A DNA stretch of 64,000 nucleotides from Kiritimatiellia bacterium. GTDB taxonomy: Bacteria > Verrucomicrobiota > Kiritimatiellia > RFP12 > UBA1067. The position numbers were made by a program, and so were the translations under genes. Location: positions 27,834 through 91,833 of the forward strand of contig JAFWKK010000081.1 in assembly GCA_017514235.1 (NCBI GenBank), read 5' to 3'. Below the pieces are notes generated by a model that was given only the letters and a program-made list of their open reading frames with translations, did no database searches and had not been told where the DNA came from. This document shows, one piece after another, positions 1 through 64,000 of the stretch (position 1 is its first letter; the number at the start of each line of letters is the position of its first letter).

Positions 1-2
1 TT

Positions 3-371
3 CGTGTCGTTGTCTCGAAGAGCGGGAATTTGCCGAGGAACGCGCAGGTGTTCGCGGACGGCGTTCCGAACAAGACGTTTGTCTTTGACGATGCGAGGAA
101 GGCACTTGTCGAGCTTGGCAAGATGGGCGTTCTTCATGTTCTCTGCGAAGGTGGCTTGAAGCTGGCGAGATCTCTTGCCGAAGACGGACTGGTCGATAGC
201 TGGTATTCGGTAGTGTCGCCGTGCGTGATCGGGAGCCGTTCAATCCGCGATAAGATTGTATTTCATTCGGCGGCTGCAACGCGCGACGCGCATTTCACCG
301 GTGGCGACTTGATGATGAACAGCTACAAGGCGAAGGAATTCCGGAAAGGCGGAACATGTTCACTGGACTGA
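3..371 (+). CDS. ribD: RibD C-terminal reductase domain (5' end outside window)
   Basis: The frame is open from the window edge and ends in the reductase half of the bifunctional riboflavin protein RibD, which reduces the ribosylamino-pyrimidine intermediate with NADPH in the cytoplasm. Visible signs are a VVVSKSGN strand near the edge, the LCEGG loop typical of the RibD/dihydrofolate-reductase-like fold (about position 155-170) and a tail resembling RibD C-termini. The deaminase half must lie upstream. The 3' end overlaps the next gene by 16 nt, so the two riboflavin genes are translationally linked. The N-terminus cannot be judged here. Confidence 0.85.
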   Translation, partial: RVVVSKSGNLPRNAQVFADGVPNKTFVFDDARKALVELGKMGVLHVLCEGGLKLARSLAEDGLVDSWYSVVSPCVIGSRSIRDKIVFHSAAATRDAHFTGGDLMMNSYKAKEFRKGGTCSLD

Positions 372-988
372 TTCAGAGGATCGGAACCGTAAGACGCGTC
401 TCGCGTGGCGCAGGACTCGTCCTTGAGATCGCGGCGGACGAGCCATGGGCGAAGCCGCTTGAAGAAGGCGAGTCGGTCGCCGTCAACGGCGCGTGCCTTA
501 CGGTCGTCAGGTGCGACGGCTCGCGTTTCACGGCGGACGTTCTCGAAGAGACCGAGTCGCGCACCGGCCTTGGCGATCTAGTTCCGGGCGTGAAGGTGAA
601 CCTGGAACGTGCGCTTCGGGCCGGCGACGCTATGGGAGGACACATCGTGCAGGGGCATGTTGACTGCCGTGGCACGATAGCCGAGAAGGTTCCGAAGGGA
701 CGCGACTTCCAGTTGCGCATCCGCTGCGGACGCGTCCTTGCCGCACAGTCCGTCTTGAAAGGGTCGGTGACTGTGGATGGCGTGTCGCTTACGATCAGCG
801 CCCTTGGAAACGACTGGCTTGGCGTCGATCTCATTCCCACGACGGCAGCGGAGACGACACTCGGGTCGAAGCGCGTCGGCGACACGGTCAACCTTGAAGG
901 CGACATTGTCGGAAAGTACGTCGCAAAGGCTGCGGAACGCCGCGGGCTGACCGAAGACGCGCTGAGCCGCGCAGGGTTCATGGCGTAG
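356..988 (+). CDS. ribE: Riboflavin synthase, alpha chain
   Basis: A 210-residue protein that makes riboflavin from two molecules of dimethylribityl-lumazine. It starts with the family hallmark MFTGLI and contains two lumazine-binding repeats, the second beginning around residue 95 at GGHIVQGHVD, with the NLE and SLT motifs expected in each repeat. Length is normal for the family. It overlaps the upstream ribD reductase frame, so a ribD-ribE operon is likely. No ribBA or ribH gene follows; the next gene has its own promoter. Confidence 0.95.
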   Translation: MFTGLIQRIGTVRRVSRGAGLVLEIAADEPWAKPLEEGESVAVNGACLTVVRCDGSRFTADVLEETESRTGLGDLVPGVKVNLERALRAGDAMGGHIVQGHVDCRGTIAEKVPKGRDFQLRIRCGRVLAAQSVLKGSVTVDGVSLTISALGNDWLGVDLIPTTAAETTLGSKRVGDTVNLEGDIVGKYVAKAAERRGLTEDALSRAGFMA

Positions 989-1001
989 CGCAAAACTTTT
1001 A

Positions 1002-1010
1002 TGGTATAAT
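1002..1010 (+). promoter_or_regulatory. Extended -10 promoter before iorA
   Basis: TGG-TATAAT lies 27 nt upstream of the iorA start codon, just after the ribE stop. I see no convincing -35 hexamer at 16-18 bp. A strong Shine-Dalgarno (GGAAGGGAG) follows at 1026-1034. Confidence 0.7.
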
Positions 1011-1037
1011 AGCCAAAACAGTTAAGGAAGGGAGAAG

Positions 1038-2810
1038 ATGAAGAAGTTTCTTAGCGCGAACGAAGCTGTCGCCCATGCGGCGGCTCAGGCCGGGTGTGTG
1101 GTTGCGTCGGCATATCCCGGCACGCCGTCGACGGAGATACTGGAGAACATAGCGAAGTTCAAGGACACTGTCAGGTGCGAATGGGCGGTGAACGAGAAGG
1201 TGGCTATGGAGACTGCGATAGGCGCCTCAATGGCTGGGGCGCGTTCGCTGACTGCCATGAAGCATGTGGGGCTCAACGTCGCGATGGATCCGCTGATGAC
1301 GTTCACCTTTGTCGGTCCGCTCGGCGGCATGGTGGTGGTTTCGGCCGATGATCCCGGCATGCACTCCTCTCAGAACGAGCAGGACAACCGCAACCTCGCT
1401 AAGTTCGCCCGTGCGCTGCTGCTCGAACCTTCCGACAGCCAGGAGGCGTATGACTTCACGGTGAAGGCCTTCGAGCTTTCCGAGCGGTTTTCCGTTCCCG
1501 TCATCTTGCGCCTTACGACCCGCACGAGCCACAGCGCGTCCCTCGTGGAGCTTGGCGATTTCCATCCGGCTCCGCATCCGCTCCTGCCGTACAAGAAGGA
1601 CATACGCCGTAACATACCCGTCCCGATGTTCGCCCGCGGACAGCGCATAAACGCCCAGCGTCGCACCGAGGCTATGGAGCGCGAGGCGAACGTCTCCGAA
1701 TTCAACAAGGTTGTAGCGCCGGCGGAGGGGACGGCGAAGCTCGGCATTGTCACCTCGGCAGTCGCATTCCAGTACGTCCGCGAAATATTCCCAGACTTCC
1801 CGATTCTCAAGCTGGGTTGGACGAATCCGCTTCCCAAGGCGCTTGTCGCGGATTTTGCGAAAAAGGTGGAGAAGCTGCTTGTCGTGGAGGAGCTGGATCC
1901 GTTCCTTGAGGACCAGATACGCGCGATGGGCATTGCGGTCGTTCCGCACGAGACCGAACTGAACATGATGGAGCTTAACGCCGACCGGTTGCAGAACCTG
2001 CGCCACGAGCTTCTTAGCGACGTTCCGGCGGCAAAGGAGCCGAAGGTTGCGGAGGGGCTGCCGACGCGTCCGCCTGTGCTCTGCGCGGGATGCGGGCACC
2101 GCGGCGTGTTCTACGTGCTGCACAAGCTTGGCGCGACGGTGACGGGCGACATCGGCTGCTACACGCTCGGTGCGTTTCCTCCGCTTGATGCTATGGATTC
2201 CACGATTTGCATGGGCGCGTCGATAGGCAACGCCGCAGGCATGAAGAAGGCAGGTCTCAAGGGCCGCATCTGCGCCGTCCTCGGCGACTCTACCTTCTTC
2301 CACTCCGGCATGACCGGAATCCTTTCGGCCCGTTACAACGGCACCCCGGTTACGACGGTCGTCCTCGACAACCGCATCACGGGCATGACCGGCCATCAGG
2401 ACAACCCCGGCAGCGGCAAGACGCTCGACGGTTCGCCTGCGCCGGTCACCGAGATCGACGCGATAGCGAGGGCTTGCGGCTACACGAAGGTGGCGACGGT
2501 CTCTGCCGACGACCTGGGCGAGCTGGAGCGTGTGCTGAAGGATGCGATGGACGGCGACGAGGGCGCGCTGATCATAGCCTACGCTCCGTGCCGCATCGCG
2601 GCGAAGCTCACCAAGGAAGGCCTTTGCGAAGTCGATCCGGAGAAGTGCAAGGCGTGCGGCGCGTGCTTCAAGCTCGGCTGCCCAGCCATCACGCGCGGAG
2701 CGGAAGTCGCGCCCGGGCGCTTCAAGATGGCTATTGACGCCAACCTCTGCGCCGGTTGCAAACAGTGCTCCCAGGTCTGCAAGTTCGGCGCCATCAAGCG
2801 CGTAAGGTAA
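1038..2810 (+). CDS. iorA: Indolepyruvate:ferredoxin oxidoreductase, alpha subunit
   Basis: A 590-residue thiamine-diphosphate iron-sulfur enzyme subunit that oxidatively decarboxylates aryl pyruvates (from Trp, Phe, Tyr) and reduces ferredoxin. The N-terminal pyrimidine-binding domain begins SANEAVAHAA and carries the AYPGTPSTEI motif; the ThDP domain has CAGCGHRG (about residue 350) and GDIGCYTLG; the C-terminus has two 4Fe-4S clusters with CKACGACFK and CAGCKQCSQVC. Length is normal. The partner iorB is not next to it, which is unusual, since the two subunits are commonly adjacent. It must lie elsewhere if the enzyme is functional. Confidence 0.93.
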   Translation: MKKFLSANEAVAHAAAQAGCVVASAYPGTPSTEILENIAKFKDTVRCEWAVNEKVAMETAIGASMAGARSLTAMKHVGLNVAMDPLMTFTFVGPLGGMVVVSADDPGMHSSQNEQDNRNLAKFARALLLEPSDSQEAYDFTVKAFELSERFSVPVILRLTTRTSHSASLVELGDFHPAPHPLLPYKKDIRRNIPVPMFARGQRINAQRRTEAMEREANVSEFNKVVAPAEGTAKLGIVTSAVAFQYVREIFPDFPILKLGWTNPLPKALVADFAKKVEKLLVVEELDPFLEDQIRAMGIAVVPHETELNMMELNADRLQNLRHELLSDVPAAKEPKVAEGLPTRPPVLCAGCGHRGVFYVLHKLGATVTGDIGCYTLGAFPPLDAMDSTICMGASIGNAAGMKKAGLKGRICAVLGDSTFFHSGMTGILSARYNGTPVTTVVLDNRITGMTGHQDNPGSGKTLDGSPAPVTEIDAIARACGYTKVATVSADDLGELERVLKDAMDGDEGALIIAYAPCRIAAKLTKEGLCEVDPEKCKACGACFKLGCPAITRGAEVAPGRFKMAIDANLCAGCKQCSQVCKFGAIKRVR

Positions 2811-2822
2811 GGGGGGAAGGCG

Positions 2823-4031
2823 ATGGAGCGGGTCGTGCTGGTAAAGGGTCGCGACTTCAGCGTCCGGCGTCGCCATCCCTGGATATTCTCCGGGGCGATC
2901 GATGGCGAAACGCAGGGAATCGAATCCGGCGAAACGGTCGAGGTTGTTTCACACGGCGGCGAGCTGCTCGGCTACGGGAGCTATTCGCCGGCGTCACAGA
3001 TCCGCGTGAGGATGCTTTCTTTCGTTGGCGAACCGCCGCCCGACGGGTCGTTCGTCGAGTCCCGTGTCGCCGCGGCGGTGGGCCGGCGTGCCGGATTCTT
3101 TGCTAATGCGGCTACGAATGCGATGCGTCTCGTGAACGCCGAGGCTGACCGGCTCCCCGGAGTCGTCGCCGACTACTATGCCGGTTGGGTCGTCTGCCAG
3201 TTCACGAGCGCGGGAGCGGAGCGCGTAAAGCATGAGGTCGCGGCGGCGCTCATGAAGTTCGCCCCTGGCTGCCGCGGCGTGTCCGAGCGAAACGACGTCG
3301 ACGTCAGGGCAAGGGAAGGTCTGCCGGTCGGCGCGGGCGCGGCGGCGTTCGCAGTCCTTGCGGGCGACGAGCCGCCCGAACTGATAGAGATCGCAGAAGG
3401 GGAGATTCCTTTCCTCGTGGACGTGCGGCGCGGACACAAGACTGGCTTCTATCTGGATCAGCGTGACGCGCGTGCGGCGGTCGGCCCACTCGCGAACGGG
3501 GCTGAGGTCTTGAATTGTTTCGCATACACTGGTGGCTTCGGACTTTATGCACGGGCCTGCGGAGCCGTGTCCGTCACCCAGGTGGACGCCTCGGCGGACG
3601 CCCTTGCGCTTGCGCGGCGCAACGAGGCCCTGCGCCATCTCTGCGGCACAGAGATGCGCTATGTCGAGGCGGACGTGTTCCGCTATCTCCGCGCCTGCCG
3701 CGACGAGGGACGCCAGTTCGACCTCGTGGTGCTGGATCCGCCGAAGTTCGCCGCTTCGAAGTCGCAGCTCATGAAGGCGGCGCGCGGCTACAAGGACATC
3801 AACCTCCTAGCGATGAAACTTCTGCGTCCGGACGGCATGCTGGCGACCTTCAGCTGTTCTGGGGCGGTGACGCCCGTGTTCTTCGACAGAATCCTCGCCG
3901 AGGCGGCGGAGGACGCCGGCTGCGACTTTCAGCTTCTTTCCCGCACGCGTCCGGGCGCAGACCACCCGACGGCTCTGTCGTTTCCGGAAGGCGATTACTT
4001 GAAGGGCGTGATACTAAGGAAGATATCATGA
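2823..4031 (+). CDS. RlmI-like 23S rRNA (cytosine-C5) methyltransferase
   Basis: A 402-residue class I SAM-dependent RNA methyltransferase. An N-terminal PUA-type domain (about residues 1-80, RRRHPWIFSGAI) is followed by the linker motif VRRGHKTGFYLDQR, a Rossmann fold with NCFAYTGGFG (SAM loop) and the LDPPKFA motif of the RlmI/RlmK group. A strong SD (GGGGGGAAGG) precedes the start. It ends in an ATGA overlap with the next lipoprotein gene. Orthology to E. coli RlmI (C1962) is likely but not proven, so I leave the symbol blank. Confidence 0.88.
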   Translation: MERVVLVKGRDFSVRRRHPWIFSGAIDGETQGIESGETVEVVSHGGELLGYGSYSPASQIRVRMLSFVGEPPPDGSFVESRVAAAVGRRAGFFANAATNAMRLVNAEADRLPGVVADYYAGWVVCQFTSAGAERVKHEVAAALMKFAPGCRGVSERNDVDVRAREGLPVGAGAAAFAVLAGDEPPELIEIAEGEIPFLVDVRRGHKTGFYLDQRDARAAVGPLANGAEVLNCFAYTGGFGLYARACGAVSVTQVDASADALALARRNEALRHLCGTEMRYVEADVFRYLRACRDEGRQFDLVVLDPPKFAASKSQLMKAARGYKDINLLAMKLLRPDGMLATFSCSGAVTPVFFDRILAEAAEDAGCDFQLLSRTRPGADHPTALSFPEGDYLKGVILRKIS

Positions 4032-4942
4032 AGATTAGGGCATGGCAGATGCTTTTCCTGACGGCTGCGGTTGCAGTCGCTTCTGGCGGGTGCCTTTTGG
4101 CGAAGACCGACGAACCTGATGCCGTGAAGGTGCTCATGATCGGGAACAGCTTCTCCATTTCATGCCTGAAGCATCTGCCGCAGGTGGCGCAGGGCTGCGG
4201 CGTAGACCTCGACCTGGCGTCGCTCTACATCGGCGGGTGCTCGATGAAGCGCCACGTGGAGAACATTGAGAAGGCGGAGTCCGACCCGACCTTCCGTCCC
4301 TACCTGTTCGACCGCTGCGTGAAGGGCCATATGGAGAAGCGGGTGCACAGGAACATACCGGAGACGCTGAAGAGCGAGGCGTGGGACATAGTCACCATAC
4401 AGCAGGCAAGCAGCGAAAGCATCGACTCCGGCACGTTCAGCCCGTACGGCGACAAGCTGGTGGAAGTGATCCGCCGGCTTGCGCCGCAAGCCAAGATAGT
4501 GCTGCAGGAGACGTGGAGCTACACCCCGTGGGACAAGCGCCTTGCGAAATGGAAGATCAGTCAGGACGAGATGTATGCGAAGCTCCATGAGTCATACAAG
4601 GCGTTCGCCGCCAGGCACGGCCTCCCGGTCATTCCGATGGGGACTGCCGTGCAAGAATGGCGTCGGCGCCTGCCGGTGAAATATACCGAGAACTCGTTTG
4701 GAGGCGATGTCGTGGGCGGACGCAACCAGCGCAAGGAGGACATGTTCAAGAGAACGCCAGACAACAAGTGGATTCCGAACAGCGACGTTTTCCATCTCGG
4801 CAACAACGGCGAGTACTTTCAGGCGCTTGTATGGGCGGCGGCGCTTTTTGACGACGTGGACCTTGAGGAGCTTGAATACCGCCCCGAATTCGTCTCGGAG
4901 GACGAGGCGAAGCTGATGCGCGAAATAGCGGCAGGGCTGTAA
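4028..4942 (+). CDS. DUF4886 / SGNH-like lipoprotein
   Basis: A 304-residue predicted lipoprotein; the signal peptide ends in a lipobox (SGGC, Cys about residue 20). The mature part begins VKVLMIGNSFS, matching the first SGNH-hydrolase block with Ser as candidate nucleophile. Near the end DVFHLGNNGEY supplies the Asp/His pair expected in block V. This is the DUF4886 arrangement, whose members are putative esterases often found near glycan-degradation genes. The start is chosen at the ATG overlapping the methyltransferase stop because a signal peptide follows immediately; a longer open frame upstream lacks one. The substrate is unknown. Confidence 0.75.
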   Translation: MKIRAWQMLFLTAAVAVASGGCLLAKTDEPDAVKVLMIGNSFSISCLKHLPQVAQGCGVDLDLASLYIGGCSMKRHVENIEKAESDPTFRPYLFDRCVKGHMEKRVHRNIPETLKSEAWDIVTIQQASSESIDSGTFSPYGDKLVEVIRRLAPQAKIVLQETWSYTPWDKRLAKWKISQDEMYAKLHESYKAFAARHGLPVIPMGTAVQEWRRRLPVKYTENSFGGDVVGGRNQRKEDMFKRTPDNKWIPNSDVFHLGNNGEYFQALVWAAALFDDVDLEELEYRPEFVSEDEAKLMREIAAGL

Positions 4943-5035
4943 AATGCTATGCCGCCACGCCCGGGAACTAGACGATTCCGGATGGCGTCATCGACGGATT
5001 GCGATGCAGATTCCCGTGGTTCACCGTGCCGACGC

Positions 5036-5914
5036 CTAGCCTTTTGTGCGCCAGAGGCTGGGGGGCGTGCCGACGAGTCTGGTGAACATGCCTGAGAAGT
5101 GCTGATGCGAGCAGAAGCCCATCTGCAGTGCGATGTCGGCGATTGTCAGGTCGGTCGTGCGCAGGAGTTCCTTTGCCCGGCGTATTCGGCATTCGTTCTG
5201 GAACTTGAGCGGCGGCAGTCCCGTTGCCTTGCGGAAGCGGTTGATGAAGTGCGTCTTTGAGATTGATGACTTCGCGGCCAGCTCTGTTACCGAGAACGCT
5301 TCTCCGGGGTTGGCCGCGATGGTCTCTGCGATACGGACGATTTCAGCGTCGCATTCCCGTTTTGCGCCGCGTTGTTCGGAACGTTCCAGCAGAAGAAGGA
5401 TGAGCGACAGGAAGAGGTTGCGCATGCGGGCCGATGAATACGCTGACTTTGGACTGTCGTGGAGCTTGAAGATCATTGCAAACATCTTCTCAACTTGCGT
5501 GGCATGGGTGCTGGCCGAAACCGTTGGCGGGAGTTTCATGAGCCGTTGCCAGATTGCGAGCGATTCGTCCGGCGGCAGCCCTAACAGGGCGTTTGACGCC
5601 GAATTGCGCATAAGAAAGTAGTAGATGCAGAGGTTTGCCGGCCTGTTTGTGAGATTGTGAGGCCTGTTCGGGCGATTGATGAAGAAGTCACCCGGCATGA
5701 CAGGGTGTATCTGCCCTGAAACGTTCAGCGCGAGTGAACCTCTAGAGCAGAAGCCAATTTCCATCATGTTGTGGTGGATATGTGGTTCTGTCGGCAAGCG
5801 CGTCCTTTGGAACCGAGATACACCAAGCTGTGTGACGCCTGCAAGTCCGCACGTTTCAGGGTTGACCGTGCGGCTGTCTGACGTGGTTTCATACTTGGTT
5901 GCTATTTTCTTCAT
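5036..5914 (-). CDS. AraC-family transcriptional regulator with cupin sensor
   Basis: A 292-residue regulator. The N-terminal cupin-like sensor (about residues 40-125) includes HIHHNMMEIGF and the GDFFINRPNRPH stretch. The C-terminal double helix-turn-helix (about residues 190-287) has the AraC signature ending ADIALQMGFCSHQHFSGMF. Such proteins usually bind a sugar and control adjacent carbohydrate genes. It is the only - strand gene here and faces away from the GntR-GH28 gene. Its -10 element lies only 6 nt before the ATG, so the mRNA is probably leaderless. The inducer cannot be deduced. Confidence 0.88.
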   Translation of the reverse strand: MKKIATKYETTSDSRTVNPETCGLAGVTQLGVSRFQRTRLPTEPHIHHNMMEIGFCSRGSLALNVSGQIHPVMPGDFFINRPNRPHNLTNRPANLCIYYFLMRNSASNALLGLPPDESLAIWQRLMKLPPTVSASTHATQVEKMFAMIFKLHDSPKSAYSSARMRNLFLSLILLLLERSEQRGAKRECDAEIVRIAETIAANPGEAFSVTELAAKSSISKTHFINRFRKATGLPPLKFQNECRIRRAKELLRTTDLTIADIALQMGFCSHQHFSGMFTRLVGTPPSLWRTKG

Positions 5915-5920
5915 GCCGGT

Positions 5921-5929
5921 ATTTTACCA
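5921..5929 (-). promoter_or_regulatory. Extended -10 promoter of the AraC gene
   Basis: On the minus strand TGG-TAAAAT ends 6 nt before the ATG at 5914. With a usual start point 6-8 nt after the -10 box, transcription would begin at or next to the start codon, leaving no room for a Shine-Dalgarno. Confidence 0.6.
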
Positions 5930-5958
5930 TATCTTCCCAAGGCCCGAGCAGGAACCAT

Positions 5959-6033
5959 GGCGCGTTCGCGATTGCTCTCGCCAACGCGAACATAGCCTCG
6001 GCCTACGAGCAGTTTCAGCGTTATCTCGGTGTT
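5959..6033 (+). pseudogene. Relic of a sodium:solute symporter gene
   Basis: This 75-nt stretch translates in one frame as GAFAIALANANIASAYEQF followed by QRYLGV. The intact SSS symporter in this window (about 25090-25160) has GFAIVLANGDLASAYEQF followed by QRYIGM, so the relic is a piece of a paralogous symporter's C-terminal half. It has no start, is flanked by unrelated sequence and lies between the AraC promoter and the GntR-GH28 gene. It is in frame with that gene but lies upstream of its promoter. Confidence 0.75.
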
Positions 6034-6077
6034 CCAACACAATGTTTGCAGGGTGGATTTTCGCTGTTGGCAGAATT

Positions 6078-6086
6078 TGATATAAT
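6078..6086 (+). promoter_or_regulatory. Extended -10 promoter of the GntR-GH28 gene
   Basis: TGA-TATAAT lies 16 nt before the ATG at 6103, giving a predicted 5' leader of only about 9-10 nt with no good Shine-Dalgarno. Confidence 0.6.
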
Positions 6087-6102
6087 TGTGTGCGAGACAG
6101 GC

Positions 6103-7947
6103 ATGGAAGAGTTCAAATACAAAACGATCTATGAGACGCTCAAAACCGAGATTCTGGGCGGCAAGTATTCGTCGGGGCACCGCTTTCCGAGCGAGGCGCA
6201 GCTGATCCGGCGTTTCGGAGGTTCGCGCATAACGGTCATCCATGCGTTGCAGGAGCTGAGTCGGCTTGGCCTCATCGTCAGGCGAAAGGGGCAGGGCTCG
6301 TTCCTCTCGCGCCGCGCCGCGAACTACGGGCGTTCAATCGGCCTGATCGTGCCGATCTCCCGTGGCGAGATATTCCCTCCGATCTGCCGCGAGGTTACGC
6401 GGCTCGCCCAGCAGGACGGCTACTCGATACACCTCGCCGATCTCTTCGCCGTGGACGCTGGGAGCCGTGTTTCGGAGGCACGGCGCATTGCGGAGGGCTT
6501 TGCGGCGCAGAACATGATGGGCGTGATTTTCCACTTGACGGATGGAGTAGCCGACGCCCAGCGCATGAACGATGCCGCGCTCTCCGTGTTCGACTCGGCA
6601 GGAATACCGGTGGTGCTCACGGACTGCGACCTGACCGTGCGTCCGATCGAAGGCGACGCGACGGCTGCACTGCAGAAGGCGTTCGACGACTGCTTTCTCG
6701 CAGGCGGCGGAACGGTGACGGTCGAGAAGGGAGAGTACGCAGTGGGGGGACTGCGCCTCAGAAGCAACACCACTCTTCTTTTGAAGAGCGGCGCGGTCCT
6801 GAAGGCGAGCCGGAACTGCGACGACTACGACATTCTCTCGAACGACAGGATCGAGCCGGTGCCGGAGGGGGATTTCGCGCCGGGCGTTGTCTGGGTGACG
6901 CCGTCGAAGCGCAAGACCAACGACCACATCCTCAAGTGCGCAAGCCGCTGGAACAACGCCGTCATACGCATCCTCCGCGCGCGCAACGTACGGGTCATCG
7001 GCGAGCCGGGCTCGGTCATCGACGGATGCGACAGCTACGATCCCGTCGGCGAGGAGCATTTCCGGGGCGTCCACGGGGTGTCCGTGCATGATTCGGTGAA
7101 CTGCACCTTTCGCGGCTACATGATACGCAACACCGGGAGCTGGGCGCACAACGTGTGGCGCTCGTCGGACCTCGGGTTCGAGGATCTGACCATCCTCGGC
7201 GGACACGACGGGATCCACATCACGACGTGCGACCGCGTGAGGATCGCGCAATGCACGATGAAGACAGGCGACGACTGCGTGTCGGGATTCGACAACGAGG
7301 ACGTCACTGTGCGCGGCTGCAGCCTGAACACCGCATGCAGCGCGTTCCGGTTCGGAGGCCGCCGCGTCCTGGTCGAGGACTGCCGCGCGTGGGGGCCAGC
7401 CGAGTATCCGATCCGCAACTCCCTGCCGAAGGCCGACCAGATCGCCGGCTCGCACGGAAAGCCAGGCGCGGGCTGGCGGACGCTTCTCGCGCTCTTCACG
7501 TACTATTCCGACTTCACGGTCAAGGTGCGGCGCGATCCCGGCGCGATCACGGTACGGAACTGCCGCGTCGAGAACGCGCAGCGTTTCCTGCACTACAATT
7601 TCTCGGGCAACGAGACGTGGCAGAAGAACCGTCCGCTCCGGAGCATCCGTTTCGAGAACGTCGAGGCGGCGGGGCTTGCCCTGAGCCTCTGCGCCTACGG
7701 AGACGCCGAGTCGAAGCTGTCGCTTGCGCTGAAGGACTGCCGTCTTTCGTTCGCGAAGCCGCAGCGCGAGCTTGTGAGGGCGGCGCACGTGGAGGCGCTT
7801 TCAATGGACGGCGTTTGCGTGGAAGGCGTGGACGGTCCGTGCGCCCGCTCATGGGGCGACGTGGCGGTGCCGGAGCTGCGCGATTTCGCCGGTGCCGAGC
7901 CCAATGTAGTCGAGGCTGACGAGCCGTTCCGCGTGAATCCAATCTGA
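6103..7947 (+). CDS. GntR/LacI-type regulator N-terminus fused to GH28-like beta-helix
   Basis: A 614-residue chimera. Residues 1-75 form a GntR winged helix (FPSEAQLIRRFG, RRKGQGSFL). Residues 80-175 start a LacI-type sugar-binding domain (IGLIVP, then SAGIPVVLTDCD) that breaks off about halfway. From about residue 177 it becomes a pectinase-like right-handed beta-helix: DATAALQKAFDDC, AGGGTVTVEKGEY, then HDGIHI and KTGDDCV, where GH28 enzymes keep their catalytic Asp residues. There is no signal peptide, although GH28 enzymes are normally exported. The ATG is chosen just after the promoter; the frame is also open further upstream. It is either a deletion fusion that created a pseudogene or a sensor-enzyme hybrid. 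An assembly join is also possible. Confidence 0.8.
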   Translation: MEEFKYKTIYETLKTEILGGKYSSGHRFPSEAQLIRRFGGSRITVIHALQELSRLGLIVRRKGQGSFLSRRAANYGRSIGLIVPISRGEIFPPICREVTRLAQQDGYSIHLADLFAVDAGSRVSEARRIAEGFAAQNMMGVIFHLTDGVADAQRMNDAALSVFDSAGIPVVLTDCDLTVRPIEGDATAALQKAFDDCFLAGGGTVTVEKGEYAVGGLRLRSNTTLLLKSGAVLKASRNCDDYDILSNDRIEPVPEGDFAPGVVWVTPSKRKTNDHILKCASRWNNAVIRILRARNVRVIGEPGSVIDGCDSYDPVGEEHFRGVHGVSVHDSVNCTFRGYMIRNTGSWAHNVWRSSDLGFEDLTILGGHDGIHITTCDRVRIAQCTMKTGDDCVSGFDNEDVTVRGCSLNTACSAFRFGGRRVLVEDCRAWGPAEYPIRNSLPKADQIAGSHGKPGAGWRTLLALFTYYSDFTVKVRRDPGAITVRNCRVENAQRFLHYNFSGNETWQKNRPLRSIRFENVEAAGLALSLCAYGDAESKLSLALKDCRLSFAKPQRELVRAAHVEALSMDGVCVEGVDGPCARSWGDVAVPELRDFAGAEPNVVEADEPFRVNPI

Positions 7948-7962
7948 CAGGAGGGAACTGAC

Positions 7963-9447
7963 ATGGAAGACAAGTTGATCGTCGCGGCCGCGGCCGCAAT
8001 GCTGATGGCGGGATGCGCAACCGCGCCCAGGGCGCCGGTCGAGCCGCATCCGGACACGCCCGCCTATTCGTGGAAGCCGCTTTTCGCGGACGACCTTTCG
8101 GACGCCGAGTTCGAGAGGGGCTCGTGGAAGCTGGAGGGCGGCGTGCTGCGCAGTCTGCTCGACAAGCCGATCTGGACGAAAGCCGACTACGAGGACTACG
8201 TTCTGGACTTCGAGTACATGATGGAGAAGGACGGAAACAGCGGCGTCTTCATCTACCTCTCGAACCTCGACCAGTTCCCGAAATACAAGATCGAAGTGCA
8301 GCTCCTCGACGACGAAAGCCCGAAGTTCAAGGGCAAAGAGCTCGCCTATCAGCAGTCCGGCTCGCTCTATGGACGCGCTGCCGCGCTCGAGATAGCGTCG
8401 AAACACGCAGGCGAGTGGAACAGGATGACGGTATTCTGCCGCGGCAAGAGCGTGCACGTCGTCCTGAACGGCAAGGCTGTCGTGGACGCAAACCTGGACG
8501 ACTGGAAGGATCCGCTGGTCAATCCCGACGGAACGCCCGTGCCGCCATGGCACCGCGGATTCCCCGCGCTCTCGACGATCCCGACGCGCGGTCGCGTCGG
8601 CTTCCAGGGCGTTCACGGCGATGCGGGCGTGCAGATCAGGAATCTTCGCATCGCCTCGCTCGGCGGAGCCGTGGCACGTCCTCCGATGAAGCTCGGATGC
8701 CAGCTGTGGGGCGTCAAGGATCTCTGGTTCGACAATCCCGACAAGCTTGCGGCATTCGCCGAGATATTTCCGAAGGTCAGGGCGATGGGATACGACGGAG
8801 TGCAGTGCGGCTCGTTCATCCGCATGGACGCGGACAGGCTCGAGAAGCTGCTGAACGAGAACGGACTTTCCGTCGTCGACCAGCCGATCTCGTTCGAAGA
8901 TGTCGAGGACGAGGCGAAGCTGGCCAAGACGGTCGCCTTCTGCCGTCGCTTCAATGTGGATTTCCTGTACATCCCATGGTTCGAGGCGAAGACCGCGGCG
9001 GAGTGGCGCGCGTTCTGCCGTCGTCTCGACGCGGCAGAGGCAAAGCTCAGTCCCTACGGAATCCGCGTGGGCTACCACCACCACATACATGAGTTGACCA
9101 CGAAAGTCGACGGCGAATATCCCTGGGACATCCTCACCGGGCCGGACGGCGCGCGGCTTGAGATGGACATTGGCCCTGTTCTTGAAGGCGGGCGTAATCC
9201 GGCGGAGGAGATCGCGAAGATGAACGGGAGGCTTCCGAGCGGCATTCACGCAAAGCCGCTCGGCGCGACTGCGGCCGGCGCCACCGGAGACCGGCAGGAC
9301 TGGCCGAAGGTCGTCGCCGCAGCGGAGAAGTCCGGCGTCAAGTGGCTTGTCGTGGAATGCGAGAAGCGCCAGGGCACGTTCGACGACATTGCCGAAAGCG
9401 CAAGAAATCTTCGTCCTCTCGTATCTCTCGTCAACGCACTCAGATAA
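7963..9447 (+). CDS. Lipoprotein: DUF1080 domain plus xylose-isomerase-like TIM barrel
   Basis: A 494-residue predicted lipoprotein (LMAGC lipobox at about residue 18; SD AGGAGG before the ATG). The first part (about residues 35-235) is a DUF1080 / 3-keto-disaccharide hydrolase jellyroll: WKPLFADDL, GNSGVFIYLS, QSGSLYGR, GRVGFQGVHG. The second part (about residues 245-490) is a sugar phosphate isomerase/epimerase-like barrel: KLGCQLWGVKD, MGYDGVQCG, GYHHHIHEL, LEMDIGP. Both families occur in the oxidative 3-keto-sugar pathway, and the Gfo/Idh oxidoreductase downstream fits that pathway. Having both in one polypeptide is notable. Confidence 0.85.
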   Translation: MEDKLIVAAAAAMLMAGCATAPRAPVEPHPDTPAYSWKPLFADDLSDAEFERGSWKLEGGVLRSLLDKPIWTKADYEDYVLDFEYMMEKDGNSGVFIYLSNLDQFPKYKIEVQLLDDESPKFKGKELAYQQSGSLYGRAAALEIASKHAGEWNRMTVFCRGKSVHVVLNGKAVVDANLDDWKDPLVNPDGTPVPPWHRGFPALSTIPTRGRVGFQGVHGDAGVQIRNLRIASLGGAVARPPMKLGCQLWGVKDLWFDNPDKLAAFAEIFPKVRAMGYDGVQCGSFIRMDADRLEKLLNENGLSVVDQPISFEDVEDEAKLAKTVAFCRRFNVDFLYIPWFEAKTAAEWRAFCRRLDAAEAKLSPYGIRVGYHHHIHELTTKVDGEYPWDILTGPDGARLEMDIGPVLEGGRNPAEEIAKMNGRLPSGIHAKPLGATAAGATGDRQDWPKVVAAAEKSGVKWLVVECEKRQGTFDDIAESARNLRPLVSLVNALR

Positions 9448-9456
9448 CCCACACTA

Positions 9457-9498
9457 CCAACTACAAACTGCCAACTACAAACTGCAAATTACAAACAG
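9457..9498 (+). repeat. Heptanucleotide repeat array
   Basis: Three 14-nt units (six heptads): CCAACTACAAACTG twice exactly, then CAAATTACAAACAG. The array fills the gap between the lipoprotein gene and the next start codon, where a Shine-Dalgarno would be expected. Other heptad arrays are at 30005-30053 and 31694-31714. Confidence 0.85.
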
Positions 9499-9500
9499 CC

Positions 9501-10898
9501 ATGAAACTCAATCGTCGTCAATTCTTTGCTTCAGCAGGCGCCGCAGGTCTATTCGCCGCAGGCGGCTGCAAGGGATTCCCCGCCATTACCGCGACGCGCA
9601 GCCCGAATTCGCGCGTGCGCCATCTCTCCATCGGCTGCGGCAACCGCGCCTGGGGCGACATCAACGAACTCTGCACCCATCCTTCCGTCGAGATGGCGGC
9701 GTTTTGCGATGTAGACGCGAAGTTCCTCGCGCAGGCGAAGGCCAAGTTCCCGAAGGCGAGGTTCTACCGCGACTGGCGCGAGATGTACGAAAAGGAGTTT
9801 GATTCCTGCGACTCCGTCTGCGTCGGGGCGCCTGACCACCACCATGTCGCCATGGCTACGGCAGCGATGAAGGCGGGCAAGCACGTCTACCTCGAGAAGC
9901 CGATGGCGAAGACGATGGTCGAGGCGAAGTTTCTCCGCGACGTCGCGGCCCAGACCGGCGTCGTCACGCAGATGGGCACGCAGTACAACGCCTACGCATC
10001 GGACCGCCAGGTCGTCGAGATGCTGCGCGCGAAAACGCTCGGGCCAGTGGAGTGCGTGTACCTCCACTCGACGCGACAGGGAATCTCGCGCCGGCGCCGC
10101 TTCCTGCCGAAGCCCGCGCCAGTTCCGGAGACGCTGGAATGGGACCTCTGGCTCGGCAGCGCCGCAGAGCGTCCCTACGCCGAATGGGTGTACCATCCGC
10201 TCATCTGGCGCATTTGGCGCGACCTCGGCAGCGGCTGGATCGGCGACATAGGCTGCCACCTCATCGCAGCCGCGTGGCGCGGGATGGACCTCGGCTCGAC
10301 GCCGGTCAAGTCAGTCCTCGCCGAGACGATAACGGACGCGGAGGATTCGGTGAAGGACAAGGTCTGGCCGACTGCTGCGCACATCGTTTTCGACTTCGAC
10401 GGAGTCCTCGCGTCCGACGGAAAGCCGTTCAGGTTCGAGTGGTTCGACGGCTTCAGCGATCCCGAGGTCCGCTCGCCCGCCGGCTATCTTCCGCCGGCTA
10501 TCATAGACGAGCTCTACGCGAAGGCGCCATGGGGCAGCCGCCCGCACGAGGGCAAGGCCGTCAAGTGCCGCGACGGATGGATACTGCAGCCGCACGGAGC
10601 AGACTTCGCCTGGGCCGTCCGTAACGACGGCCGCGCCGTGATGCCGCCGACGGTCGGCCCCGCGCCGACGCACTACCACGAGTTCCTGAACTGCGTGATT
10701 TCGGGCAACAAGGCCGCAACCGACTTCTCCTGGTCCACCTACATGCGCGAATGCGTGATCGCAGGTGAGATCGCCGAACGAGTGCAGGGCACGAAGCTCG
10801 CCTGGGATGCGAAGGCCCGTCGTTTCAACAGCGATGCCGCCAACGCTTTTCTTACGCGCACCTACCGCAAGGGCTGGGAGATTCCCGGATTGAGCTGA
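9501..10898 (+). CDS. Tat-exported Gfo/Idh/MocA-family oxidoreductase
   Basis: A 465-residue NAD(P)-dependent sugar oxidoreductase. It begins MKLNRRQFFASAG with a twin-arginine motif and a likely lipoprotein Cys (AAGGC), so it is folded with its cofactor and then exported. The Rossmann core has SIGCGNRAWG and the family motif VYLEKPMAKT (about residue 130). The C-terminal half includes GDIGCHLIAA. Exported members are common in Planctomycetes and Verrucomicrobia and act on glycosides or sugar alcohols. It probably works with the DUF1080/isomerase lipoprotein. There is no SD; the repeat array occupies the upstream gap. Confidence 0.88.
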   Translation: MKLNRRQFFASAGAAGLFAAGGCKGFPAITATRSPNSRVRHLSIGCGNRAWGDINELCTHPSVEMAAFCDVDAKFLAQAKAKFPKARFYRDWREMYEKEFDSCDSVCVGAPDHHHVAMATAAMKAGKHVYLEKPMAKTMVEAKFLRDVAAQTGVVTQMGTQYNAYASDRQVVEMLRAKTLGPVECVYLHSTRQGISRRRRFLPKPAPVPETLEWDLWLGSAAERPYAEWVYHPLIWRIWRDLGSGWIGDIGCHLIAAAWRGMDLGSTPVKSVLAETITDAEDSVKDKVWPTAAHIVFDFDGVLASDGKPFRFEWFDGFSDPEVRSPAGYLPPAIIDELYAKAPWGSRPHEGKAVKCRDGWILQPHGADFAWAVRNDGRAVMPPTVGPAPTHYHEFLNCVISGNKAATDFSWSTYMRECVIAGEIAERVQGTKLAWDAKARRFNSDAANAFLTRTYRKGWEIPGLS

Positions 10899-11108
10899 TG
10901 GCGTTCGCGCAACGGCAACTGATCTAGACTTCCAGTGCACAATCTTGCAGAGGGCGTTGTTGAATCGGAAAGTCTACGCTCATTCACGAATTTGCCCGCA
11001 GGACGGCTGACACCTCCGTAACTGCACAAAACGCATTTCTAGTCAAAATTCATTTTGCGCAACGCATTTTAGTGCGTTGTCAAGAGTGACTGCACTGTCG
11101 GTGGCGGT
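10899..11108. other. Non-coding gap with two inverted repeats
   Basis: I see no gene. Two adjacent symmetrical elements stand out: CAAAAT-TC-ATTTTG at 11044-11057, and CAACGCA / TGCGTTG around a 6-nt loop at 11060-11079. No T-run follows, so they look more like operator sites than a terminator. They lie about 90 nt upstream of the lyase promoter. Confidence 0.5.
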
Positions 11109-11200
11109 GGGTGGGTAATAGGAAAGTGCAATTGTATTTTCATGGAAGCGGGCTAGGTTGGGTTTATGCTATACTGCATGACGAAAGGAGAAACTGTGCC
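11109..11200 (+). repeat. Duplicated upstream block, copy 1 (with promoter)
   Basis: This block, from GGTGGGTA through AGGAAAGTGCAAT, TTTCATGGAAG and the extended -10 TGC-TATACT (11167-11175) to the SD and ATG, recurs at 21293-21389 with only scattered changes. Conservation over about 90 nt outside coding sequence suggests a shared operator or a copied promoter. The two downstream genes are unrelated. Confidence 0.85.
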
Positions 11201-12103
11201 ATGGAAAGGTTGTCTGGCGGAGCCTACGCGGCCATGATAACGCCGTTCACCAAGGATGACAAGGTGAACGAGGGCGCGATTGAACAGTTGATCGAATACG
11301 GGTTGGCTGGCGGACTCGCCGGCTTCTACCTTACGGGCAGCACGGGCGAAGGGCTGCTGATGAGCGTAACGGAGCGCAAGCAGGTGTACCGTCGCGTAGT
11401 CAAGGCTGCGAAAGGCCGCTGCAAGATCATTGCCCATGTGGGCGCGGTGCGCACCGAGGACTCCATCGCGCTGGCGCGATATGCCGCCGACATCGGATGC
11501 GACTGGATAAGTTCCGTCGCGCCTGTCTATTTCGGCCAGACGTTCGAGGCGCAGTACCGCCACTACAAGGATATTTCCGAGTCCACAGACCTGCCGTTCA
11601 TGGTCTATTGCTTCCGATCGTCGCTCGTGCCGGAACGCGATGCGCGACTCTTCGACCTGAAGAACGTGAAGGGCATGAAGTACACGGGGAGCGACTATTT
11701 TGCGGTGCAATGCCTCAAGCGCAAGTTGGACAAGGAAGCCGTCTTCTTCGCCGGACGCGACGAGCAATTTGCCTGCGCGATGGCGCTCGGCAATGTGTTC
11801 TCCGGCGCGATCGGCACGAGCCAGAACTTCATCCCCCGCCACTTCGCGAACATCTACGACTGCTGCATGCGTAATGACTTCGCGGCGGCGGCGAAATGGC
11901 AGGACGAGGCCAACCGCTTCGTCGAGCTGCTTATCTCGAACGAGAATTGGTCCACATGGAAGGCGATGATGAAGCATGTTGGGATTGACTGCGGTGCTGC
12001 GCGCAAACCCTATGCGCCGCTTTCCGCCGCAGAGGAGCGGAAGTGGATCAAGCGCTTCGCGGCGTTGAAGCTCGTAAAAGCTTCCAAACGAACGGCCTCA
12101 TGA
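11201..12103 (+). CDS. N-acetylneuraminate lyase-like aldolase (DapA/NanA family)
   Basis: A 300-residue TIM-barrel class I aldolase, probably cleaving sialic acid to N-acetylmannosamine and pyruvate in the cytoplasm. The family substrate loop GSTGEG is at about residues 47-52. Tyr136 (MVYCF) and Schiff-base Lys160 (GMKYTGSDY) fall where NanA has Tyr137 and Lys165. The KYT context and the BNR sialidase gene directly downstream favour NanA over dihydrodipicolinate synthase. A good SD (AAAGGAG) precedes the ATG. The gene has the duplicated promoter block. Activity on another 2-keto-3-deoxy acid remains possible. Confidence 0.82.
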   Translation: MERLSGGAYAAMITPFTKDDKVNEGAIEQLIEYGLAGGLAGFYLTGSTGEGLLMSVTERKQVYRRVVKAAKGRCKIIAHVGAVRTEDSIALARYAADIGCDWISSVAPVYFGQTFEAQYRHYKDISESTDLPFMVYCFRSSLVPERDARLFDLKNVKGMKYTGSDYFAVQCLKRKLDKEAVFFAGRDEQFACAMALGNVFSGAIGTSQNFIPRHFANIYDCCMRNDFAAAAKWQDEANRFVELLISNENWSTWKAMMKHVGIDCGAARKPYAPLSAAEERKWIKRFAALKLVKASKRTAS

Positions 12104-12139
12104 AAACGCTGAGCCAACGCTTAAAGGCATAAAAACACA

Positions 12140-13336
12140 ATGGAAATGAAAATAACAGGCATAATCGAAAAGACGGTCAAGAGTATCGCGGTCTTTGGCT
12201 TTGTCGTTGCGTTTGTGTTCTATGCCTTTGCGGCGCATGGGGCATGCGGCGAGATTATATGGACGCGGGCGCTCTGCAAGGAACCGGGGCATTATATCGG
12301 TTGGCCGTCGGTGACGCGGTGCGCGGATGGACGGCTCCTCGCGGTATTCTCCGGCGACCGCGATGGACATATCTGTCCGTGGGGGAAGGTACAGATGGTC
12401 GAAAGCCGTGACAATGGAGAGACATGGTCGGCTCCAAGAACGCTGCGGAACAGTCCACTTGACGACCGCGACGCCGGAATCCTCGAACTGAAGAACTGCG
12501 ACCTTCTGCTGACGTGGTTCACATCTCTCGCATTCACCACGCTGGGAGGCAACCCGTACGCGAGACACACCGAGAAGATTCAGGATGAGGACAGGATAAA
12601 GCACCTCGGACATTTCACAATGCGTTCAACCGATGGCGGCAAGACGTGGGAGAAGCCCGTGCCGACGTGCAGTTCTGCGCCGCACGGCGGAATCCAGCTG
12701 AAAGACGGACGCCTGATGATGATTGGCCGCGAATGGAGTTCACAGGCGGGCATGTCCGCCGCCGATCCGAGAAAAGGCAAGATGCAGGATCGCGTGGTGG
12801 CAGAAGTCTCGGAAGACGGCGGGCGCAGCTGGAATGTGACCAAAACCCTGACGCCGCCGACCGGACAGACTGCAGCGTCGCTCAGTCTTTGCGAACCGAC
12901 GCTGGCCGAACTGCCGGATGGAACGATCATTGCGCAGTTCCGCGCCGACAGGGCGGGGCAGACCGTTTACCAGTCGGAAAGCCGCGATGGCGGGGCGAAC
13001 TGGACGGTTCTGCATCCGACGCCGCTTTGCGGTCTACCGCCGCATCTTCTTGTGCTGCGAGACGGGCGGTTGCTTTCCACCTACACGCGGCGCAGGGCGT
13101 GGGATCCGGCGAAGAACGAGACGAGCGAACTCAAGGCCTGCATCAGCAAGGACGGTGGCGCAACATGGAACACTGCGGAAGAGATTGTCCTTGCCACCAG
13201 CTCCAGCGCCGATATGGGCTACTCCTCGACTGTGGAGCTTGACAACGGCAATCTGCTTACGGTCTATTACATGCACGAAAAGCCAAAAGAAGGCGCTTGC
13301 CTCATGGGCACGCTCTGGCGGCCGGTACCGCAATGA
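12140..13336 (+). CDS. Secreted sialidase-family protein with five Asp boxes
   Basis: A 398-residue beta-propeller. A membrane/signal segment (IAVFGFVVAFVFYAF, residues 17-31) precedes EIIWTRA. Five S-x-D-x-G-x-x-W Asp boxes are present: SRDNGETW, STDGGKTW, SEDGGRSW, SRDGGANW and SKDGGATW, at about residues 89, 163, 225, 281 and 337. This spacing is typical of six-bladed sialidases. Next to the lyase it suggests release and cleavage of sialic acid. The canonical GH33 FRIP motif is not obvious, so it could act on a different sugar acid. The start is uncertain by three residues. Confidence 0.8.
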   Translation: MEMKITGIIEKTVKSIAVFGFVVAFVFYAFAAHGACGEIIWTRALCKEPGHYIGWPSVTRCADGRLLAVFSGDRDGHICPWGKVQMVESRDNGETWSAPRTLRNSPLDDRDAGILELKNCDLLLTWFTSLAFTTLGGNPYARHTEKIQDEDRIKHLGHFTMRSTDGGKTWEKPVPTCSSAPHGGIQLKDGRLMMIGREWSSQAGMSAADPRKGKMQDRVVAEVSEDGGRSWNVTKTLTPPTGQTAASLSLCEPTLAELPDGTIIAQFRADRAGQTVYQSESRDGGANWTVLHPTPLCGLPPHLLVLRDGRLLSTYTRRRAWDPAKNETSELKACISKDGGATWNTAEEIVLATSSSADMGYSSTVELDNGNLLTVYYMHEKPKEGACLMGTLWRPVPQ

Positions 13337-15453
13337 TTTTTTTATACAAACAGGGAACAAGAAAAGGAAAGACAGTTAAGGCCCTCGCGATCTTTGGCCT
13401 TATCGCTGGGGCAATGATCGCTTCTGGGCGAGACCTTATTTGGACAGGTAGCGCTTCGTCGGTTACAGGTGTTCGCGGAACGTTTTCCCCGGACGGCCGG
13501 AAGATTGCTTTTCAGCGCATGGTCGGTGGCGACATCCATCTTGGTATCTTGAGTCTGGATGACGGGCGTGTCGAGTGGGTCGAGCGTTCCTCCGGTCAGG
13601 CGGTCTTTCCGTTCTGGGCAAAGGACGGACGGCTTGTCTATTCCTTTGGCACGGTAGATCCGGCGGCGCGTAAGGCGGGTCAATACAGGTCGGAGGGCTT
13701 CGGGGTGCGGATCCGCGAAGGTGAGTCGGTGCGCACGTTTCCGCACGGTCTCTGGTTTGAGGAGTCGCCGTCCATGCCCGACGACGGCCGTTGCGTCTGG
13801 TATGCGTCGACGAAGGGTATCAAACATTACGATACGTGCAAGCAGTATCCCGGCGAGGGCTTCCGCGCGAAGATCGTGAGACGCGACCTGTCGGACGGCA
13901 GTGTCACGACCGTCCATGCCATCTCCAATTCGCTGATGTGCGGTGTGCGGTCTCCGCAGGTCTCCCCTGACGGGACGCGCGTCGCCTGGTCGCAGCTTGA
14001 CGCTTTCCGGAAAAGCGAAATGCACGTGCGGGTTGCTGCGACAAACGACCTGCGGGTGTCGACGGTTGTCTCTCCTGCGGATATGACGGCGTATGGCCCG
14101 AAGTGGAGCTCGGACGGGCATTTCCTCTGCTTTACGGGCTTTCGTGCCGGCGATCCGGGTTGGAGTGTTTATCTTGCGCGGCTTTCCGACAATTCCGTTC
14201 GGCGCATCTGCACGGGCGAGAACCCCTCTTTTTCCTCGGACGGACGGCAGATTGTCTACGATGACGGCCGTTCGCTTCATCTCTGGGATGTCACCGCAAG
14301 ATGCGAGATCCCTTTGAAGTCGCAGGACGAAAGGCCGTTTCGCGTGCTGGCGCTTGTCGATTCGCGGGACTTCGACAGCGTCTACGACCTTTCAACGGTA
14401 TCGGGCAACTTGCAGGTCCTCGATCATGTGATGTCAACGTTCCCGACGGATGTCCTTTGGCGTGACAAGGGCGGCGGAGGCGTGCGCTATGACAGTCGCG
14501 AAGACGCCGTATCCGATGTTCGGTGCCTCCTTGATACCCGTCGCCTGCTGGATCAGGATGTCAACTCCTTTGTGAACATTGCGACGGGGGGAAGTGAAGT
14601 TTTCCGTGTCGTCGCCCGGAGCTGCGCCGAGCGAGGGGTCTCCTTCGGCATTCATACAACCTACGAGGAAAACCACCGTTGGCCTAATTCGGAATCGCCC
14701 TGGAACTTGCGTCATCCGCAGTTCGCCTGCCGTACGTTGGGCGGCAAGCCGCGGACGGACACCTGCTCGCTGTCGTATCCCGAAGTGTTTGAGCACAAGC
14801 TTCGGCTTGTCGACGAGCGGCTCGCGCTTGGACCGAAGACGATCTTCCTGGACTGTTGCGAGACGCGAATGGGCGCGTGGACGCCGGCGTGCGAATACGT
14901 GGAGCCGGTCATTGCCGCATGGCGGGCCAAATACGGGTGCGAACCGCCGACGGACTGGAAGGATCCCCGTTGGACGGCGTTAGTCGCCGAGAGCGTCTCC
15001 CGATATCTGCGTGCGTTTGGCGTACGATGTCATGCGGTCGGCGTTGAATTTTTCATCGGCATCTCGCCGGTGGACGACGAAGATGACTTCGTTTATCGCC
15101 AATGGGCGATAGATTGGAAGAGGTTGGCTGCCGAAGGTGTTTTTGACGGGGTTGTCGCAATGGGCGTCAAGGTCGAGGAGACCGATCCGTTCGGTTCTAC
15201 CCGGCGTATCCTGGCAAAGACACGGGAGTCCATCGGCTCAGCTGCACTGTATTTCCAGTGCAGTGCCTATGACTGCAATTTCGGCTATGCCATGTATGCG
15301 CGCCAGTTGAATATGCCCTTTGGCGAGGCGGCGAAGAAACTCGTTGATATGACGAAGGAAATCGGCGGAAAGGGCGTCATCCTGGAGTGCGTCGACTATG
15401 CGAACTACCCGGAAGACGTTCGTCAGGTCTTGAAAGCGGCTTTGATGCGATAA
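13333..15453 (+). CDS. Secreted TolB-like propeller plus GHL10-like glycosidase domain
   Basis: A 706-residue protein beginning in an ATGA overlap with the sialidase stop. After a signal segment (TVKALAIFGLIAG) the first half (about residues 40-330) is a TolB/PD40-type propeller with repeats such as FSPDGRKIAFQR, VSPDGTRVAWSQ and FSSDGRQIVYDD. The second half (about residues 340-706) looks like a TIM-barrel glycosidase of the GHL10/family-10-like group, with FGIHTTYEEN, KTIFLDCCE and VGVEFFIGISP. I cannot name the substrate. Its signal region is a copy of that of the sialidase gene before it. Confidence 0.65.
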   Translation: MIFLYKQGTRKGKTVKALAIFGLIAGAMIASGRDLIWTGSASSVTGVRGTFSPDGRKIAFQRMVGGDIHLGILSLDDGRVEWVERSSGQAVFPFWAKDGRLVYSFGTVDPAARKAGQYRSEGFGVRIREGESVRTFPHGLWFEESPSMPDDGRCVWYASTKGIKHYDTCKQYPGEGFRAKIVRRDLSDGSVTTVHAISNSLMCGVRSPQVSPDGTRVAWSQLDAFRKSEMHVRVAATNDLRVSTVVSPADMTAYGPKWSSDGHFLCFTGFRAGDPGWSVYLARLSDNSVRRICTGENPSFSSDGRQIVYDDGRSLHLWDVTARCEIPLKSQDERPFRVLALVDSRDFDSVYDLSTVSGNLQVLDHVMSTFPTDVLWRDKGGGGVRYDSREDAVSDVRCLLDTRRLLDQDVNSFVNIATGGSEVFRVVARSCAERGVSFGIHTTYEENHRWPNSESPWNLRHPQFACRTLGGKPRTDTCSLSYPEVFEHKLRLVDERLALGPKTIFLDCCETRMGAWTPACEYVEPVIAAWRAKYGCEPPTDWKDPRWTALVAESVSRYLRAFGVRCHAVGVEFFIGISPVDDEDDFVYRQWAIDWKRLAAEGVFDGVVAMGVKVEETDPFGSTRRILAKTRESIGSAALYFQCSAYDCNFGYAMYARQLNMPFGEAAKKLVDMTKEIGGKGVILECVDYANYPEDVRQVLKAALMR

Positions 15454-15477
15454 CCACACAAAAGAAACGGAGATATC

Positions 15478-17910
15478 ATGAGAACTATGATGATGCTGCT
15501 CGTTGCAACGAGTGCGACGATTGTCCAGGCAAAAACAGTTGCCCTTTGGACGATGGCGATTGATGGAGTCCCAAGCGCAGGCACGGGCAAGGCTCCTTGC
15601 TCCGTCAATTCGGCTTACGACCTGACGATTGGTACAAGCGGTGCGATTGCCAAGATGGATCAGGACGCGGGCTGGACGCTTCCGCCGAATCCGGATACGA
15701 CGACGCCGACGGTGCGTACGCTTGTCGGATCGCAGTGCCTGAACATTGCCGGTCTCTACAAAAACAACCCGTGCGCACGTTCGGCAAATGCCGATTTGAT
15801 TGCAGCACTGACACCGACGAACAGCTTTACTCTCGAAGGGTACTTTTGGTTCAACAAGGTCCAGAATGTCGGTAGCCGGCTGATGTTCATGGTGGGCGCA
15901 GGCGGAACGCAACTGGGCAGCTGGGCGGTAAACTGTTCCAGCAATACGACGAGCGGATGCTGGCGTTTCGTGATGAGCGAACAAACAGAGTCCGGGCGTC
16001 AGCAGTATGCGCAGATTCAGGATCTCACGCCTGACATACCCTATTCCGAGCTGACGAACGGCTATCACCACCTGGCCTTGACCTTTGACTATGCCTATCC
16101 CCGCGACAATACGAAGAGCGAATGGCGATTCTACTGGGACGGCGTCTGCCGCGGTCAGGTCATCGTGCCGCGCATTAGTGAGGCCGTGGCGATAACGGGC
16201 AACTTCATGATGTTCGGGTCTGGGACGGGCAAGACGGAGGGGACGAATCCGTTCGGACACGCGTATTATTGGCGGCTTTCGGACAAGGCGCTTGTCGGCC
16301 GCGAGCTCTTCTGCTATGGTGATGCGAAGAAGTCGCATACGGTCGCCTACTGGCCGATGAACTATGTAAGCGGTGTTGTTCCTTGTGCCATCTCGTCGGT
16401 CAACAACCTGACTCCGCGTGCCGGCGGCTTTGGCGCAACCGGCTTTTCTTCAACGGACATCGGCTGGTCGCTGCCGCCGAACTTCGCCTCGGATAGCACG
16501 TTCTTCTCGGGCTATACGCCGGGTACGCAGTACGTGAACATCAACCCGGGCATAGCCCCCGGCGGTTCCTATCACGCTGAGTTCGAGCCGAAGAACGACG
16601 TGTTGGCGAGCGATCTCAGCCTACGCAATGACTTTACGCTCGAATACTACTACAGAGCTACAAGCCTGCCCGCGGCGAGTCGTCGACAGGATGTCTTCTG
16701 CATGTCAACGGGCAGTATCGGCGGGTGGTCGTTCTCGATGGACACGCAGGACGGCGGCAGCACCTATCGGTTCTATGTGAACATGTATTGCACACCGGAT
16801 GCAAAGAGCTCCAATTACACGGTCGCCACCGGCGTCAGATCGGAAGAACTGCTCAATATCTGGAACCATTTTGCCCTTCGCTTCAAGTATGACAATGGCA
16901 ATGGCATGAGCGAGTGGACGGTACTCATCAACGGTTACCGCCGCGGCACCGTCGAATCGACGAAACTGACGGCGGACCCGACAACGGCGACGAGCGCTCA
17001 GTTCTACATTTCCGGTTCGTCGTCTTCGACGGCCAATGACATGCTTGGCAACATCGGCTGCATCCGGCTTTCGCGCAAGGCCCTCGCCATGCGGGAGCTC
17101 CTGCCGTTCGTCAAGGACGCGATGGCGTACGATGACACTCTTGTCTATACGAGTTTTGAAAACGCAAGTCACCGGTATGACCAGGTTTCCGAATACGAGG
17201 TCGTGACCAGCAAGCCGATTGGAGGGGTCTCCGACCTGGTGGTGAAGAACATACCTCGCGCACGGACCGTTCGGAAGGCCAAGGGCGATGCCGCAGTCGT
17301 AGAAGCGGATTCGAATCGCGCCGTCGTCGGCCGTACGGGCGGTGCGAACGGGTATCCGTTTTTCAGTTACGCGATAGACGGGAACGAACTCAACGTGTCT
17401 GATTTCACCGTCGAAACGCTGGTGAAGGCTCAGGCTCTGAACAATGGGCAATACATCATTGCCAAGGCGAAGGACGCGTCGACGACGGCTCTTGACTGGG
17501 GTGTGTTCATTGCGGCGAACGGGACGACGGCGCAGCTTATCGTGGACGGGGAAACGGTCTCGCAGCAGGTTTTTGACTCGGCCGTGGACATCCTCAGCGA
17601 TTTTCTCTATCACCATCTTGCCGTGTCGTACGATGCGGCGACGAAGGAACTGGCGTTGTGGATTGATTATGTGAGGATCGCCGGTTGTACGGTCGTATGC
17701 GACTTGTCAGCCGCGGGTGTCACGGGCCGCACGGCACTTTATTTTGGCAGCGAAGTGCCCAATCCGTCCGATCAGGCCAAGAGGGCGACATCTCCAGCGG
17801 TGAACGGAAGCTTTGATGCCGTTCGCGTGACGAGGCGAGTGCTGACCGCAGACGAGATGCTGTTCATGGACGACAATTATCTTGACGGCTTGAAGCTGTT
17901 TATCCGCTGA
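15478..17910 (+). CDS. Secreted LamG-repeat protein with C-terminal hydrophobic-Arg tail
   Basis: An 810-residue exported protein (signal peptide about residues 1-18, SD ACGGAG). Three concanavalin/LamG-type jellyrolls can be placed by their recurring strands: FTLEGYFWF (about residue 118), FTLEYYYRA (about 383) and FTVETLVKA (about 644), each ending with an RLSRKAL-like or VRVTRRVL-like segment. LamG domains bind carbohydrate. No catalytic domain is visible, so it is probably a surface adhesin or glycan-binding protein. It ends LDGLKLFIR, the same kind of tail found on the other large surface proteins here. Confidence 0.8.
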   Translation: MRTMMMLLVATSATIVQAKTVALWTMAIDGVPSAGTGKAPCSVNSAYDLTIGTSGAIAKMDQDAGWTLPPNPDTTTPTVRTLVGSQCLNIAGLYKNNPCARSANADLIAALTPTNSFTLEGYFWFNKVQNVGSRLMFMVGAGGTQLGSWAVNCSSNTTSGCWRFVMSEQTESGRQQYAQIQDLTPDIPYSELTNGYHHLALTFDYAYPRDNTKSEWRFYWDGVCRGQVIVPRISEAVAITGNFMMFGSGTGKTEGTNPFGHAYYWRLSDKALVGRELFCYGDAKKSHTVAYWPMNYVSGVVPCAISSVNNLTPRAGGFGATGFSSTDIGWSLPPNFASDSTFFSGYTPGTQYVNINPGIAPGGSYHAEFEPKNDVLASDLSLRNDFTLEYYYRATSLPAASRRQDVFCMSTGSIGGWSFSMDTQDGGSTYRFYVNMYCTPDAKSSNYTVATGVRSEELLNIWNHFALRFKYDNGNGMSEWTVLINGYRRGTVESTKLTADPTTATSAQFYISGSSSSTANDMLGNIGCIRLSRKALAMRELLPFVKDAMAYDDTLVYTSFENASHRYDQVSEYEVVTSKPIGGVSDLVVKNIPRARTVRKAKGDAAVVEADSNRAVVGRTGGANGYPFFSYAIDGNELNVSDFTVETLVKAQALNNGQYIIAKAKDASTTALDWGVFIAANGTTAQLIVDGETVSQQVFDSAVDILSDFLYHHLAVSYDAATKELALWIDYVRIAGCTVVCDLSAAGVTGRTALYFGSEVPNPSDQAKRATSPAVNGSFDAVRVTRRVLTADEMLFMDDNYLDGLKLFIR

Positions 17911-17929
17911 TGGTTTGTCGGGATGAAGA

Positions 17930-18982
17930 ATGAACAGACGGGAGTTTATCGGCGGAGCTGCGGCCTTAGCCGTCACCGGGTGCGTGGGTGACAAGATGGC
18001 TTTGCGGCGTCCGGCTGCGGACGGCCTCATCAAGTGCCTGTACATGCAACTCGGACAGCACATGTGGCGCGGCCCCATGGACACCTTCGGCGGCAAGGTC
18101 CGCGGCGACAAGAACGCTCCGTATGACGAGGGTGCGCGCTGGGTGGCGGAACATTGGGATCGGCTTCAGTTCGACAACGGATCGTGGAGACGTATCGTCG
18201 AATATGCGGCGAAACGCGGGTTCAACGCCATTCAGCTTGATCTTGCGGAAGGCGTGAAGTATCCGAGCCATCCCGAACTCGCCGTTTCGGATTCCTGGTC
18301 CGCCGAACGTCTGCGCGACGAAGTGCGGCGTTTGGCCGACATGGGGATCGAGCTTATTCCATCCCTCAACTTCTCCGCGGCGCACGACATCTGGCTCGGC
18401 GATTATTCGCGGATGATCTCGACGCGGAAATACTACCAGGTCTGCGCCGATCTTATTGGCGACGTCTGCGAAATCTGCGCCACGCGGCGCGTGATGAGCA
18501 TCGGGTACGACGAGGAATCGCCGCGGTTGCAGCGCAATCAGGCGTTTTGCGTGTGCCGACAGGGAGACCTTTGGTGGCATGACCTCTACTGGTTCGTCAA
18601 CGAAGTCGAGAAGCGTGGCGTACGTGCGCAGATGGCGGCTGATTATGCCTGGGGACACAAGGAGGAGTTCCTGAAGAGGGCTCCCCGTTCAGTCCTCCAG
18701 ACGAACTGGTACTACGGGGCGGAGTTCGACCCGAAGAAGATGGTTCATCCGGAATACCTGCTTACCTATGACGAACTCGAGAAAGCGGGTTTCGATCAGA
18801 TGCCGGGTTGTGGGAACGACTCCAGCACGACGAACATCGGCGACACGGTGCGCTATTGCAAGAGGGTCATATCGCCTGAACGATTGAAGGGCTTTCAGGT
18901 GTCGATCTGGCGGAGCACGTTGCCAGAGCATGAGCAAAGACACTTTGATGCCATAGACCAGCTGGCGGAGACGGGCATCTGA
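17930..18982 (+). CDS. Tat-signal lipoprotein with GH20-like barrel (paralog 1)
   Basis: A 350-residue protein starting MNRREFIGGAAALAVTGC (twin arginine plus lipobox). The body is a TIM-barrel-like protein with YPSHPELAVSDSWS, NFSAAHDIWL, YYQVCADLIGDVCEI and IGYDEE (Asp194-Glu195), and RQGDLWWHD. The adjacent acidic pair after a His/Ile-Gly strand resembles the Asp-Glu pair of GH20 hexosaminidases, but I cannot confirm the family. Paralogs are at 53777 and 60888. A degraded surface-protein tail follows immediately after its stop. Confidence 0.65.
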   Translation: MNRREFIGGAAALAVTGCVGDKMALRRPAADGLIKCLYMQLGQHMWRGPMDTFGGKVRGDKNAPYDEGARWVAEHWDRLQFDNGSWRRIVEYAAKRGFNAIQLDLAEGVKYPSHPELAVSDSWSAERLRDEVRRLADMGIELIPSLNFSAAHDIWLGDYSRMISTRKYYQVCADLIGDVCEICATRRVMSIGYDEESPRLQRNQAFCVCRQGDLWWHDLYWFVNEVEKRGVRAQMAADYAWGHKEEFLKRAPRSVLQTNWYYGAEFDPKKMVHPEYLLTYDELEKAGFDQMPGCGNDSSTTNIGDTVRYCKRVISPERLKGFQVSIWRSTLPEHEQRHFDAIDQLAETGI

Positions 18983-18994
18983 GGCGGTGGCGCA

Positions 18995-19222
18995 ATGTTT
19001 GATGTTTCTGGCGATGTGTCGTTGCCAGCGGGCATGACGCTGAGCATAGTTTCGGGGCTTGAGGCAAACGCAGACCTCATCAACTGCTCCGGTACGCTCA
19101 ACGCTTTGGGCACCGAGTGGACTATCTATGCCAAACGTCCACGGAATTGGTCGATCGAGACCACCCAAGACGCAATACGTGCCCATTACACAACTCCTGG
19201 CATTATGCTGATCGTTAGGTAG
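18995..19222 (+). pseudogene. C-terminal remnant of a large surface protein
   Basis: A 75-residue frame (FDVSGDVSLPAGMTLSIV ... TTPGIMLIVR) that looks like the end of an autotransporter-repeat protein: a beta-helix rung, then the hydrophobic-Arg tail seen on the intact surface proteins. It has no signal peptide or RBS and begins directly after the stop of the Tat gene. The rest of the gene is missing. Confidence 0.65.
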
Positions 19223-19240
19223 TCAACTATAGAGACCCCA

Positions 19241-19306
19241 CCCTTGCCGCCGTGAGGGTGGGCGATGTTGCGCCGATTCTGGCAAAAACTTGTGGTGTGA
19301 ATGGAG
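19241..19306 (+). repeat. Direct repeat flanking the ATPase gene, copy A
   Basis: This 66-nt element starts CCCTTGCCGCC and ends GGTGTGAATGGAG. It matches 20937-20975 plus 21036-21065 on the other side of the ATPase gene, where a 60-nt segment splits it. Confidence 0.8.
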
Positions 19307-19348
19307 TGGAGCGATGCCGCGCAGGGAGGAAGCAGGACAAGACGGCTA

Positions 19349-19390
19349 TAACATTTTGCCAATAGTTTAAATATCTGCATTAACATTTTG
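19349..19390 (+). promoter_or_regulatory. Pair of TAACATTTTG boxes upstream of the ATPase promoter
   Basis: TAACATTTTG occurs at 19349-19358 and again at 19381-19390, both followed by a pyrimidine-containing GCC/GAC. The starts are 32 nt apart, about three helical turns, which suits cooperative repressor or activator binding. They end 22 nt before the -35 box. Confidence 0.45.
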
Positions 19391-19412
19391 ACATAAATGT
19401 GCCTTGCAGCCA

Positions 19413-19442
19413 TTGACTTTTTGACGTGGTTCGTGTTATAAT
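19413..19442 (+). promoter_or_regulatory. Consensus sigma70-type promoter of the ATPase gene
   Basis: TTGACT at 19413-19418 and TATAAT at 19437-19442, 18 bp apart, with TGT in front of the -10. This is one of the few promoters here with a clear -35 box. Confidence 0.75.
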
Positions 19443-19464
19443 GTCGCGCAAAAGGAGCTGGAGG

Positions 19465-20805
19465 ATGATTTGGCGAAAAATAGAGAAGCGACTTGAAGCC
19501 TTCTACAAGGCAAATGGAAGGTATGCCTTGCTTGTTGACGGTGCACGTCAGGTTGGGAAGACTTACAGCATAGAAGAGTTTGGTCGGACTCACTACGATT
19601 CAGTTGTCAAAATCGATTTTGTGCAGAGGCCGGGGGCCGTCAATCTGTTTCGAGACGTGGAGGACGAGTCGGAGGTTCTGATGCGTATTTCCGCTTTCAC
19701 AGACACGCCCATGATACCTGGGCGGACGCTTGTGTTCTTCGATGAAGTCCAGAAATGTCCGGAAGTCATTACCTTCATCAAGTATCTTGTCAAGGAAGCG
19801 GGTCACTATCACTACATCTTAAGCGGATCGCTTCTGGGGATTGAACTCAAGAACATAAGGTCGGTTCCTGTCGGAACTATGGACGAGGTCAGGATGTATC
19901 CGTTGGATTTCGAGGAGTTTGTTCTTGCCGTTGGCGGAAATCAGGAGCTTGTGAACGCAGCGCGTACGGGATGGGAGTCGAGACGGCCTGTAGCAAAGGT
20001 TTTGCACGACCGGCTCATGCGCTTCTTCCGTCTTTATCTTGTGGTTGGCGGTATGCCGGCTGCTGTCCAGAGATATATTGACACAAAGGACATCCGGCAG
20101 GTGCTGTCTGAACAGCAGGCAATTCTCGTTGAATATCGAAAAGACATCTCTCAGTATGACGAGGATAATTCCTTGAGAATACGAATGGTGTTTGAGCGGC
20201 TGGCACCCGAACTCAACAAGAAGAATAAGCGATTCTACGCGGACAGTCTGCCAGAGTGTGGGCGGTTTGAAAGACTTGAAGATGAGTTTGTCTGGCTAAC
20301 TGAAGCGGGTGTTGCGATTCCGGCGTTTAATGTCAGTGAACCGAAGTTGCCGCTTCGCTTGGCCGAGAAGCCAAACTTCTTCAAGTTGTTCATGAACGAT
20401 GTCGGCCTTCTTGCGGCTATGTACATGAATGGCATTCAGGTTCGCATTCTGAATGGTGAGGCTGAGATGAACTTTGGCGCGGTCTATGAGAATGTCATAG
20501 CGCAGGAATTGACGGCACATGGATTCAGGCCGACATACTACACGTCGCGCATTCATGGCGAGATTGATTTTGTCGTTGAGTATAACGGCAGAGTTCTTCC
20601 GATAGAAGTCAAATGTGGGAAAGACTACGCACGACATAGGGCACTTAGTCGTATAATGGGCATCGTCGACTACGGAATCAGGGAGGCAATTGTATTCGAT
20701 AGAGATGCGCTCCGGGTCGTAAATAATATATTCTATGCGCCGATATACATGATGATGTTTCTGAAAAGTGACAATCTCCCCGATCAGATGATTTATGAGG
20801 TTTGA
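19465..20805 (+). CDS. AAA-type ATPase with DUF4143 (PD-(D/E)XK-like) C-terminus
   Basis: A 446-residue protein. Walker A (GARQVGKT, about residue 28) and Walker B (LVFFDEVQKC, about 90) mark the AAA_14 ATPase. The C-terminal DUF4143 part has EIDFVVEYNGRVLPIEVKC, which fits a PD-(D/E)XK nuclease-like core. Such proteins are widespread accessory genes in gut bacteria and archaea, and their role is unknown. The ATG at 19465 is chosen because AAGGAG lies 7 nt before it. Base composition is more AT-rich than its neighbours, and direct repeats flank the gene, suggesting horizontal arrival. Confidence 0.85.
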   Translation: MIWRKIEKRLEAFYKANGRYALLVDGARQVGKTYSIEEFGRTHYDSVVKIDFVQRPGAVNLFRDVEDESEVLMRISAFTDTPMIPGRTLVFFDEVQKCPEVITFIKYLVKEAGHYHYILSGSLLGIELKNIRSVPVGTMDEVRMYPLDFEEFVLAVGGNQELVNAARTGWESRRPVAKVLHDRLMRFFRLYLVVGGMPAAVQRYIDTKDIRQVLSEQQAILVEYRKDISQYDEDNSLRIRMVFERLAPELNKKNKRFYADSLPECGRFERLEDEFVWLTEAGVAIPAFNVSEPKLPLRLAEKPNFFKLFMNDVGLLAAMYMNGIQVRILNGEAEMNFGAVYENVIAQELTAHGFRPTYYTSRIHGEIDFVVEYNGRVLPIEVKCGKDYARHRALSRIMGIVDYGIREAIVFDRDALRVVNNIFYAPIYMMMFLKSDNLPDQMIYEV

Positions 20806-20936
20806 CCAGGCATTCCTCAAGCCCTGTTCGACTTCCCTTGAACGAGGAGATTTTTGAACCTAATACTCAGAATGCCTTAGCCTTATCAATGGGATTTAAG
20901 AGCCACATTGAGCAGAATCCGTTCGTTGGGGATTGC
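20806..20936. other. Non-coding spacer after the ATPase gene
   Basis: No gene is visible. A short inverted repeat, AGGCATTC at 20808-20815 and GAATGCCT at 20870-20877, could be all that remains of a terminus, but the loop is too long for a terminator. Confidence 0.3.
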
Positions 20937-21065
20937 CCCTTGCCGCCGAGAGGGTGGGCGAAGTTGCGCCGATTCGGCGAAGGTTCAACTTTTGCCAGAA
21001 CCAATAAATCACCGAACGGTTGCATCTGTTCGCTAATTCTGGCAAAGCTTGTGGTGTGAATGGAG
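20937..21065 (+). repeat. Direct repeat flanking the ATPase gene, copy B (split)
   Basis: The first part (20937-20975) and second part (21036-21065) match copy A at 19241-19306. Between them are 60 nt containing TTTTGCCAGAA, the inverse of the TTCTGGCAAA that begins the second part, so the region can fold into a hairpin. This resembles a small palindromic element rather than a gene. Confidence 0.7.
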
Positions 21066-21193
21066 CGACAGTTTCGTTGAATGATGCGCTCGAAAAGCCG
21101 GATGTGCCGTATGGGTACAAGTTCATTGACGGGAACGTTGGCGTTTCAGGAAAGAAGATAACGCTGCCACACTACATGGCGATGTTCCTTTAG
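21066..21193 (+). pseudogene. C-terminal remnant of an unidentified gene
   Basis: The frame reads SLNDALEKPDVPYGYKFIDG and on to ITLPHYMAMFL and a stop, with no usable start or RBS. It looks like the end of an exported beta-rich protein whose front part was lost at the repeat. Identity is unknown. Confidence 0.45.
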
Positions 21194-21257
21194 CACCATG
21201 CATGTAAAAACGTAAATGCGGGAAAACAAGCCCGAGCATTGACGTGTTGTGTTGTCA

Positions 21258-21276
21258 CGCTCATTTGTACTGAGCG
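21258..21276 (+). promoter_or_regulatory. Inverted repeat upstream of the catabolic operon
   Basis: CGCTCA and TGAGCG pair perfectly around a 7-nt loop. No T-run follows. Position just before the duplicated promoter block suggests an operator or a small RNA hairpin. Confidence 0.4.
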
Positions 21277-21292
21277 AGATGTCCGCTATACT

Positions 21293-21389
21293 GGTGGGTA
21301 CAGGAAAGTGCAATCGTAATTTCATGGAAGAGGGCGAAGGTCGGTTTATGCTATACTGCGCTGCGAAAGGAAGAAAACCGTTTGCCATG
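21293..21389 (+). repeat. Duplicated upstream block, copy 2 (with promoter)
   Basis: Second copy of the block at 11109-11200, including the extended -10 TGC-TATACT at 21349-21357 and a purine-rich SD (AAAGGAAG). It ends at an ATG that here opens an 11-codon leader instead of the main gene. A second -10-like TATACT at 21287-21292 lies just upstream. Confidence 0.85.
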
Positions 21390-21422
21390 GCGACGAAATG
21401 GAAAGTGGCGGCTGGAAAATGA
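21387..21422 (+). CDS. Possible 11-codon leader peptide
   Basis: ATG at the conserved position of the promoter block encodes MATKWKVAAGK and ends in a TGA that overlaps the ATG of the aldo/keto reductase gene (ATGA). The SD of the block serves this ATG and the main gene has none of its own, so translation of the reductase may depend on reinitiation. It may simply be the old start codon left over from promoter duplication. Confidence 0.4.
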   Translation: MATKWKVAAGK

Positions 21423-22318
21423 TGAAGCTTTGCATCGGAACCGTTCAGTTCGGGATGGATTATGGCGTACAGGGCGGCGCGAGGCCATCGCTCGGTGATG
21501 CCGTCGTCATGCTCGACTACGCCACGCAGAATGGAGTGGATGCCATCGACACTGCGGCGGCTTACGGCACGGCGGAAGAGGTTGTGGGGGAGTTCCTCGC
21601 GCGGAAGACGCTGCCAAGGGAATCGGTGCAGGTCGTCTCGAAGTTCGGCATGGGCATCTTCGAAGGCGCACGTCCCGCAGATTTTCCGCAAAGGCTGCGA
21701 GCCGCCGCCGAGGAGTCGCTGAAACGCCTGCGCACCGGTTATCTCGATGCGTTTATCTGCCATGTGCCGTCCGCCGCCGGGGACGAAAACGTGGTGTCGG
21801 CCATGTCCGCATTGAAGGAATCGGGACTTGTGCGCCATGTCGGCTTTTCGGTTTACGAGACAGATGAGGCGCAGGCCTGCGTGGATTCCGGGAGCGTCGA
21901 TTTTATGCAGGCGCCGTTCAGCGTGTTTGACCAGCGCATGAAGGCCTCGGGCATGCTTGCCAGGGCCGAAGCGAACGGCGTCGACGTTCATACGCGCTCT
22001 GCCTTTGTACAGGGGCTGATGCTGATGGACGCTGAAGCCATCCCCGCGCATCTTGCGGCGGCGAAACCCTATGTTTGCGAGCTGGACGCGCTTTGCCGCG
22101 AACACGGCATCACGCGCCGCGCACTGGCGCTTGCCTACGTCAAGGCACAGTCTGAGATTTCGCATCTCGTGTTCGGCGTGGATAACCTTGCCCAGCTCAA
22201 GGAGATCATTACGGACTTCGGGCGGGGTGTCTCGGCGGAGATCGTGGACGGCATCGCGGCGCGGTTTGCGTCCGTGCCGGCGGATATCTTCATGCCCAAC
22301 AAGTGGAGGGGAAAATGA
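21419..22318 (+). CDS. Aldo/keto reductase
   Basis: A 299-residue NADPH-dependent oxidoreductase barrel. The tetrad is visible: Asp and Tyr in AIDTAAAYGTAEE, Lys in VVSKFG and His in FICHVP. The start MMKLCIGTVQFG overlaps a short leader ORF; an alternative ATG at 21398 would add seven residues. It is the first gene of an operon whose members overlap or abut by 1-4 nt (Gfo/Idh, SDR, symporter), pointing to uptake and redox conversion of one sugar or sugar acid. Similar reductases also occur in nonulosonate clusters. Confidence 0.85.
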   Translation: MMKLCIGTVQFGMDYGVQGGARPSLGDAVVMLDYATQNGVDAIDTAAAYGTAEEVVGEFLARKTLPRESVQVVSKFGMGIFEGARPADFPQRLRAAAEESLKRLRTGYLDAFICHVPSAAGDENVVSAMSALKESGLVRHVGFSVYETDEAQACVDSGSVDFMQAPFSVFDQRMKASGMLARAEANGVDVHTRSAFVQGLMLMDAEAIPAHLAAAKPYVCELDALCREHGITRRALALAYVKAQSEISHLVFGVDNLAQLKEIITDFGRGVSAEIVDGIAARFASVPADIFMPNKWRGK

Positions 22319-23196
22319 AGGAGTTGAGACTTGGTGTTGTTGGCCTTAGCGAAGGCAACGGACACCCCTATTCGTGGTCGGCCATCTTCAATGGTTGTGA
22401 CATGGCCTACATGAAGGATTGCGGATTTCCAGTGATCCCGGAGTATCTGTCGAAGCAGCGGTTCCCCGACGACTGCATCCCCGATGCGCACGTCACGCAC
22501 ATCTGGACCCAGGATCGCGCCATTTCAGAGCATGTCGCGAAAGCATCGCTCATACCGAACGTCGTGGCGCGCATGGAGGACATGATCGGCGAGGTGGATG
22601 CCGTTCTGCTTGCGCGCGACGATCCCGAGAACCATTATGCGATGGCGAAGCCGTTCATCGAAGCGGGGCTGCCGATCTACGTCGATAAGCCGCTCGGTCG
22701 GACGGTCCGCGAGGCCGAAGAGATTTATGCGCTTGAGAAATGGCCCGGCCAGATATTCACCTGTTCCGCGCTTGCCTATTCGAACGGGCTCAAGATCGGC
22801 GACATCGGTGACCTTCGCCACATCCAGGCGTTCGTCATCAAGGACTGGAAGAAGTACGCCATCCATGTCGTTGAACCGGCGCTTCACCTCTTCGACTGGC
22901 GTGTGCCGATCCTTTCCCACAACGTACTTGCGAACGACACGAACAAGATCGTGTCGCTCACGTGGGCGAACGGCATGACCACGACGTTCACGACGCTCTA
23001 TGGTGCGCAGTGCGGCTTCCGCATACAGGCTTTCGGCACCAAGGGCGCGGCGGAAGTTGATTTTGGCGGCACGTTCTTCATGTTCCGTAACGCGCTTCGG
23101 GCGTTTGTCGAGATTGTGCGCGGCGAGCGGCAGAACGAATCCCGCGCCATCACGATGAAGGTGATGGATATACTCGAAAGGGGAAATCAAGAATGA
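22315..23196 (+). CDS. Gfo/Idh/MocA-family oxidoreductase (cytoplasmic)
   Basis: A 293-residue NAD(P)-dependent oxidoreductase without a signal peptide, unlike the exported one at 9501. The Rossmann start RLGVVGLSEGNGHPYSW and the family motif YVDKPLGRT (about residue 124) are visible, with AIHVVEPALHLF where the catalytic His is expected. It starts in an ATGA overlap with the reductase and ends in another with the SDR gene. An SD (GGAGGGG) is present. In sialic-acid systems a Gfo/Idh enzyme converts anhydro-sialic acid, but the link here is only contextual. Confidence 0.85.
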   Translation: MKELRLGVVGLSEGNGHPYSWSAIFNGCDMAYMKDCGFPVIPEYLSKQRFPDDCIPDAHVTHIWTQDRAISEHVAKASLIPNVVARMEDMIGEVDAVLLARDDPENHYAMAKPFIEAGLPIYVDKPLGRTVREAEEIYALEKWPGQIFTCSALAYSNGLKIGDIGDLRHIQAFVIKDWKKYAIHVVEPALHLFDWRVPILSHNVLANDTNKIVSLTWANGMTTTFTTLYGAQCGFRIQAFGTKGAAEVDFGGTFFMFRNALRAFVEIVRGERQNESRAITMKVMDILERGNQE

Positions 23197-23930
23197 AAGA
23201 GGCGGTTCTCATTACCGGCGGCACGGGCAAGATCGGTTCTCGGCTCGTCGAACACTTCCATGCGCAGGGCCGGACGGTCGTTTTCACCTCGCGCAGCGAC
23301 GAGAACATCGCGAAGACTGTTGCGGGCCGCGAAGGGATATTCGGCATCAAGGTGGATTTTCGAGACGGTCAGGCGGTCGAGACGATCTGCTCCGCGTTCG
23401 ACAGGCTCGGCGTCGGCGTTGCGGCGCTTGTGAACAACGCCCGCGACCTTGCTGCGCTTGGCGTGGGGGAGGACGGTACCGTTCCCGCCGACAACTGGAT
23501 CGCCGAGTACCGCATCGACGTGGTGCTGCCTTACCAGCTTACGCTTGCGCTGGCGAAACGCGGTGGACTGCGGAAGGTGGTCAACGTGTCGTCCATGTAT
23601 GGAATGAATTCCTTCAATCCGCACCTCTACGAAGGGCCGTTCCGTCCGCCGCTTCAGTACGCCTGCGCAAAGGCCGCCCTGATTCACCTGACTAAATGCC
23701 TGGCCGTGCAGTTCGCGCCGGAGAAGATTGCGGTCAACTGTGTGACCTACGGCGGCGTGGAAGGGCGCGTGGACGAAGGGTTCAAGAAGCGCTACGCCAC
23801 GCTTTGCCCGATGGAGCGCATGATGAAGGACGACGAGACGGTCGGTTCCGTGGATTTTCTGCTGTCGGACAAGGCCGCCTACATCACGGGCCAGAACATC
23901 GTCGTTGACGGAGGATGGAGCATTTGGTGA
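23193..23930 (+). CDS. Short-chain dehydrogenase/reductase
   Basis: A 245-residue SDR with the cofactor loop TGGTGKIGS at residues 8-16, NNARD, the catalytic Ser in VNVSSMYG and the YxxxK pair in QYACAKAAL. The tail GQNIVVDGGWSIW is typical of classical SDRs. It overlaps the preceding Gfo/Idh gene by 4 nt. It resembles the SDR members of nonulosonate and sugar-modification clusters, but the substrate is unassigned. Confidence 0.9.
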   Translation: MKEAVLITGGTGKIGSRLVEHFHAQGRTVVFTSRSDENIAKTVAGREGIFGIKVDFRDGQAVETICSAFDRLGVGVAALVNNARDLAALGVGEDGTVPADNWIAEYRIDVVLPYQLTLALAKRGGLRKVVNVSSMYGMNSFNPHLYEGPFRPPLQYACAKAALIHLTKCLAVQFAPEKIAVNCVTYGGVEGRVDEGFKKRYATLCPMERMMKDDETVGSVDFLLSDKAAYITGQNIVVDGGWSIW

Positions 23931-25390
23931 TGGGGACGCTCCGTCCGATAGATCTGGCCATCGTCATTCTCTATCTCGCAGGGATTGCGGCGGCGGGTTT
24001 CGTCCTTGCGCGCGGGAACCGTTCATCGGACGCCTACTTCAAGGGCGGCGGCAAGCTGCCGTGGTGGGCTGTTTCGCTCTCGCTCTTCGCGGCGCTGTTC
24101 TCTCCGCTTTCGTTCCTTGCGATTCCGGCGCTTGTCTATTCCACGGACATGAGCTACCTGCCGATCTTCTTCGGCATCGCCATAGTGCTTCCAGTCACCA
24201 TTCGATGGTACATCCCGTTCTTCCGCTCCCTGAATGTGACGAGCGCCTACGAGTATCTTGAGGTGCGGTTCAATTTGTTCTGCCGGATGTTCGCCTCTGC
24301 GGCGTTCATCCTGTTTATGGTTTCGCTTACGGCGATTGTCGCCTATCTGCCGTCCGTGGCCCTCTCGGCCGTGACCGGAATGGATGTGAATGTGGCCATC
24401 GTGGCGGTCATCCTCTGTGCCGGCGCCTATGGGGTGGCCGGGGGAATCTCTGCGATCGTGTGGATCGACTTTCTGCAGTCGCTCCTGCTTTTTGGGGCGA
24501 TGGCGGCTATCGTGACGTTTCTGGTGCTCGGAACGGACGGCGGACTCTCAGGCTGCATCGCCAAGGGCATGGAGGCCGGGAAGTTCCGGGCTTTTGACAT
24601 GGCGCTTGACTGGACGCGTCCGACATTCTGGGTGGTTCTCATCGGCGGGACGGTGGTGAACTTTGCCTCTTACACTTCAGATCAGCGGGTCGTTCAGCGG
24701 TATCTTACGGTTAGTGACGTCAGGGCGGCGGCGCGTTCGATGTACCTGCAGGTCGTCGTGTCGGTCATAACTTCCACGCTTCTGTTCTTCATCGGTGTGG
24801 CGCTCTGGACATATTACGCCTCCCAGCCGGGCGGAATGCCTGCGCTGGCGAAGAACGACCAGATTCTTCCCGTGTTCATCGCCAATGGACTGCCGGCGGG
24901 CATGGCGGGGTGCGCGCTGGCCGCCATCGCCGCCGCGACGCTCAGTACCTTGGCGGCGAACCTCAACTCCACAGCGGCAGCGTTCACGACGGACTTCTAC
25001 CGTCGGCTTGTGCTGAAGGGGCGGAAGGACGAACGACGGGAGTTGATGTGCGGAAAGGTCTGCACGGTTCTGGCGGGGCTGCTTGGAGGTGGCTTCGCAA
25101 TCGTTCTCGCCAATGGTGATCTCGCCTCGGCCTATGAACAGTTTCAACGGTACATCGGAATGCTGACAGCGGGACTGGGTGCACTCTTCTTCATGGGGAT
25201 ATTCATGAAGCGTGTCAACGGTTTCGGTGCGGTTTGCGGACTTGCCGCCAATTATGTCGTGACCTTCGGGCTTGATGCCATGCCATGGTCAGGCAAGCCG
25301 CATATGTTGCTTTACGGGCTCTTCGGCTTCATCGCCTGCGTTGTTGTAGCGGCTGTCGCAAGCCCGTTCGCAGGCATGCGGCAGGATTGA
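23930..25390 (+). CDS. Sodium:solute symporter (SSS family)
   Basis: A 486-residue inner-membrane transporter with about 13 hydrophobic helices. RPIDLAIVILYLAGI is helix 1, SSDAYFKGGGKLPWW the following loop, and YGVAGGISAIVWIDFLQ a conserved SSS segment. ATG at 23930 shares one base with the SDR stop (TGATG). As the last gene of the operon it would import the sugar processed by the three oxidoreductases. A relic of a close paralog lies at 5959-6033. Sialic-acid transporters of this family exist, which fits the shared upstream block with the lyase gene. Confidence 0.9.
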   Translation: MGTLRPIDLAIVILYLAGIAAAGFVLARGNRSSDAYFKGGGKLPWWAVSLSLFAALFSPLSFLAIPALVYSTDMSYLPIFFGIAIVLPVTIRWYIPFFRSLNVTSAYEYLEVRFNLFCRMFASAAFILFMVSLTAIVAYLPSVALSAVTGMDVNVAIVAVILCAGAYGVAGGISAIVWIDFLQSLLLFGAMAAIVTFLVLGTDGGLSGCIAKGMEAGKFRAFDMALDWTRPTFWVVLIGGTVVNFASYTSDQRVVQRYLTVSDVRAAARSMYLQVVVSVITSTLLFFIGVALWTYYASQPGGMPALAKNDQILPVFIANGLPAGMAGCALAAIAAATLSTLAANLNSTAAAFTTDFYRRLVLKGRKDERRELMCGKVCTVLAGLLGGGFAIVLANGDLASAYEQFQRYIGMLTAGLGALFFMGIFMKRVNGFGAVCGLAANYVVTFGLDAMPWSGKPHMLLYGLFGFIACVVVAAVASPFAGMRQD

Positions 25391-25397
25391 TGGATGA

Positions 25398-25406
25398 TGC
25401 TATAAT
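25398..25406 (+). promoter_or_regulatory. Orphan extended -10 element
   Basis: TGC-TATAAT sits just past the symporter stop. The only thing after it is a 25-codon frame (ATG 25422 to TGA 25499) without an SD. It could be a promoter relic or drive a small RNA. Confidence 0.35.
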
Positions 25407-25516
25407 TCCAGTGGTGAACGCATGCGTCGTTTCTGCGTGAGCTTGCCAGCTGAAGATTATGCCAATCCTTTGCTGATTTTTAATGTTCTTTTTTGCTGAA
25501 AAATCACATCTATTTA

Positions 25517-25575
25517 TGGTATAATTGCAATCGTTGCGGGAATAGTCCCGTGGCAAAGACAAGGAGAAGCGTGCG
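25517..25575 (+). promoter_or_regulatory. Promoter and leader of the LamG gene
   Basis: TGG-TATAAT (25517-25525) is followed by a 40-odd-nt leader with a small hairpin CGGGA-atag-TCCCG and the SD AAGGAG. The autotransporter gene at 34981 has the same plan: extended -10, a GGG/CCC hairpin and an SD. Confidence 0.6.
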
Positions 25576-28350
25576 ATGAAAGCAATCTCGGTGACGGCTT
25601 GCGCGTTCTGCGCGGTGTTTGGCCTGGCGGTTTCCGCTACGGCGGAAACCGAAACGATAGCCTACTGGCCATTTGGCACTAACGGCTTCCACGACGTTTC
25701 CGGCAACGGACACGACCTCGTGGGCAATGAAGTCGCGGAAAGCGACGCGGCGTACATGGTGCTGAACCAAGGGCGAACTGACCAGTTCCTGCAGACGGCG
25801 GCGGCGCTCGACCTTTCCGGCGAGCAGGCTGTGACGTTCGAGTGCTGGTTCCGGCAGACGCCCGCCAAGCCTGCCAATGTGACGTGCCTTCTGATGTCCA
25901 GCGCGAACCCCATGACGGGAACGGGTGGATTCCTCATCACAAACAACGGGCGCATCCAGTCGCAGTACCGGGCCGTTGAGGGTGGTTGGCAGATTGATTA
26001 CAGCGATCCTGCGCATCCATCGGCATGGAACGACGGCATGTGGCATCATGTCGGATATGTCGTCGAGCGTTCGCGGCAACCCCAGGATCATTTCACCTGC
26101 CGCCTCTATGTCGATGGCGTGAGGCAGACAAGCGGCAGCGCCAATCCTGTACTTGCTCCGATCTTTAACGACGTGTTCATGATTGGCGGCGGTTCCACGA
26201 CATATGAAGCGGGCAACAACTACTTCCGTGGCTACATCGACGACGTGCGCATCAGTCGTGGCGTGGTCGCACCGACCGACTTCCTGAAGTATCCGACCGT
26301 CGGCAAGACGATGAGGGCGGACGACGGCAAGCTGCCGGTAGTTGCCTATTGGCCCTTCGGCGGCAAGCGAGGCAAGGATGTGACCGGCAACGGCTTCGAC
26401 CTGACGATGGATGCGACCTTCCCGATGCTCTCCGGCACACCCAACCTGCAATGGGCAACGCGGACTTCGTGGACCAACTGCTACTTGACGTCCTTCCCGT
26501 TCTCGGCTTTCTCCAAGACGGGCGTGACCATCGAGTGCTTCGCCAGATCTGGATCGACTGCCGATACCGGCAACATTCTCGTGGAGACGGATGCGTACTA
26601 CAACAATCCCGGCGCGTTCCGCTTCAGCTATGAAGGAGCCAACGATATAAGCGATGGGTTCAAGAGGGTCGGCATCCATTATCGCTTGAGCTCCGGCAAG
26701 TATGCTACGGTTATGACGACGGAATCGGAGTCGGGTGCGATGAATGATGGTAAGTGGCGGCATTTCGCTGTCGTGTATGACCCCTCAAAGGTTGGCCATG
26801 GCATTGTTTCTCTTTATGTCGATGGCGTCGCGGCGACTGACAATTCGGAGACGCCAGCCGATCAGGGCGCGTTTGCCTTGCTGGATCACAAGTTAAAGTT
26901 TGCACAAAGTTTCTACGGCCAGTTTGACGACGTACGCATCACGGCGGGTGTGCTGACGCCAGACCAGTTCCTGACGAGCCGCTCTGTCGGTTCGACCGTC
27001 GCGCTCTACCGCTTCGACTATGGAACGCTTGAAGACCAGACAGGTAACGGTCATGAACTTGTTCATGAGAACGGGACGGCGACGTTTGGCGACGGCGGCT
27101 CATCCGCAAGCGGAACGGGGTTAGTGCTTTCCGGCAAGAATGCTGGTAAGGAATGGATTCGCACCAAGGATCCGGTAGATTTCACGCACACAAAGGCGAT
27201 GACAATCGAATTCGACTTTGTCAGCGACAGACCGGCATCGGACAATAGTGCTGTCTATGTTCTCGCGGCGAGTACGAACGCCACCACCGAACGAGGTGGT
27301 TTCGTGCTCTACCGCTCTGGAGACGGCATACAGGCGCAGTTCCGTAAAAATGCCTCGGCATGGGTCAACTACTACAATCAGGAAATGACTGCGACGGCCG
27401 ATGGCTCTCATCGCGGGCGATACATGGTCAACGCCAATACTGCCGGATCGATGGCCTTCAACCTTTGCGTGGACGGGACGTCGAAACCCAACACCCAGGT
27501 CGAGACTTTTGATTCGCTTGGCACTCCTGTCTTGTGCTTTGGACATAGTCCTTCGTATTATGGTCCGATAGATTGTTCTAACCCGTCTAGCATTTGCTAT
27601 ATGAAAGGCAAGCTTCTGCGTGTTGCTGTCTCTGACACTGCTTTGGAACCTGCGGACTACGTGTTGGACAATCTTCCTCCCGATCCCGAGACGAAGGCGA
27701 CGCTGGCATACTGGGACTTTAACGGGTTTGACGACAAGTCGGGCTCGGGGAACGACCTTACAGTGTCTAGCGGATGCAAGATACGGAGAGGCGCGTTGGC
27801 TCTGGACGGCGCATCTTCGGCGGTGACGGACGATACGCTCTATCTTTCCGACCTGACGCAGGCGACGATCGAGTGCTTTGTCTGCTTCGGCGGCAGTGCT
27901 TCCTCCGGCACCCTGTTTTCAATGGGAAGCGGAGCCGGCTCATTTACCGTAACGGCAGATGCGACAGCTGGCACGCTCTCCGGTTCGTTCATACCGTATG
28001 ACCATCTCGCCGCGTCTAACGGCGGTACGGCCGCTCCCGACCCGTTCGAGGGGCGGAAGGTGTGGCACCATGTCGCGCTTGTCATCGACCGCACCAAGTC
28101 TGGTGCGGATGCTGTGAGGTTCTATGTGGACTATCAGCGTGCGACACCTGCCGGACGCGCCTGGGACAATGCGGCGGCCATGCTTGACGGTACGCTTGTC
28201 GTCGGTGCCGATTCTGCGCAAACGGGCAGCTTCTTCACCGGGTTCATCGATGATCTTCGCGTGAGCAAGGGCGCGCTTGAGCCAAGCGAGTTCATCCAGG
28301 CTTCGGCGCGTACCGAGATTCCAGACGGCGTCTGCATATTGGTGCGGTAA
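25576..28350 (+). CDS. Secreted protein with four LamG domains
   Basis: A 924-residue exported protein. The signal peptide contains ACAFCAVFGLAVSATAE and is nearly identical, also in DNA, to that of the gene at 34981. Four LamG/concanavalin repeats begin with the same strand pair: AYWPFG..DVSGNGHDL (about residue 30), AYWPFG..DVTGNGFDL (255), ALYRFD..DQTGNGHEL (475) and AYWDFN..DKSGSGNDL (712). Each ends with a DDVRI or similar strand. It probably binds glycans at the cell surface. It ends PDGVCILVR, the common hydrophobic-Arg tail. Confidence 0.85.
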   Translation: MKAISVTACAFCAVFGLAVSATAETETIAYWPFGTNGFHDVSGNGHDLVGNEVAESDAAYMVLNQGRTDQFLQTAAALDLSGEQAVTFECWFRQTPAKPANVTCLLMSSANPMTGTGGFLITNNGRIQSQYRAVEGGWQIDYSDPAHPSAWNDGMWHHVGYVVERSRQPQDHFTCRLYVDGVRQTSGSANPVLAPIFNDVFMIGGGSTTYEAGNNYFRGYIDDVRISRGVVAPTDFLKYPTVGKTMRADDGKLPVVAYWPFGGKRGKDVTGNGFDLTMDATFPMLSGTPNLQWATRTSWTNCYLTSFPFSAFSKTGVTIECFARSGSTADTGNILVETDAYYNNPGAFRFSYEGANDISDGFKRVGIHYRLSSGKYATVMTTESESGAMNDGKWRHFAVVYDPSKVGHGIVSLYVDGVAATDNSETPADQGAFALLDHKLKFAQSFYGQFDDVRITAGVLTPDQFLTSRSVGSTVALYRFDYGTLEDQTGNGHELVHENGTATFGDGGSSASGTGLVLSGKNAGKEWIRTKDPVDFTHTKAMTIEFDFVSDRPASDNSAVYVLAASTNATTERGGFVLYRSGDGIQAQFRKNASAWVNYYNQEMTATADGSHRGRYMVNANTAGSMAFNLCVDGTSKPNTQVETFDSLGTPVLCFGHSPSYYGPIDCSNPSSICYMKGKLLRVAVSDTALEPADYVLDNLPPDPETKATLAYWDFNGFDDKSGSGNDLTVSSGCKIRRGALALDGASSAVTDDTLYLSDLTQATIECFVCFGGSASSGTLFSMGSGAGSFTVTADATAGTLSGSFIPYDHLAASNGGTAAPDPFEGRKVWHHVALVIDRTKSGADAVRFYVDYQRATPAGRAWDNAAAMLDGTLVVGADSAQTGSFFTGFIDDLRVSKGALEPSEFIQASARTEIPDGVCILVR

Positions 28351-28365
28351 CGTCCGTCATCGGCC

Positions 28366-29793
28366 ATGTCGCTGACCAGACGGGAGTTTGCCGGGCTTGC
28401 CGCCGGTGCGGCGGCAGGCTTTGGACTGAAGGGCCTTGCGGCCGGCTCTTCTTGTTCGCCGCGCTGGTACAAGGGGATGCTCCACGCCCACACCTGCTGG
28501 TCGGACGGATATGTGTTGCCTGAACAGTCCGTCGCCGCGTATAAGAACGGCGGCTATGACTTCTTCTCCATCACGGACCACAACCGTCTCGGCACAGATT
28601 CTGACCGCTGGATGGAGGTTGCGGAGGTGACAGGCGGTTGGCCGCCTACGACAATCGAGCCGTCAGTGTTCGAGGCGTACTTGACTGCATTCCCGGACGC
28701 ACGGTGGCGTACTGAAGGGGACAAGACATACGTGCGCGTGAGCACGATGGCCGAGGTCGCCGAACGCTTCAATGAGGAGGGACGCTTCCTCTTCATGCCG
28801 GGTTGCGAGGTGACGACGCGGATCGGCATTCCTGACAATGCAGCCTGTGACGTACACATGAATTACATCGGTCTTGACGCGCTAATCCCTCGCGCGGCGA
28901 AATCGGGCCTAATGGAGAAGCTGACCGGCACGACCGCTGCCGCGGTCATACGCGAGACGAGGGATCAGGTCGGGCGACTTGCAGCGAAGAAGGGCAATCC
29001 GCCGCACATCTTCTTCGTCAACCATCCGCACTGGCGCTACTACGACGTTCTGCCGGCGGACATCATCGCCAACCCCGACATCCGCTTCTTCGAGGTGTGC
29101 AACACGGGCAGCGCCTGGGCGCCGGAAGATTCCATGCCGAAGGACGGGTTCGACAACGACCGCTTTTGGGATGCCGTCAATGCCACAAGGTGCAAACGCG
29201 GCGAGCGTCTTCTTTACGGCATTGGCACGGACGATACGCACATGTACCCCGACAGCGGCACGAGCCGCTGCCCGATAACGTATGGCGACGCGTGGATAGG
29301 CGTTCGCGCCGCGGCGCTTACGCCAGCCGCGCTGTTCGCGGCGATGAAGAACGGCGACTTCTATGCGTCGGGCGGCGTCGATTTCGAGGACGTCCGGTTC
29401 GACCGCAGCACGGGGACGCTGTCCGTTTCGGTTCCAGCGAAGGCAGGCGTCGCCTACACCGTAAAGTTTATCACGACGAAAAGCGGTGTGAGCGTCGATC
29501 CGGTGCGGACGGTTGAGTTGCCGCAGCAGGATGACCGTCCGGCGCGGAGCGTCCCTGTGTATTCGGAGGCGGTAGGAGCCGTTGTCAGGACGGTCTCGTT
29601 CGGGAGCGGAGAGGCGGCGAGTGCCTCGTACACGCTCGCCGCCGACGACCTCTACGTGCGTGCGCGTGTGGAGTCCAACGAACCGGCAACGTACCCGAAC
29701 GCCATCAACAAGATACATCCGCCCATGAAGGTCGCCTGGACTCAGCCGTACCGCCACGGGCATAACAGATATGTCCATGACGTTTCGATATAA
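28366..29793 (+). CDS. Tat-exported PHP-domain protein (paralog 1)
   Basis: A 475-residue protein with a twin-arginine signal (MSLTRREFAGLAAGAAAG). The metal-binding PHP motifs are HAHTCWSDG (about residue 40) and ITDHNRLG (about 66), then NHPHW and GTDDTHMYP. The C-terminal 110 residues form a beta-rich add-on (FDRSTGTLSVSVPAKAG). PHP domains hydrolyse phosphoesters; exported members with unknown substrates are common in PVC bacteria. Close relatives are at 32405 and 52345. It lies 15 nt after the LamG gene and may be co-transcribed with it. Confidence 0.8.
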   Translation: MSLTRREFAGLAAGAAAGFGLKGLAAGSSCSPRWYKGMLHAHTCWSDGYVLPEQSVAAYKNGGYDFFSITDHNRLGTDSDRWMEVAEVTGGWPPTTIEPSVFEAYLTAFPDARWRTEGDKTYVRVSTMAEVAERFNEEGRFLFMPGCEVTTRIGIPDNAACDVHMNYIGLDALIPRAAKSGLMEKLTGTTAAAVIRETRDQVGRLAAKKGNPPHIFFVNHPHWRYYDVLPADIIANPDIRFFEVCNTGSAWAPEDSMPKDGFDNDRFWDAVNATRCKRGERLLYGIGTDDTHMYPDSGTSRCPITYGDAWIGVRAAALTPAALFAAMKNGDFYASGGVDFEDVRFDRSTGTLSVSVPAKAGVAYTVKFITTKSGVSVDPVRTVELPQQDDRPARSVPVYSEAVGAVVRTVSFGSGEAASASYTLAADDLYVRARVESNEPATYPNAINKIHPPMKVAWTQPYRHGHNRYVHDVSI

Positions 29794-29794
29794 T
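29789..29794 (+). promoter_or_regulatory. -10 element and symmetrical site before the GH39-like gene
   Basis: TATAAT overlaps the stop of the PHP gene and lacks the TG extension found elsewhere. The symmetrical GACAT-ggcat-ATGTC (29796-29810) directly downstream could be an operator. No SD is seen before the ATG at 29825. Confidence 0.4.
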
Positions 29795-29824
29795 GAGACA
29801 TGGCATATGTCATATGATTTAAGC

Positions 29825-31792
29825 ATGAAGAAGATTAAGGCTCTGTCGTTCGCCGCCGTTTGTGCGGTTGCGCTGGTTCAATCATCTCTTGCCGGGATTG
29901 TTCTTGACGCGCCGGGACATGTTTATGAAGAGGGGGCGACGCTTACGGTGAGCAACGTGCCTGCCGATTCGTCATGGACGCTCACAGACTGGCTTGGCCG
30001 CAACCTCCCAACTCCCAACCCCCAATCCCCAACCCCCAACCCCCACCTCCCAACTCTTTCGGTAGGTTACTACCATCTCCGTTGCGGGAACGAGGATGTA
30101 ACCTTTGCCGTTGTGCCGAAATTGGAAAGCCGCACATTCGACCGCAATTCGTTCTATGGCGTCGATTCGGCGCAGAGCTGGGTTTCGCGGAAGGGACGTT
30201 TTCTTTGTCCGTGGTACGATGGCGACACGTATCGGCTGGTCAGCGACCTGATCTGGCGCGCTGGCATTCCTCACGTCCGCGATCGCTTGAGCTGGAACGA
30301 GGTGAGCAAGAAGCCTGAAGAATACGATTTCGGACACTATCTCTACAACGCCGATCTGCTGCACGAGAGGAAGATCGGCATTTCTGGCATGTTCCATGAC
30401 ACGGCATCTTACGTGAAGAAGATGCAGAAGCTGCCAGCCGATCTCAAGGCTTTGCAAGCGTTCTGCAAGAAAGCGGCGGAAACGTTCGGGGAGAGAATGG
30501 AGGACTGGGAGTTCTGGAACGAGATCGACGTGTCGGCCTATGCGCCGGAGCCGGTGTGGGACTATGCCGCAACCATGAAAGCCGCATGCCTGGGCTTCAG
30601 GGACGGAGCGAAGGAGACCGGGAATCGGAATCTTCTGGTCCTGCCGGGCTCGCTCTGCATCGCCGCGCGGAGCGTCTATGACGAGGGGTTGTTCGCAAAC
30701 GACATGGCGAAGTATTCCGACGTGTTCAACTTCCATACGTATGCGCCCATTGCGCAGTATCCGGGAATCTTCGCGGATCTTCGCGCGTTCATGGCGCGGG
30801 TCGGCATACCCGATCGGGCCGTGTGGATGACCGAGACAGGGACTCAGCAGGAAGGCCGCTGTTCCAAAGAAAGTGTGATTCGCGGGGCGAAAGCCCATTC
30901 GCCTGAGCAGGAACTGATACACGCCGAGTTCTACACGAAGAGCCAGGTTGCGCTCCAGATGCAGGGTGTGGCGCGCAACTACTTGTTCGTGTTCGGCACA
31001 TACAACGAGGGCGCTGGCGGCAAGGACTGGGGCGTGATGCGTCGGGACGGGACCGTCAAGCCGACGTATTCTGCAATGAGCACGATAGTGCAGGAGCTTG
31101 GTTCTGCCCGTCTGTTGGGCGAGGTCCGTGTCGGAGACGGACAGCGCGCGTATCTTTTCGAACAGCCGGACGGCAGACAGACGATGATGTTCTGGTCGGT
31201 CTCGCCGGTTGACACGGACGCAAACGTGCCGTCGGCAAAACCCCTGCTGGAACGTCCGCTCAAGCTGAACGTGCGGGACGGCGAATATGCCGTGACAGAT
31301 CTTTGCGGGATGCGCTCTCGGGTCCGGGCGGAGAACGGGACGCTTGCCCTGACATCGACGCGTTATCCGGCTTATCTTTCGGGTCTTAAGGGGCTTAAGG
31401 CGGATGTGCCCGCATTGCCGCCGGGCAAGCCGACGCCGTATCAGGCGGCGGCGGATGAGGATTTGCGCGTCATCTTCAAGGTCAGCCTCGACAAGCGCGA
31501 TTTTGGGATCGCCGGACACAAGTCCGTTGCCGAAATCAGGCGGGACAAGGGACGGATGACCGTTGAGATTTGGAACCTGGACGGAGTGGCGAAAGAAGGC
31601 CATGTGGCCGTTGTCGGCGGGACGCTGGAGAATCTGCCGGAGCGGATAAGCCTGCCGGCGAACGGCTGTGTTTCCTTCGACTGTTTTTATGCGCCAACCC
31701 CCAACCCCCGAACTTGTTCTGTCCGGGGTGTTTTCAAGGCGGCGGACAAGCCGACTCTCGATACCTGTGCGTCTGGAGAAAGAGTTTCTTGA
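29825..31792 (+). CDS. Secreted clan-A glycosidase (GH39/GH5-like), probably frameshifted at 3' end
   Basis: A 655-residue exported protein. After a signal peptide comes a short module LDAPGHVYEEGATLTVSNV shared with the gene at 41036. The barrel has EFWNEIDVS (acid/base Glu) and WMTETGTQ (nucleophile Glu), with FNFHTYAP between, as in clan-A enzymes. A seven-copy heptad repeat (30005-30053) encodes LPTPNPQSPTPNPHLPT near residue 62. The frame ends in a low-quality tail after a second heptad site (31694-31714), while a matching C-terminal domain continues in another frame. Start chosen at the ATG with the signal peptide; an upstream ATG at 29771 would add 18 residues. Confidence 0.75.
   Translation: MKKIKALSFAAVCAVALVQSSLAGIVLDAPGHVYEEGATLTVSNVPADSSWTLTDWLGRNLPTPNPQSPTPNPHLPTLSVGYYHLRCGNEDVTFAVVPKLESRTFDRNSFYGVDSAQSWVSRKGRFLCPWYDGDTYRLVSDLIWRAGIPHVRDRLSWNEVSKKPEEYDFGHYLYNADLLHERKIGISGMFHDTASYVKKMQKLPADLKALQAFCKKAAETFGERMEDWEFWNEIDVSAYAPEPVWDYAATMKAACLGFRDGAKETGNRNLLVLPGSLCIAARSVYDEGLFANDMAKYSDVFNFHTYAPIAQYPGIFADLRAFMARVGIPDRAVWMTETGTQQEGRCSKESVIRGAKAHSPEQELIHAEFYTKSQVALQMQGVARNYLFVFGTYNEGAGGKDWGVMRRDGTVKPTYSAMSTIVQELGSARLLGEVRVGDGQRAYLFEQPDGRQTMMFWSVSPVDTDANVPSAKPLLERPLKLNVRDGEYAVTDLCGMRSRVRAENGTLALTSTRYPAYLSGLKGLKADVPALPPGKPTPYQAAADEDLRVIFKVSLDKRDFGIAGHKSVAEIRRDKGRMTVEIWNLDGVAKEGHVAVVGGTLENLPERISLPANGCVSFDCFYAPTPNPRTCSVRGVFKAADKPTLDTCASGERVS
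30005..30053 (+). repeat. Heptanucleotide repeat array inside coding sequence
   Basis: Seven consecutive 7-nt units of the form yyCCCAA or nearly so: CTCCCAA, CTCCCAA, CCCCCAA, TCCCCAA, CCCCCAA, CCCCCAC, CTCCCAA. A 7-nt unit is not a multiple of three, so gain or loss of one would change the reading frame of the glycosidase. Confidence 0.9.
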
Positions 31793-32291
31793 TTCGTGCG
31801 AAAGGTGGCCTGTCCGCGCGAACTCTCCCGAAAGCTGGAAGAAGAACACGACGGCCAGCGGCTATTCCGTCGTCTGGGACGAGGCCGAGAAAGCGCTTCG
31901 CTTTGATCTTTCGTGGGACAGGCAAGGCGTCGATCGGTGGTTCTACCCGACCTACACGCTCAACTTGCCAGCCGAAGACCTGACGAAGGCGCAGTTCATC
32001 CAGTTCGAGGTCAAGAGCGTTCAAGACAAGCCCGAGAATGACTTCGCCTGCCAATACCTGATGCTTGTTTACGAAGATCAGTCCAAGCCCGACCTGTTCA
32101 TGCCGTACCAGGCGCCGCTTTCCGAGTGGGAGCCGCGCAGGATTGAGCTTTCAACAGAACTTACGGGAAGCAGCCAGAAGAGGCCGAAGGTGAAGGCGAT
32201 CCGTCTCGGTGCGAACCCTAAGGGCATGAAGTGCACGTTCTGGATCCGCAACATCCAGCTGCTTAAATCCAAAGATCATGTTGCGCGGTGA
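31668..32291 (+). pseudogene. Frameshifted C-terminal domain of the GH39-like gene
   Basis: From about 31770 this frame reads LSIPVRLEKEFLDSCERWP and continues as a beta-sandwich-like domain (QFIQFEVKSVQD, KAIRLGANPKGMKCTFWIRN) resembling a carbohydrate-binding module. No SD or signal is visible, and the frame overlaps the end of the glycosidase by 125 nt. Removing exactly one 7-nt unit at 31694-31714 would join the two frames. It may be a true mutation, a phase-variable state or a sequence error. Confidence 0.65.
31694..31714 (+). repeat. Three heptads at the frameshift
   Basis: CCAACCC, CCAACCC and CCGAACT follow one another. The units belong to the same repeat type as the array at 30005-30053 in the same gene. 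Confidence 0.75.
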
Positions 32292-32367
32292 TGTTCCGAT
32301 GCCGGATTGGACTTGCCGGATTTTTCGTACATGCTGTTTCGGCTGGATGATAACGTGCATGGGAATA

Positions 32368-32376
32368 TGATATAAT
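32368..32376 (+). promoter_or_regulatory. Extended -10 promoter of the second PHP gene
   Basis: TGA-TATAAT is followed 13-16 nt later by the SD AAAGG and then by the ATG at 32405. Confidence 0.65.
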
Positions 32377-32404
32377 TCAACAAAATCAGAAAGGTAGACA
32401 TAAC

Positions 32405-33721
32405 ATGGTGACACGCAAGGAATTCATAGGCGCCTCTGCAATGTTCGCGGCGGCGGGAGGCGCGCTCGGCGCCGACAGGGATGAAGCTGTTGAAAAGGTG
32501 GCGGCGACGCGCTCTTCCACGCCTCCCCGCAATCGGCACCCCTATCAGGGAATCGACTGGGCGACGGCGCACCAGATACGCGGCACGACGCACGTCCACT
32601 GCACGACGCAGGCGGATCTTGATGTCATCCTGAAGCGCATCGAGTTCCTCACGCTCTCCAACTACTATCCGAGCGCGCCGTGGTATCCGCTTGAGAAGAT
32701 GACGGAGAACTACTGGCGCATCCACCACGACTTCCCGGTGGTGGTGAAGGGCAAGCGCACGGAAGGGCCGTTCGACTGGAACAAGATCGTGAAGCCCATT
32801 GTCAAGGACCTTCCGCCGGAGGTGCAGTCGGAGTATCCGTTCAAGGAGGGCGGCAAGATCTTCCGTCCACTGCCGGATGGTGTTCTGGAGGCGCCGAACG
32901 CGGAACATCACAGGTTCTACATAGATGATGGGCGGATGTTCGCTTGGTTGCACATCAACTCGCCCGGCTCGATGTTCGGCACCGGCACGTTCGACAAGAA
33001 GCGATTGCTGATGAAGCGCTGCGGCTACGACTGCGGTTCCGGTGAACCCTGGAGGACGGCTGTCGACCGCATGATTGCGGGCCTGATCCATCCGGACGGC
33101 GGCGGCGTGACCATCAACCATCCGATTTGGTCGTCGTACAGCCGCAATCTCCTGCTGAAGCTCCTCGATCACGATCCGCGTGTGCTGGGCATCGAGGTGA
33201 TCGAAGGCGGCAGAACGAACGGCGAGACGTACTGGGACTGGGTTCTTGCGACAGGGCGGCAGTGCTTCGGGTTCTTTGTGCCGGACCACAGCATCCGCCG
33301 GCCGGACGGCTCGTTCGGCGTGAACGTGCTCGTTACGCCGGAGCGGACGGCGCACGCCTGCCTGAAGGCCTACCGTGACGGAAACTTCTATGGCGCGAAG
33401 CGGGGACTCAACGAACTCAAGTTCACGCGCATCGCATTCAACGGTGCGACGGTGGAGGCCGAGACGGACAAGCCCGCACGGCTGGCTGTCATCACGGGCT
33501 GTGGCGTCGTAAAGGAGGAGCAGAAGGCGACATCCATCAAGTGGACGATGGAAAAGGAGGCCGGTTACAGCGCACTCCGCCGCAACGCACACATCTTTGC
33601 GCGCGTCAAGGCGTATGCGACCGACGGTTCGGGCGAAGAGCTCTTCTCGCAGCCTTACATGCTTGCCACCGGAACGATCACTTCGGATTTCCCCGACAGT
33701 GATTTCAAGGGGCACATGTAA
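32405..33721 (+). CDS. Exported PHP-like protein (paralog 2)
   Basis: A 438-residue protein with a Tat-like but single-Arg signal (MVTRKEFIGASAMFAAAGG). Remains of PHP metal motifs are GTTHVHCTTQADLD, NHPIWSSYS and VPDHSIRRPDGSFG. The usual HxHTxxSDG first motif is altered and an ITDHN motif is not visible, so metal binding may differ from the paralogs at 28366 and 52345. The C-terminal beta-rich part resembles theirs. It has its own promoter. It could be an inactive or re-purposed phosphoesterase. Confidence 0.6.
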   Translation: MVTRKEFIGASAMFAAAGGALGADRDEAVEKVAATRSSTPPRNRHPYQGIDWATAHQIRGTTHVHCTTQADLDVILKRIEFLTLSNYYPSAPWYPLEKMTENYWRIHHDFPVVVKGKRTEGPFDWNKIVKPIVKDLPPEVQSEYPFKEGGKIFRPLPDGVLEAPNAEHHRFYIDDGRMFAWLHINSPGSMFGTGTFDKKRLLMKRCGYDCGSGEPWRTAVDRMIAGLIHPDGGGVTINHPIWSSYSRNLLLKLLDHDPRVLGIEVIEGGRTNGETYWDWVLATGRQCFGFFVPDHSIRRPDGSFGVNVLVTPERTAHACLKAYRDGNFYGAKRGLNELKFTRIAFNGATVEAETDKPARLAVITGCGVVKEEQKATSIKWTMEKEAGYSALRRNAHIFARVKAYATDGSGEELFSQPYMLATGTITSDFPDSDFKGHM

Positions 33722-33783
33722 CGCTTTGGGGTTGATCTTCAGATTGATGGGACAGGTGTGCGGTCTTGCTTGACTTCCCCGGG

Positions 33784-34872
33784 ATGAAGAAGACGCTTCT
33801 CTGCCTTTGCGCGTTGGCGGCGTTCCTTGAGGCGGGCGCGAATGCGCCGGAGCCTTTCAGGGCGCATTATACGCCCGATGTGGCGGCGCGGAAGCAGGTG
33901 CGCGGCGTGATGCTCTCGCAGTATTCGGTCTGCGAGGACGACTTCAAGACGCTCGCCGAGTGGGGTGCAACGGTGGCGCGCTACCAGATGTATCCCGTGG
34001 GCGAACGGTGGAAAGGCAAGACGTCTGACACCGCAGGCTTTGCGGCCTGGCTCGACTGGAAGCTCGGCGTGCTGAAAGGCGAGGCGCTGCCGCTGGCGCG
34101 GAAGCACGGCATTCAGCTCGTCGTCGATCTCCACGTTCCGCCTGGCGGGCGCGGCGGAAGCGGCATGAAGATGCTGGACGATCCCGTTTGGGCTGACTTC
34201 TTCGTGGACTGCTGGAGGAAGATCGTTACGCTTCTCAAAGACGAGAAGGGAATATATGCATACGACCTCATAAACGAGCCGACGCAGTTCGGCAAGCCGA
34301 AAGTCTGCGACTACCTGGAGATTCAGCGAAGGGCGACGGCCGCAATACGGGAGATTGACGCTAAGACGCCGGTAATAGTTTCGTGCAACGCCGACGGCGC
34401 GTGGTGCGCCCCGTCGGCGTTCAAGTCGCTGAAGCCGATCGATTTCGTGAACGTCTTCTACCAGTTTCACATGTACGAGCCTTTCGCGTACACGCACCAG
34501 AAGGTGTTGCCGCAGTTCAAGGAGACGGTTGCAGCCTATCCCGATGCGGCGAAGGGCTGGAACTCCGAAGGGCTGAGGCGCATCGTAGCGCCTGTGTGCG
34601 ATTTCGAAAAGAGGTATGGCGCGCGAATTTTCGTCGGCGAGTTCTCCGCCGTAGCCTACGCGAAGGGCTGCGACCTGTGGATCGCCGACGTCGGCGCGCT
34701 CCTGAACGAATACGGCTGGGACTGGTGTTATCATGCCTTTCGCGAATGGCCGGGGTGGAGCGTAGAACATGCCGTGACGGAAGGTGACAGCGCGGCCACG
34801 GCGAAGTTCGCACCGTCCGCTGACAATCCGCGTCGTCGCGCCTTGATTTCGGTTTTGCGTGAGTCTCGTTGA
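33784..34872 (+). CDS. Secreted GH5-family glycosidase
   Basis: A 362-residue exported beta-glycanase-like enzyme. After the signal peptide (MKKTLLCLCALAAFLEAGA) the barrel shows LVVDLHVPPGG, the acid/base Glu165 in YDLINEPTQ and the nucleophile Glu286 in FVGEFSAV, the classic GH5 pair. Length is normal for a single-domain GH5. The start is placed at the ATG with the signal peptide; an ATG six codons earlier is possible. No SD is obvious. The substrate (cellulose, mannan or other beta-glycan) cannot be read from the sequence. Confidence 0.88.
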   Translation: MKKTLLCLCALAAFLEAGANAPEPFRAHYTPDVAARKQVRGVMLSQYSVCEDDFKTLAEWGATVARYQMYPVGERWKGKTSDTAGFAAWLDWKLGVLKGEALPLARKHGIQLVVDLHVPPGGRGGSGMKMLDDPVWADFFVDCWRKIVTLLKDEKGIYAYDLINEPTQFGKPKVCDYLEIQRRATAAIREIDAKTPVIVSCNADGAWCAPSAFKSLKPIDFVNVFYQFHMYEPFAYTHQKVLPQFKETVAAYPDAAKGWNSEGLRRIVAPVCDFEKRYGARIFVGEFSAVAYAKGCDLWIADVGALLNEYGWDWCYHAFREWPGWSVEHAVTEGDSAATAKFAPSADNPRRRALISVLRESR

Positions 34873-34920
34873 ATTGCCGAATTTTATTATCGTTTTTTGC
34901 CCAAAAGCAATCCTTGGATA

Positions 34921-34980
34921 TGATATAATGCACATCGGTGGGGTGGACCCATCGAAGAACAACACAAGGAATTGTAAGTC
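34921..34980 (+). promoter_or_regulatory. Promoter and leader of the autotransporter-like gene
   Basis: TGA-TATAAT at 34921-34929, then a stem (CGGTGGG / CCCATCG with one G-T pair) and the SD AAGGAA before the ATG at 34981. Confidence 0.6.
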
Positions 34981-37614
34981 ATGAAACAGATTTTTTCTAT
35001 GGCTTGCGCGTTCTGCGCGGCGTTTGGATTGGCGGTTTCCGCTACGGCTGGAAACGTCACATTGACATGGGACGCCTCGGCGAACCCCTTGCCCACGACG
35101 CTGGGCGACGCGGCGACAGGACTATTGGAGTTCACCTACGACCCCGGAAATGCAAGCGTCGTCTCGAACATCACTGCGCATCCGGTGGATGGTGGTACGA
35201 TTGTCATGACGGGCGACCAGATTGATCTCTGTAGCCTACCTCATGTCATAATGGCGGATGTGGGGGAGCTTGTCTTTTCCAATGCCGTTAATGGTGCAGC
35301 AAACATTTATTGTGAAAGTACGGTGCAGAACTATAATACAATCTCCTACAGTGGCGCGAACTTCGATACGGAATACAGGACAATCTTCGCCAACCAGAAC
35401 CTTGATGACTGGATGCCGTACGAAACTGGCAATGCTGGCGGCAAAGGTTGGTGGAAGACTGATGGCATCAAGACATACAACATCAGACATGAAACAGACG
35501 GTTCGCTTACCGCCCAGCGTCAGGCCGACCTTGGCAGTGGGTTGATGGGTATCGTTAAATTCCAGCTTAAGCAGAACGGGGCGAACATTGATGGGCGTGT
35601 CATCTATGCTGGATATTGGAACAAGACAAAAGGACCTGTCGGCACCGATTCTGATGATGTGATTGCAAATCCTGTTAAGTACGGCGAGTTCACAAATCAA
35701 GGCGTTTCTACTCCGACGAAGGACTCCGGCTATGGTATCAACAAGATCACGATGTATCGTGTGAAAGGACTCCCAACTGTGCGATTCGCCGGTGGACTTG
35801 ATATCGTTCAAGTCCTTTACGCGCGTGGATTTACGCACGTCATTTATGAGCGTGCCGTGACTGGCAGCGCCAAGCTGGGCTATCAGGCGGATGCCAACGG
35901 CATTCTGACATTCCGTGATCCAGATTATCTCTTCGATCCATCGGCTAAAGCCGGCGGCGGAAAGCTGAGCGATTTTGGATTAAAGGGTAGCGGCACGATA
36001 GAGTTTGAGGCGACGGATGCGCTGTCTGGCGATGAAACGTATGACACGTTCACGCTCTCCAGTGCACCTTGGATACCGACATCTTGGATCACGATTGCCA
36101 CGAACAAATTACTCAAAAACCTTCTGGATGTTACGGCTGTTTTTGGTGGTGCATCCATAGGAGGGGATTATCGGACGCGAGTACCGGTTCAATTGCTTGA
36201 CATTGCAGATGATGGCCAGACGGCAACGGCTCAGTTCCATCAGTTGGGTTCATATAATACCGGTGTAACGAATCGTATTTGTGCAGTATTGGTGGAGCTT
36301 CGGCAGAATGGCGACGATGTCCAGATGATGGCGTCTGGGGCGGCATATTACAACGGCAGTGGATATGCTGCCTTGTACGGAAAGGACATGTCTGCCTATA
36401 AGGGAAATGGTAGTGTTAGTGTGACAGTTGACAACGCTCATGGTTCATACGGCGTGCACGATCTTTCGCTCACGTTCAGGTCGGTATATAACGTCAAGTG
36501 TGTGACGATGGGTTGGTATCCCGGCATTCGCAACATGGAGGGTTCGACTGCTGTTCCGGGTTGCAAGGCACAGCTGATCGTCAAGGGCACGAACAATACG
36601 AGGATGCGCTATGTTCCATCTGCCGCCAATGGCCATGTGCTGCCCGCAACCGATGGGCTTCTCAGAATTCAGAATGGCGGCGATGTCGTTCAGACGAAAG
36701 CGCAGAACAGCTATGCAACCATGTGGGTTGACGACAGTGCGCTGATTTACATCGAAGAAGGAGGCGTGTTCAAGCAGCAGACATATTGGGGACTTGGCTA
36801 CAAGCAGAAGATTGACATCATGGGTGGAGAGTTCCGAGCGTACGATGTTTCTACGGCACCGCAGGGTCAGCTCGTTCTAAATCTGTTCACACTGTCGGGC
36901 GATGTGTATTTCCATTCTATACAGGGCCGTAGCGGCGATATGGTTCGTGCTGGATACAAGCAGGATGCCGTCTGGACGGTACGCGGCGCGAGTCCTTCGT
37001 CGTTCGAGCTTCCGCTTAGTCTCTGGGGCGCGGCTGAAGAGGCGGCTGGCGGCAATACCATGACGTTTGCTGTCAATGACGTGACGGGCGATTCCGCTAC
37101 CGACTTCACCATGAACGGCGCAATCAGCCTCAACGCGGGCGAGCCGGACATCCTTGGCGTGTACAAGACCGGCCCCGGCACGATGCAGCTGAACGCTTCG
37201 TACAACATCAGCGGCAAGACGACGCTTCTCAAGGACGGCACGTGGCTCCTGAACGGATCGTCGCTCACGAGCGCGTCCGACCCCTACACCATCGACGGCG
37301 GCACGCTGGCGGTTGCGGACGGCACGGCGAACAGCATGGGTGTGCTGACCGTTGGCGCGGCGGGCGGCGGCATCACGCTGGGTTCGGGGGCGACGCTCAC
37401 GTTCGCCGATTCCAGCGCGGCGGAATGGGCGGCTGGAGAGAATATCGTTATCACTGGTTTCGCCGAGAAGTCGATACGCATCGGCACGGATGTCGGTGCC
37501 CTCACCCGTGAACAGCGTCGGCGCCTTCGCACGAGCGACAACCGGCGCCTCTATCTCGGCTACGACGGTTTCCTTACCACGACGAGCAACAGCACGCGCA
37601 TCTACATACGCTGA
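34981..37614 (+). CDS. Secreted autotransporter-repeat surface protein
   Basis: An 877-residue exported protein with signal peptide ACAFCAAFGLAVSATAG. The long middle part is beta-rich and not recognisable. Near the C-terminus (about residues 720-800) GPGTMQLNASYNISGKTTL, DGTWLLNGSS and GGTLAVADG form a passenger-associated transport repeat of the autotransporter type. No 12-stranded beta-barrel follows, so secretion must use another route. It ends NSTRIYIR, again the hydrophobic-Arg tail. It is more AT-rich in the middle (about 35200-36800) than its ends, which hints that the body was acquired separately. Confidence 0.75.
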   Translation: MKQIFSMACAFCAAFGLAVSATAGNVTLTWDASANPLPTTLGDAATGLLEFTYDPGNASVVSNITAHPVDGGTIVMTGDQIDLCSLPHVIMADVGELVFSNAVNGAANIYCESTVQNYNTISYSGANFDTEYRTIFANQNLDDWMPYETGNAGGKGWWKTDGIKTYNIRHETDGSLTAQRQADLGSGLMGIVKFQLKQNGANIDGRVIYAGYWNKTKGPVGTDSDDVIANPVKYGEFTNQGVSTPTKDSGYGINKITMYRVKGLPTVRFAGGLDIVQVLYARGFTHVIYERAVTGSAKLGYQADANGILTFRDPDYLFDPSAKAGGGKLSDFGLKGSGTIEFEATDALSGDETYDTFTLSSAPWIPTSWITIATNKLLKNLLDVTAVFGGASIGGDYRTRVPVQLLDIADDGQTATAQFHQLGSYNTGVTNRICAVLVELRQNGDDVQMMASGAAYYNGSGYAALYGKDMSAYKGNGSVSVTVDNAHGSYGVHDLSLTFRSVYNVKCVTMGWYPGIRNMEGSTAVPGCKAQLIVKGTNNTRMRYVPSAANGHVLPATDGLLRIQNGGDVVQTKAQNSYATMWVDDSALIYIEEGGVFKQQTYWGLGYKQKIDIMGGEFRAYDVSTAPQGQLVLNLFTLSGDVYFHSIQGRSGDMVRAGYKQDAVWTVRGASPSSFELPLSLWGAAEEAAGGNTMTFAVNDVTGDSATDFTMNGAISLNAGEPDILGVYKTGPGTMQLNASYNISGKTTLLKDGTWLLNGSSLTSASDPYTIDGGTLAVADGTANSMGVLTVGAAGGGITLGSGATLTFADSSAAEWAAGENIVITGFAEKSIRIGTDVGALTREQRRRLRTSDNRRLYLGYDGFLTTTSNSTRIYIR

Positions 37615-37627
37615 GCAAAAGTCACCG

Positions 37628-37823
37628 ATGGCTCCGCATAGGGTCTTTTTCAAGCTCGGCCTGACGTGCTGTGCCGTGGCCTTCGCCATGGCGGGGGCCG
37701 CGCACGCCTTCACGGTTGACGCCGACCTGCCTGCCGGGAACGTCGTCGTCGCCCGGCACGCCGCCGCGTCGGGGAAAGCCGCCGGCGCCGCTGTGCGCGA
37801 ACACCCAGTTCGACTATCGGTAA
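37628..37823 (+). pseudogene. Signal peptide and tail of a deleted secreted gene
   Basis: MAPHRVFFKLGLTCCAVAF plus AMAGAAHA is a complete signal peptide followed by about 20 mature residues (FTVDADLPAGNVVVAR). A shifted frame then gives CANTQFDYR and a stop at 37821-37823, which looks like the end of an enzyme. The middle is missing. In its own frame the ORF runs on to 37873 into the GH2 start. Confidence 0.55.
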
Positions 37824-37838
37824 GCGGAGGTTTGCGAC

Positions 37839-40730
37839 ATGAACACAGGAAACAGGATATTGGTTGCAATTGAGGCCGCCGCGTCGGCCATTTGCGCGTT
37901 CGGCATGGGCAGTGTCGAATGGGGTGGACGCGAGCCGCATCTCGCAGTGGTGGATCCCGTCTGCGGTTACGAGGATGGTGCGGTAATCGACCTCGGCGGC
38001 GAATGGACCTTCGCCACGTGCGGATATGTCGCCGACCGTTCGCAGTTCTTCAATATGCGCCAGCTCAATGAACCGTGGCCGAAGGAGCGCAAGATCATGG
38101 TTCCCGGCACATGGGAATCGCAGGGAGTCGGCGAGCCGGTTCCCGCCGCGCAGCGCTGCTGCTACGCTGGCTACACCTCGCACTTCCCGCTAACGCACGG
38201 TTTCCTCGGCGACGGCTGGTACCGGCGCACGTTCGAGATTCCGGCGGGGTGGAAAGGTAAGCGCATATGGCTGAAAGTGGGCGGCGTGGGGTGTCAGGGC
38301 TGGTTCTGGGTGAACGACATGCCCGTCGCGCACGTCTTCGACTACTGCGCCACGCGGAAGTTCGAGATCACCGATCTCGTGGAGCCGGGCAAAGCGGCGA
38401 AGTTCGTGGTAGAGGTGTCCAACGCCGCGCCGTCGAAGCTCGGCACCGCCGAGGCTGTCGCGTGTTTTGGCGGCATACTGCGTCCGCTGGAGCTGGAGGC
38501 GACGCCGCAGACGTTCATCGACGACGCCTGGATTCGCGGCGACTTCGACGCGCGTTGCGCGGAGGCACATGTGACTGTCGGATATCCGAAGTCGAATGAC
38601 GCAGGTCTGATGCTGCGCATCACGATCGATGGGCAGACCGTCTCGCAAGCCATCGGCTCGCGAGGACGCTCACACTCCCATACACTCAAACTTCCGCTTG
38701 TGGACTTCCGCCCCTGGTCACCAGAGCACCCGAACCTCTACACGGGCATCGTCGAGCTAGTGGAGAACGGCGTAGTCGTGCAGACGCGGCGCGAGCGGTT
38801 CGGCGTGCGCAAGTTCGAGGTTCGCGGCAAGGACTTCTACCTGAACGGCAAGCCTTTCTTCATGCGCGGGTGCGGGTTCCACGAGATCGACCCGATTTAC
38901 GGGCGGCACCGTCCGCTCCGCGAGGACTGCCGTGCTCGAATCGCCAAAGCTCGGGCGGCGGGGTTCAACTTCGCCCGCCTCCACACGCGTTGCGAATCGC
39001 CGGAATTCTTCGACGCGGCGGACGAGCTGGGGCTTATGCTTCAGCCCGAACTTCCCTACTACGGCGACTTCTCAACGGGAATGGCGCCGTTCGAGCCGCT
39101 TGCGGACGCGAAGGAGCTGTGGGAGAACTTTCGCCGCCATCCGTCGTTCGCGGTTTACTGCGGCGGCAATGAGGGAACGTTCGGCCCGGTGCTGGGAAAG
39201 AAGTTCCATTCGTTCATTAAGACAATGGATCCTGACCGTCTCGTAATCGAGCAGGACACGATGGCGCAGCCGCTTTGGAAGCGCAGTCCGTCGTCCGCCA
39301 AGGACGCGAAGCAATGGCGCGGCACGGGCGTGACCGACAAGAAGGACCTTGCAAACTACCGCGTTTCGGATACGGACGACTTCATTGCCTATCCTGACCG
39401 CATCTGGCCGCGCGGCGGGTACGATCCGCAGTGCCCGATGATCGCGCACGAGTTCATGAACCTTTCCGTCAAGTCCGATACGCGCCTTGAGAGGGACTAT
39501 ACGGGGATGTGGGATCATCCTGTGAAGCGGTCTGTGCGCGGCGAATGGCTGGCGCGTTTCGGCCTCGACCATGCGATGGGCGACCAACTGCAGGATGCAC
39601 AGCACAGGCTCCAGGCGACCTGGCAGAAGCTGGGAATCGAGTCGGCGCGGAAGGACCCGCACTGCGACGGCTACTATTTCTGGTCGCTCACCGACTGCAC
39701 CATGCCGAACGAGCCTGACTGGAATGGAGTGGACACGACCAATCTCTCGTACATTGCGCAGGGGCTTCTCACTCCGTTCCTTACCGAGAAGATCGGCGGA
39801 CAGACGCTTGCGGAATTCGCGGCGTTCAACTCGCCTGTCGGTGTGTTCATCGATTCCAAGCCGGAATATCTCCATCTTGTCGCAGGAGAGGCGTTCTTGT
39901 TTGACGTTCTCTTTGCAAACTATGGCGACGGCGAGGTGGCCGACTCGGTGGCAGAGTGGTCGATCAAGGCTAAGGATGGCGAACGCCTGGTAGGTGGCGA
40001 AAAGGCCGTTGGCACTCTCACTCTCGGCGGCGTGAGAAAGATCGCCAAATTCTCTTTGCCTGCGCCGATGGTCACCAAGGCGATGGCGGCGAAGCTTACG
40101 GTCGCGGTGAGGTCCGGCGGCAAGACGGTGGCGCAGGGACGCTGGGACTGCTGGCTTTTCCCGACGCGGGCGAAGCGTGACGGACGCGACATTGTTGCGA
40201 CAGGTGCGTGTCGTGTGGCTGTCGAGGCGGCGTTCGATGGCGTGCTCCCGCCTGAACGGGCGGCGGAGGCGAGCGTTGTTGTCGCTGACATGGGGTCGCC
40301 TGAGGCAGCGGCGGCGCTGGCGCGTGGGCAGGGCGTCATAGAGATTGGCGGCCTCAAGGAGCCTGCGAACGTCGAGCTTGGCTGGTGGTTCCACAAGAAC
40401 ATCGTCGGCGCGGTGTTCGATACGGAAAGTCCGTTGCTCAAGTATCTGCCGAAGTCGGAAAGCCTTTCCACGCTCCATTTCCGCATCTTCAAGAAGGGAC
40501 TCGCGATGCCCGTGAAGGACTTCCCTGCGGATTCGCTCGCTGCCGTCAGCGAGGAGCAGGCCTCGTGCCGGGCGCATCTTGGCGAGCGGATCGACGGCAG
40601 AGGCGGTCGTCACGTCTTCGCCTACGGCCTTGCCCTTGACCAGCCGCTGCCCGAGGCGGTGGCGATCCTCGACGGACTGATAGACCGCGTCCGCGAACCT
40701 GCTGAGGAGAGCCAGTTTCGCAGAGATTGA
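37839..40730 (+). CDS. Exported GH2-family glycosidase (1)
   Basis: A 963-residue beta-galactosidase/glucuronidase-type enzyme. Domains in order: signal-like N-terminus, jellyroll sugar-binding domain (DLGGEWTF, VPGTWESQG, DGWYRRTFEIP, WFWVND), Ig-like domain, TIM barrel (FYLNGKPFFMRGCG, FNFARLHTRC), then a beta-rich C-terminal region. Glu445 in YCGGNEG is the predicted acid/base and Glu538 in AHEFMN a candidate nucleophile. SD GGAGG. It is a paralog of the gene at 44386. The substrate is not known; members without the usual EYG nucleophile context may act on unusual sugars. Confidence 0.85.
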   Translation: MNTGNRILVAIEAAASAICAFGMGSVEWGGREPHLAVVDPVCGYEDGAVIDLGGEWTFATCGYVADRSQFFNMRQLNEPWPKERKIMVPGTWESQGVGEPVPAAQRCCYAGYTSHFPLTHGFLGDGWYRRTFEIPAGWKGKRIWLKVGGVGCQGWFWVNDMPVAHVFDYCATRKFEITDLVEPGKAAKFVVEVSNAAPSKLGTAEAVACFGGILRPLELEATPQTFIDDAWIRGDFDARCAEAHVTVGYPKSNDAGLMLRITIDGQTVSQAIGSRGRSHSHTLKLPLVDFRPWSPEHPNLYTGIVELVENGVVVQTRRERFGVRKFEVRGKDFYLNGKPFFMRGCGFHEIDPIYGRHRPLREDCRARIAKARAAGFNFARLHTRCESPEFFDAADELGLMLQPELPYYGDFSTGMAPFEPLADAKELWENFRRHPSFAVYCGGNEGTFGPVLGKKFHSFIKTMDPDRLVIEQDTMAQPLWKRSPSSAKDAKQWRGTGVTDKKDLANYRVSDTDDFIAYPDRIWPRGGYDPQCPMIAHEFMNLSVKSDTRLERDYTGMWDHPVKRSVRGEWLARFGLDHAMGDQLQDAQHRLQATWQKLGIESARKDPHCDGYYFWSLTDCTMPNEPDWNGVDTTNLSYIAQGLLTPFLTEKIGGQTLAEFAAFNSPVGVFIDSKPEYLHLVAGEAFLFDVLFANYGDGEVADSVAEWSIKAKDGERLVGGEKAVGTLTLGGVRKIAKFSLPAPMVTKAMAAKLTVAVRSGGKTVAQGRWDCWLFPTRAKRDGRDIVATGACRVAVEAAFDGVLPPERAAEASVVVADMGSPEAAAALARGQGVIEIGGLKEPANVELGWWFHKNIVGAVFDTESPLLKYLPKSESLSTLHFRIFKKGLAMPVKDFPADSLAAVSEEQASCRAHLGERIDGRGGRHVFAYGLALDQPLPEAVAILDGLIDRVREPAEESQFRRD

Positions 40731-40736
40731 TTCAGG

Positions 40737-40823
40737 CTGAAGACAAACCAGTATCTGAATACGGCGACTGCTGTCGACCTTTCCCAAGAGACGGCGGTGA
40801 CGTTTGAGTGCTGGTGCCGCTGA
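40737..40823 (+). pseudogene. LamG gene fragment (+ strand)
   Basis: The frame reads NQYLNTATAVDLSQETAV then TFECWCR and a stop. The intact LamG protein at 25576 has DQFLQTAAALDLSGEQAV then TFECWFR. It is clearly a relic of such a gene, starting 7 nt after the GH2 stop. Confidence 0.75.
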
Positions 40824-40857
40824 CGGGACGGCCGAGTGGCGTTTACGGCGTTCTCTC

Positions 40858-40944
40858 CTAAACGTCGGGAAGCGTCAGGTCGTAACCGTTCCCCGACAAA
40901 TCCTTCCACACTGTAGGCGAGTCCGAATCTTCTCCGACACCAGC
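40858..40944 (-). pseudogene. LamG gene fragment (- strand)
   Basis: Read on the minus strand, this gives AGVGEDSDSPTVWKDLSGNG then YDLTLPDV and a stop, matching the DVSGNGHDL start of LamG repeats. In an intact domain it would precede the fragment at 40737, so part of the relic has been inverted. Confidence 0.7.
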
Positions 40945-41035
40945 GTTGTCGATTGGCACAATCCGACCTTTGGAGGGTGTCGGGCTTACGCAGATATATG
41001 GTATAATGTGCGGCGTTGAAAGTGGTGGACGATCA
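40945..41035 (+). promoter_or_regulatory. Promoter region of the GH43-like gene
   Basis: TGG-TATAAT at 40999-41007 lies 28 nt before the ATG at 41036. There is no convincing -35 box or SD (only GTGG-type purines). The rest of this gap holds LamG relics. Confidence 0.6.
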
Positions 41036-42091
41036 ATGAAGAAGCAATGTCTGTGTTTGTCACTTGCCGTTGCATGGACAAGTGCGGTTCTGGCGGGTGT
41101 GTCGCTTGACGCGCCGGGGCATGTCTATGTGGAGGGCGCGGCGCTTACGATGAGCAACGCGCCGGTCGAGCTCAAGAAGCTGGGCACCATCGACGAGTTC
41201 ATCGTCGAGGCCAACCCCGTTGTATTCAAGGGAAAGCCGTATCTTTGCGAATACATCCGCTATTTCAGTCCGGCGAAACGCTATCCCGGCAACGATCTGG
41301 GCACCTCCTACTTCCGATTCCGCGACCTGTCGGATCTGAAGCTGACGACGCCGCCATGCGGCATGGGTCTGCACATGGGCAATGCGTTTGTGGCGGGCGA
41401 CCGCGTAATCATTACCTGTGTGGAGGGGTGGGGGAAGAGCCGGTTCTATCAGCTGGAGTCCACAGACCTTGTGCATTGGTCGAAGCCGCGTGTTATTCTC
41501 TCCGGCGAGGGCTGGGCTGGCTACAACACGTCCGTCTGCAAGGCGGGCGACAGATACGTGATGGTGTTCGAGCTGGGAAAACCGCGCGATCTGGTCGGCA
41601 AGCCGTTCACGATGTTCTTTGCGGAGTCCCGCGACCTGAGGGAGTGGAAGCAGATTCCAGACGCCGTCTACGGCAGGGAGTTCTACACGGGCGCGCCAAT
41701 GCTGAGGCATTTCGGCGAGTGGTTCTACTTCTTCTACCTCGAGTCCCAGAAAGATGGCTATCGTCAGCGTGTCGCGCGCTCGCGAGACCTGAAGAAGTGG
41801 CAGCTCAGCCCTGCGACGGTCCTGTCGTTTGACGCAAACGACAAGAAGATTCATCCGGAAGCCGTTCTCTCCGCGGCACAGCGTGAAAAGGTGGCGGCGG
41901 CGGAGAACCGCAACGCCTCCGACCTCGACATGTGCACCTACAGCGGCAGGCTGATTTGCTCCTATAGCTGGGGGAACCAGAAGGGCATTGAGTTTCTTGC
42001 GCTTGCGGAGGCGGACGTGACGGAACGGGGGTTCTGCGAAAGCTTCTTTGACGGCGTGGATCCTGACGGGGCTTCGCTCCCTCCGCGATAG
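41036..42091 (+). CDS. Secreted GH43/GH117-like five-blade propeller with borrowed N-terminus
   Basis: A 351-residue exported protein. After a signal peptide come about 25 residues (GVSLDAPGHVYVEGAALTM) that match the mature start of the unrelated GH39-like enzyme at 29825. From about residue 48 it becomes a propeller glycosidase: GTIDEFIVEANPVVFKGKPY, MGNAFVAGDRVIITC, SRDLREWKQIPDA, FYTGAPMLRHFGEWFYFFY. Blade motifs such as STDLVHW and SRDLKKW are typical of GH43/GH117-like folds. Catalytic residues cannot be assigned. It appears to be a 5'-end chimera. Confidence 0.7.
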   Translation: MKKQCLCLSLAVAWTSAVLAGVSLDAPGHVYVEGAALTMSNAPVELKKLGTIDEFIVEANPVVFKGKPYLCEYIRYFSPAKRYPGNDLGTSYFRFRDLSDLKLTTPPCGMGLHMGNAFVAGDRVIITCVEGWGKSRFYQLESTDLVHWSKPRVILSGEGWAGYNTSVCKAGDRYVMVFELGKPRDLVGKPFTMFFAESRDLREWKQIPDAVYGREFYTGAPMLRHFGEWFYFFYLESQKDGYRQRVARSRDLKKWQLSPATVLSFDANDKKIHPEAVLSAAQREKVAAAENRNASDLDMCTYSGRLICSYSWGNQKGIEFLALAEADVTERGFCESFFDGVDPDGASLPPR

Positions 42092-42101
42092 GCAGGTTCA
42101 C

Positions 42102-42130
42102 TTGGAGTCAAGCGGGGGTTTTGGTATAAT
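42102..42130 (+). promoter_or_regulatory. Promoter giving a probable leaderless transcript
   Basis: TTGGAG (42102-42107), 17 bp, TATAAT (42125-42130), with TGG in front of the -10. The ATG follows after 7 nt, so transcription should start at or next to the start codon. Confidence 0.7.
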
Positions 42131-42137
42131 TCGTGCC

Positions 42138-43046
42138 ATGAAAAAAGTTATTGCAGTGATGTTTGCGGTCGCCGTTTCGACGGCGTTGGCGGATGCAGGA
42201 GACTGGAAGGTGCCGCGCTGGTGGGCGTTCCTTTCGGCGCCTGACTCCGTGAAGAAGGTCGTCGACGGGCGGTGCAGCGGACACTCGCAGGGAATGTGCG
42301 TGACGTCCAACGCCTTCTACTTCTCGTTCCACAACCAGATCGTCAAGACGGACTGGAAGGGACGGTTCCTGAAGCGCGCGGAGGTTGCCAGACACGGTGG
42401 CGACATCTGCCACTGGAATGGGCGCGTATACACGGGAGTTTGGGAGGAGCCTGCGAAGAAGGACGGCAAATGGTGCGCGGCAATCAAGATGTACGACGCG
42501 GAGACGCTGGCGTTGCTGAAGGAGAAACGGTTGCCGGAATGGACCAAGGCCTGTGACGGCATCACATGCCTTGACGGCGTAATCATCCTTGCGATGGGCA
42601 TGGAGGACTGGAACTCTCCCGTCGGGAGCCGCAACAATTACGGGCGGTTCGACGCCGAAACGCTGGAGCCGATCGGCAAGCCTTTCGTGGTGGACCATGG
42701 CGAGCAGGCGAATTGCGGGGCGCAGAACCTCACTACTGACGGCACGTACATCTACGCCTGCTACTACACGGACAACGAGGCGGCTCGGACGCCTAACTTC
42801 ATTGTGTTCGACAAGGACTTCAAGGTCGTGGGCAAGCATGTGTTCGGCTGGACGCACGGAGTCGATGTCGTACCGGGCGGTAAGGATGGCGCGGTGCGCT
42901 TCGCTTGGGCAACCACGCTTAACAACAACTGGGACTACGACTCGCCTATCGTCCCGCAGATGCTCGTCCAGTTCGGCGAACTCAAGGACGGAAAGATCAC
43001 CGACATCACGAAATACATCGGATTCAAGAAGCCGATGCAGCGGTGA
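42138..43046 (+). CDS. Secreted protein of an unnamed propeller-like family (copy 1)
   Basis: A 302-residue exported protein (MKKVIAVMFAVAVSTALA signal). It has repeating short beta-strand units: GMCVTSNAFYFSFHNQIVKT, GGDICHWNGRVYTG, GITCLDGVIILAMG, TDGTYIYACYYTD, GVDVVPGGKDGAVRFAW. The pattern suggests a six-bladed propeller. I cannot assign a known family or active site. Copies 2 and 3 lie at 58930 and 59887 and share the HxQGMC, HxQIVKTDW and VDVVPGGKDGA motifs. The context suggests a role in glycan binding or lyase activity. Confidence 0.6.
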   Translation: MKKVIAVMFAVAVSTALADAGDWKVPRWWAFLSAPDSVKKVVDGRCSGHSQGMCVTSNAFYFSFHNQIVKTDWKGRFLKRAEVARHGGDICHWNGRVYTGVWEEPAKKDGKWCAAIKMYDAETLALLKEKRLPEWTKACDGITCLDGVIILAMGMEDWNSPVGSRNNYGRFDAETLEPIGKPFVVDHGEQANCGAQNLTTDGTYIYACYYTDNEAARTPNFIVFDKDFKVVGKHVFGWTHGVDVVPGGKDGAVRFAWATTLNNNWDYDSPIVPQMLVQFGELKDGKITDITKYIGFKKPMQR

Positions 43047-43069
43047 GCATTCGGGAATGGGAAGGTGAA

Positions 43070-44323
43070 ATGCATAAATGCGTTTCGATTACGCTCCTGT
43101 GCGGCGTGGCGTTTTCCGTTTGGGTCGCCCAAGGGCGGGTGGAACTCCTGGCTCCGGAGGACAAGGCCGTGTTGCCGTCCGTTCCGGCGGCGCAACGCGT
43201 GGTTATGGCTAAACCTACGCAGGGCGAGCGGCGTTCCGCCGCCGCATGCGAGCAGGGACCATGGGGCGAATCGGCGTCCATCACGGTGTCGTGGCGGATG
43301 ACCGAGGGCGAGTCCGGCCCGTGGCGCATACGCATCGGCACGGATGCGGAGCTTCGGGACGGCAAGGACTGGTGGATTCTCAAGAAGGTGCTGATACCCG
43401 ACTACAGTGGCGTGTACAAGTACACTCTGGCGAACGCCAACCTCGTGCCGGGCCGCCGCTACTGGTGGCGCATCTGGTGCAACGTGAAGTGCAGCGAATG
43501 GGAGTGTGGCTCTGCGATCGGCCCGAACGGATGCGCGTGCGGCAAGACGGGGCCTGCGCCCGCCTCCGAAATCCGCACGTTCGTCATCGAGGACGTTCCG
43601 CCCCGTTGGATCGCGCTGGAGGGACGCACAAAGAACATGCGCGACCTTGGAGGCTGGCGCACGACCGACGGCAAGCGTGTGCGGTACGGCATGGTGTTTC
43701 GCGGAGAGGCGATGAACGACAATAGCGTAAGCGGCTATGCGCCTGGCCGCAACCGCCTTGCTGTCGAAGATGTCGCCTTCCTCACCAATGAACTCGGCAT
43801 CAAGACCGAACTAGACCTCCGGACGGCGCGCGAAGTGTCGGGCATGAAAGGCTCGCCGATGGGGCCGTCTGTGGCCTATGTACACCGTTCGTCACAGGCC
43901 TACAAGTCGATGTTCACCCCGGAAGGGATGAAGGCCATGGGGGAGAACTTTCGTCTTTTCTGCGACAGGAAGAACTATCCGGTGTTTTTCCATTGCATTG
44001 GAGGGGCGGACCGCACTGGCTCCCTCGCTTATGTGCTGAACGGTGCGCTCGGCGTGGCGAAGGAGGATCTTGAGCGCGACTGGGAATCGACGTTCTACCC
44101 GGACATTCCGAACGTCGTGGACAACCTGACCGGCCGGCCGTTCACCGACAGCACGTACTGGCGCAGCAGCAGCCACTTCGATGACGGGTTTGCGAAATAC
44201 GCCAAAGAAGGCGACACCCTGCGCGACAGGATATGCGCCTACCTGGAGGCATGTGGCGTAACGGAGTCGGACATCGAACAGGTGCGGGCCATCATGCTCG
44301 AATGCCCCGCGAATGCGAAGTAG
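43070..44323 (+). CDS. Secreted tyrosine-phosphatase-family protein
   Basis: A 417-residue exported protein (signal CVSITLLCGVAFSVWVAQG). An Ig-like N-terminal half (about residues 20-180, including GPWRIRIGTD and YWWRIWCN) precedes a bacterial dual-specificity/Tyr-phosphatase domain. It has NMRDLGGWRT and the P-loop FHCIGGADRTGSLA with Cys309 and Arg315, i.e. the C-x5-R signature. Exported members of this family can dephosphorylate peptides, inositol phosphates or sugars. SD GGAAGG before the chosen ATG; an upstream ATG at 43043 would lack a signal at the very start. Confidence 0.85.
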   Translation: MHKCVSITLLCGVAFSVWVAQGRVELLAPEDKAVLPSVPAAQRVVMAKPTQGERRSAAACEQGPWGESASITVSWRMTEGESGPWRIRIGTDAELRDGKDWWILKKVLIPDYSGVYKYTLANANLVPGRRYWWRIWCNVKCSEWECGSAIGPNGCACGKTGPAPASEIRTFVIEDVPPRWIALEGRTKNMRDLGGWRTTDGKRVRYGMVFRGEAMNDNSVSGYAPGRNRLAVEDVAFLTNELGIKTELDLRTAREVSGMKGSPMGPSVAYVHRSSQAYKSMFTPEGMKAMGENFRLFCDRKNYPVFFHCIGGADRTGSLAYVLNGALGVAKEDLERDWESTFYPDIPNVVDNLTGRPFTDSTYWRSSSHFDDGFAKYAKEGDTLRDRICAYLEACGVTESDIEQVRAIMLECPANAK

Positions 44324-44369
44324 CGCGGTCTTCTCCTTTCGCTGGTTTAACAATCTGTATTCCCACATT

Positions 44370-44378
44370 TGATATAAT
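44370..44378 (+). promoter_or_regulatory. Extended -10 promoter, leaderless GH2 gene
   Basis: TGA-TATAAT ends 7 nt before the ATG at 44386, the same spacing as at 42138. No clear -35 box. Confidence 0.65.
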
Positions 44379-44385
44379 TCACGGC

Positions 44386-47199
44386 ATGAAAAAGACAGTT
44401 GCTGGCATGTTTGCGGTTGCCGCTTCGGCGGCCGTCGCGTGGGCGGCACTTCAGGGGCGTGGCGAAGAGCTGCATGGCGTTGACACGTGGGCGGGGATAC
44501 GTCCGTTGCCGGCCGTTGTAAATCCAGTAGGGCGCGAGGCATCGCCAAATCTAATCTCGCTACGCGGTGAATGGGAGTTCGTGACGCAGCCGAAACCGTT
44601 CTGCCGCCGCTACCGTCACACGAAGGTGCCGTTCGCGAAGGTGGACGAGAACACGCCGGCAAATCGGCGCAGCGGCATGGATACGCCTTGGTCGGAAGCG
44701 CGGCGAATCAACGTTCCGGGCGCATGGGAGGCTCAGGGCGTCGGCGAGCCGGGGATGTCGATTCCTTGGGATCCGCTCTGGGATTCCAGCCCAAAGAGGA
44801 TCAATCACATCTACATGGGCGAGGGCTGGTACCGCAAGGATGTGGTTGTGCCGTCCGGCTGGAGCGGCAGAAAGATGTGGCTGAAGGTCGGCGGCGTGAA
44901 ATCGCAGGGCTGGTTCTGGGTGAACAAGCATCCTGTCGCATGGGTTGACACGTACTGCGGCACGTACAAGTACGACATCACGCCGTTCGTAAGGCCGGGC
45001 GAGACGAATCGCATCCTTGTTTGCGTCAACAATGCACTGCCGTCGCGCAAGGGGCTTATGAGCAACGTCCATCGCTGGGGCGGCATCTACCGAGATGTCG
45101 AGATCGAGGCGACGCCAGAGACGCGCATCGACGACGCATGGGTACGCGGGCTGTTTGACGAGAAGGCGGCCGAAGCGCATGTGACGGTCACCGGTTTGGC
45201 CGTTCAGGCGCGGCAGATTCGCGTGACGGTGGAAGGCGAGGCGGCGGTCTGCCGGGCCAGCGTGGAAGGCGAAACCGTCGTGCGCCTGCCGCTCCGGGAT
45301 TTTCGTCCGTGGTCGCCGGAAAGTCCGAATCTATACTGGGCGAAGATAGAGCTTCTAGATGAGGAAGGGGATTTGATGCAGGCGTGGCGCGAGCGATTTG
45401 GCGTCCGCAAGCTGGAAGTGCGTGGCGACACGTTCTACCTGAACAACCATCCGTATTTCCTGCGCGGGTTCGGCGACGACAGCGTATATCCGATCGCCGG
45501 CCTTCCGCCGGCAGACCGAGAGACTCATCTTGCGCACCTGAAGAAAGCGCATGCGGCGGGTTTCAACTTTGTACGCCTGCACACGCACTGCGAAGTGCCG
45601 GAGTACTTCGAGGCGGCGGACGAGGCGGGCATTCTCGTCCAGGCTGAGTTGCCGTACTACACCGATGTGCCGACGGAGGCGTTCGCGTTCGATCCGCTCA
45701 GGGACCTGCGCGAGCTTCAGGCGCACTACCGGCGCTATCCGTCTTTCGCCGTGTATTGCGGCGGCAACGAGGGACGGCTTGGGCCGTATGTCGAGAAGAA
45801 GATGTACGAATTCGTGAAGGGAACGGACCCTGATCGGCTTGTGAACCATCAGGACGGCGACCGGATGCTGTGGCAGGAGTGGGACGGCGACGAAGGCTGC
45901 AACGACCCGGGCAACTCCGACTACGACATCGGTCCACGCGACATCTGGCCGCGCGGCACGTTCAACACGGGCCGCCCGTTCGTGTGCCACGAGTACTTGA
46001 ACCTCTGCGTCAAGCAGGATACGCGAATCGCGCCTCTCTATACGGGCGCGTGGGCCGTGCCAGACTCGCGAGCCGACCGCTCCGCCTGGCTTGCCGCGCG
46101 CGGGCTAGACCTTGCGTGGGGCGATGCGCTTCAGGACGCCCAGCACGTGCTGCAAGGCGTTTACCAGAAGCGTGGCATCGAATGGGCGCGCAAGGATCCG
46201 TATTGCGACGGGTACTGTTTCTGGACGGCGGTGGACGTAGTGGTCGCCAATGGCCCGATCCATTCGGCGCAGGGGCTCTTCGACCCGTTCTGGCAGGTTA
46301 AGAAGGGCGGCCTGACGCCGGAACGGTTCGCCCTCTTCAACGGTCCCAGCGTCGTGCTTGCCGACTTCGCGCCGGAATGTTCCGTCGCAGAGGTTGGCGA
46401 GACGCGCAAGGTCGCCTTCCTCTTCGCCAACTACGACGGCGCGTCGAAACGGAATGTTGCCGTCCGCTGGACGCTTTCGACGAACGGGCAAGTGCTGGTG
46501 AATGGCGAAGAACCTGTGACGGAGATCGCCGAAGGCAATGCGCGTCCTGTCGCCACAACGATGCTGACGATGCCGCCCGTCGCCAGGGCCGTGAAGGCTG
46601 TGTTGAGGGCCGAGGTTGACGGCACCGCGAACGAATGGGACTTTTGGGTGTTTCCAAAGCGTGCAAAGCGCAACGGCTCGGACATCGCAGCCGATGCCGA
46701 GCTGCTTCCGATGCTTGCGAAACTTTATGACGACGTGTCTGATGCGGTGTCGCCCGAAGGAGCCAAGGCGCGGGTCGTGATCGCGCCGTTCGGATCGAAG
46801 ACGGCTGCGGAGGCGCTGGCGCGAGGGCAGAACGTACTGACGGTCTCGGGATGGGACGGCACGCCGAACGTTTCGCTTGGCTGGTGGTCGATGGGCAATC
46901 AGGTCGGGACGGCACTCGCGAAGGGCAATGCGGTTCTTGCCGGACTGCCGCATGAAGGTTCGCTTACGCCGCTCTTGTTCCGCGTCGTCAAGGATGGGGC
47001 GCATCCTCTTGGAGAGGGCGGGCTGAAGCTCGTCGAGCCGATGATCGTCGGCGAAGGGCGGAAGGACTGCTATCTCTATCTCGGCGAGGTGGAATGCGGG
47101 GAGGGCCGGCAGCTGGCGGCGTTCGGGCTTGATATCCTTTCCGGCATGCCCGAAGGCACGGCGATTCTCGACGGCGCGATTGACGAATTGCGACGTTGA
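44386..47199 (+). CDS. Exported GH2-family glycosidase (2)
   Basis: A 937-residue paralog of the enzyme at 37839. The signal peptide (MKKTVAGMFAVAASAAVAW) resembles, also in DNA, that of the propeller gene at 42138. Domain order: sugar-binding jellyroll (SLRGEWEFV, VPGAWEAQG, GEGWYRKDVVVP, QGWFWVNKHP), Ig-like domain, TIM barrel (FYLNNHPYFLRGFG, FNFVRLHTHC), C-terminal beta domains. Predicted acid/base Glu462 (YCGGNEG) and candidate nucleophile Glu536 (CHEYLN). Ten or so conserved blocks match the first GH2 gene, so duplication and divergence in place is likely. Confidence 0.86.
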   Translation: MKKTVAGMFAVAASAAVAWAALQGRGEELHGVDTWAGIRPLPAVVNPVGREASPNLISLRGEWEFVTQPKPFCRRYRHTKVPFAKVDENTPANRRSGMDTPWSEARRINVPGAWEAQGVGEPGMSIPWDPLWDSSPKRINHIYMGEGWYRKDVVVPSGWSGRKMWLKVGGVKSQGWFWVNKHPVAWVDTYCGTYKYDITPFVRPGETNRILVCVNNALPSRKGLMSNVHRWGGIYRDVEIEATPETRIDDAWVRGLFDEKAAEAHVTVTGLAVQARQIRVTVEGEAAVCRASVEGETVVRLPLRDFRPWSPESPNLYWAKIELLDEEGDLMQAWRERFGVRKLEVRGDTFYLNNHPYFLRGFGDDSVYPIAGLPPADRETHLAHLKKAHAAGFNFVRLHTHCEVPEYFEAADEAGILVQAELPYYTDVPTEAFAFDPLRDLRELQAHYRRYPSFAVYCGGNEGRLGPYVEKKMYEFVKGTDPDRLVNHQDGDRMLWQEWDGDEGCNDPGNSDYDIGPRDIWPRGTFNTGRPFVCHEYLNLCVKQDTRIAPLYTGAWAVPDSRADRSAWLAARGLDLAWGDALQDAQHVLQGVYQKRGIEWARKDPYCDGYCFWTAVDVVVANGPIHSAQGLFDPFWQVKKGGLTPERFALFNGPSVVLADFAPECSVAEVGETRKVAFLFANYDGASKRNVAVRWTLSTNGQVLVNGEEPVTEIAEGNARPVATTMLTMPPVARAVKAVLRAEVDGTANEWDFWVFPKRAKRNGSDIAADAELLPMLAKLYDDVSDAVSPEGAKARVVIAPFGSKTAAEALARGQNVLTVSGWDGTPNVSLGWWSMGNQVGTALAKGNAVLAGLPHEGSLTPLLFRVVKDGAHPLGEGGLKLVEPMIVGEGRKDCYLYLGEVECGEGRQLAAFGLDILSGMPEGTAILDGAIDELRR

Positions 47200-47256
47200 C
47201 GGCATCGTGCCATGTCCCGGAAGCCGTTGGACATGTGGCAACCGACGGGCTGATTG

Positions 47257-47265
47257 TGGTATAAT
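47257..47265 (+). promoter_or_regulatory. Extended -10 promoter of the EEP gene
   Basis: TGG-TATAAT is 47 nt before the start codon. An SD (CAGGGAG) precedes the ATG at 47313. Confidence 0.65.
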
Positions 47266-47281
47266 AAACATGTAGTCGGAA

Positions 47282-47293
47282 TGTCGGCCGACA
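47282..47293 (+). promoter_or_regulatory. Perfect 12-bp palindrome in the leader
   Basis: TGTCGGCCGACA lies 16 nt after the -10 box, inside the predicted transcript start region. A repressor bound here would block initiation. A GTCGG half-copy occurs just upstream (47275-47279). Confidence 0.5.
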
Positions 47294-47312
47294 GGTAACA
47301 GGGAGCATAGAA

Positions 47313-48887
47313 ATGATGACTAGGAAAACGATGATTGCCGCGCTTTGCGCGGGTCTTGTGCTTGGCTGCAGGTCGGGGCTGCAGGCCAGTGCGCCAGGCG
47401 ACATGAAGCTGATGAGCTACAACGTGCTGCATTGTGCCGGTGCGGACGGCAAGATCGACATCGCCAGGACGGCGGAAGTCATCAAGCGCGAAGCGCCGCG
47501 CTTCGCCGGGATCCAAGAACTGGACTGCAAGGCGGCGAAGCGCTCTGGCGGCGTGGACCAGCCGGCCGAGCTGGGGCGGCTGACGGGAATGCACGCGACA
47601 TTTGCGCAGGCTATTCCGTACCAGGGCGGCGGATACGGCGTGGCGGTGCTGTCTCGCGAAAAGCCGCTTTCTGTGTTCAAGACTCCTCTTCCGGGGGCGG
47701 AGCCGCGCGTGCTGTTGCTGTGCGAGTTCAAGGACTGCTGGTTCGGCACTGCCCATCTCTCGCTTCAGGAGACCAATCGCCTTGCCTCAGTCGAGATCAT
47801 ACGCAAGGCCGTTGCCGAACGTTCCGCGGCCAAGCCTGTCTATCTTACCGGCGACTGGAACGCCACGCCTGACTCCAAGTCGCTCGCCGCAATGCGTTCG
47901 TTCATGACGGTGCTCTCGACCACGAAGGAGCGCACGTACCACGGCTTCAAGCAGCACGACCCCTCCAGCGTGGTCTGCATCGACTATATAGCGGTCGATT
48001 CAGTCTCCGCCAGGAAGACCGTCGTGCGCGATTCGCACGTGGTGCCTGACGTCACGACCTCGGACCATTCGCCGGTCGTAGCAACCGTCGCCGCAGCCGG
48101 CAAGCCGTTCCGCGTCTGCTCGTTCAACATGCGCACGGACTGCGGCGAGAAGGAAGACCGTGCGTGGACGAACCGCTTGCCGCTTATCGTCAGAGTCATC
48201 AAAAAGCACAGTTTTGACGTGATCGGAGCGCAGGAGCTGAAGCACAACCAGGTCGCTCACCTGCGCGAGGCCCTTGGCCCGGACGGTTACGAGATAGTAG
48301 GGCGCGGCCGCCTGGCCGAAGGCAAGAGCGAGGGCGTGTACGTCATCTACAACACCAGGCGCTTCGAATGCACCGCTAGCGACACCTTCCAGCTCTCCGA
48401 GACGCCTGAGGTGTGGGGGTCGTCGTCGTGGGGATCTGCCTATCCGCGTACCTGCGTGTGGGTACAGCTGAAAGACCGCGAAAGCGGCGCGGAGTTCCGT
48501 TTCTACAACACCCATCTCGACCATGTGAGCGAGCTGGCCCGAAAGAAGGGGATGGAGCTGACCGTCGGCAGGATCAACGCTGACGTCTCTTCCGGCATGA
48601 CGGCGTTTCTTTCCGGCGACTTCAACAACGAGCTGAAGCCAGGGAACGCCATAGATTTCGTCCGCAAGTCGATGAATGACACGGCGGACCTCGCTCTCTC
48701 GCCTCATCGCGGGCCCGAGAAGACGTTCCACGGCTACACCCCGCCGGCCAGCTCGCTGATAGACTATGTCTTCGTAAAGGGGCCGGCGCGCGTGCTTGTG
48801 CACGCGACGCTCGACGACATGCCGGACGGCAAGGTGCCGTCCGACCACTTCCCCGTAGCAGCCAAGGTCGCGCTGCCAGCGAAGTGA
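47313..48887 (+). CDS. Lipoprotein with two endonuclease/exonuclease/phosphatase domains
   Basis: A 524-residue predicted lipoprotein (LVLGC). Two EEP-fold domains stand in tandem: the first (about residues 33-265) has LMSYNVLHC, AGIQELD, GTAHLS, LTGDWNATPDS and SDHSPV; the second (about 268-524) has CSFNMRTDC, IGAQELKH, YNTHLDHV, LSGDFNNEL and SDHFPV. Each half retains the Glu, Asp/Asn and terminal His of the catalytic set, so both could be active. Exported EEP proteins cleave phosphodiesters in DNA, lipids or sugars. A tandem pair in one chain is unusual. Confidence 0.87.
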   Translation: MMTRKTMIAALCAGLVLGCRSGLQASAPGDMKLMSYNVLHCAGADGKIDIARTAEVIKREAPRFAGIQELDCKAAKRSGGVDQPAELGRLTGMHATFAQAIPYQGGGYGVAVLSREKPLSVFKTPLPGAEPRVLLLCEFKDCWFGTAHLSLQETNRLASVEIIRKAVAERSAAKPVYLTGDWNATPDSKSLAAMRSFMTVLSTTKERTYHGFKQHDPSSVVCIDYIAVDSVSARKTVVRDSHVVPDVTTSDHSPVVATVAAAGKPFRVCSFNMRTDCGEKEDRAWTNRLPLIVRVIKKHSFDVIGAQELKHNQVAHLREALGPDGYEIVGRGRLAEGKSEGVYVIYNTRRFECTASDTFQLSETPEVWGSSSWGSAYPRTCVWVQLKDRESGAEFRFYNTHLDHVSELARKKGMELTVGRINADVSSGMTAFLSGDFNNELKPGNAIDFVRKSMNDTADLALSPHRGPEKTFHGYTPPASSLIDYVFVKGPARVLVHATLDDMPDGKVPSDHFPVAAKVALPAK

Positions 48888-48918
48888 GATGGCGCAGCGG
48901 ATGAAAGGAGAATGCGAG

Positions 48919-50841
48919 ATGAAACGTCTGGCCGCGGTTGCGGCGCTTGCCGCGTGCGCGTTGGCGGCTCCTGCCGCGCATGTCGTGCAGACCGGATCTA
49001 TAGCCGAAGGCGGTTTTGGCGTTGCTACTGCGGAGACGCTGACCAAAGACGGTTGCGGCACCCTGCTGAACCTTTTTCACGGCAAGTGGACGCCTGAGAA
49101 GTTGCGTGCCGTCGGCGAACACTGCCGGAAGCACGGCTGCACGTTCACGATGGACGAGATGTTCAGCCGGTGGAGCGGCGAGCTGAAGGGCGAGTATGCG
49201 TCCCAGAAGGACGAGCTGCTGGCCGTGCTGCGCGAATATGGCGACGTGTGCGAGGGAACCCAGCACTACAGCGAGAGCGGCGGGCTGATGTTCTACTGGC
49301 ATCCTCACGACGCCATGCACCGCGGGCAGTTCTCTCCGCGCATCGCGAAGGGCGGCAATTCGCTCGCGCAGGCATACGCCGAGTCGTGCGCCCAGACGCG
49401 CCGCGACTTCCTCCAGGCGAAGGCGCTCGGACTGCCGGGCCCGATCTTCTCCATCGAATGCGCGTTCGGCTTCGCGCCGTACCTGATGCGGGCCGGATAT
49501 GACCGCGTCGACCTTGAGGTCGTCTATTCCGACGAGCTGGAGCGTGCCTACGCCGGCGCGAAGACTGCGGCGGAAGCGTTCGGACGCAAGCGCTTCGGCA
49601 CCGACATGGCGATGGAATGGTATGGCGGAATGCAGAACGACGGGCTCTGGGAGGCGCGCTGGCGCACCTCGCTTTACCATGCCTATGTTCGCGGTGCTGA
49701 TCCCATCTACAACGAGCACGGGCTGATGAGCCATATGTGCCACGGGCGGAAGTTCGACCGGGACCATCCCGTCTCGCGCCGCTACCGCAAGGTGCTCGCC
49801 GACTTCACGGCGTGGTGCAAGGCTCACCCGCGCGCAGACGGCTATCCGCTCGCGGCGGTCGGCGCTATTCATGGGCGGTTCGACGGATATGTCGGCATTT
49901 TCCAGACGCATCTCTTCGGCCAGCGTTCGAACGACGCCTTCCGCGTCACCGAAGCGGACCGCACGGCGTGGCGGCTCTTCGATGGGCTCTACCGCCGGCG
50001 CGGATGGCAGGAGCGCGACAGCTGGGGCGATGCCGATTGTTCCGGCAATCCGCCTCTCGGCGCGGCGGGAATCCTGCCGTTCGATGCGCCGGCGGCCGAG
50101 TTTGCTAAGTATCGCTTTCTCTTTTTCCTTGGGCGCAACGTGATGGACGACGCGCTTTACGCGAAGCTTGTCGATTACGTGAAGGGCGGAGGCACGCTGA
50201 TGCTTGTCGCAAGCCACATGACAGTGCAGGACGCTCCCGACGGCGGGTTCGCGCCATACAACGGCGGCGACTGGTCGGAACTTATCGGCGTGAAGATGAC
50301 CCAGGGGAAGCCGTGGCATCTGCCGCACGGCATGAAGTTCGTGAAGAACCCCGGTCCCGGCTGGAACTTCCAGCCTCTCACCGACACGTGGGACCCGGAC
50401 TTCATTGAGGGCGGCTTCGACGTCCCCGCGCTTGAGGCGACCGCCGCGACGCCGTTCATCGTGGCGTCCGACCGCTTCCACGAGAAAAAGATTGCAGAAT
50501 GCAAGGGCATTGGGTTCGTTCGCGAACTTGGCAAGGGACGCGTCGTTTTCCTTGCCTCGCTCGATTCGCCCGGGGCGTTCGGAGTGCGCAAGCTCTATTC
50601 CTACCTGATGGCGAAGGCTATGGAAGCCGTCGGCACAGAGGTGTGGCCGAAGGTGGAATGCTCCGACACCGTCCGATGGAGCGTCTATCCGGACGGTACC
50701 GTCTATCTGCTCAACACCGAGCCTCACCTTGCGCAAGAGGCTGTTCTCGAACGTTCTCCCGGCGCCGTGCGCGAACAGGTGCGGCTGTCGCCCGGAGAGC
50801 TGAAGATCGTCAGCAGGAATCAAATTGGAGAAAGACATTGA
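48919..50841 (+). CDS. Secreted putative glycosidase with GATase-like C-terminal domain
   Basis: A 640-residue exported protein (signal MKRLAAVAALAACALAAPAAH; SD AAAGGAG). The N-terminal two thirds look like a TIM barrel (FTMDEMFSRWSGELKGEY, GGLMFYWHPHD, GPIFSIECAFGFAPYLM, GTDMAMEWYGG). From about residue 385, FLFFLGRNVMDDALYAKLVD and GGTLMLVASHM resemble the GATase-like trimerisation domain of GH42 enzymes, followed by a small beta domain. I cannot name the GH family. An upstream ATG at 48889 is rejected because the signal peptide starts at 48919. Confidence 0.65.
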   Translation: MKRLAAVAALAACALAAPAAHVVQTGSIAEGGFGVATAETLTKDGCGTLLNLFHGKWTPEKLRAVGEHCRKHGCTFTMDEMFSRWSGELKGEYASQKDELLAVLREYGDVCEGTQHYSESGGLMFYWHPHDAMHRGQFSPRIAKGGNSLAQAYAESCAQTRRDFLQAKALGLPGPIFSIECAFGFAPYLMRAGYDRVDLEVVYSDELERAYAGAKTAAEAFGRKRFGTDMAMEWYGGMQNDGLWEARWRTSLYHAYVRGADPIYNEHGLMSHMCHGRKFDRDHPVSRRYRKVLADFTAWCKAHPRADGYPLAAVGAIHGRFDGYVGIFQTHLFGQRSNDAFRVTEADRTAWRLFDGLYRRRGWQERDSWGDADCSGNPPLGAAGILPFDAPAAEFAKYRFLFFLGRNVMDDALYAKLVDYVKGGGTLMLVASHMTVQDAPDGGFAPYNGGDWSELIGVKMTQGKPWHLPHGMKFVKNPGPGWNFQPLTDTWDPDFIEGGFDVPALEATAATPFIVASDRFHEKKIAECKGIGFVRELGKGRVVFLASLDSPGAFGVRKLYSYLMAKAMEAVGTEVWPKVECSDTVRWSVYPDGTVYLLNTEPHLAQEAVLERSPGAVREQVRLSPGELKIVSRNQIGERH

Positions 50842-52298
50842 ACATCACGAACATCGCTTCGCAACGGATGCTTACGCGCAGGACGTTTTTCGGGCAGGCC
50901 ACGGCGGCTACGGTGCTGGCTGCGGCAGGGTGCCTTCCGCGAAAGGGCGGCGGCGAGCCAAGGCTAAAGCTTGGCGTCCTTTCCGACATCCATATTCTCG
51001 TGCAGAAGGACTCCATGAAAAGCGACGTCTGGTTCGAGAAGGCGCTTCGCTGGTATGACGAGCGCAAGGCAGACGCCGTCTTGCTCTGCGGGGACATAGC
51101 GGACTGCGGGCTCGTGTCCGAACTCGAATACGCGGCGGAGATCTGGTACAAGGTGTTCCCGGGCGACAGGCGCAGCGACGGAGAGCCGATTGCGAGGCTT
51201 TTTCACTTTGGCGACCACGACTACGCCGGCTACGCCCATAAGTATCCGTGGGCCAAGAAATCGTCGAAAGATCCCGATGCGCCGAACCATGCGCTCGTGA
51301 ACGAGGACGTTGTCGCGATATGGGACAGGCTTTTCCACGAGAAGTGGGAGCCGATCCAGGTCAAGAAGGTCAAGGGCTACACCTTCGTCCTGGCGCATCA
51401 TCCGCACAACATGGAGAAGGGCACGGAGATACCTGGTCTCGCCGAGGCGCTTGCCGCCGCAAATCCAGACCCGACGAAGCCGTTCTTCTACTCAATGCAC
51501 CGTCCGGTGCATGGCACGTTGCCCGAATGGAATCCAAAGAGCCTTGAGAACGACCCTAACCACAAGGCGCTAGCGAAATATCCGAACGTGATGGCGTTCT
51601 TCGGGCACTGCCACAGGAACTGCGCGGACGAACTCAACCTCTGGCAGGGCGAGTACACCGTAGTGCATGTGCCGTCGACCAGCTACTGCTGTACGCGCGG
51701 CGGACGCGAGAACTCGTTCTCATGCGGGAACCAGCCGGACAAGAAGCGTCCGCAGCTGATGGATCGCGTGGACTGCATGACTTCCAACCAGGCGCTTTTC
51801 GCGACCGTCTGCGACGACAGCATCGTCCTTGAGCGGCGTGACGTCCGTCACGGCGCCGCGATGGGGCCGGACTGGGTGATACCGCTGCCGTCGCCTGACG
51901 GCTCGTGTTCCGAACTGGTGCGCAGGTCGGTGTCCGTCGCGCCGGCGTTCCCGGCGGGAGCGACGGCCGCAGTGTCGGAGCGGGTCGGGAAGAATCGCGC
52001 GAAGCAGCAGCTGGAGCAAGTCGTCGTGACGTTCCCGCCGGCGCACTCCGGCGACGGGCGGCCGCGCGCTCTCGACTACGAGGTGGTTGCGAGCGCGAAG
52101 GACTTCAAGCTTGTCCGCCGCGTGTTCTCGACGCGCGCGTACTGGACGGAGTCGGAGGAGAAGGAGCCGGCTTGCTGCGTCTTCGGCAAGTTCGAGCTTC
52201 CGAAGGACAAGGCGGTTACGTTCACCGTCCGCCCCGCGAACAGCTTCGGCATATGCGGCGATCCGCTTCCGCCGGTGAGGTGGAGTTGGAATTCGTGA
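50838..52298 (+). CDS. Tat-exported calcineurin-like metallophosphoesterase
   Basis: A 486-residue protein if translation begins at the TTG at 50838, which overlaps the previous stop and has GGAG 8 nt before it; the ATG at 50868 (MLTRRTFF) has no SD. A twin-arginine signal is followed by a lipobox-like AAAGC. Metallophosphoesterase motifs are VLSDIH, CGDIADCG, HFGDHDYAG, AHHPHN and GHCHRN; GDHD replaces the usual GNHD. A C-terminal beta domain (about residues 365-486) follows. It likely hydrolyses an extracytoplasmic phosphoester. Confidence 0.83.
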   Translation: MNITNIASQRMLTRRTFFGQATAATVLAAAGCLPRKGGGEPRLKLGVLSDIHILVQKDSMKSDVWFEKALRWYDERKADAVLLCGDIADCGLVSELEYAAEIWYKVFPGDRRSDGEPIARLFHFGDHDYAGYAHKYPWAKKSSKDPDAPNHALVNEDVVAIWDRLFHEKWEPIQVKKVKGYTFVLAHHPHNMEKGTEIPGLAEALAAANPDPTKPFFYSMHRPVHGTLPEWNPKSLENDPNHKALAKYPNVMAFFGHCHRNCADELNLWQGEYTVVHVPSTSYCCTRGGRENSFSCGNQPDKKRPQLMDRVDCMTSNQALFATVCDDSIVLERRDVRHGAAMGPDWVIPLPSPDGSCSELVRRSVSVAPAFPAGATAAVSERVGKNRAKQQLEQVVVTFPPAHSGDGRPRALDYEVVASAKDFKLVRRVFSTRAYWTESEEKEPACCVFGKFELPKDKAVTFTVRPANSFGICGDPLPPVRWSWNS

Positions 52299-52344
52299 AT
52301 GGCATCAGGCAAGGAAGGGCTGTAACATGCAAGGAGCAAACGCA

Positions 52345-53745
52345 ATGCAACAGACGATGACCCGCAAGGGGTTCATGGGGGCGGCTTTCGCCGCCGGAAC
52401 GATGGCGGCCTGCGCAGGCATTCCAAAGCCGGGAACTGGCAAGCGCTGGTATCGCGGCATGTTGCACATGCACACGCTTTGGTCGGACGGGCGCGCCCTG
52501 CCGGAGCAGTGCGCCGCCGCTTACAAGGACGCCGGCTACGACTTCATCGCCTTCACCGACCACAACCGGCTCGGCGTCGATCCGGACAGGTGGATCGCCG
52601 TCGGCAACGGCACGGAGAAGGGCTGGCCGCCAATCTGCGTGCATCCCGACTGCTTCAAGAATTACATGGAACGTTTCGGGAAGACCGCTTCCGTGCGCGC
52701 CGGCAAGGACGGGGCGCTCACCCATGTCCGCCTCAAGACTTTCGCCGAAGTCAAGAAGATGTTCGACGAGAAGGAGAAGTTCCTCATGATACCTGGCGTC
52801 GAGCTGACGACGGACGAGAAGGTGGACGGCGTCACCTACGCCATGCACATGAACGTCGTCGGAATCGACGACGTGATAGAGCGCGCAAAGCGGGCCAAAC
52901 TCATCGAGTACCTGCCGGGCCGCACGGTCGCCTCCGCCATTCGCGAATCGCGCGAGCTGAGCGAGGCGCTTGCCAGGGAGCGCGGCAATCCGCCGTTCTT
53001 CTGCATGGTGAACCATCCCAACTGGCTCTATTACGACGTGTATGCGCAGGATCTCATCGACAATCCCGAGATCCGCTACTTTGAGGTTTGCAACAACGGT
53101 TCCGAGTGGCCCGTGCCGGAGGAGCTCGATGGTGAATGGTACCACGACAACCTTTGGGATGCGGTGCTCGCCTACCGCATGACTCACGGCCAGCAGATGC
53201 TCTACGGCATCGGCACCGACGACACGCACTTCTACCCCGGAACCGGACTGGAATATTCGGCGTTCGGCGACAGCTACATCATGGTGCTTGCCGAGGAGCT
53301 TACGCACGAGTCGCTCTTCAAGGCGATTCAGCGAGGCGACTTCTATGCTGCGTCCCAGCAGGACCTTGAGGACGTTTCGTTCGACCGCAAGACGGGCACG
53401 CTGACCGTTTCGGTTCCTGCGACGCCTGGCGTCGCATTCAAGGTCCGCTTCATCTCCACGAAGAAGGGTGCCCCGCTCGATCCCGTGCGCTACGTGGACA
53501 TTCCTCCCGCCAAGGAGCATTTGAACCGTGCCCGCAAGGTGCCGATCTACGACGAGCGCATCGGCATGACGGTGAAGCTGGCCGAGGGCAGGACGGGCGA
53601 GCGCGTCGAGGCCTCCTACAAGCTGGAGGCCGACGACCTCTACGTCCGCGCCCGCGTGGAGAGCGACGCACCGACGAAGTTCAAGCGCAAGCGCTGCCTG
53701 CACCCGGCGCATCACACCGCCTGGACCCAGCCGTATTGCGCATGA
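52345..53745 (+). CDS. Exported PHP-domain protein (paralog 3)
   Basis: A 466-residue relative of the protein at 28366. The signal is MTRKGFMGAAFAAGTMAAC (Tat-like with one Arg replaced, plus a lipobox Cys). PHP metal motifs are intact: HMHTLWSDG, FTDHNRLG, NHPNW and GTDDTHFYP. The same C-terminal beta-rich domain occurs (FDRKTGTLTVSVPATPG), and the final HHTAWTQPY matches the paralog's AWTQPY. The ATG at 52345 is chosen for the SD AAGGAG 8 nt upstream; an ATG at 52327 would add six residues. It probably hydrolyses a phosphoester. Confidence 0.82.
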   Translation: MQQTMTRKGFMGAAFAAGTMAACAGIPKPGTGKRWYRGMLHMHTLWSDGRALPEQCAAAYKDAGYDFIAFTDHNRLGVDPDRWIAVGNGTEKGWPPICVHPDCFKNYMERFGKTASVRAGKDGALTHVRLKTFAEVKKMFDEKEKFLMIPGVELTTDEKVDGVTYAMHMNVVGIDDVIERAKRAKLIEYLPGRTVASAIRESRELSEALARERGNPPFFCMVNHPNWLYYDVYAQDLIDNPEIRYFEVCNNGSEWPVPEELDGEWYHDNLWDAVLAYRMTHGQQMLYGIGTDDTHFYPGTGLEYSAFGDSYIMVLAEELTHESLFKAIQRGDFYAASQQDLEDVSFDRKTGTLTVSVPATPGVAFKVRFISTKKGAPLDPVRYVDIPPAKEHLNRARKVPIYDERIGMTVKLAEGRTGERVEASYKLEADDLYVRARVESDAPTKFKRKRCLHPAHHTAWTQPYCA

Positions 53746-53776
53746 AACAACGACAGGCTTGAAAGGAGAACAAGAC

Positions 53777-54838
53777 ATGGAAATGACAAGACGTAACTTT
53801 GTAAGCACTGCGGCGATGGCCGCTGGAGGAATGTTGGCCAGGAACGGCCTGGCGGCGGCCTCGCAGAAGCAGGACGGCTTCATATGGGCCGGACTCTTTC
53901 ACATGGGCACCAACATGTGGAGCGACCAGCCGGTCACTTCCTGGGGGCCGTACAAGGGCGAGGACCTGAAGCTTGTGTGCCAGTCCGACCACGTGCGCTT
54001 TGACGAGAAGGTATGGCGTACGCTCACTGACCGCATGGTGCAGGCCGGGATGAACATGGTGGTCATCGACCTTGGCGAGGCCATACAGTACCCGAGCCAC
54101 CCGGAGCTGTGGGTGAACGGCAGCTGGGAGATCGAGCGCTTCCGCAAGGAGCTGGCGCGCCTTAGGGCGATGGGGCTGGAGCCGATCCCGAAGATGAACT
54201 TCTCCGCCGCGCACGACGTATGGCTCAAGAAGTACGAGCGCATGCTCTCCACAAAGCCGTACTATCAGGTCTGCTCCGACCTCATCCGTGACGTTTGCGA
54301 GATATTCGACCGTCCGCGCTTCCTGCATCTGGGCTACGACGAGGAGACCGTCGGTCATCAGCGCAAGTTCCTCTACTGCACCGTGCGCCAGGGCGACCTC
54401 TGGTGGAACGACTTCCTGTGGTTCGTGAAGGAGACGGAGAAGAACGGCATGCGCCCGTGGATCTGGAGCGACTACGTGTGGCACCACCCAGACCTCTTCT
54501 TCAAGCGGATGCCCAAGAGCGTGCTGCAGAGCAACTGGTACTACAGTTCCGATTTCGACTATGACGCGCTCAAGGCGAAAGGCAAGGAAACGTACATCAC
54601 CTACGTCAAGGCCTACGAGGAACTCGACAAGGCCGGCTTCGACCAGGTGCCTACGGGATCCAACTGGAGCTACGACAGCAACTTTGCCGGCACTGTGAAG
54701 CATTGCCGCAAGGTGTGCTCGCCGGAGCGGCTGAAGGGCTTCATGATGGCGCCGTGGTTCTTCACCCTGCCCGGCTGGGAAAAGAAGAATCTTGAGGCGA
54801 TAGACCAGGTCGGTGCTGTCATCAAGGCGGAGGCATGA
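53777..54838 (+). CDS. Tat-exported GH20-like barrel protein (paralog 2)
   Basis: A 353-residue protein with a twin-arginine signal (MTRRNFVSTAAMAAGG) and SD AAAGGAG. Shared family blocks: HMGTNMWSDQ, YPSHPELWVNGSW, NFSAAHDVWL, YYQVCSDLIRDVCEI, LHLGYDEE (Asp188-Glu189), RQGDLWWND and SVLQSNWYY. The LGYDEE block parallels the HxGxDE catalytic motif of GH20 hexosaminidases. It ends in an ATGA overlap with the RND adaptor gene, so it may share a transcript with the pump. Confidence 0.66.
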   Translation: MEMTRRNFVSTAAMAAGGMLARNGLAAASQKQDGFIWAGLFHMGTNMWSDQPVTSWGPYKGEDLKLVCQSDHVRFDEKVWRTLTDRMVQAGMNMVVIDLGEAIQYPSHPELWVNGSWEIERFRKELARLRAMGLEPIPKMNFSAAHDVWLKKYERMLSTKPYYQVCSDLIRDVCEIFDRPRFLHLGYDEETVGHQRKFLYCTVRQGDLWWNDFLWFVKETEKNGMRPWIWSDYVWHHPDLFFKRMPKSVLQSNWYYSSDFDYDALKAKGKETYITYVKAYEELDKAGFDQVPTGSNWSYDSNFAGTVKHCRKVCSPERLKGFMMAPWFFTLPGWEKKNLEAIDQVGAVIKAEA

Positions 54839-56007
54839 GGCGGAAGTTTGCGGCGACGGTCGCCGCCGTGGCCCTGGTCTTGCTCGGCTGGTTCGGGCGA
54901 GAAGCCGTAGGGTTCAGGGAAAAGCCGCGAGAGGAGCGTCCGCAGGAACCGCCTGCGGTAAGCGTTACGGTGGCGACGAACGCGCTGTTCAATCCTCCGG
55001 TCCAGTACGTAGGTCACGTGGAGTCCGCGCAGGTCACGGACATCCTGCCGCAGATCGACGGCTACATTCGGCGCGTATGCTTCACCGAGGGGGCGAAGGT
55101 GGGCAAGGGAGACCTGCTTTTCGAGATTGACTCCGAGCAGTATCTTGCCGCGAAGAACCTGCGATATTCCGAGGTCGCGAGCGCAGAGGCGAAGGTGACG
55201 GTGGCGCAAGCCGACTTGGAGCGCGCCGAGCGCTACTACAGGCGGCTGTCGTCCGCCGACGAGCGCGGCATAACCGCAACCGAGCGCGATGCCGCCGAGA
55301 CGGCGCTTGCCTCCGCTAAAGCGTCGCTGAACGCCGCGAACGCCGCCGTGGAACAGGCCAAGGCATCCGCCGCCATAGCCGACTTCAACCTCAGGCACAC
55401 CAAGGTCTATTCGCCGATATCCGGACGGATCGGCAGGGCTCTCCACCACGTGGGCGACTACGTGTCCCCGTCGAAGAGCGCCCTCGCCCGCGTCGTGCAG
55501 ACCGATCCCATACGCGTCGTGTTCCCGATCAGCGACCGAGACTACGACGCATGGCAGGCGGCTGCGGAGCGCGGCGGGCGAGAACTTAAGGATTCGCGTC
55601 GCCTCAGGCTTGTGCTGCCGGACGGCTCGCTCTACGGACACGAGGGCGTGATCGACTTCGGCGACAACGAGATGAGCCGCGAGACCGCTACGCTCACCAT
55701 GCACGTCTGTTTCGCGAATCCTGCGGGACGCCTTGTGGCGAATGCGTTCGTGCGCGTCCTTTCGGACGAGAAGAACCCGCCTGCGGCGATCGTCGTGCCT
55801 ACGGCCGCCCTTGTTCGCGCCGACGAGGGGCTTCAGGCCTGGAAGGTCGGCGACGACGGCAAGGTACACCCGGTCATTGTCGAGACTGACGGCGAATGGA
55901 ACGGCCTTTCCAGAGTGTCCAAGCGCCTCTCTGAAGGCGACAGGATCGTAGCCCTCGGCGCATTCAAGCTCAAGGACGGCGCCAGCGTGAGGGTGGTCGA
56001 GCGGTGA
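54835..56007 (+). CDS. RND efflux system periplasmic adaptor (MFP)
   Basis: A 390-residue HlyD/AcrA-type adaptor. An N-terminal anchor (FAATVAAVALVLLGWFG) precedes the lipoyl halves (VESAQVTDILPQIDGYIRRV and FNLRHTKVYSPISGRIG) that flank a coiled-coil hairpin (about residues 100-180, Ala/Glu-rich). Beta-barrel and membrane-proximal domains follow. It links the inner-membrane permease to an outer-membrane channel. It overlaps both neighbours. No outer-membrane factor gene is nearby. Confidence 0.92.
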   Translation: MRRKFAATVAAVALVLLGWFGREAVGFREKPREERPQEPPAVSVTVATNALFNPPVQYVGHVESAQVTDILPQIDGYIRRVCFTEGAKVGKGDLLFEIDSEQYLAAKNLRYSEVASAEAKVTVAQADLERAERYYRRLSSADERGITATERDAAETALASAKASLNAANAAVEQAKASAAIADFNLRHTKVYSPISGRIGRALHHVGDYVSPSKSALARVVQTDPIRVVFPISDRDYDAWQAAAERGGRELKDSRRLRLVLPDGSLYGHEGVIDFGDNEMSRETATLTMHVCFANPAGRLVANAFVRVLSDEKNPPAAIVVPTAALVRADEGLQAWKVGDDGKVHPVIVETDGEWNGLSRVSKRLSEGDRIVALGAFKLKDGASVRVVER

Positions 56008-58928
56008 AGGCGACGGAATTCTTCGTTGCCCGTCCGCGCCTCGCGGCAGTTGTCGCGCTGGTCGTCTTGATCGCCGGCGCCATCTCGCTGTGCCTGCTGC
56101 CGGTCACGCTGTACCCGGCGCTGGCGCGTCCGGCGATTTCCGTGTCGTGCACGTATCCCGGCGCGAACGCGGTTGAACTCATGAACACGGTCGCAGGCCC
56201 CCTTGAAGAGAAGGTCAACGGCGTCGAGGGCATGGACCGCATGACGAGCAGTTGCTATGACTCGGGCGCGTATTCCCTGACCGTCAACTTCGCCGTCGGA
56301 TACGACAAGGACATCGCCCTGATGAAGGTGCAGAGCAAGGTTCAGCAGGCGCTCTCGCTGCTTCCGCAGGAGGTGAAGAACACCGGCGTCACCGTCGAGA
56401 GCGGAACTACCGAGGAACTTGGCGTGCTGACGCTCCGCTCGCCCGGCGGACGCCTTACATGCGATCAGGTGGCGGATTATGTGCACGGCGTGGTGAACCC
56501 GGCGATATTGCGCGTGGCCGGAGTCGGCAAGTCGGTGGTCAGATACGACCGTCTGGCCGTACGCGTGTGGATGATTCCCGAACGCCTCGCGGCGCTCGGC
56601 CTTAATACCGAAGATGTCGTTGCGGCCATCAGGGCGCAGAACGTCCAGGCGTCCCTGGGGGCCGTCGGCGCCTATCCGTCGGAAGACGTCACGGCGCGCG
56701 TCGTCACGCTCATCTCCAAGGGACGGCTTTCGTCGCCGGAGGAATTCGGCGAGATCATCGTCACTACGGACGCAAACGGCGGACTGGTGCGCTTGAAGGA
56801 TGTGGCCACCATCGGCATGGGGCCGCACGGCTATTCGTACACCGCCATGTTTGGCGAGGATCCGGCGGTCTACATCATGCTGTATCTGCTGCCCGGGGCG
56901 AATCCCCTTGAGACCATGGCGGAGGTGAAGAAAGAGCTCCGCGGCCTCGAGCCGTTTTTTCCGGCAGACCTCACGTGGGACATGACCTACGATACGACGG
57001 AATACATGTATCGGGCGCTGGAGGGCGGAGCTTGGGCGGTGGCGCTGGCGGTCCTGATCCTGTTTCTCGCGCTGTGGGCGGCATTGCGGTCGTTCCGGGC
57101 GTCGCTTCTGGCGACGGTGTCCCTGGTCGTGCCCGCGTCGCTTACGGCGGTGGTGTTGTCGGCGACCGGCTGTCAGGTGAACCTCCTTACGCTCTATGCG
57201 TTTCTCGCGTCGCTTGCGTTTGCGACCGGTTTGGCCGGCTGGTCGATTTCAAAGGTACGCAAGGGACAGCTCCCGAGAATGGAGCAGATTGCCGCAGCAG
57301 CAGTCATGGCGGCTGCCGCGTTGCCGCTCGCGCTGGTGGATGGCGTACAGGGCGTGCTCTTCCGGCAGTTCTCGGTGGTGTTCGCGGCAATGGCCGCAGC
57401 GTCGGTTTTCAATTCGGTCCTCCTGGTGCCCGTCGCCGCGAAAAGGCTGCTTGCGGCACGTGATGTCACGCGCCCTCGCGTCGCGCCGGAAGCGGCCCCG
57501 AACGCCAAAATCCTTGCGCTCCTTGTTGCGGCGCTCGCCGGACTCGTTTCGTATGTCATGTCGTTGAAGTTGCCGAGCGAGTTCGTGCCGGACGAAGACA
57601 TGGGGGTGCTCGTCGTCGATTGCAAGACTGCGGAGGGAACGCCGATGGATGTCACCGGCGAGGTGATGCGTCGCATCTGCCGGGAGACGAGCGTCATTGG
57701 CGGCGTGGAGAAGAGCGTTACGCTCTTCGGGACGAGCATCATCAACGGTTCGGGCGAGAATCAGGCGAAGATGTTCCTGACGCTCAATGACTGGAACAGG
57801 CGTGGCAGTGGCGAATCGTCGTATGAGATCGCAAGGCGCGTGCAGAAGATTGCGGACGAAGTGCCTGACGCGGAGATACACGTCTTGCGGATGCCCCCGG
57901 TAAAGGGCATGGGAACCCAGGGCGGCGTGACGGTCCTGTTTCAGGCGATCGGCGACAACGATCCGGTGAAGTTTTCGCGCGAAGTGCTGCGGATGCGCGG
58001 CGAACTTGCGAAGTCCCCGTTGGCCGAATCCGTGAATGGCGGCTTCTACACCGACACGCCGAAGCTGCGCATCGAGGTTGATCGGGCCAAATGCGAGCTG
58101 ATGAAGGTGCCGATGTCGAGCATCTACACGGTGCTGCAGCACAACCTGGGTTCGATTTACGTCAACGACGTCAATCTGGGCACGCAGGTGAACCGGGTGA
58201 CGGCCATGTCCGGCTGGAGCGGCCGTGCGCGGCCGGACGACATAAGGAAGCTCTACGTCCGGTCCAAGACCGGGGCCATGGTGCCGATCGACACGCTGGT
58301 CACGTGCCGCGAGGAACTGGGGCCGCGTGCGTGCTACCGCTGCGACCAGTACCTTTACTGCACCGAGCAGTTCATTCCGAAGCCTGGCGTCTCGATGTCC
58401 GAGGCGGTGGAGGAGGTGCGCAAGATATGCCGCGAGAAGCTCTCGCCTGGTTTCATAAACGACTGGGCCGGCTTCACATACGAGTCGCTCAAGAGCCGTG
58501 GCGACGAAGGCTTGCTTTTCGCGCTCGCGTTGCTTCTCGTGTATCTTGTGCTTGTGGCCTACCGGGAGAGTTGGCGCAAGGCTTTCTGGGCGCTGCTGCC
58601 ATCGGTCACGGCGGCGTTCGGCGCAATCTTGGCCCTGACGGTCTCGGGCGTCGCGTTTTCGGTCTATTCGCGCTATGCGATTGTGATGCTCGTCGCTTCC
58701 ACAACGGCGATGTCACTAGTCGCGGATTCCTCGGCTGGCTTCTGGAAGCGGCCGCTCCTTCCGCTCTTGGCGGCGCTAACGATGCTTCCGCTCGTTTTTG
58801 CGTCCGGTGCCGGCGCAGCCGGCAGCCGTTCGCTCGGCATGACATTCTTCGGCGGATATGTCGCCTATGCCGTTGCGCTGTGGTGTGCCTTTTGGTATAA
58901 TTTGCATGCGAATGGGAAGGCTGGTTGA
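56004..58928 (+). CDS. RND permease subunit lacking the proton-relay residues
   Basis: A 974-residue inner-membrane RND transporter (AcrB-like) starting at GTG overlapping the adaptor stop. The periplasmic porter halves are recognisable (VSCTYPGANAVELMNTV, TSSCYDSGAYSLTVNFAVG, LPSEFVPDEDMGVLVVD). In helix 4, where AcrB has LLVDDAIVVVEN, this protein has LAFATGLAGWSISKV without either Asp. In helix 10, AcrB's AKNAIL is replaced by TAMSLVADS without the Lys. The protein is about 60 residues shorter than usual. It may be a degenerate or non-proton-driven pump. Its 3' end contains the promoter of the next gene. Confidence 0.85.
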   Translation: MKATEFFVARPRLAAVVALVVLIAGAISLCLLPVTLYPALARPAISVSCTYPGANAVELMNTVAGPLEEKVNGVEGMDRMTSSCYDSGAYSLTVNFAVGYDKDIALMKVQSKVQQALSLLPQEVKNTGVTVESGTTEELGVLTLRSPGGRLTCDQVADYVHGVVNPAILRVAGVGKSVVRYDRLAVRVWMIPERLAALGLNTEDVVAAIRAQNVQASLGAVGAYPSEDVTARVVTLISKGRLSSPEEFGEIIVTTDANGGLVRLKDVATIGMGPHGYSYTAMFGEDPAVYIMLYLLPGANPLETMAEVKKELRGLEPFFPADLTWDMTYDTTEYMYRALEGGAWAVALAVLILFLALWAALRSFRASLLATVSLVVPASLTAVVLSATGCQVNLLTLYAFLASLAFATGLAGWSISKVRKGQLPRMEQIAAAAVMAAAALPLALVDGVQGVLFRQFSVVFAAMAAASVFNSVLLVPVAAKRLLAARDVTRPRVAPEAAPNAKILALLVAALAGLVSYVMSLKLPSEFVPDEDMGVLVVDCKTAEGTPMDVTGEVMRRICRETSVIGGVEKSVTLFGTSIINGSGENQAKMFLTLNDWNRRGSGESSYEIARRVQKIADEVPDAEIHVLRMPPVKGMGTQGGVTVLFQAIGDNDPVKFSREVLRMRGELAKSPLAESVNGGFYTDTPKLRIEVDRAKCELMKVPMSSIYTVLQHNLGSIYVNDVNLGTQVNRVTAMSGWSGRARPDDIRKLYVRSKTGAMVPIDTLVTCREELGPRACYRCDQYLYCTEQFIPKPGVSMSEAVEEVRKICREKLSPGFINDWAGFTYESLKSRGDEGLLFALALLLVYLVLVAYRESWRKAFWALLPSVTAAFGAILALTVSGVAFSVYSRYAIVMLVASTTAMSLVADSSAGFWKRPLLPLLAALTMLPLVFASGAGAAGSRSLGMTFFGGYVAYAVALWCAFWYNLHANGKAG
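58893..58901 (+). promoter_or_regulatory. Promoter inside the end of the RND gene
   Basis: TGG-TATAAT lies in the last codons of the permease. The predicted start point is near the in-frame ATG at 58912, so a near-leaderless transcript is possible; the SD-like GGGAAGG serves the ATG at 58930. Confidence 0.6.
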
Positions 58929-58929
58929 G

Positions 58930-59859
58930 ATGAACAAGTTCTTGTTGGCTGCCGTCTGCATGCTCGCCGCCGTGCACGCGCTCGCTGGTTCAGAAGCATG
59001 GCAGGTGCCTGGCAACTGGGAGGTTCGCATCACCGAAAAAGGCGCCGTGAGGGAATGGACCGGCAACACGTGGTGCGGGCACGTGCAAGGAATGTGCGCC
59101 ACTTCAAATGCGCTTTATTTTGCATTCCACAACCAGATTGTCAAGACCGACTGGTACGGGCGGCTCATGAAGCGGGCCGAGAACCTCGTGAAGCACCAGG
59201 GCGACATCTGCCATTGGAACGGTCGCCTGTACACCATCGTCTGCCATGTCAAGCCGGTGCCGGAGATAAAAGGCGCTGCAGGCAGCATCCAGATGTTCGA
59301 CGAAGACCTGAATCTGGTCAGGGAGCGGTTTTTTATCCGTCCGCCAGGAGCCGGTGGCGACGGCATCACCTGCCTTGACGGGGTGCTGTACATCGGGCTG
59401 AGCACGGTTGCGTTGCCAGGCGAGGAAGGCAAGCCCCGCCATTGCGCGCGCTACCGAAAGTTTGACGCGACTACGCTTGCGGACATAGGCGACACGTTCG
59501 TCGTGGACCACCATTCGCCGCTCTATTCGACGGGCCAGCAGAACATTGCGACGGACGGCGCCTTCATCTACGTCGCGTCGGACGTGCCGGACGAGGGCGG
59601 GTGCAACTTCTTCAAGTTCGACAAGGAGTTCAACGTCCTCGGCAAATGGTCGTTCGGATGGTTCCAGGGCGTAGATGTCGTTCCCGGCGGCAAGGACGGA
59701 GCGACGCGCTTCGTCTACTGCTCCACGCCGAACTGGATGAAGGCGCGCGAAAAGCCGGGCCTTTCCGTCCACGCGCTCATCCTCTTCGCCGATGTCAAGG
59801 GCGACAAGGTAACCGACGTCACGCGTCACTGCGTGTTCAAGAACCCGATGCCGCGATGA
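58930..59859 (+). CDS. Secreted protein of an unnamed propeller-like family (copy 2)
   Basis: A 309-residue exported protein (MNKFLLAAVCMLAAVHALAG). It shares with copies 1 and 3 the blocks HVQGMCATSNALYFAFHNQ, IVKTDWYGRLMKR, GDICHWNGRLYT, GGDGITCLDGVLYIG, ATDGAFIYVASD and GVDVVPGGKDGATRFVY. Short repeated strands suggest a propeller. The start is uncertain: an in-frame ATG at 58912 adds six residues. It is followed after 27 nt by copy 3. Function unknown; the invariant His, Asp and Trp residues of the IVKTDW block may mark an active or binding site. Confidence 0.6.
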   Translation: MNKFLLAAVCMLAAVHALAGSEAWQVPGNWEVRITEKGAVREWTGNTWCGHVQGMCATSNALYFAFHNQIVKTDWYGRLMKRAENLVKHQGDICHWNGRLYTIVCHVKPVPEIKGAAGSIQMFDEDLNLVRERFFIRPPGAGGDGITCLDGVLYIGLSTVALPGEEGKPRHCARYRKFDATTLADIGDTFVVDHHSPLYSTGQQNIATDGAFIYVASDVPDEGGCNFFKFDKEFNVLGKWSFGWFQGVDVVPGGKDGATRFVYCSTPNWMKAREKPGLSVHALILFADVKGDKVTDVTRHCVFKNPMPR

Positions 59860-59886
59860 CTTGCGTCTAGTGAAAGGAACAGGAAC

Positions 59887-60867
59887 ATGACAACAAGGAA
59901 TGGAACGAGGGAACCGCTTGCGGCACACGGCCGCCTGGCCTTGGCCGCAGCTTTCTCCAACCTTGCCGTTGCGGCGACATGCTGCGCGGCAGATCTCACG
60001 AAGGAGAACTGGACGGTGCCGAACTGGACGACCGTGATCACGGCTCCAGGCGCAGTGCGGGAATTCATCGGAAAGACATGGAGCGGCCACTGCCAGGGCA
60101 TGTGCGTCAGCTCGAACGCCATCTACTTCTCGTTTCATGACCAGATCGTCAAGACAGACTGGTTCGGGCGGCTGTTGCGGTGGGTTCCTGTCGACATACA
60201 CGGCGGCGACATATGCATCTGGAACGACAAGGTCTATACGGGCGTGTGGCGCAAGCCGAAGGCGAGCGGCGAGAAGTGGTGCGCCGCCATCTACGTGTAC
60301 GACGCCGATTCGCTTAAGCTGCTGAACGTGCGTATGGTGCCGTGGGACGCCGGGGCGGACGGCATCACCGCCCTGGACGGCGTGATATATCTAGCGATGG
60401 GTGCACGGGGCAAGTACGATCCGGAGACTAAGAGCGGCCGCTTGTGCTGGTACTGCAAGTTCAATGCCGATACGCTGGAGCAGATCGGCGAGCCGTTCTG
60501 CGTTGACCACGGCGACGATTCGGTGTGCGGCTCCCAGAACATGGCGACCGACGGCACGTACATCTACTCGAGCCACTACACCGACGACGAGGCGGCGAAG
60601 AGGCGCAACGTCGTCGTACATGACAAGAACGACTTCAAGGTGGTGGCCAAGTACCGCTTCGGTCGGAACAACGGCATCGACGTGGTGCCGGGCGGCAAGG
60701 ATGGCGCGGTGCGTTTCGCCTGGTGCTTCACGCCCAACTGGACAAACCATCGCTACAAGCCGCTGATTCCCGTGCAGAGCGTTCTCCAGTTCGTGGAATT
60801 GAAGGACGGCGAGGTGTCCGACTTCACGGAGTACGGCGGCGGATACAGAACGTACATCAAGCGCTGA
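59887..60867 (+). CDS. Secreted protein of an unnamed propeller-like family (copy 3)
   Basis: A 326-residue exported protein with an atypically long N-region (MTTRNGTREPLAAHGRLAL) before its hydrophobic segment and SD AAAGGAAC. Family blocks: WSGHCQGMCVSSNAIYFSFH, QIVKTDWFGRLLRW, GGDICIWNDKVYTG, DGITALDGVIYLAMG, GTYIYSSHYTDD and GIDVVPGGKDGAVRFAW. It is closer to copy 1 in the middle blocks (WCAAIYVYDADSL versus WCAAIKMYDAETL). The GH20-like gene starts 20 nt downstream, so the two are probably co-expressed. Confidence 0.6.
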   Translation: MTTRNGTREPLAAHGRLALAAAFSNLAVAATCCAADLTKENWTVPNWTTVITAPGAVREFIGKTWSGHCQGMCVSSNAIYFSFHDQIVKTDWFGRLLRWVPVDIHGGDICIWNDKVYTGVWRKPKASGEKWCAAIYVYDADSLKLLNVRMVPWDAGADGITALDGVIYLAMGARGKYDPETKSGRLCWYCKFNADTLEQIGEPFCVDHGDDSVCGSQNMATDGTYIYSSHYTDDEAAKRRNVVVHDKNDFKVVAKYRFGRNNGIDVVPGGKDGAVRFAWCFTPNWTNHRYKPLIPVQSVLQFVELKDGEVSDFTEYGGGYRTYIKR

Positions 60868-60887
60868 AAGAAGAAGGAGGTTGCGAG

Positions 60888-62156
60888 ATGATCTGGGGTT
60901 TCATGATTCAGCTCGGCCACAACATGTGGGGCGAGGCGCCGCTTGTCGGGGAGCCGAAGCCGGAGGATCGCGACAAGTACGCGCAGCCGTTCAACCGGAC
61001 GGACGTAAAGGTTTGGAACGAGGTGACCGAGTATTACGCCAAGAAGGGCGCGAACCTGGTGCTTATCGACCTCGGCGAGGGCCTTGCCTATCCGAGCCAC
61101 CCGGAGCTCGCGGTGGAGGGTAGCTGGTCTCCGGAACGCATGAAGGATGAGATCGTGCGCCTGAAGGGCCTTGGCCTGGAGCCGGTTCCTAAGCTTAACT
61201 TCTCCGCCTGCCACGATGCCTGGCTCAAGGACTACAGCCGCATGGTGGCGACGCCCGAATACTACAAGGTGTGCGCCGATGTGATACGCGACGTGTGCGA
61301 AATCTTCGGCAAGCCGCGCCTGTTCCATCTCGGATGGGACGAGGAGCGCATGGGTGCGCAGAGGAAGTCGCGTTATGCGGTGTCGCGTCAGGGCGAGCTG
61401 TGGTGGCACGACATGCTCTTTACGGCTGGCGAGGCCGAGAAGCACGGATCGAGGCCGTGGATCTGGAGCGACAAGATATGGCTTGACCGCGAGGAATTCT
61501 ACCGTAAGATGCCGAAGAGCGTGATGCAGTGCCCGTGGCACTACGAGCGCTTCTGGCATTTCGTCCGCGATAACGACGAAATCCGCCGCCGCGACTGGCC
61601 GGAGGGTGTGGCGGGCGCGCTCGCCTTCAAGGAGCTCAGCGATGGCGGGTACGACATGATTCCGTGCGGCAGCACATGGGCGCGGAAATGGAACATGGCG
61701 ACGATGGTGCGCTTCTCCAAGAAGCACCTGAAGCAAAATCTGATCAAGGGTTTCCTGATGGCGTCGTGGATGCGTTCGTACAGGGACACGGACCTCGCCA
61801 AGCACAAGGAGGCGGCGGACTGCCTCGCCGAGGCGAAGGCTGCCTGGTGCGATGACCGTCACGACGAGGATCTCGTCCTCTACGGTCCCGCAGGGAAGTG
61901 CATCGAGGCCTGCATCCTGGCGCGGCGCAAGGAGGGTCGCGAACCCGTCGTCATCACTCCTGACAAGAAACCTGAGAAGGGATACACGGAGGACATGCCG
62001 TACATGGACTTCATGGTGCGCGATGCCCTGATTGACGTTCGCTGGGGCGAGACGTTGGCGGAGAACGGCGTCACGACCGAAGGCGACGTGACCACCGTGC
62101 GCCTCAAGAGCGGCAAGACGATCCGCTGCGCGACGTTCATGGATCTTCGGAAATGA
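60888..62156 (+). CDS. GH20-like barrel protein without signal, with extra C-terminal domain (paralog 3)
   Basis: A 422-residue protein starting MIWGFMIQLGHNMWG after a strong SD (AAGGAGG). Unlike its paralogs it has no Tat signal, so it should stay in the cytoplasm. Family blocks: YPSHPELAVEGSWSPER, NFSACHDAWL, YYKVCADVIRDVCEI, FHLGWDEE (Asp151-Glu152) and RQGELWWHD. About 85 further residues at the end (VLYGPAGKCIEACILARR ... KTIRCATFMDLRK) are not in the paralogs and faintly resemble the end of a nucleotide-binding oxidoreductase. Function is unassigned. Confidence 0.62.
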   Translation: MIWGFMIQLGHNMWGEAPLVGEPKPEDRDKYAQPFNRTDVKVWNEVTEYYAKKGANLVLIDLGEGLAYPSHPELAVEGSWSPERMKDEIVRLKGLGLEPVPKLNFSACHDAWLKDYSRMVATPEYYKVCADVIRDVCEIFGKPRLFHLGWDEERMGAQRKSRYAVSRQGELWWHDMLFTAGEAEKHGSRPWIWSDKIWLDREEFYRKMPKSVMQCPWHYERFWHFVRDNDEIRRRDWPEGVAGALAFKELSDGGYDMIPCGSTWARKWNMATMVRFSKKHLKQNLIKGFLMASWMRSYRDTDLAKHKEAADCLAEAKAAWCDDRHDEDLVLYGPAGKCIEACILARRKEGREPVVITPDKKPEKGYTEDMPYMDFMVRDALIDVRWGETLAENGVTTEGDVTTVRLKSGKTIRCATFMDLRK

Positions 62157-62163
62157 CGTTGAT

Positions 62164-64000
62164 ATGAAAGGCTTAAACGGCAGAACCGCACTTTGCGCGC
62201 TGGGTGCGTCGGCTTGGACGATGCTTACGGGCTGCGTCACGGTTGCGCCGGCGGATTTCAACGTACGCGGCTTCGGCGCTAAGGGCGACGGCGCGGCGAA
62301 GGATACGGCGGCGATCCAGCGGGCGGTGGATGCCGCGCACGCGGCAGGCGGCGGACGCGTGACGCTCCCGGCTGGCACTTACCTTTCCGGCACGGTCTGG
62401 CTCAAGGACGGCGTGGAGCTGCATCTCGAGAAGGGCGCGACGCTGAAGGGATCGACAGACCGCGCCGACTACAACGCGAACGACTGCTTCCCCGAGAACT
62501 TCTGGAGCGATGGCGAGGAGTGGAGCGGCGGGCACCTTGTCCTCGCCTACAAGGTCAAGGATGTCGCCATCACAGGCGAGGGCGTCATCGACGGAAGCGG
62601 ACCGGAGTTCTTCGCCGCCGAATGCGACGAAGACAGCCACTTCCCGTACTACAAGTACGGTCTCAAGCTCCATCCGATCGACCGCGACTGGTTCCGTCCC
62701 GGCCCGATGGTGGCGATGTTCCTTTCGACGAACATCCGCATGGAGGGCGTAACGCTGAAGCATACGCCGTGCTGGACGACGCACTTCCGTTGCTGTGACG
62801 GACTGGCCGTCCGAAATGTCACGATCGACGCCGACCGCACCATCGCCAACTCTGACGGCCTCTCCATCGACTGCACTCGCAACGTGACGGTGAGCGGCTG
62901 CACGATCAGGGTCGGCGACGACGCCCTTGCCATCCGCGCGAGCTGCAAGCTGCACGCCGCCGAACATCCCTGCGAGAATATTCGCATCTCCGACTGCGAC
63001 GTGTGGACCTGCTGCTGGGGAATCCGCTTTGGAGTGGGCACCGGCGCGATCCGGAACGTCGCCGTGGAGAACTGCCGATTCCACGAGAGCGCTAACGGCA
63101 TCGGCTTTACGCCCGCGTGGGTCGCCGAAGGGAAGAATGTCTACATCGAGAACGTGCGCGTGACCGGCTGCGACATTCTAGAAAGCGCCTATCCCGTGAG
63201 ATTCGACTGCCCGAAGGCGGATGCGAGGGCGCGCGGCATCGTGTTCGAGAACTGCCGCATGGAGTCGATTGCGCCATGCCGCATCGACGGCACCGAGAAA
63301 TGCCATGCCGAGGACGTGACGTTCAGGAACTGCACGAGACGGCATCTTGAGGGCTTCAGGGTGCGCAACAACCGCAAGTGGGGGAATCCACGCAGCCGCA
63401 AGTTCGCCACCTTCAAGGGGCCGTCCGACGGAGTTCGATTCGAGAACTGCCGTCCGTCCGAAGAGCCGACGGGGACGCTGTTGCTTTCGTTCGATGACCG
63501 CAACATTGGCGACTGGGAGAAGGCCTTGCCGATCTTCGACAGGTACGGTGCGCATGTTACGTTCTTCGTGTGCGGGGAGATTGACGGCGCAACCGTGAAG
63601 GCCCTGAAGAAGTTCAGGGAGCACGGGCATTCCATCGGGCTGCACGGGCTTCGTCATGCCAATGCGGACGCGGCAATCGCCGCAAAGGGCGCAGAGAGGT
63701 TTTTTGACGAGGAGATCGCTCCTCAGTCCGAGCGCATGCGCGTAGCCTGGATACCGGTCACGTCGTACGCCTACCCGAACTGCCGGTTCTCGGAAGAGTC
63801 GGACGCGCTTTTCAAGGCCAGGGGGTTCGCGCACGTTCGCGGCGGGCACAAGGGTGTGGCGCCGTTCGACCCGAAGGGCGAGAAGCAGGAAGGCCTGAAG
63901 CCCATCCATACGGTCGACCGGGCGTTCTTCCCCGCGTCGGAGCTTGGTTCGCGTTTCCGTCTAGACACGGTCATTGCGGGCGAGGCTTATCATACCGATA
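62164..64000 (+). CDS. Lipoprotein GH28 pectinase-like enzyme fused to polysaccharide deacetylase (3' end outside window)
   Basis: The frame is open from ATG 62164 to the window end (612 codons visible). A lipoprotein signal ends LTGC (about residue 23). The first module (about residues 30-435) is a GH28 beta-helix: FGAKGDGAAKDTAAIQRAVD, GGRVTLPAGTY, then NSDGLSIDC and VGDDALAIR with the catalytic Asp residues. From about residue 438, GTLLLSFDDRNIGDWEKALP, AHVTFFVCGEI and GHSIGLHGLRH form a NodB-type deacetylase with the DD and HxxxH metal residues. Cutting and deacetylating pectin in one chain is a plausible role. The downstream end is unseen. Confidence 0.85.
   Translation, partial: MKGLNGRTALCALGASAWTMLTGCVTVAPADFNVRGFGAKGDGAAKDTAAIQRAVDAAHAAGGGRVTLPAGTYLSGTVWLKDGVELHLEKGATLKGSTDRADYNANDCFPENFWSDGEEWSGGHLVLAYKVKDVAITGEGVIDGSGPEFFAAECDEDSHFPYYKYGLKLHPIDRDWFRPGPMVAMFLSTNIRMEGVTLKHTPCWTTHFRCCDGLAVRNVTIDADRTIANSDGLSIDCTRNVTVSGCTIRVGDDALAIRASCKLHAAEHPCENIRISDCDVWTCCWGIRFGVGTGAIRNVAVENCRFHESANGIGFTPAWVAEGKNVYIENVRVTGCDILESAYPVRFDCPKADARARGIVFENCRMESIAPCRIDGTEKCHAEDVTFRNCTRRHLEGFRVRNNRKWGNPRSRKFATFKGPSDGVRFENCRPSEEPTGTLLLSFDDRNIGDWEKALPIFDRYGAHVTFFVCGEIDGATVKALKKFREHGHSIGLHGLRHANADAAIAAKGAERFFDEEIAPQSERMRVAWIPVTSYAYPNCRFSEESDALFKARGFAHVRGGHKGVAPFDPKGEKQEGLKPIHTVDRAFFPASELGSRFRLDTVIAGEAYHTD

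Follow-up and report, generated by a model that had tools for sequence, protein, structure and literature searches.

Sugar-degrading enzyme genes apparently placed behind the promoters and secretion signals of other genes in a Kiritimatiellia genome island

Phase-variable surface genes, such as vsa of Mycoplasma and vlp/vls of Borrelia, combine one conserved 5' expression leader with exchangeable gene bodies. One study describes promoter capture by horizontally acquired genes via deletion or tandem duplication and illegitimate recombination (PMC11111574), and two others deal with the shuffling of signal-peptide exons in eukaryotes (PMC5308243, PMC1626468). Among the literature matches listed, which are mostly open-access, there was no report of natural bacterial signal-peptide swapping of such a kind; the origin of secretion in acquired enzymes is usually guessed, since signal peptides diverge too fast for tracing. 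In the island described here, sugar-degrading enzymes appear, on comparison with related genomes, to have been placed, on several occasions, downstream of another gene's promoter and secretion signal.

The first-pass annotation of the window (the whole stretch of 64,000 nt that was analysed) had proposed five pairs of unrelated genes sharing a 5' block. Comparison of the window with itself, by self-blastn and a repeat search, revealed four of the five to be true DNA repeats, with 71-82% identity by self-blastn, whereas 12140/13333 was absent from the self-blastn matches (E up to 0.5). The four are:

25470-25649 and 34874-35055: leader pair LamG/34981, 188 aligned nt, 71%, E 1e-17
11110-11204 and 21293-21390: non-coding pair, 99 nt, 82%, E 2e-15
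29890-29967 and 41091-41169: leader pair GH39-like/GH43-like, 79 nt, 81%, E 4e-12
42120-42191 and 44368-44439: leader pair propeller/GH2, 72 nt, 75%, E 2e-7

An aimed comparison of 12146/13333 gave 41 nt at 76%, inside the signal peptide, with the protein match extending slightly beyond. The paired bodies have no blastp similarity at an E cut-off of 0.05, and their Pfam families differ wherever both are named; 29825, 34981 and 42138, labelled 'GH39-like', 'autotransporter' and 'propeller' respectively by the earlier reader, have no Pfam match.

A first test of 5' regions against reversed sequence found 12 pairs of at least 35 bits against none, but was weakened on inspection: five of the 12 read as 3' ends of preceding genes, and another pair consists of what we take to be pilin-like N-termini. 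An in-register, codon-permuted null was therefore used, based on 173 signal-peptide-like genes from 753 kb of the window's own genome (G000), 172 chosen by a mechanical rule and 42138 by hand. The region compared was widened to +153, thereby taking in 29825/41036; codons and upstream bases were permuted locally in 20 replicates, and pairs were excluded if their bodies were homologous (blastp E ≤0.05) or their register differed by more than 12 nt. The maximum per replicate was 31.1-45.4 bits across the 20, all of which were exceeded by LamG/34981 (88.3 bits), 29825/41036 (69.7) and 42138/44386 (54.0), whereas 12146/13333, at 32.6 bits, lay within the null range and is not significant at the DNA level. 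Seven real pairs from the same 173-gene set reached at least 40 bits, against a null mean of 0.1. Hence three of the four coding pairs, 12140/13333 being the failure, exceed a permutation null built from secreted-type genes of the genome; the test is limited to coding pairs, and 11110/21293 lies outside it.

This last pair comprises:

11110..11204 (+): copy A of a promoter/5'UTR block, before a DHDPS-family gene (ATG 11201); matches copy B at 82% over 99 nt
21293..21390 (+): copy B of the block, before an aldo/keto reductase (21398)

It is a promoter/5'UTR block and not a secretion block, both downstream genes being of cytosolic type, and hence the proposal that all pairs involve surface proteins does not hold. 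Searching G000 with the block returned the two copies and one 28-nt match at E 0.2. Copy A is missing from the aligned DHDPS homologue on contig C5 of the sister genome, G004, and from the 926 kb of G004 sampled; the G004 aldo/keto reductase lies directly behind the orthologue of gene X (below), without the promoter block.

The strongest coding pair involves a LamG gene, of which a fragment survives elsewhere:

25470..25649 (+): 5' block of the LamG gene (ORF 25576-28350), made up of upstream region, 5'UTR, signal peptide
34874..35055 (+): corresponding 5' block of the large ORF 34981-37614 (upstream DNA, 5'UTR, signal peptide); likeness to the LamG leader stops near the signal-peptide end
40739..40826 (+): LamG relic, 27 aa at 67%; DNA 77.5% over 80 nt

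Related leaders precede the LamG genes of G004 and G014, and the G004 orthologue of 34981 also carries a LamG-like leader; judged by this presence in both species, the pair is old. The relic lies immediately 3' of a GH2 stop codon, where G004 has a whole LamG-28366-GH39 block, the gene order being GH2-LamG-28366-GH39 in G004 versus GH2-LamG relic-GH39 leader in G000. Relics of the same families had been reported between the pairs, and this one is confirmed.

The leader beyond the relic belongs to the second pair:

29825..29967 (+): GH39-like gene (29825-31792), intact copy, signal peptide with N-terminus
41036..41149 (+): captured GH39-type leader, comprising the signal peptide and some of the mature N-terminus; matches 29890-29967 at 81% over 79 nt, 69.7 bits
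41150..42091 (+): GH43-like body; Pfam GH43 0.006, below the family cut-off

Alignment with G004 shows the 41036 leader to sit where that genome has the block of the putative donor gene, beside the relic of the block. DNA homology with the G069 homologue starts at ATG 41150, which looks like the old start codon of the GH43-like body; a leaderless homologue in JAKSPA010000019.1 (L136; Lentisphaeria bacterium isolate Horse_feces191) starts MDTRIRRLGTFD, whilst that of G069 has a Tat-type leader (Pfam TAT_signal 6e-4, score below the cut-off) before an internal Met. Three states of the body are thus seen: leaderless in L136, behind a Sec-type leader in this window and behind a Tat-type one in G069. 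No donor of the Tat-type leader was found in G069, G000 and G004 (40 of 49, 62 and 64 candidates scored); the strong matches in this search cover the stretch ahead of the leader, taken as the preceding gene.

The third pair links a propeller gene to the second of two GH2 genes:

42120..42191 (+): propeller gene (42138-43046), promoter with signal peptide
44368..44439 (+): leader of propeller type (promoter plus signal peptide) before GH2 number 2 (44386-47199)
37839..40730 (+): GH2 number 1, homologous to 44233-47199
33784..34872 (+): GH5 gene; Pfam Cellulase 1e-17

Over 66 nt, the leader of 44386 and that of the G004 propeller gene are 93.9% identical; in this alignment the block at 44368 is shown to match a different gene's 5' end, at ordinary orthologue identity. 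Body homology to the G004 GH2, which overlaps the propeller stop codon by ATGA and has its own signal peptide, starts at 44418. The G014 GH2 is in one open frame with GH5, and those of G060 and G005 are in one frame with an MFS transporter (by Pfam for G014 and G060); across seven places in seven genomes, GH2 has six kinds of 5' end. GH2 number 1 has a body 80.9% identical to its G004 orthologue but a different signal peptide. TATAAT boxes are visible by eye before 41036, 42138 and 44386; a sigma-70 scan of 40900-44500 found no site at threshold, against 1.0 expected in shuffles. The similarity of 42138 and 44386 is partly a promoter-start motif common in the genus, in which a short TATAAT-to-ATG motif is recurrent.

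The sister species is shown by such alignments to carry the same bodies with unrelated 5' ends, and two further genes display this at high identity:

12146..13336 (+): BNR_2 sialidase-like gene (Pfam BNR_2 9e-27) with a signal-peptide-like N-terminus, weakly like the 13333 leader
13333..13453 (+): leader of a TolB-like (PD40) gene (Pfam PD40 6e-13), with DNA that bears no relation to the leader of its G004 orthologue
13454..18991 (+): tract matching G004:C5 at 97.4%, with the TolB-like body, a LamG protein and the 17930 gene
43070..43125 (+): signal peptide of gene X, tyrosine-phosphatase-like (Pfam Y_phosphatase3 4e-26), unrelated to that of the G004 orthologue
43126..44323 (+): gene X body, ~94% (94.4%) to G004:C78:4458-5655, which there precedes an aldo/keto reductase operon

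The 13333 body is 97.8% identical to that in G004, the identity beginning abruptly at 13454; as read by eye, the breaks at 13454 and 43126 fall near signal-peptide ends. Of the 33 signal-peptide-like ORFs with a body identity to G004 of 88% or more, 31 keep the first 66 nt; the exceptions, 13333 and 43070, are the only two certain cases of replaced leaders at high body identity. The supposed donor of the 13333 leader, sialidase 12146, has DNA similarity within the null, and no donors of the 43070 and 37839 leaders were found in the sampled sequence. At 74-88% body identity (16 ORFs), eight clearly keep their signal-peptide DNA, 44386 is marginal (score 15.5, against a shuffle maximum of 14.0) and seven are at noise, three of these being miscalled or partly aligned frames; plain divergence is a possible cause of weak similarity in this range. 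As a general account, in which fast-evolving signal peptides share only generic signal-peptide or promoter composition, it is very unlikely: it would cover 12146/13333, the recurrent TATAAT-to-ATG motif and several genes at 74-83% body identity with signal-peptide similarity at or near noise, but is contradicted for the three pairs that beat every permuted replicate, and would not be expected to leave leaders so widely retained in the more similar ORFs, or DNA homology returning with another gene's leader, as between 44386 and the G004 propeller.

Many further copies of the blocks would support cassette shuffling, yet whole-genome searches of G000 gave only the partner: for three blocks with all candidates scored, plus matches of ≤28 nt (E 0.002 or worse), and for a fourth among 14 of 44 candidates scored. 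These searches are incompletely sensitive: L119 10390 (contig C28), more weakly related to the LamG leader, came up only in local comparison. This relative, at 49.7 bits with the LamG leader, and L012 7902/9818, at 55.4 bits, exceed the null maximum elsewhere in the sampled 753 kb, whilst L120 4136/L126 15319 is borderline at 41.1 bits; hence the process extends beyond the window, though it looks rare in the sampled genome. A genome-wide cassette is not supported, each of the three fully scored blocks having a single partner at this search sensitivity. The best leader pair within the window is 85% identical over 65 nt by repeat search, and leaders, which occur mostly as local pairs, differ by 6-29%. 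Around the leaders in the window there are no inverted repeats of at least 40 nt (seed 12); no recombinase was detected among 21 distinct window ORFs scanned with Pfam, and an Rfam search of the window, at E up to 1, gave no element. A group II intron 3' end is present in L121 (Rfam 44.7 bits), and a 57-nt relative adjoins the G004 TolB leader; as there is nothing intron-like in the window, this agent is only a lead.

These observations bear on whether a dedicated site-specific or templated cassette system moves 5' leaders among surface genes. Such a system would fit the several leader pairs that, within a single island, match in position and stop close to the end of the signal peptide; it would also fit the additional pairs elsewhere (two exceed the null maximum, one approaches it) and the intron remains near two leaders. 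Nevertheless it is very unlikely, as each tested block has a single partner, in the same window, at the sensitivity of these searches (one of them scored for part of its candidates), the window copies differ by 18-29%, the cytosolic-type gene 21398 is affected too, and neither inverted repeats of at least 40 nt nor Rfam elements at E up to 1 were detected in the window. Comparison with counterparts in related genomes supports the joining of ready-made leaders to other bodies for 13333, 43070, 44386, 41036 and 21398; it lends no support to a process swapping cassettes as such.

The flanks of the island are collinear with G004 (346-4946 at 89.8%; 47220-58870 at 92.0%), and the segments between them occur there in another order, on contigs C83, C78, C49 and C5, each of which has an end inside the island. 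From about 27650 a tract is ~98% identical to G004:C83, and identity to G004 jumps between about 98%, 92% and 73-82%. All genomes compared are fragmented MAGs; in G004 the island is spread over four contigs or more, of which only C78 and C49 overlap at their ends, and the right-flank link (C55) is unspanned. Misjoined contigs of co-occurring strains could create chimeric 5' ends, and the four contig ends and identity shifts would fit this, both G000 and G004 being MAGs. We give this little credence, however, since reading frames and plausible signal peptides are kept at junctions in both species, the leader copies are too diverged for k-mer joins, and seven genomes present six GH2 5'-end kinds. 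Plain paralogy, with whole genes duplicated and bodies diverged past recognition, would agree with the age of the LamG/34981 pair but is most unlikely, given bodies without blastp similarity, differing Pfam families where found, and GH43 body homologues with other N-termini.

The preferred reading, to which we assign a probability of about three in four, is leader capture via illegitimate recombination in a rearranging island, with selection for in-frame export. The island would be a rearrangement hot spot for secreted carbohydrate enzymes, in which gene bodies move, pass between related species and decay. An illegitimate junction in another gene's 5' region would subject the body that follows to the promoter of that gene and, where the frame is kept, join it to the gene's signal peptide; with junctions so placed, leaders would stay, or duplicate with their block, while the bodies behind them change. 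New 5' ends were traced for 44386, to the propeller leader, and for 41036, to the GH39-like gene. There is only short similarity at junctions 13454, 41150 and 44418, the compared sequences not being the true parents. On this evidence the junctions are those to be expected of deletion or rearrangement with selection for an in-frame leader; the molecular step was probably deletion with microhomology-assisted joining, a likely direction of change is as given above, and selection for expression and export may act as the filter, leaving junctions at start codons and at the ends of signal peptides. The narrower suggestion that signal-peptide coding regions are the preferred joining point in the genus, with bodies travelling between species to resident leaders, is doubtful: further breakpoints lie upstream of signal peptides or within genes (25468, 34864, 42112 and about 27650), so that such a preference is not proven.

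If that suggestion were correct, leaders would act as landing sites, and an incoming enzyme, even a cytosolic one, could become secreted in one step. Close relatives preserve the steps: bodies 94-98% identical stand behind two unrelated signal peptides, and natural sequence thereby indicates how enzymes can acquire a (predicted) export signal or exchange one for another. The origin of secretion in carbohydrate-degrading bacteria hence becomes testable by comparative genomics.

As in Mycoplasma vsa and Borrelia vlp/vls, a constant leader is combined with a changing body, but here there are neither inverted repeats of at least 40 nt nor near-identical copies, no recombinase was detected among the 21 window ORFs scanned, the leaders show 6-29% divergence, and it is species, not phases, that the changes set apart. 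With eukaryotic exon shuffling of signal peptides the island shares the attachment, close to the cleavage site, of an export module to mature domains that are unrelated; the junctions here are in bacterial coding DNA, where no introns are known as joining sites. Promoter capture (PMC11111574) likewise fuses a coding region to a neighbouring promoter; there this takes place by deletion or duplication that needs no long homology, and under laboratory selection. Here, in natural species, the captured piece often includes a signal peptide, and hence location would change in addition to expression.

Self-comparison of the window, which corresponds to positions 27834-91833 of contig C79 in the 3.96 Mb, 82-contig genome G000, confirmed as DNA repeats four of the five pairs of shared 5' blocks from which a shuffling of secretion cassettes had been proposed:

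25470-25649 and 34874-35055: leaders of the LamG gene and the large ORF 34981, 71% over 188
11110-11204 and 21293-21390: promoter blocks of the DHDPS gene and an aldo-keto reductase, 82% over 99
29890-29967 and 41091-41169: leaders of the GH39-like and GH43-like genes, 81% over 79
42120-42191 and 44368-44439: leaders of the propeller gene and the second GH2 gene, 75% over 72

The fifth, 12140/13333, amounted to 41 nt at 76% and fell within the null distribution. The null was built on 173 ORFs in 753 kb of G000, of which 172 satisfied a mechanical signal-peptide criterion and one, 42138, was included by hand; shuffling their codons locally, inside short zones, gave 20 replicates. Pairs were excluded if their bodies were homologous (blastp E 0.05 or better) or if the match was displaced from register by over 12 nt, and the stretch compared ran to +153 so as to take in the 29825/41036 similarity. 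The highest scores of the individual null replicates lay at 31.1-45.4 bits. Among the coding pairs, to which this test was restricted, leaving out the 11110/21293 block, generic signal-peptide composition could account for the similarity of 12146/13333 (32.6 bits), but not for 25576/34981 (88.3 bits), 29825/41036 (69.7 bits) or 42138/44386 (54.0 bits), all three of which stand above the null. Also above the null maximum in the 753 kb were the adjacent genes L012 7902/9818 (55.4 bits) and L119 10390 against the LamG leader (49.7 bits), whilst L120 4136/L126 15319 and L119 10390/34981 leader, at 41.1 bits each, were slightly under it.

The many additional copies that, according to the first-pass annotation, would support cassette shuffling did not materialise: searches of G000 with three of the blocks each returned a single partner, every time within the window, although these counts are lower bounds, as the searches missed the L119 relative. 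Across 62 genomes of the genus, including G000, in many of which only part of the candidates was scored, query 44350-44455 matched at least 20 places in at least 12 genomes. These included itself, the propeller leader of the sister species G004 (94% over 66 nt), the window's own propeller, a signal peptide in G008 (53 nt) and a sequence in G079 (64 nt, 75%); the remaining 15 matches spanned 23-37 nt, those inspected being mostly a TATAAT-to-ATG motif. This motif recurs in other species, and is found in the window in the 42122 and 44376 regions. In the sampled genome, 15 of 81 TATAAT hexamers with an ATG within 60 nt lay 7-8 nt ahead of an ATG opening an ORF of at least 100 aa, compared with one of 25 when the hexamer TAATAT served as control, pointing to mRNAs in the genus that lack a leader or have a very short one.

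The flanks of the island are collinear between G000 and G004 at about 90-92% identity (346-4946, 89.8%; 47220-58870, 92.0%; left of the window, 91.0%). The segments within it are ordered differently in G004:

C83, with the left flank: GH2 (37835-40744), LamG, the 28366 gene and GH39 (25468-31708), consecutively
C78: 34864-37614, a further 1.4 kb, the tyrosine-phosphatase-like gene (43126-44323), then 21355-25351
C49: propeller and GH2 (44418-47229), directly adjoining
C5: 13454-18991, then the DHDPS homologue

These contigs are likely to represent one island, the links of which are only partly spanned: C78 and C49 overlap by 126 nt at their ends, and no end overlap was found between C49 and C55, which carries the right flank. 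Identity to G004 is about 97-98% in 13454-18991 and from about 27650 to 31700, about 90-94% in the tyrosine-phosphatase-like gene and 21355-25351, and 73-82% in 34981, both GH2 genes and the propeller; across the 5' portion of LamG it is uneven (46-86% per 100 nt). Judging from sequence identity, this mosaic would be best explained by exchange between the species. Relative to L078 (G004 C5), 11218-18991 looks circularly permuted, with DHDPS ahead of TolB-LamG-17930 in the window and behind it in G004. Upstream of the G004 propeller lies an ORF with an NHFHVVV motif (L071 4057-4833, minus strand; C49), which we take to resemble Y1/REP-associated transposases.

Two genes have unrelated 5' ends in the two species. 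The TolB-like gene 13333 shows no similarity to G004 through 13453 and 96-98% identity from 13454; ahead of the common VTGVRGTFSPDGRK, the protein has KKKLAIALGCVLIAHLLPAA in G004 and ...KGKTVKALAIFGLIAGAMIASGRDLIWTGSASS in G000. In the tyrosine-phosphatase-like gene 43070, the common RVELLAPED is preceded by MHKCVSITLLCGVAFSVWVAQG in G000 and MKCPVWFLPFCILTLAAGSAHG in G004. As a control, 49 signal-peptide-like ORFs with a G004 homologue of at least 74% were taken from the sampled sequence, a mechanically chosen set that includes a few miscalled frames. Where bodies were at least 88% identical (n=33), the first 66 nt scored above all 30 shuffles in 31, the only exceptions being 13333 and 43070. 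Of the 16 with bodies below 88%, the first 66 nt were kept in L118 3555, L126 5360, L012 2952, L134 16451, L121 8029, L008 13547, L131 17179 and 25576, barely exceeded shuffles in 44386 (15.5 against 14.0), and were at noise in 37839, L002 2989, L117 4297 and L135 13113, as well as in 60138, L012 4202 and 5899, which are miscalled or only partly aligned frames; plain divergence may have caused signal-peptide loss at this distance. On G000 C9, a secreted-type ORF is closely preceded by the 3' end of a group II intron (L121 5030-5118, minus strand; Rfam Intron_gpII, 44.7 bits). A 57-nt relative of this intron end (L078 7055-7110, minus strand) lies next to the junction of the TolB leader in G004, and on G027 C44 a domain-V-like pattern (L087 8414) occurs about 700 nt 3' of a homologue of the tyrosine-phosphatase-like gene.

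The origin of the GH2 44386 leader can be followed through G004, where the GH2 gene has its own signal peptide, and its start codon and the stop codon of the propeller overlap (ATGA); in G000, the tyrosine-phosphatase-like gene sits between the two. The G000 GH2 promoter and signal peptide match the G004 propeller leader at 93.9% over 66 nt, near the species baseline, but the window's own propeller leader at only 75% over 72 nt. On a simple reading, the 5' end of an older propeller would have stayed in place, whilst the body behind it was replaced by GH2. The GH2 body was found at 19 places in 13 of the 62 genomes (E 1e-60 or better); at 76% identity or above there are seven, its own included, with six kinds of N-terminus between them:

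G000: propeller-type leader
G004, G031, G061: signal peptides, mutually different
G060 C35 (L192), G005 C71 (L193): one open frame with an MFS transporter (Pfam for G060)
G014 C115 (L201): one open frame with GH5 (Pfam)

The signal peptides of G000, G004 and G031 may be partly homologous, as a late -AW- is common to them, and the fused frames possibly contain an internal start.

The GH43-like body is found in only two of the 62 genomes, G000 and G069 (64%). In G069, MHNRREFIKMAGAGTLAAATGCAQRCVC (Pfam TAT_signal 6e-4, with a score under its cut-off) stands ahead of an internal MKSAPVKLRKLGTFD. A pattern scan of named genomes, which detects close relatives only, gave one homologue (JAKSPA010000019.1, 55%), starting MDTRIRRLGTFD without a leader; G055, a genome in the same order, has a relative at 33% that likewise lacks an obvious leader. 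DNA homology between G000 and G069 starts at the ATG at 41150, hence each of the two genomes seems to have gained its leader ahead of the old start codon. The one in G000 is the 5' end of the GH39-like gene. Relics of the same families had been reported between the paired genes, and one of LamG is indeed present at 40739-40826, directly 3' of the GH2 stop codon (40730). As the 41036 leader lies behind this relic, at the site of G004's LamG-28366-GH39 block, the old block has apparently decayed, leaving a fragment of LamG and the 5' end of GH39; a second copy is intact at 25468-31792 in G000. The LamG/34981 leader pair is found in both G000 and G004, so this joining predates their split.

A non-secreted case is the aldo/keto reductase 21398, which directly follows the tyrosine-phosphatase-like gene in G004; in G000 it is apart from that gene and has its promoter block in common with the DHDPS gene. 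The block was absent from the aligned G004 homologues and from the 926 kb of G004 sampled.

Large secreted ORFs often end in tails such as PGAVIIVR, GMVISIR, IGMTIMIR or GVCILVR, that is, G, alternating I/V/L, and R at the stop codon. The loose pattern occurs in 17 of 135 signal-peptide-like ORFs of at least 300 aa, one of which (L001 2043) resembles a membrane protein; examples are at 28321-28350, 37585-37614 and 17881-17910 in the window, and in L008, L011, L012, L120, L121, L123, L126, L128, L131, L134 and L135. It may be a candidate C-terminal sorting signal. ORF 5899-7947 is a mosaic of a GntR domain, a GH28/beta-helix domain and a symporter-like fragment resembling the sodium:solute symporter gene 23915 (34 aa, 62%). 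Short repeats (19241-19306 and 20937-21065, 88-91% in self-comparison) flank an AAA_14/DUF4143 ATPase ORF (Pfam).

In these assembled contigs, chimeric 5' ends may also have arisen by assembly error; however, frames are kept on both sides of the junctions, and the variety of 5' ends is seen in several genomes. Leader capture is the best-supported account of the alternative 5' ends: rearrangement and exchange would break genes at many places, and the surviving joints would be those where a body follows a functional promoter or signal peptide in frame. Comparison of the sequences establishes the alternative 5' ends and the origins of two leaders; joining through deletion or microhomology, its direction and the action of selection are what we infer. 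Promoter capture by deletion or duplication is a known parallel (PMC11111574); in addition to the promoter, the unit captured here takes in the export signal.
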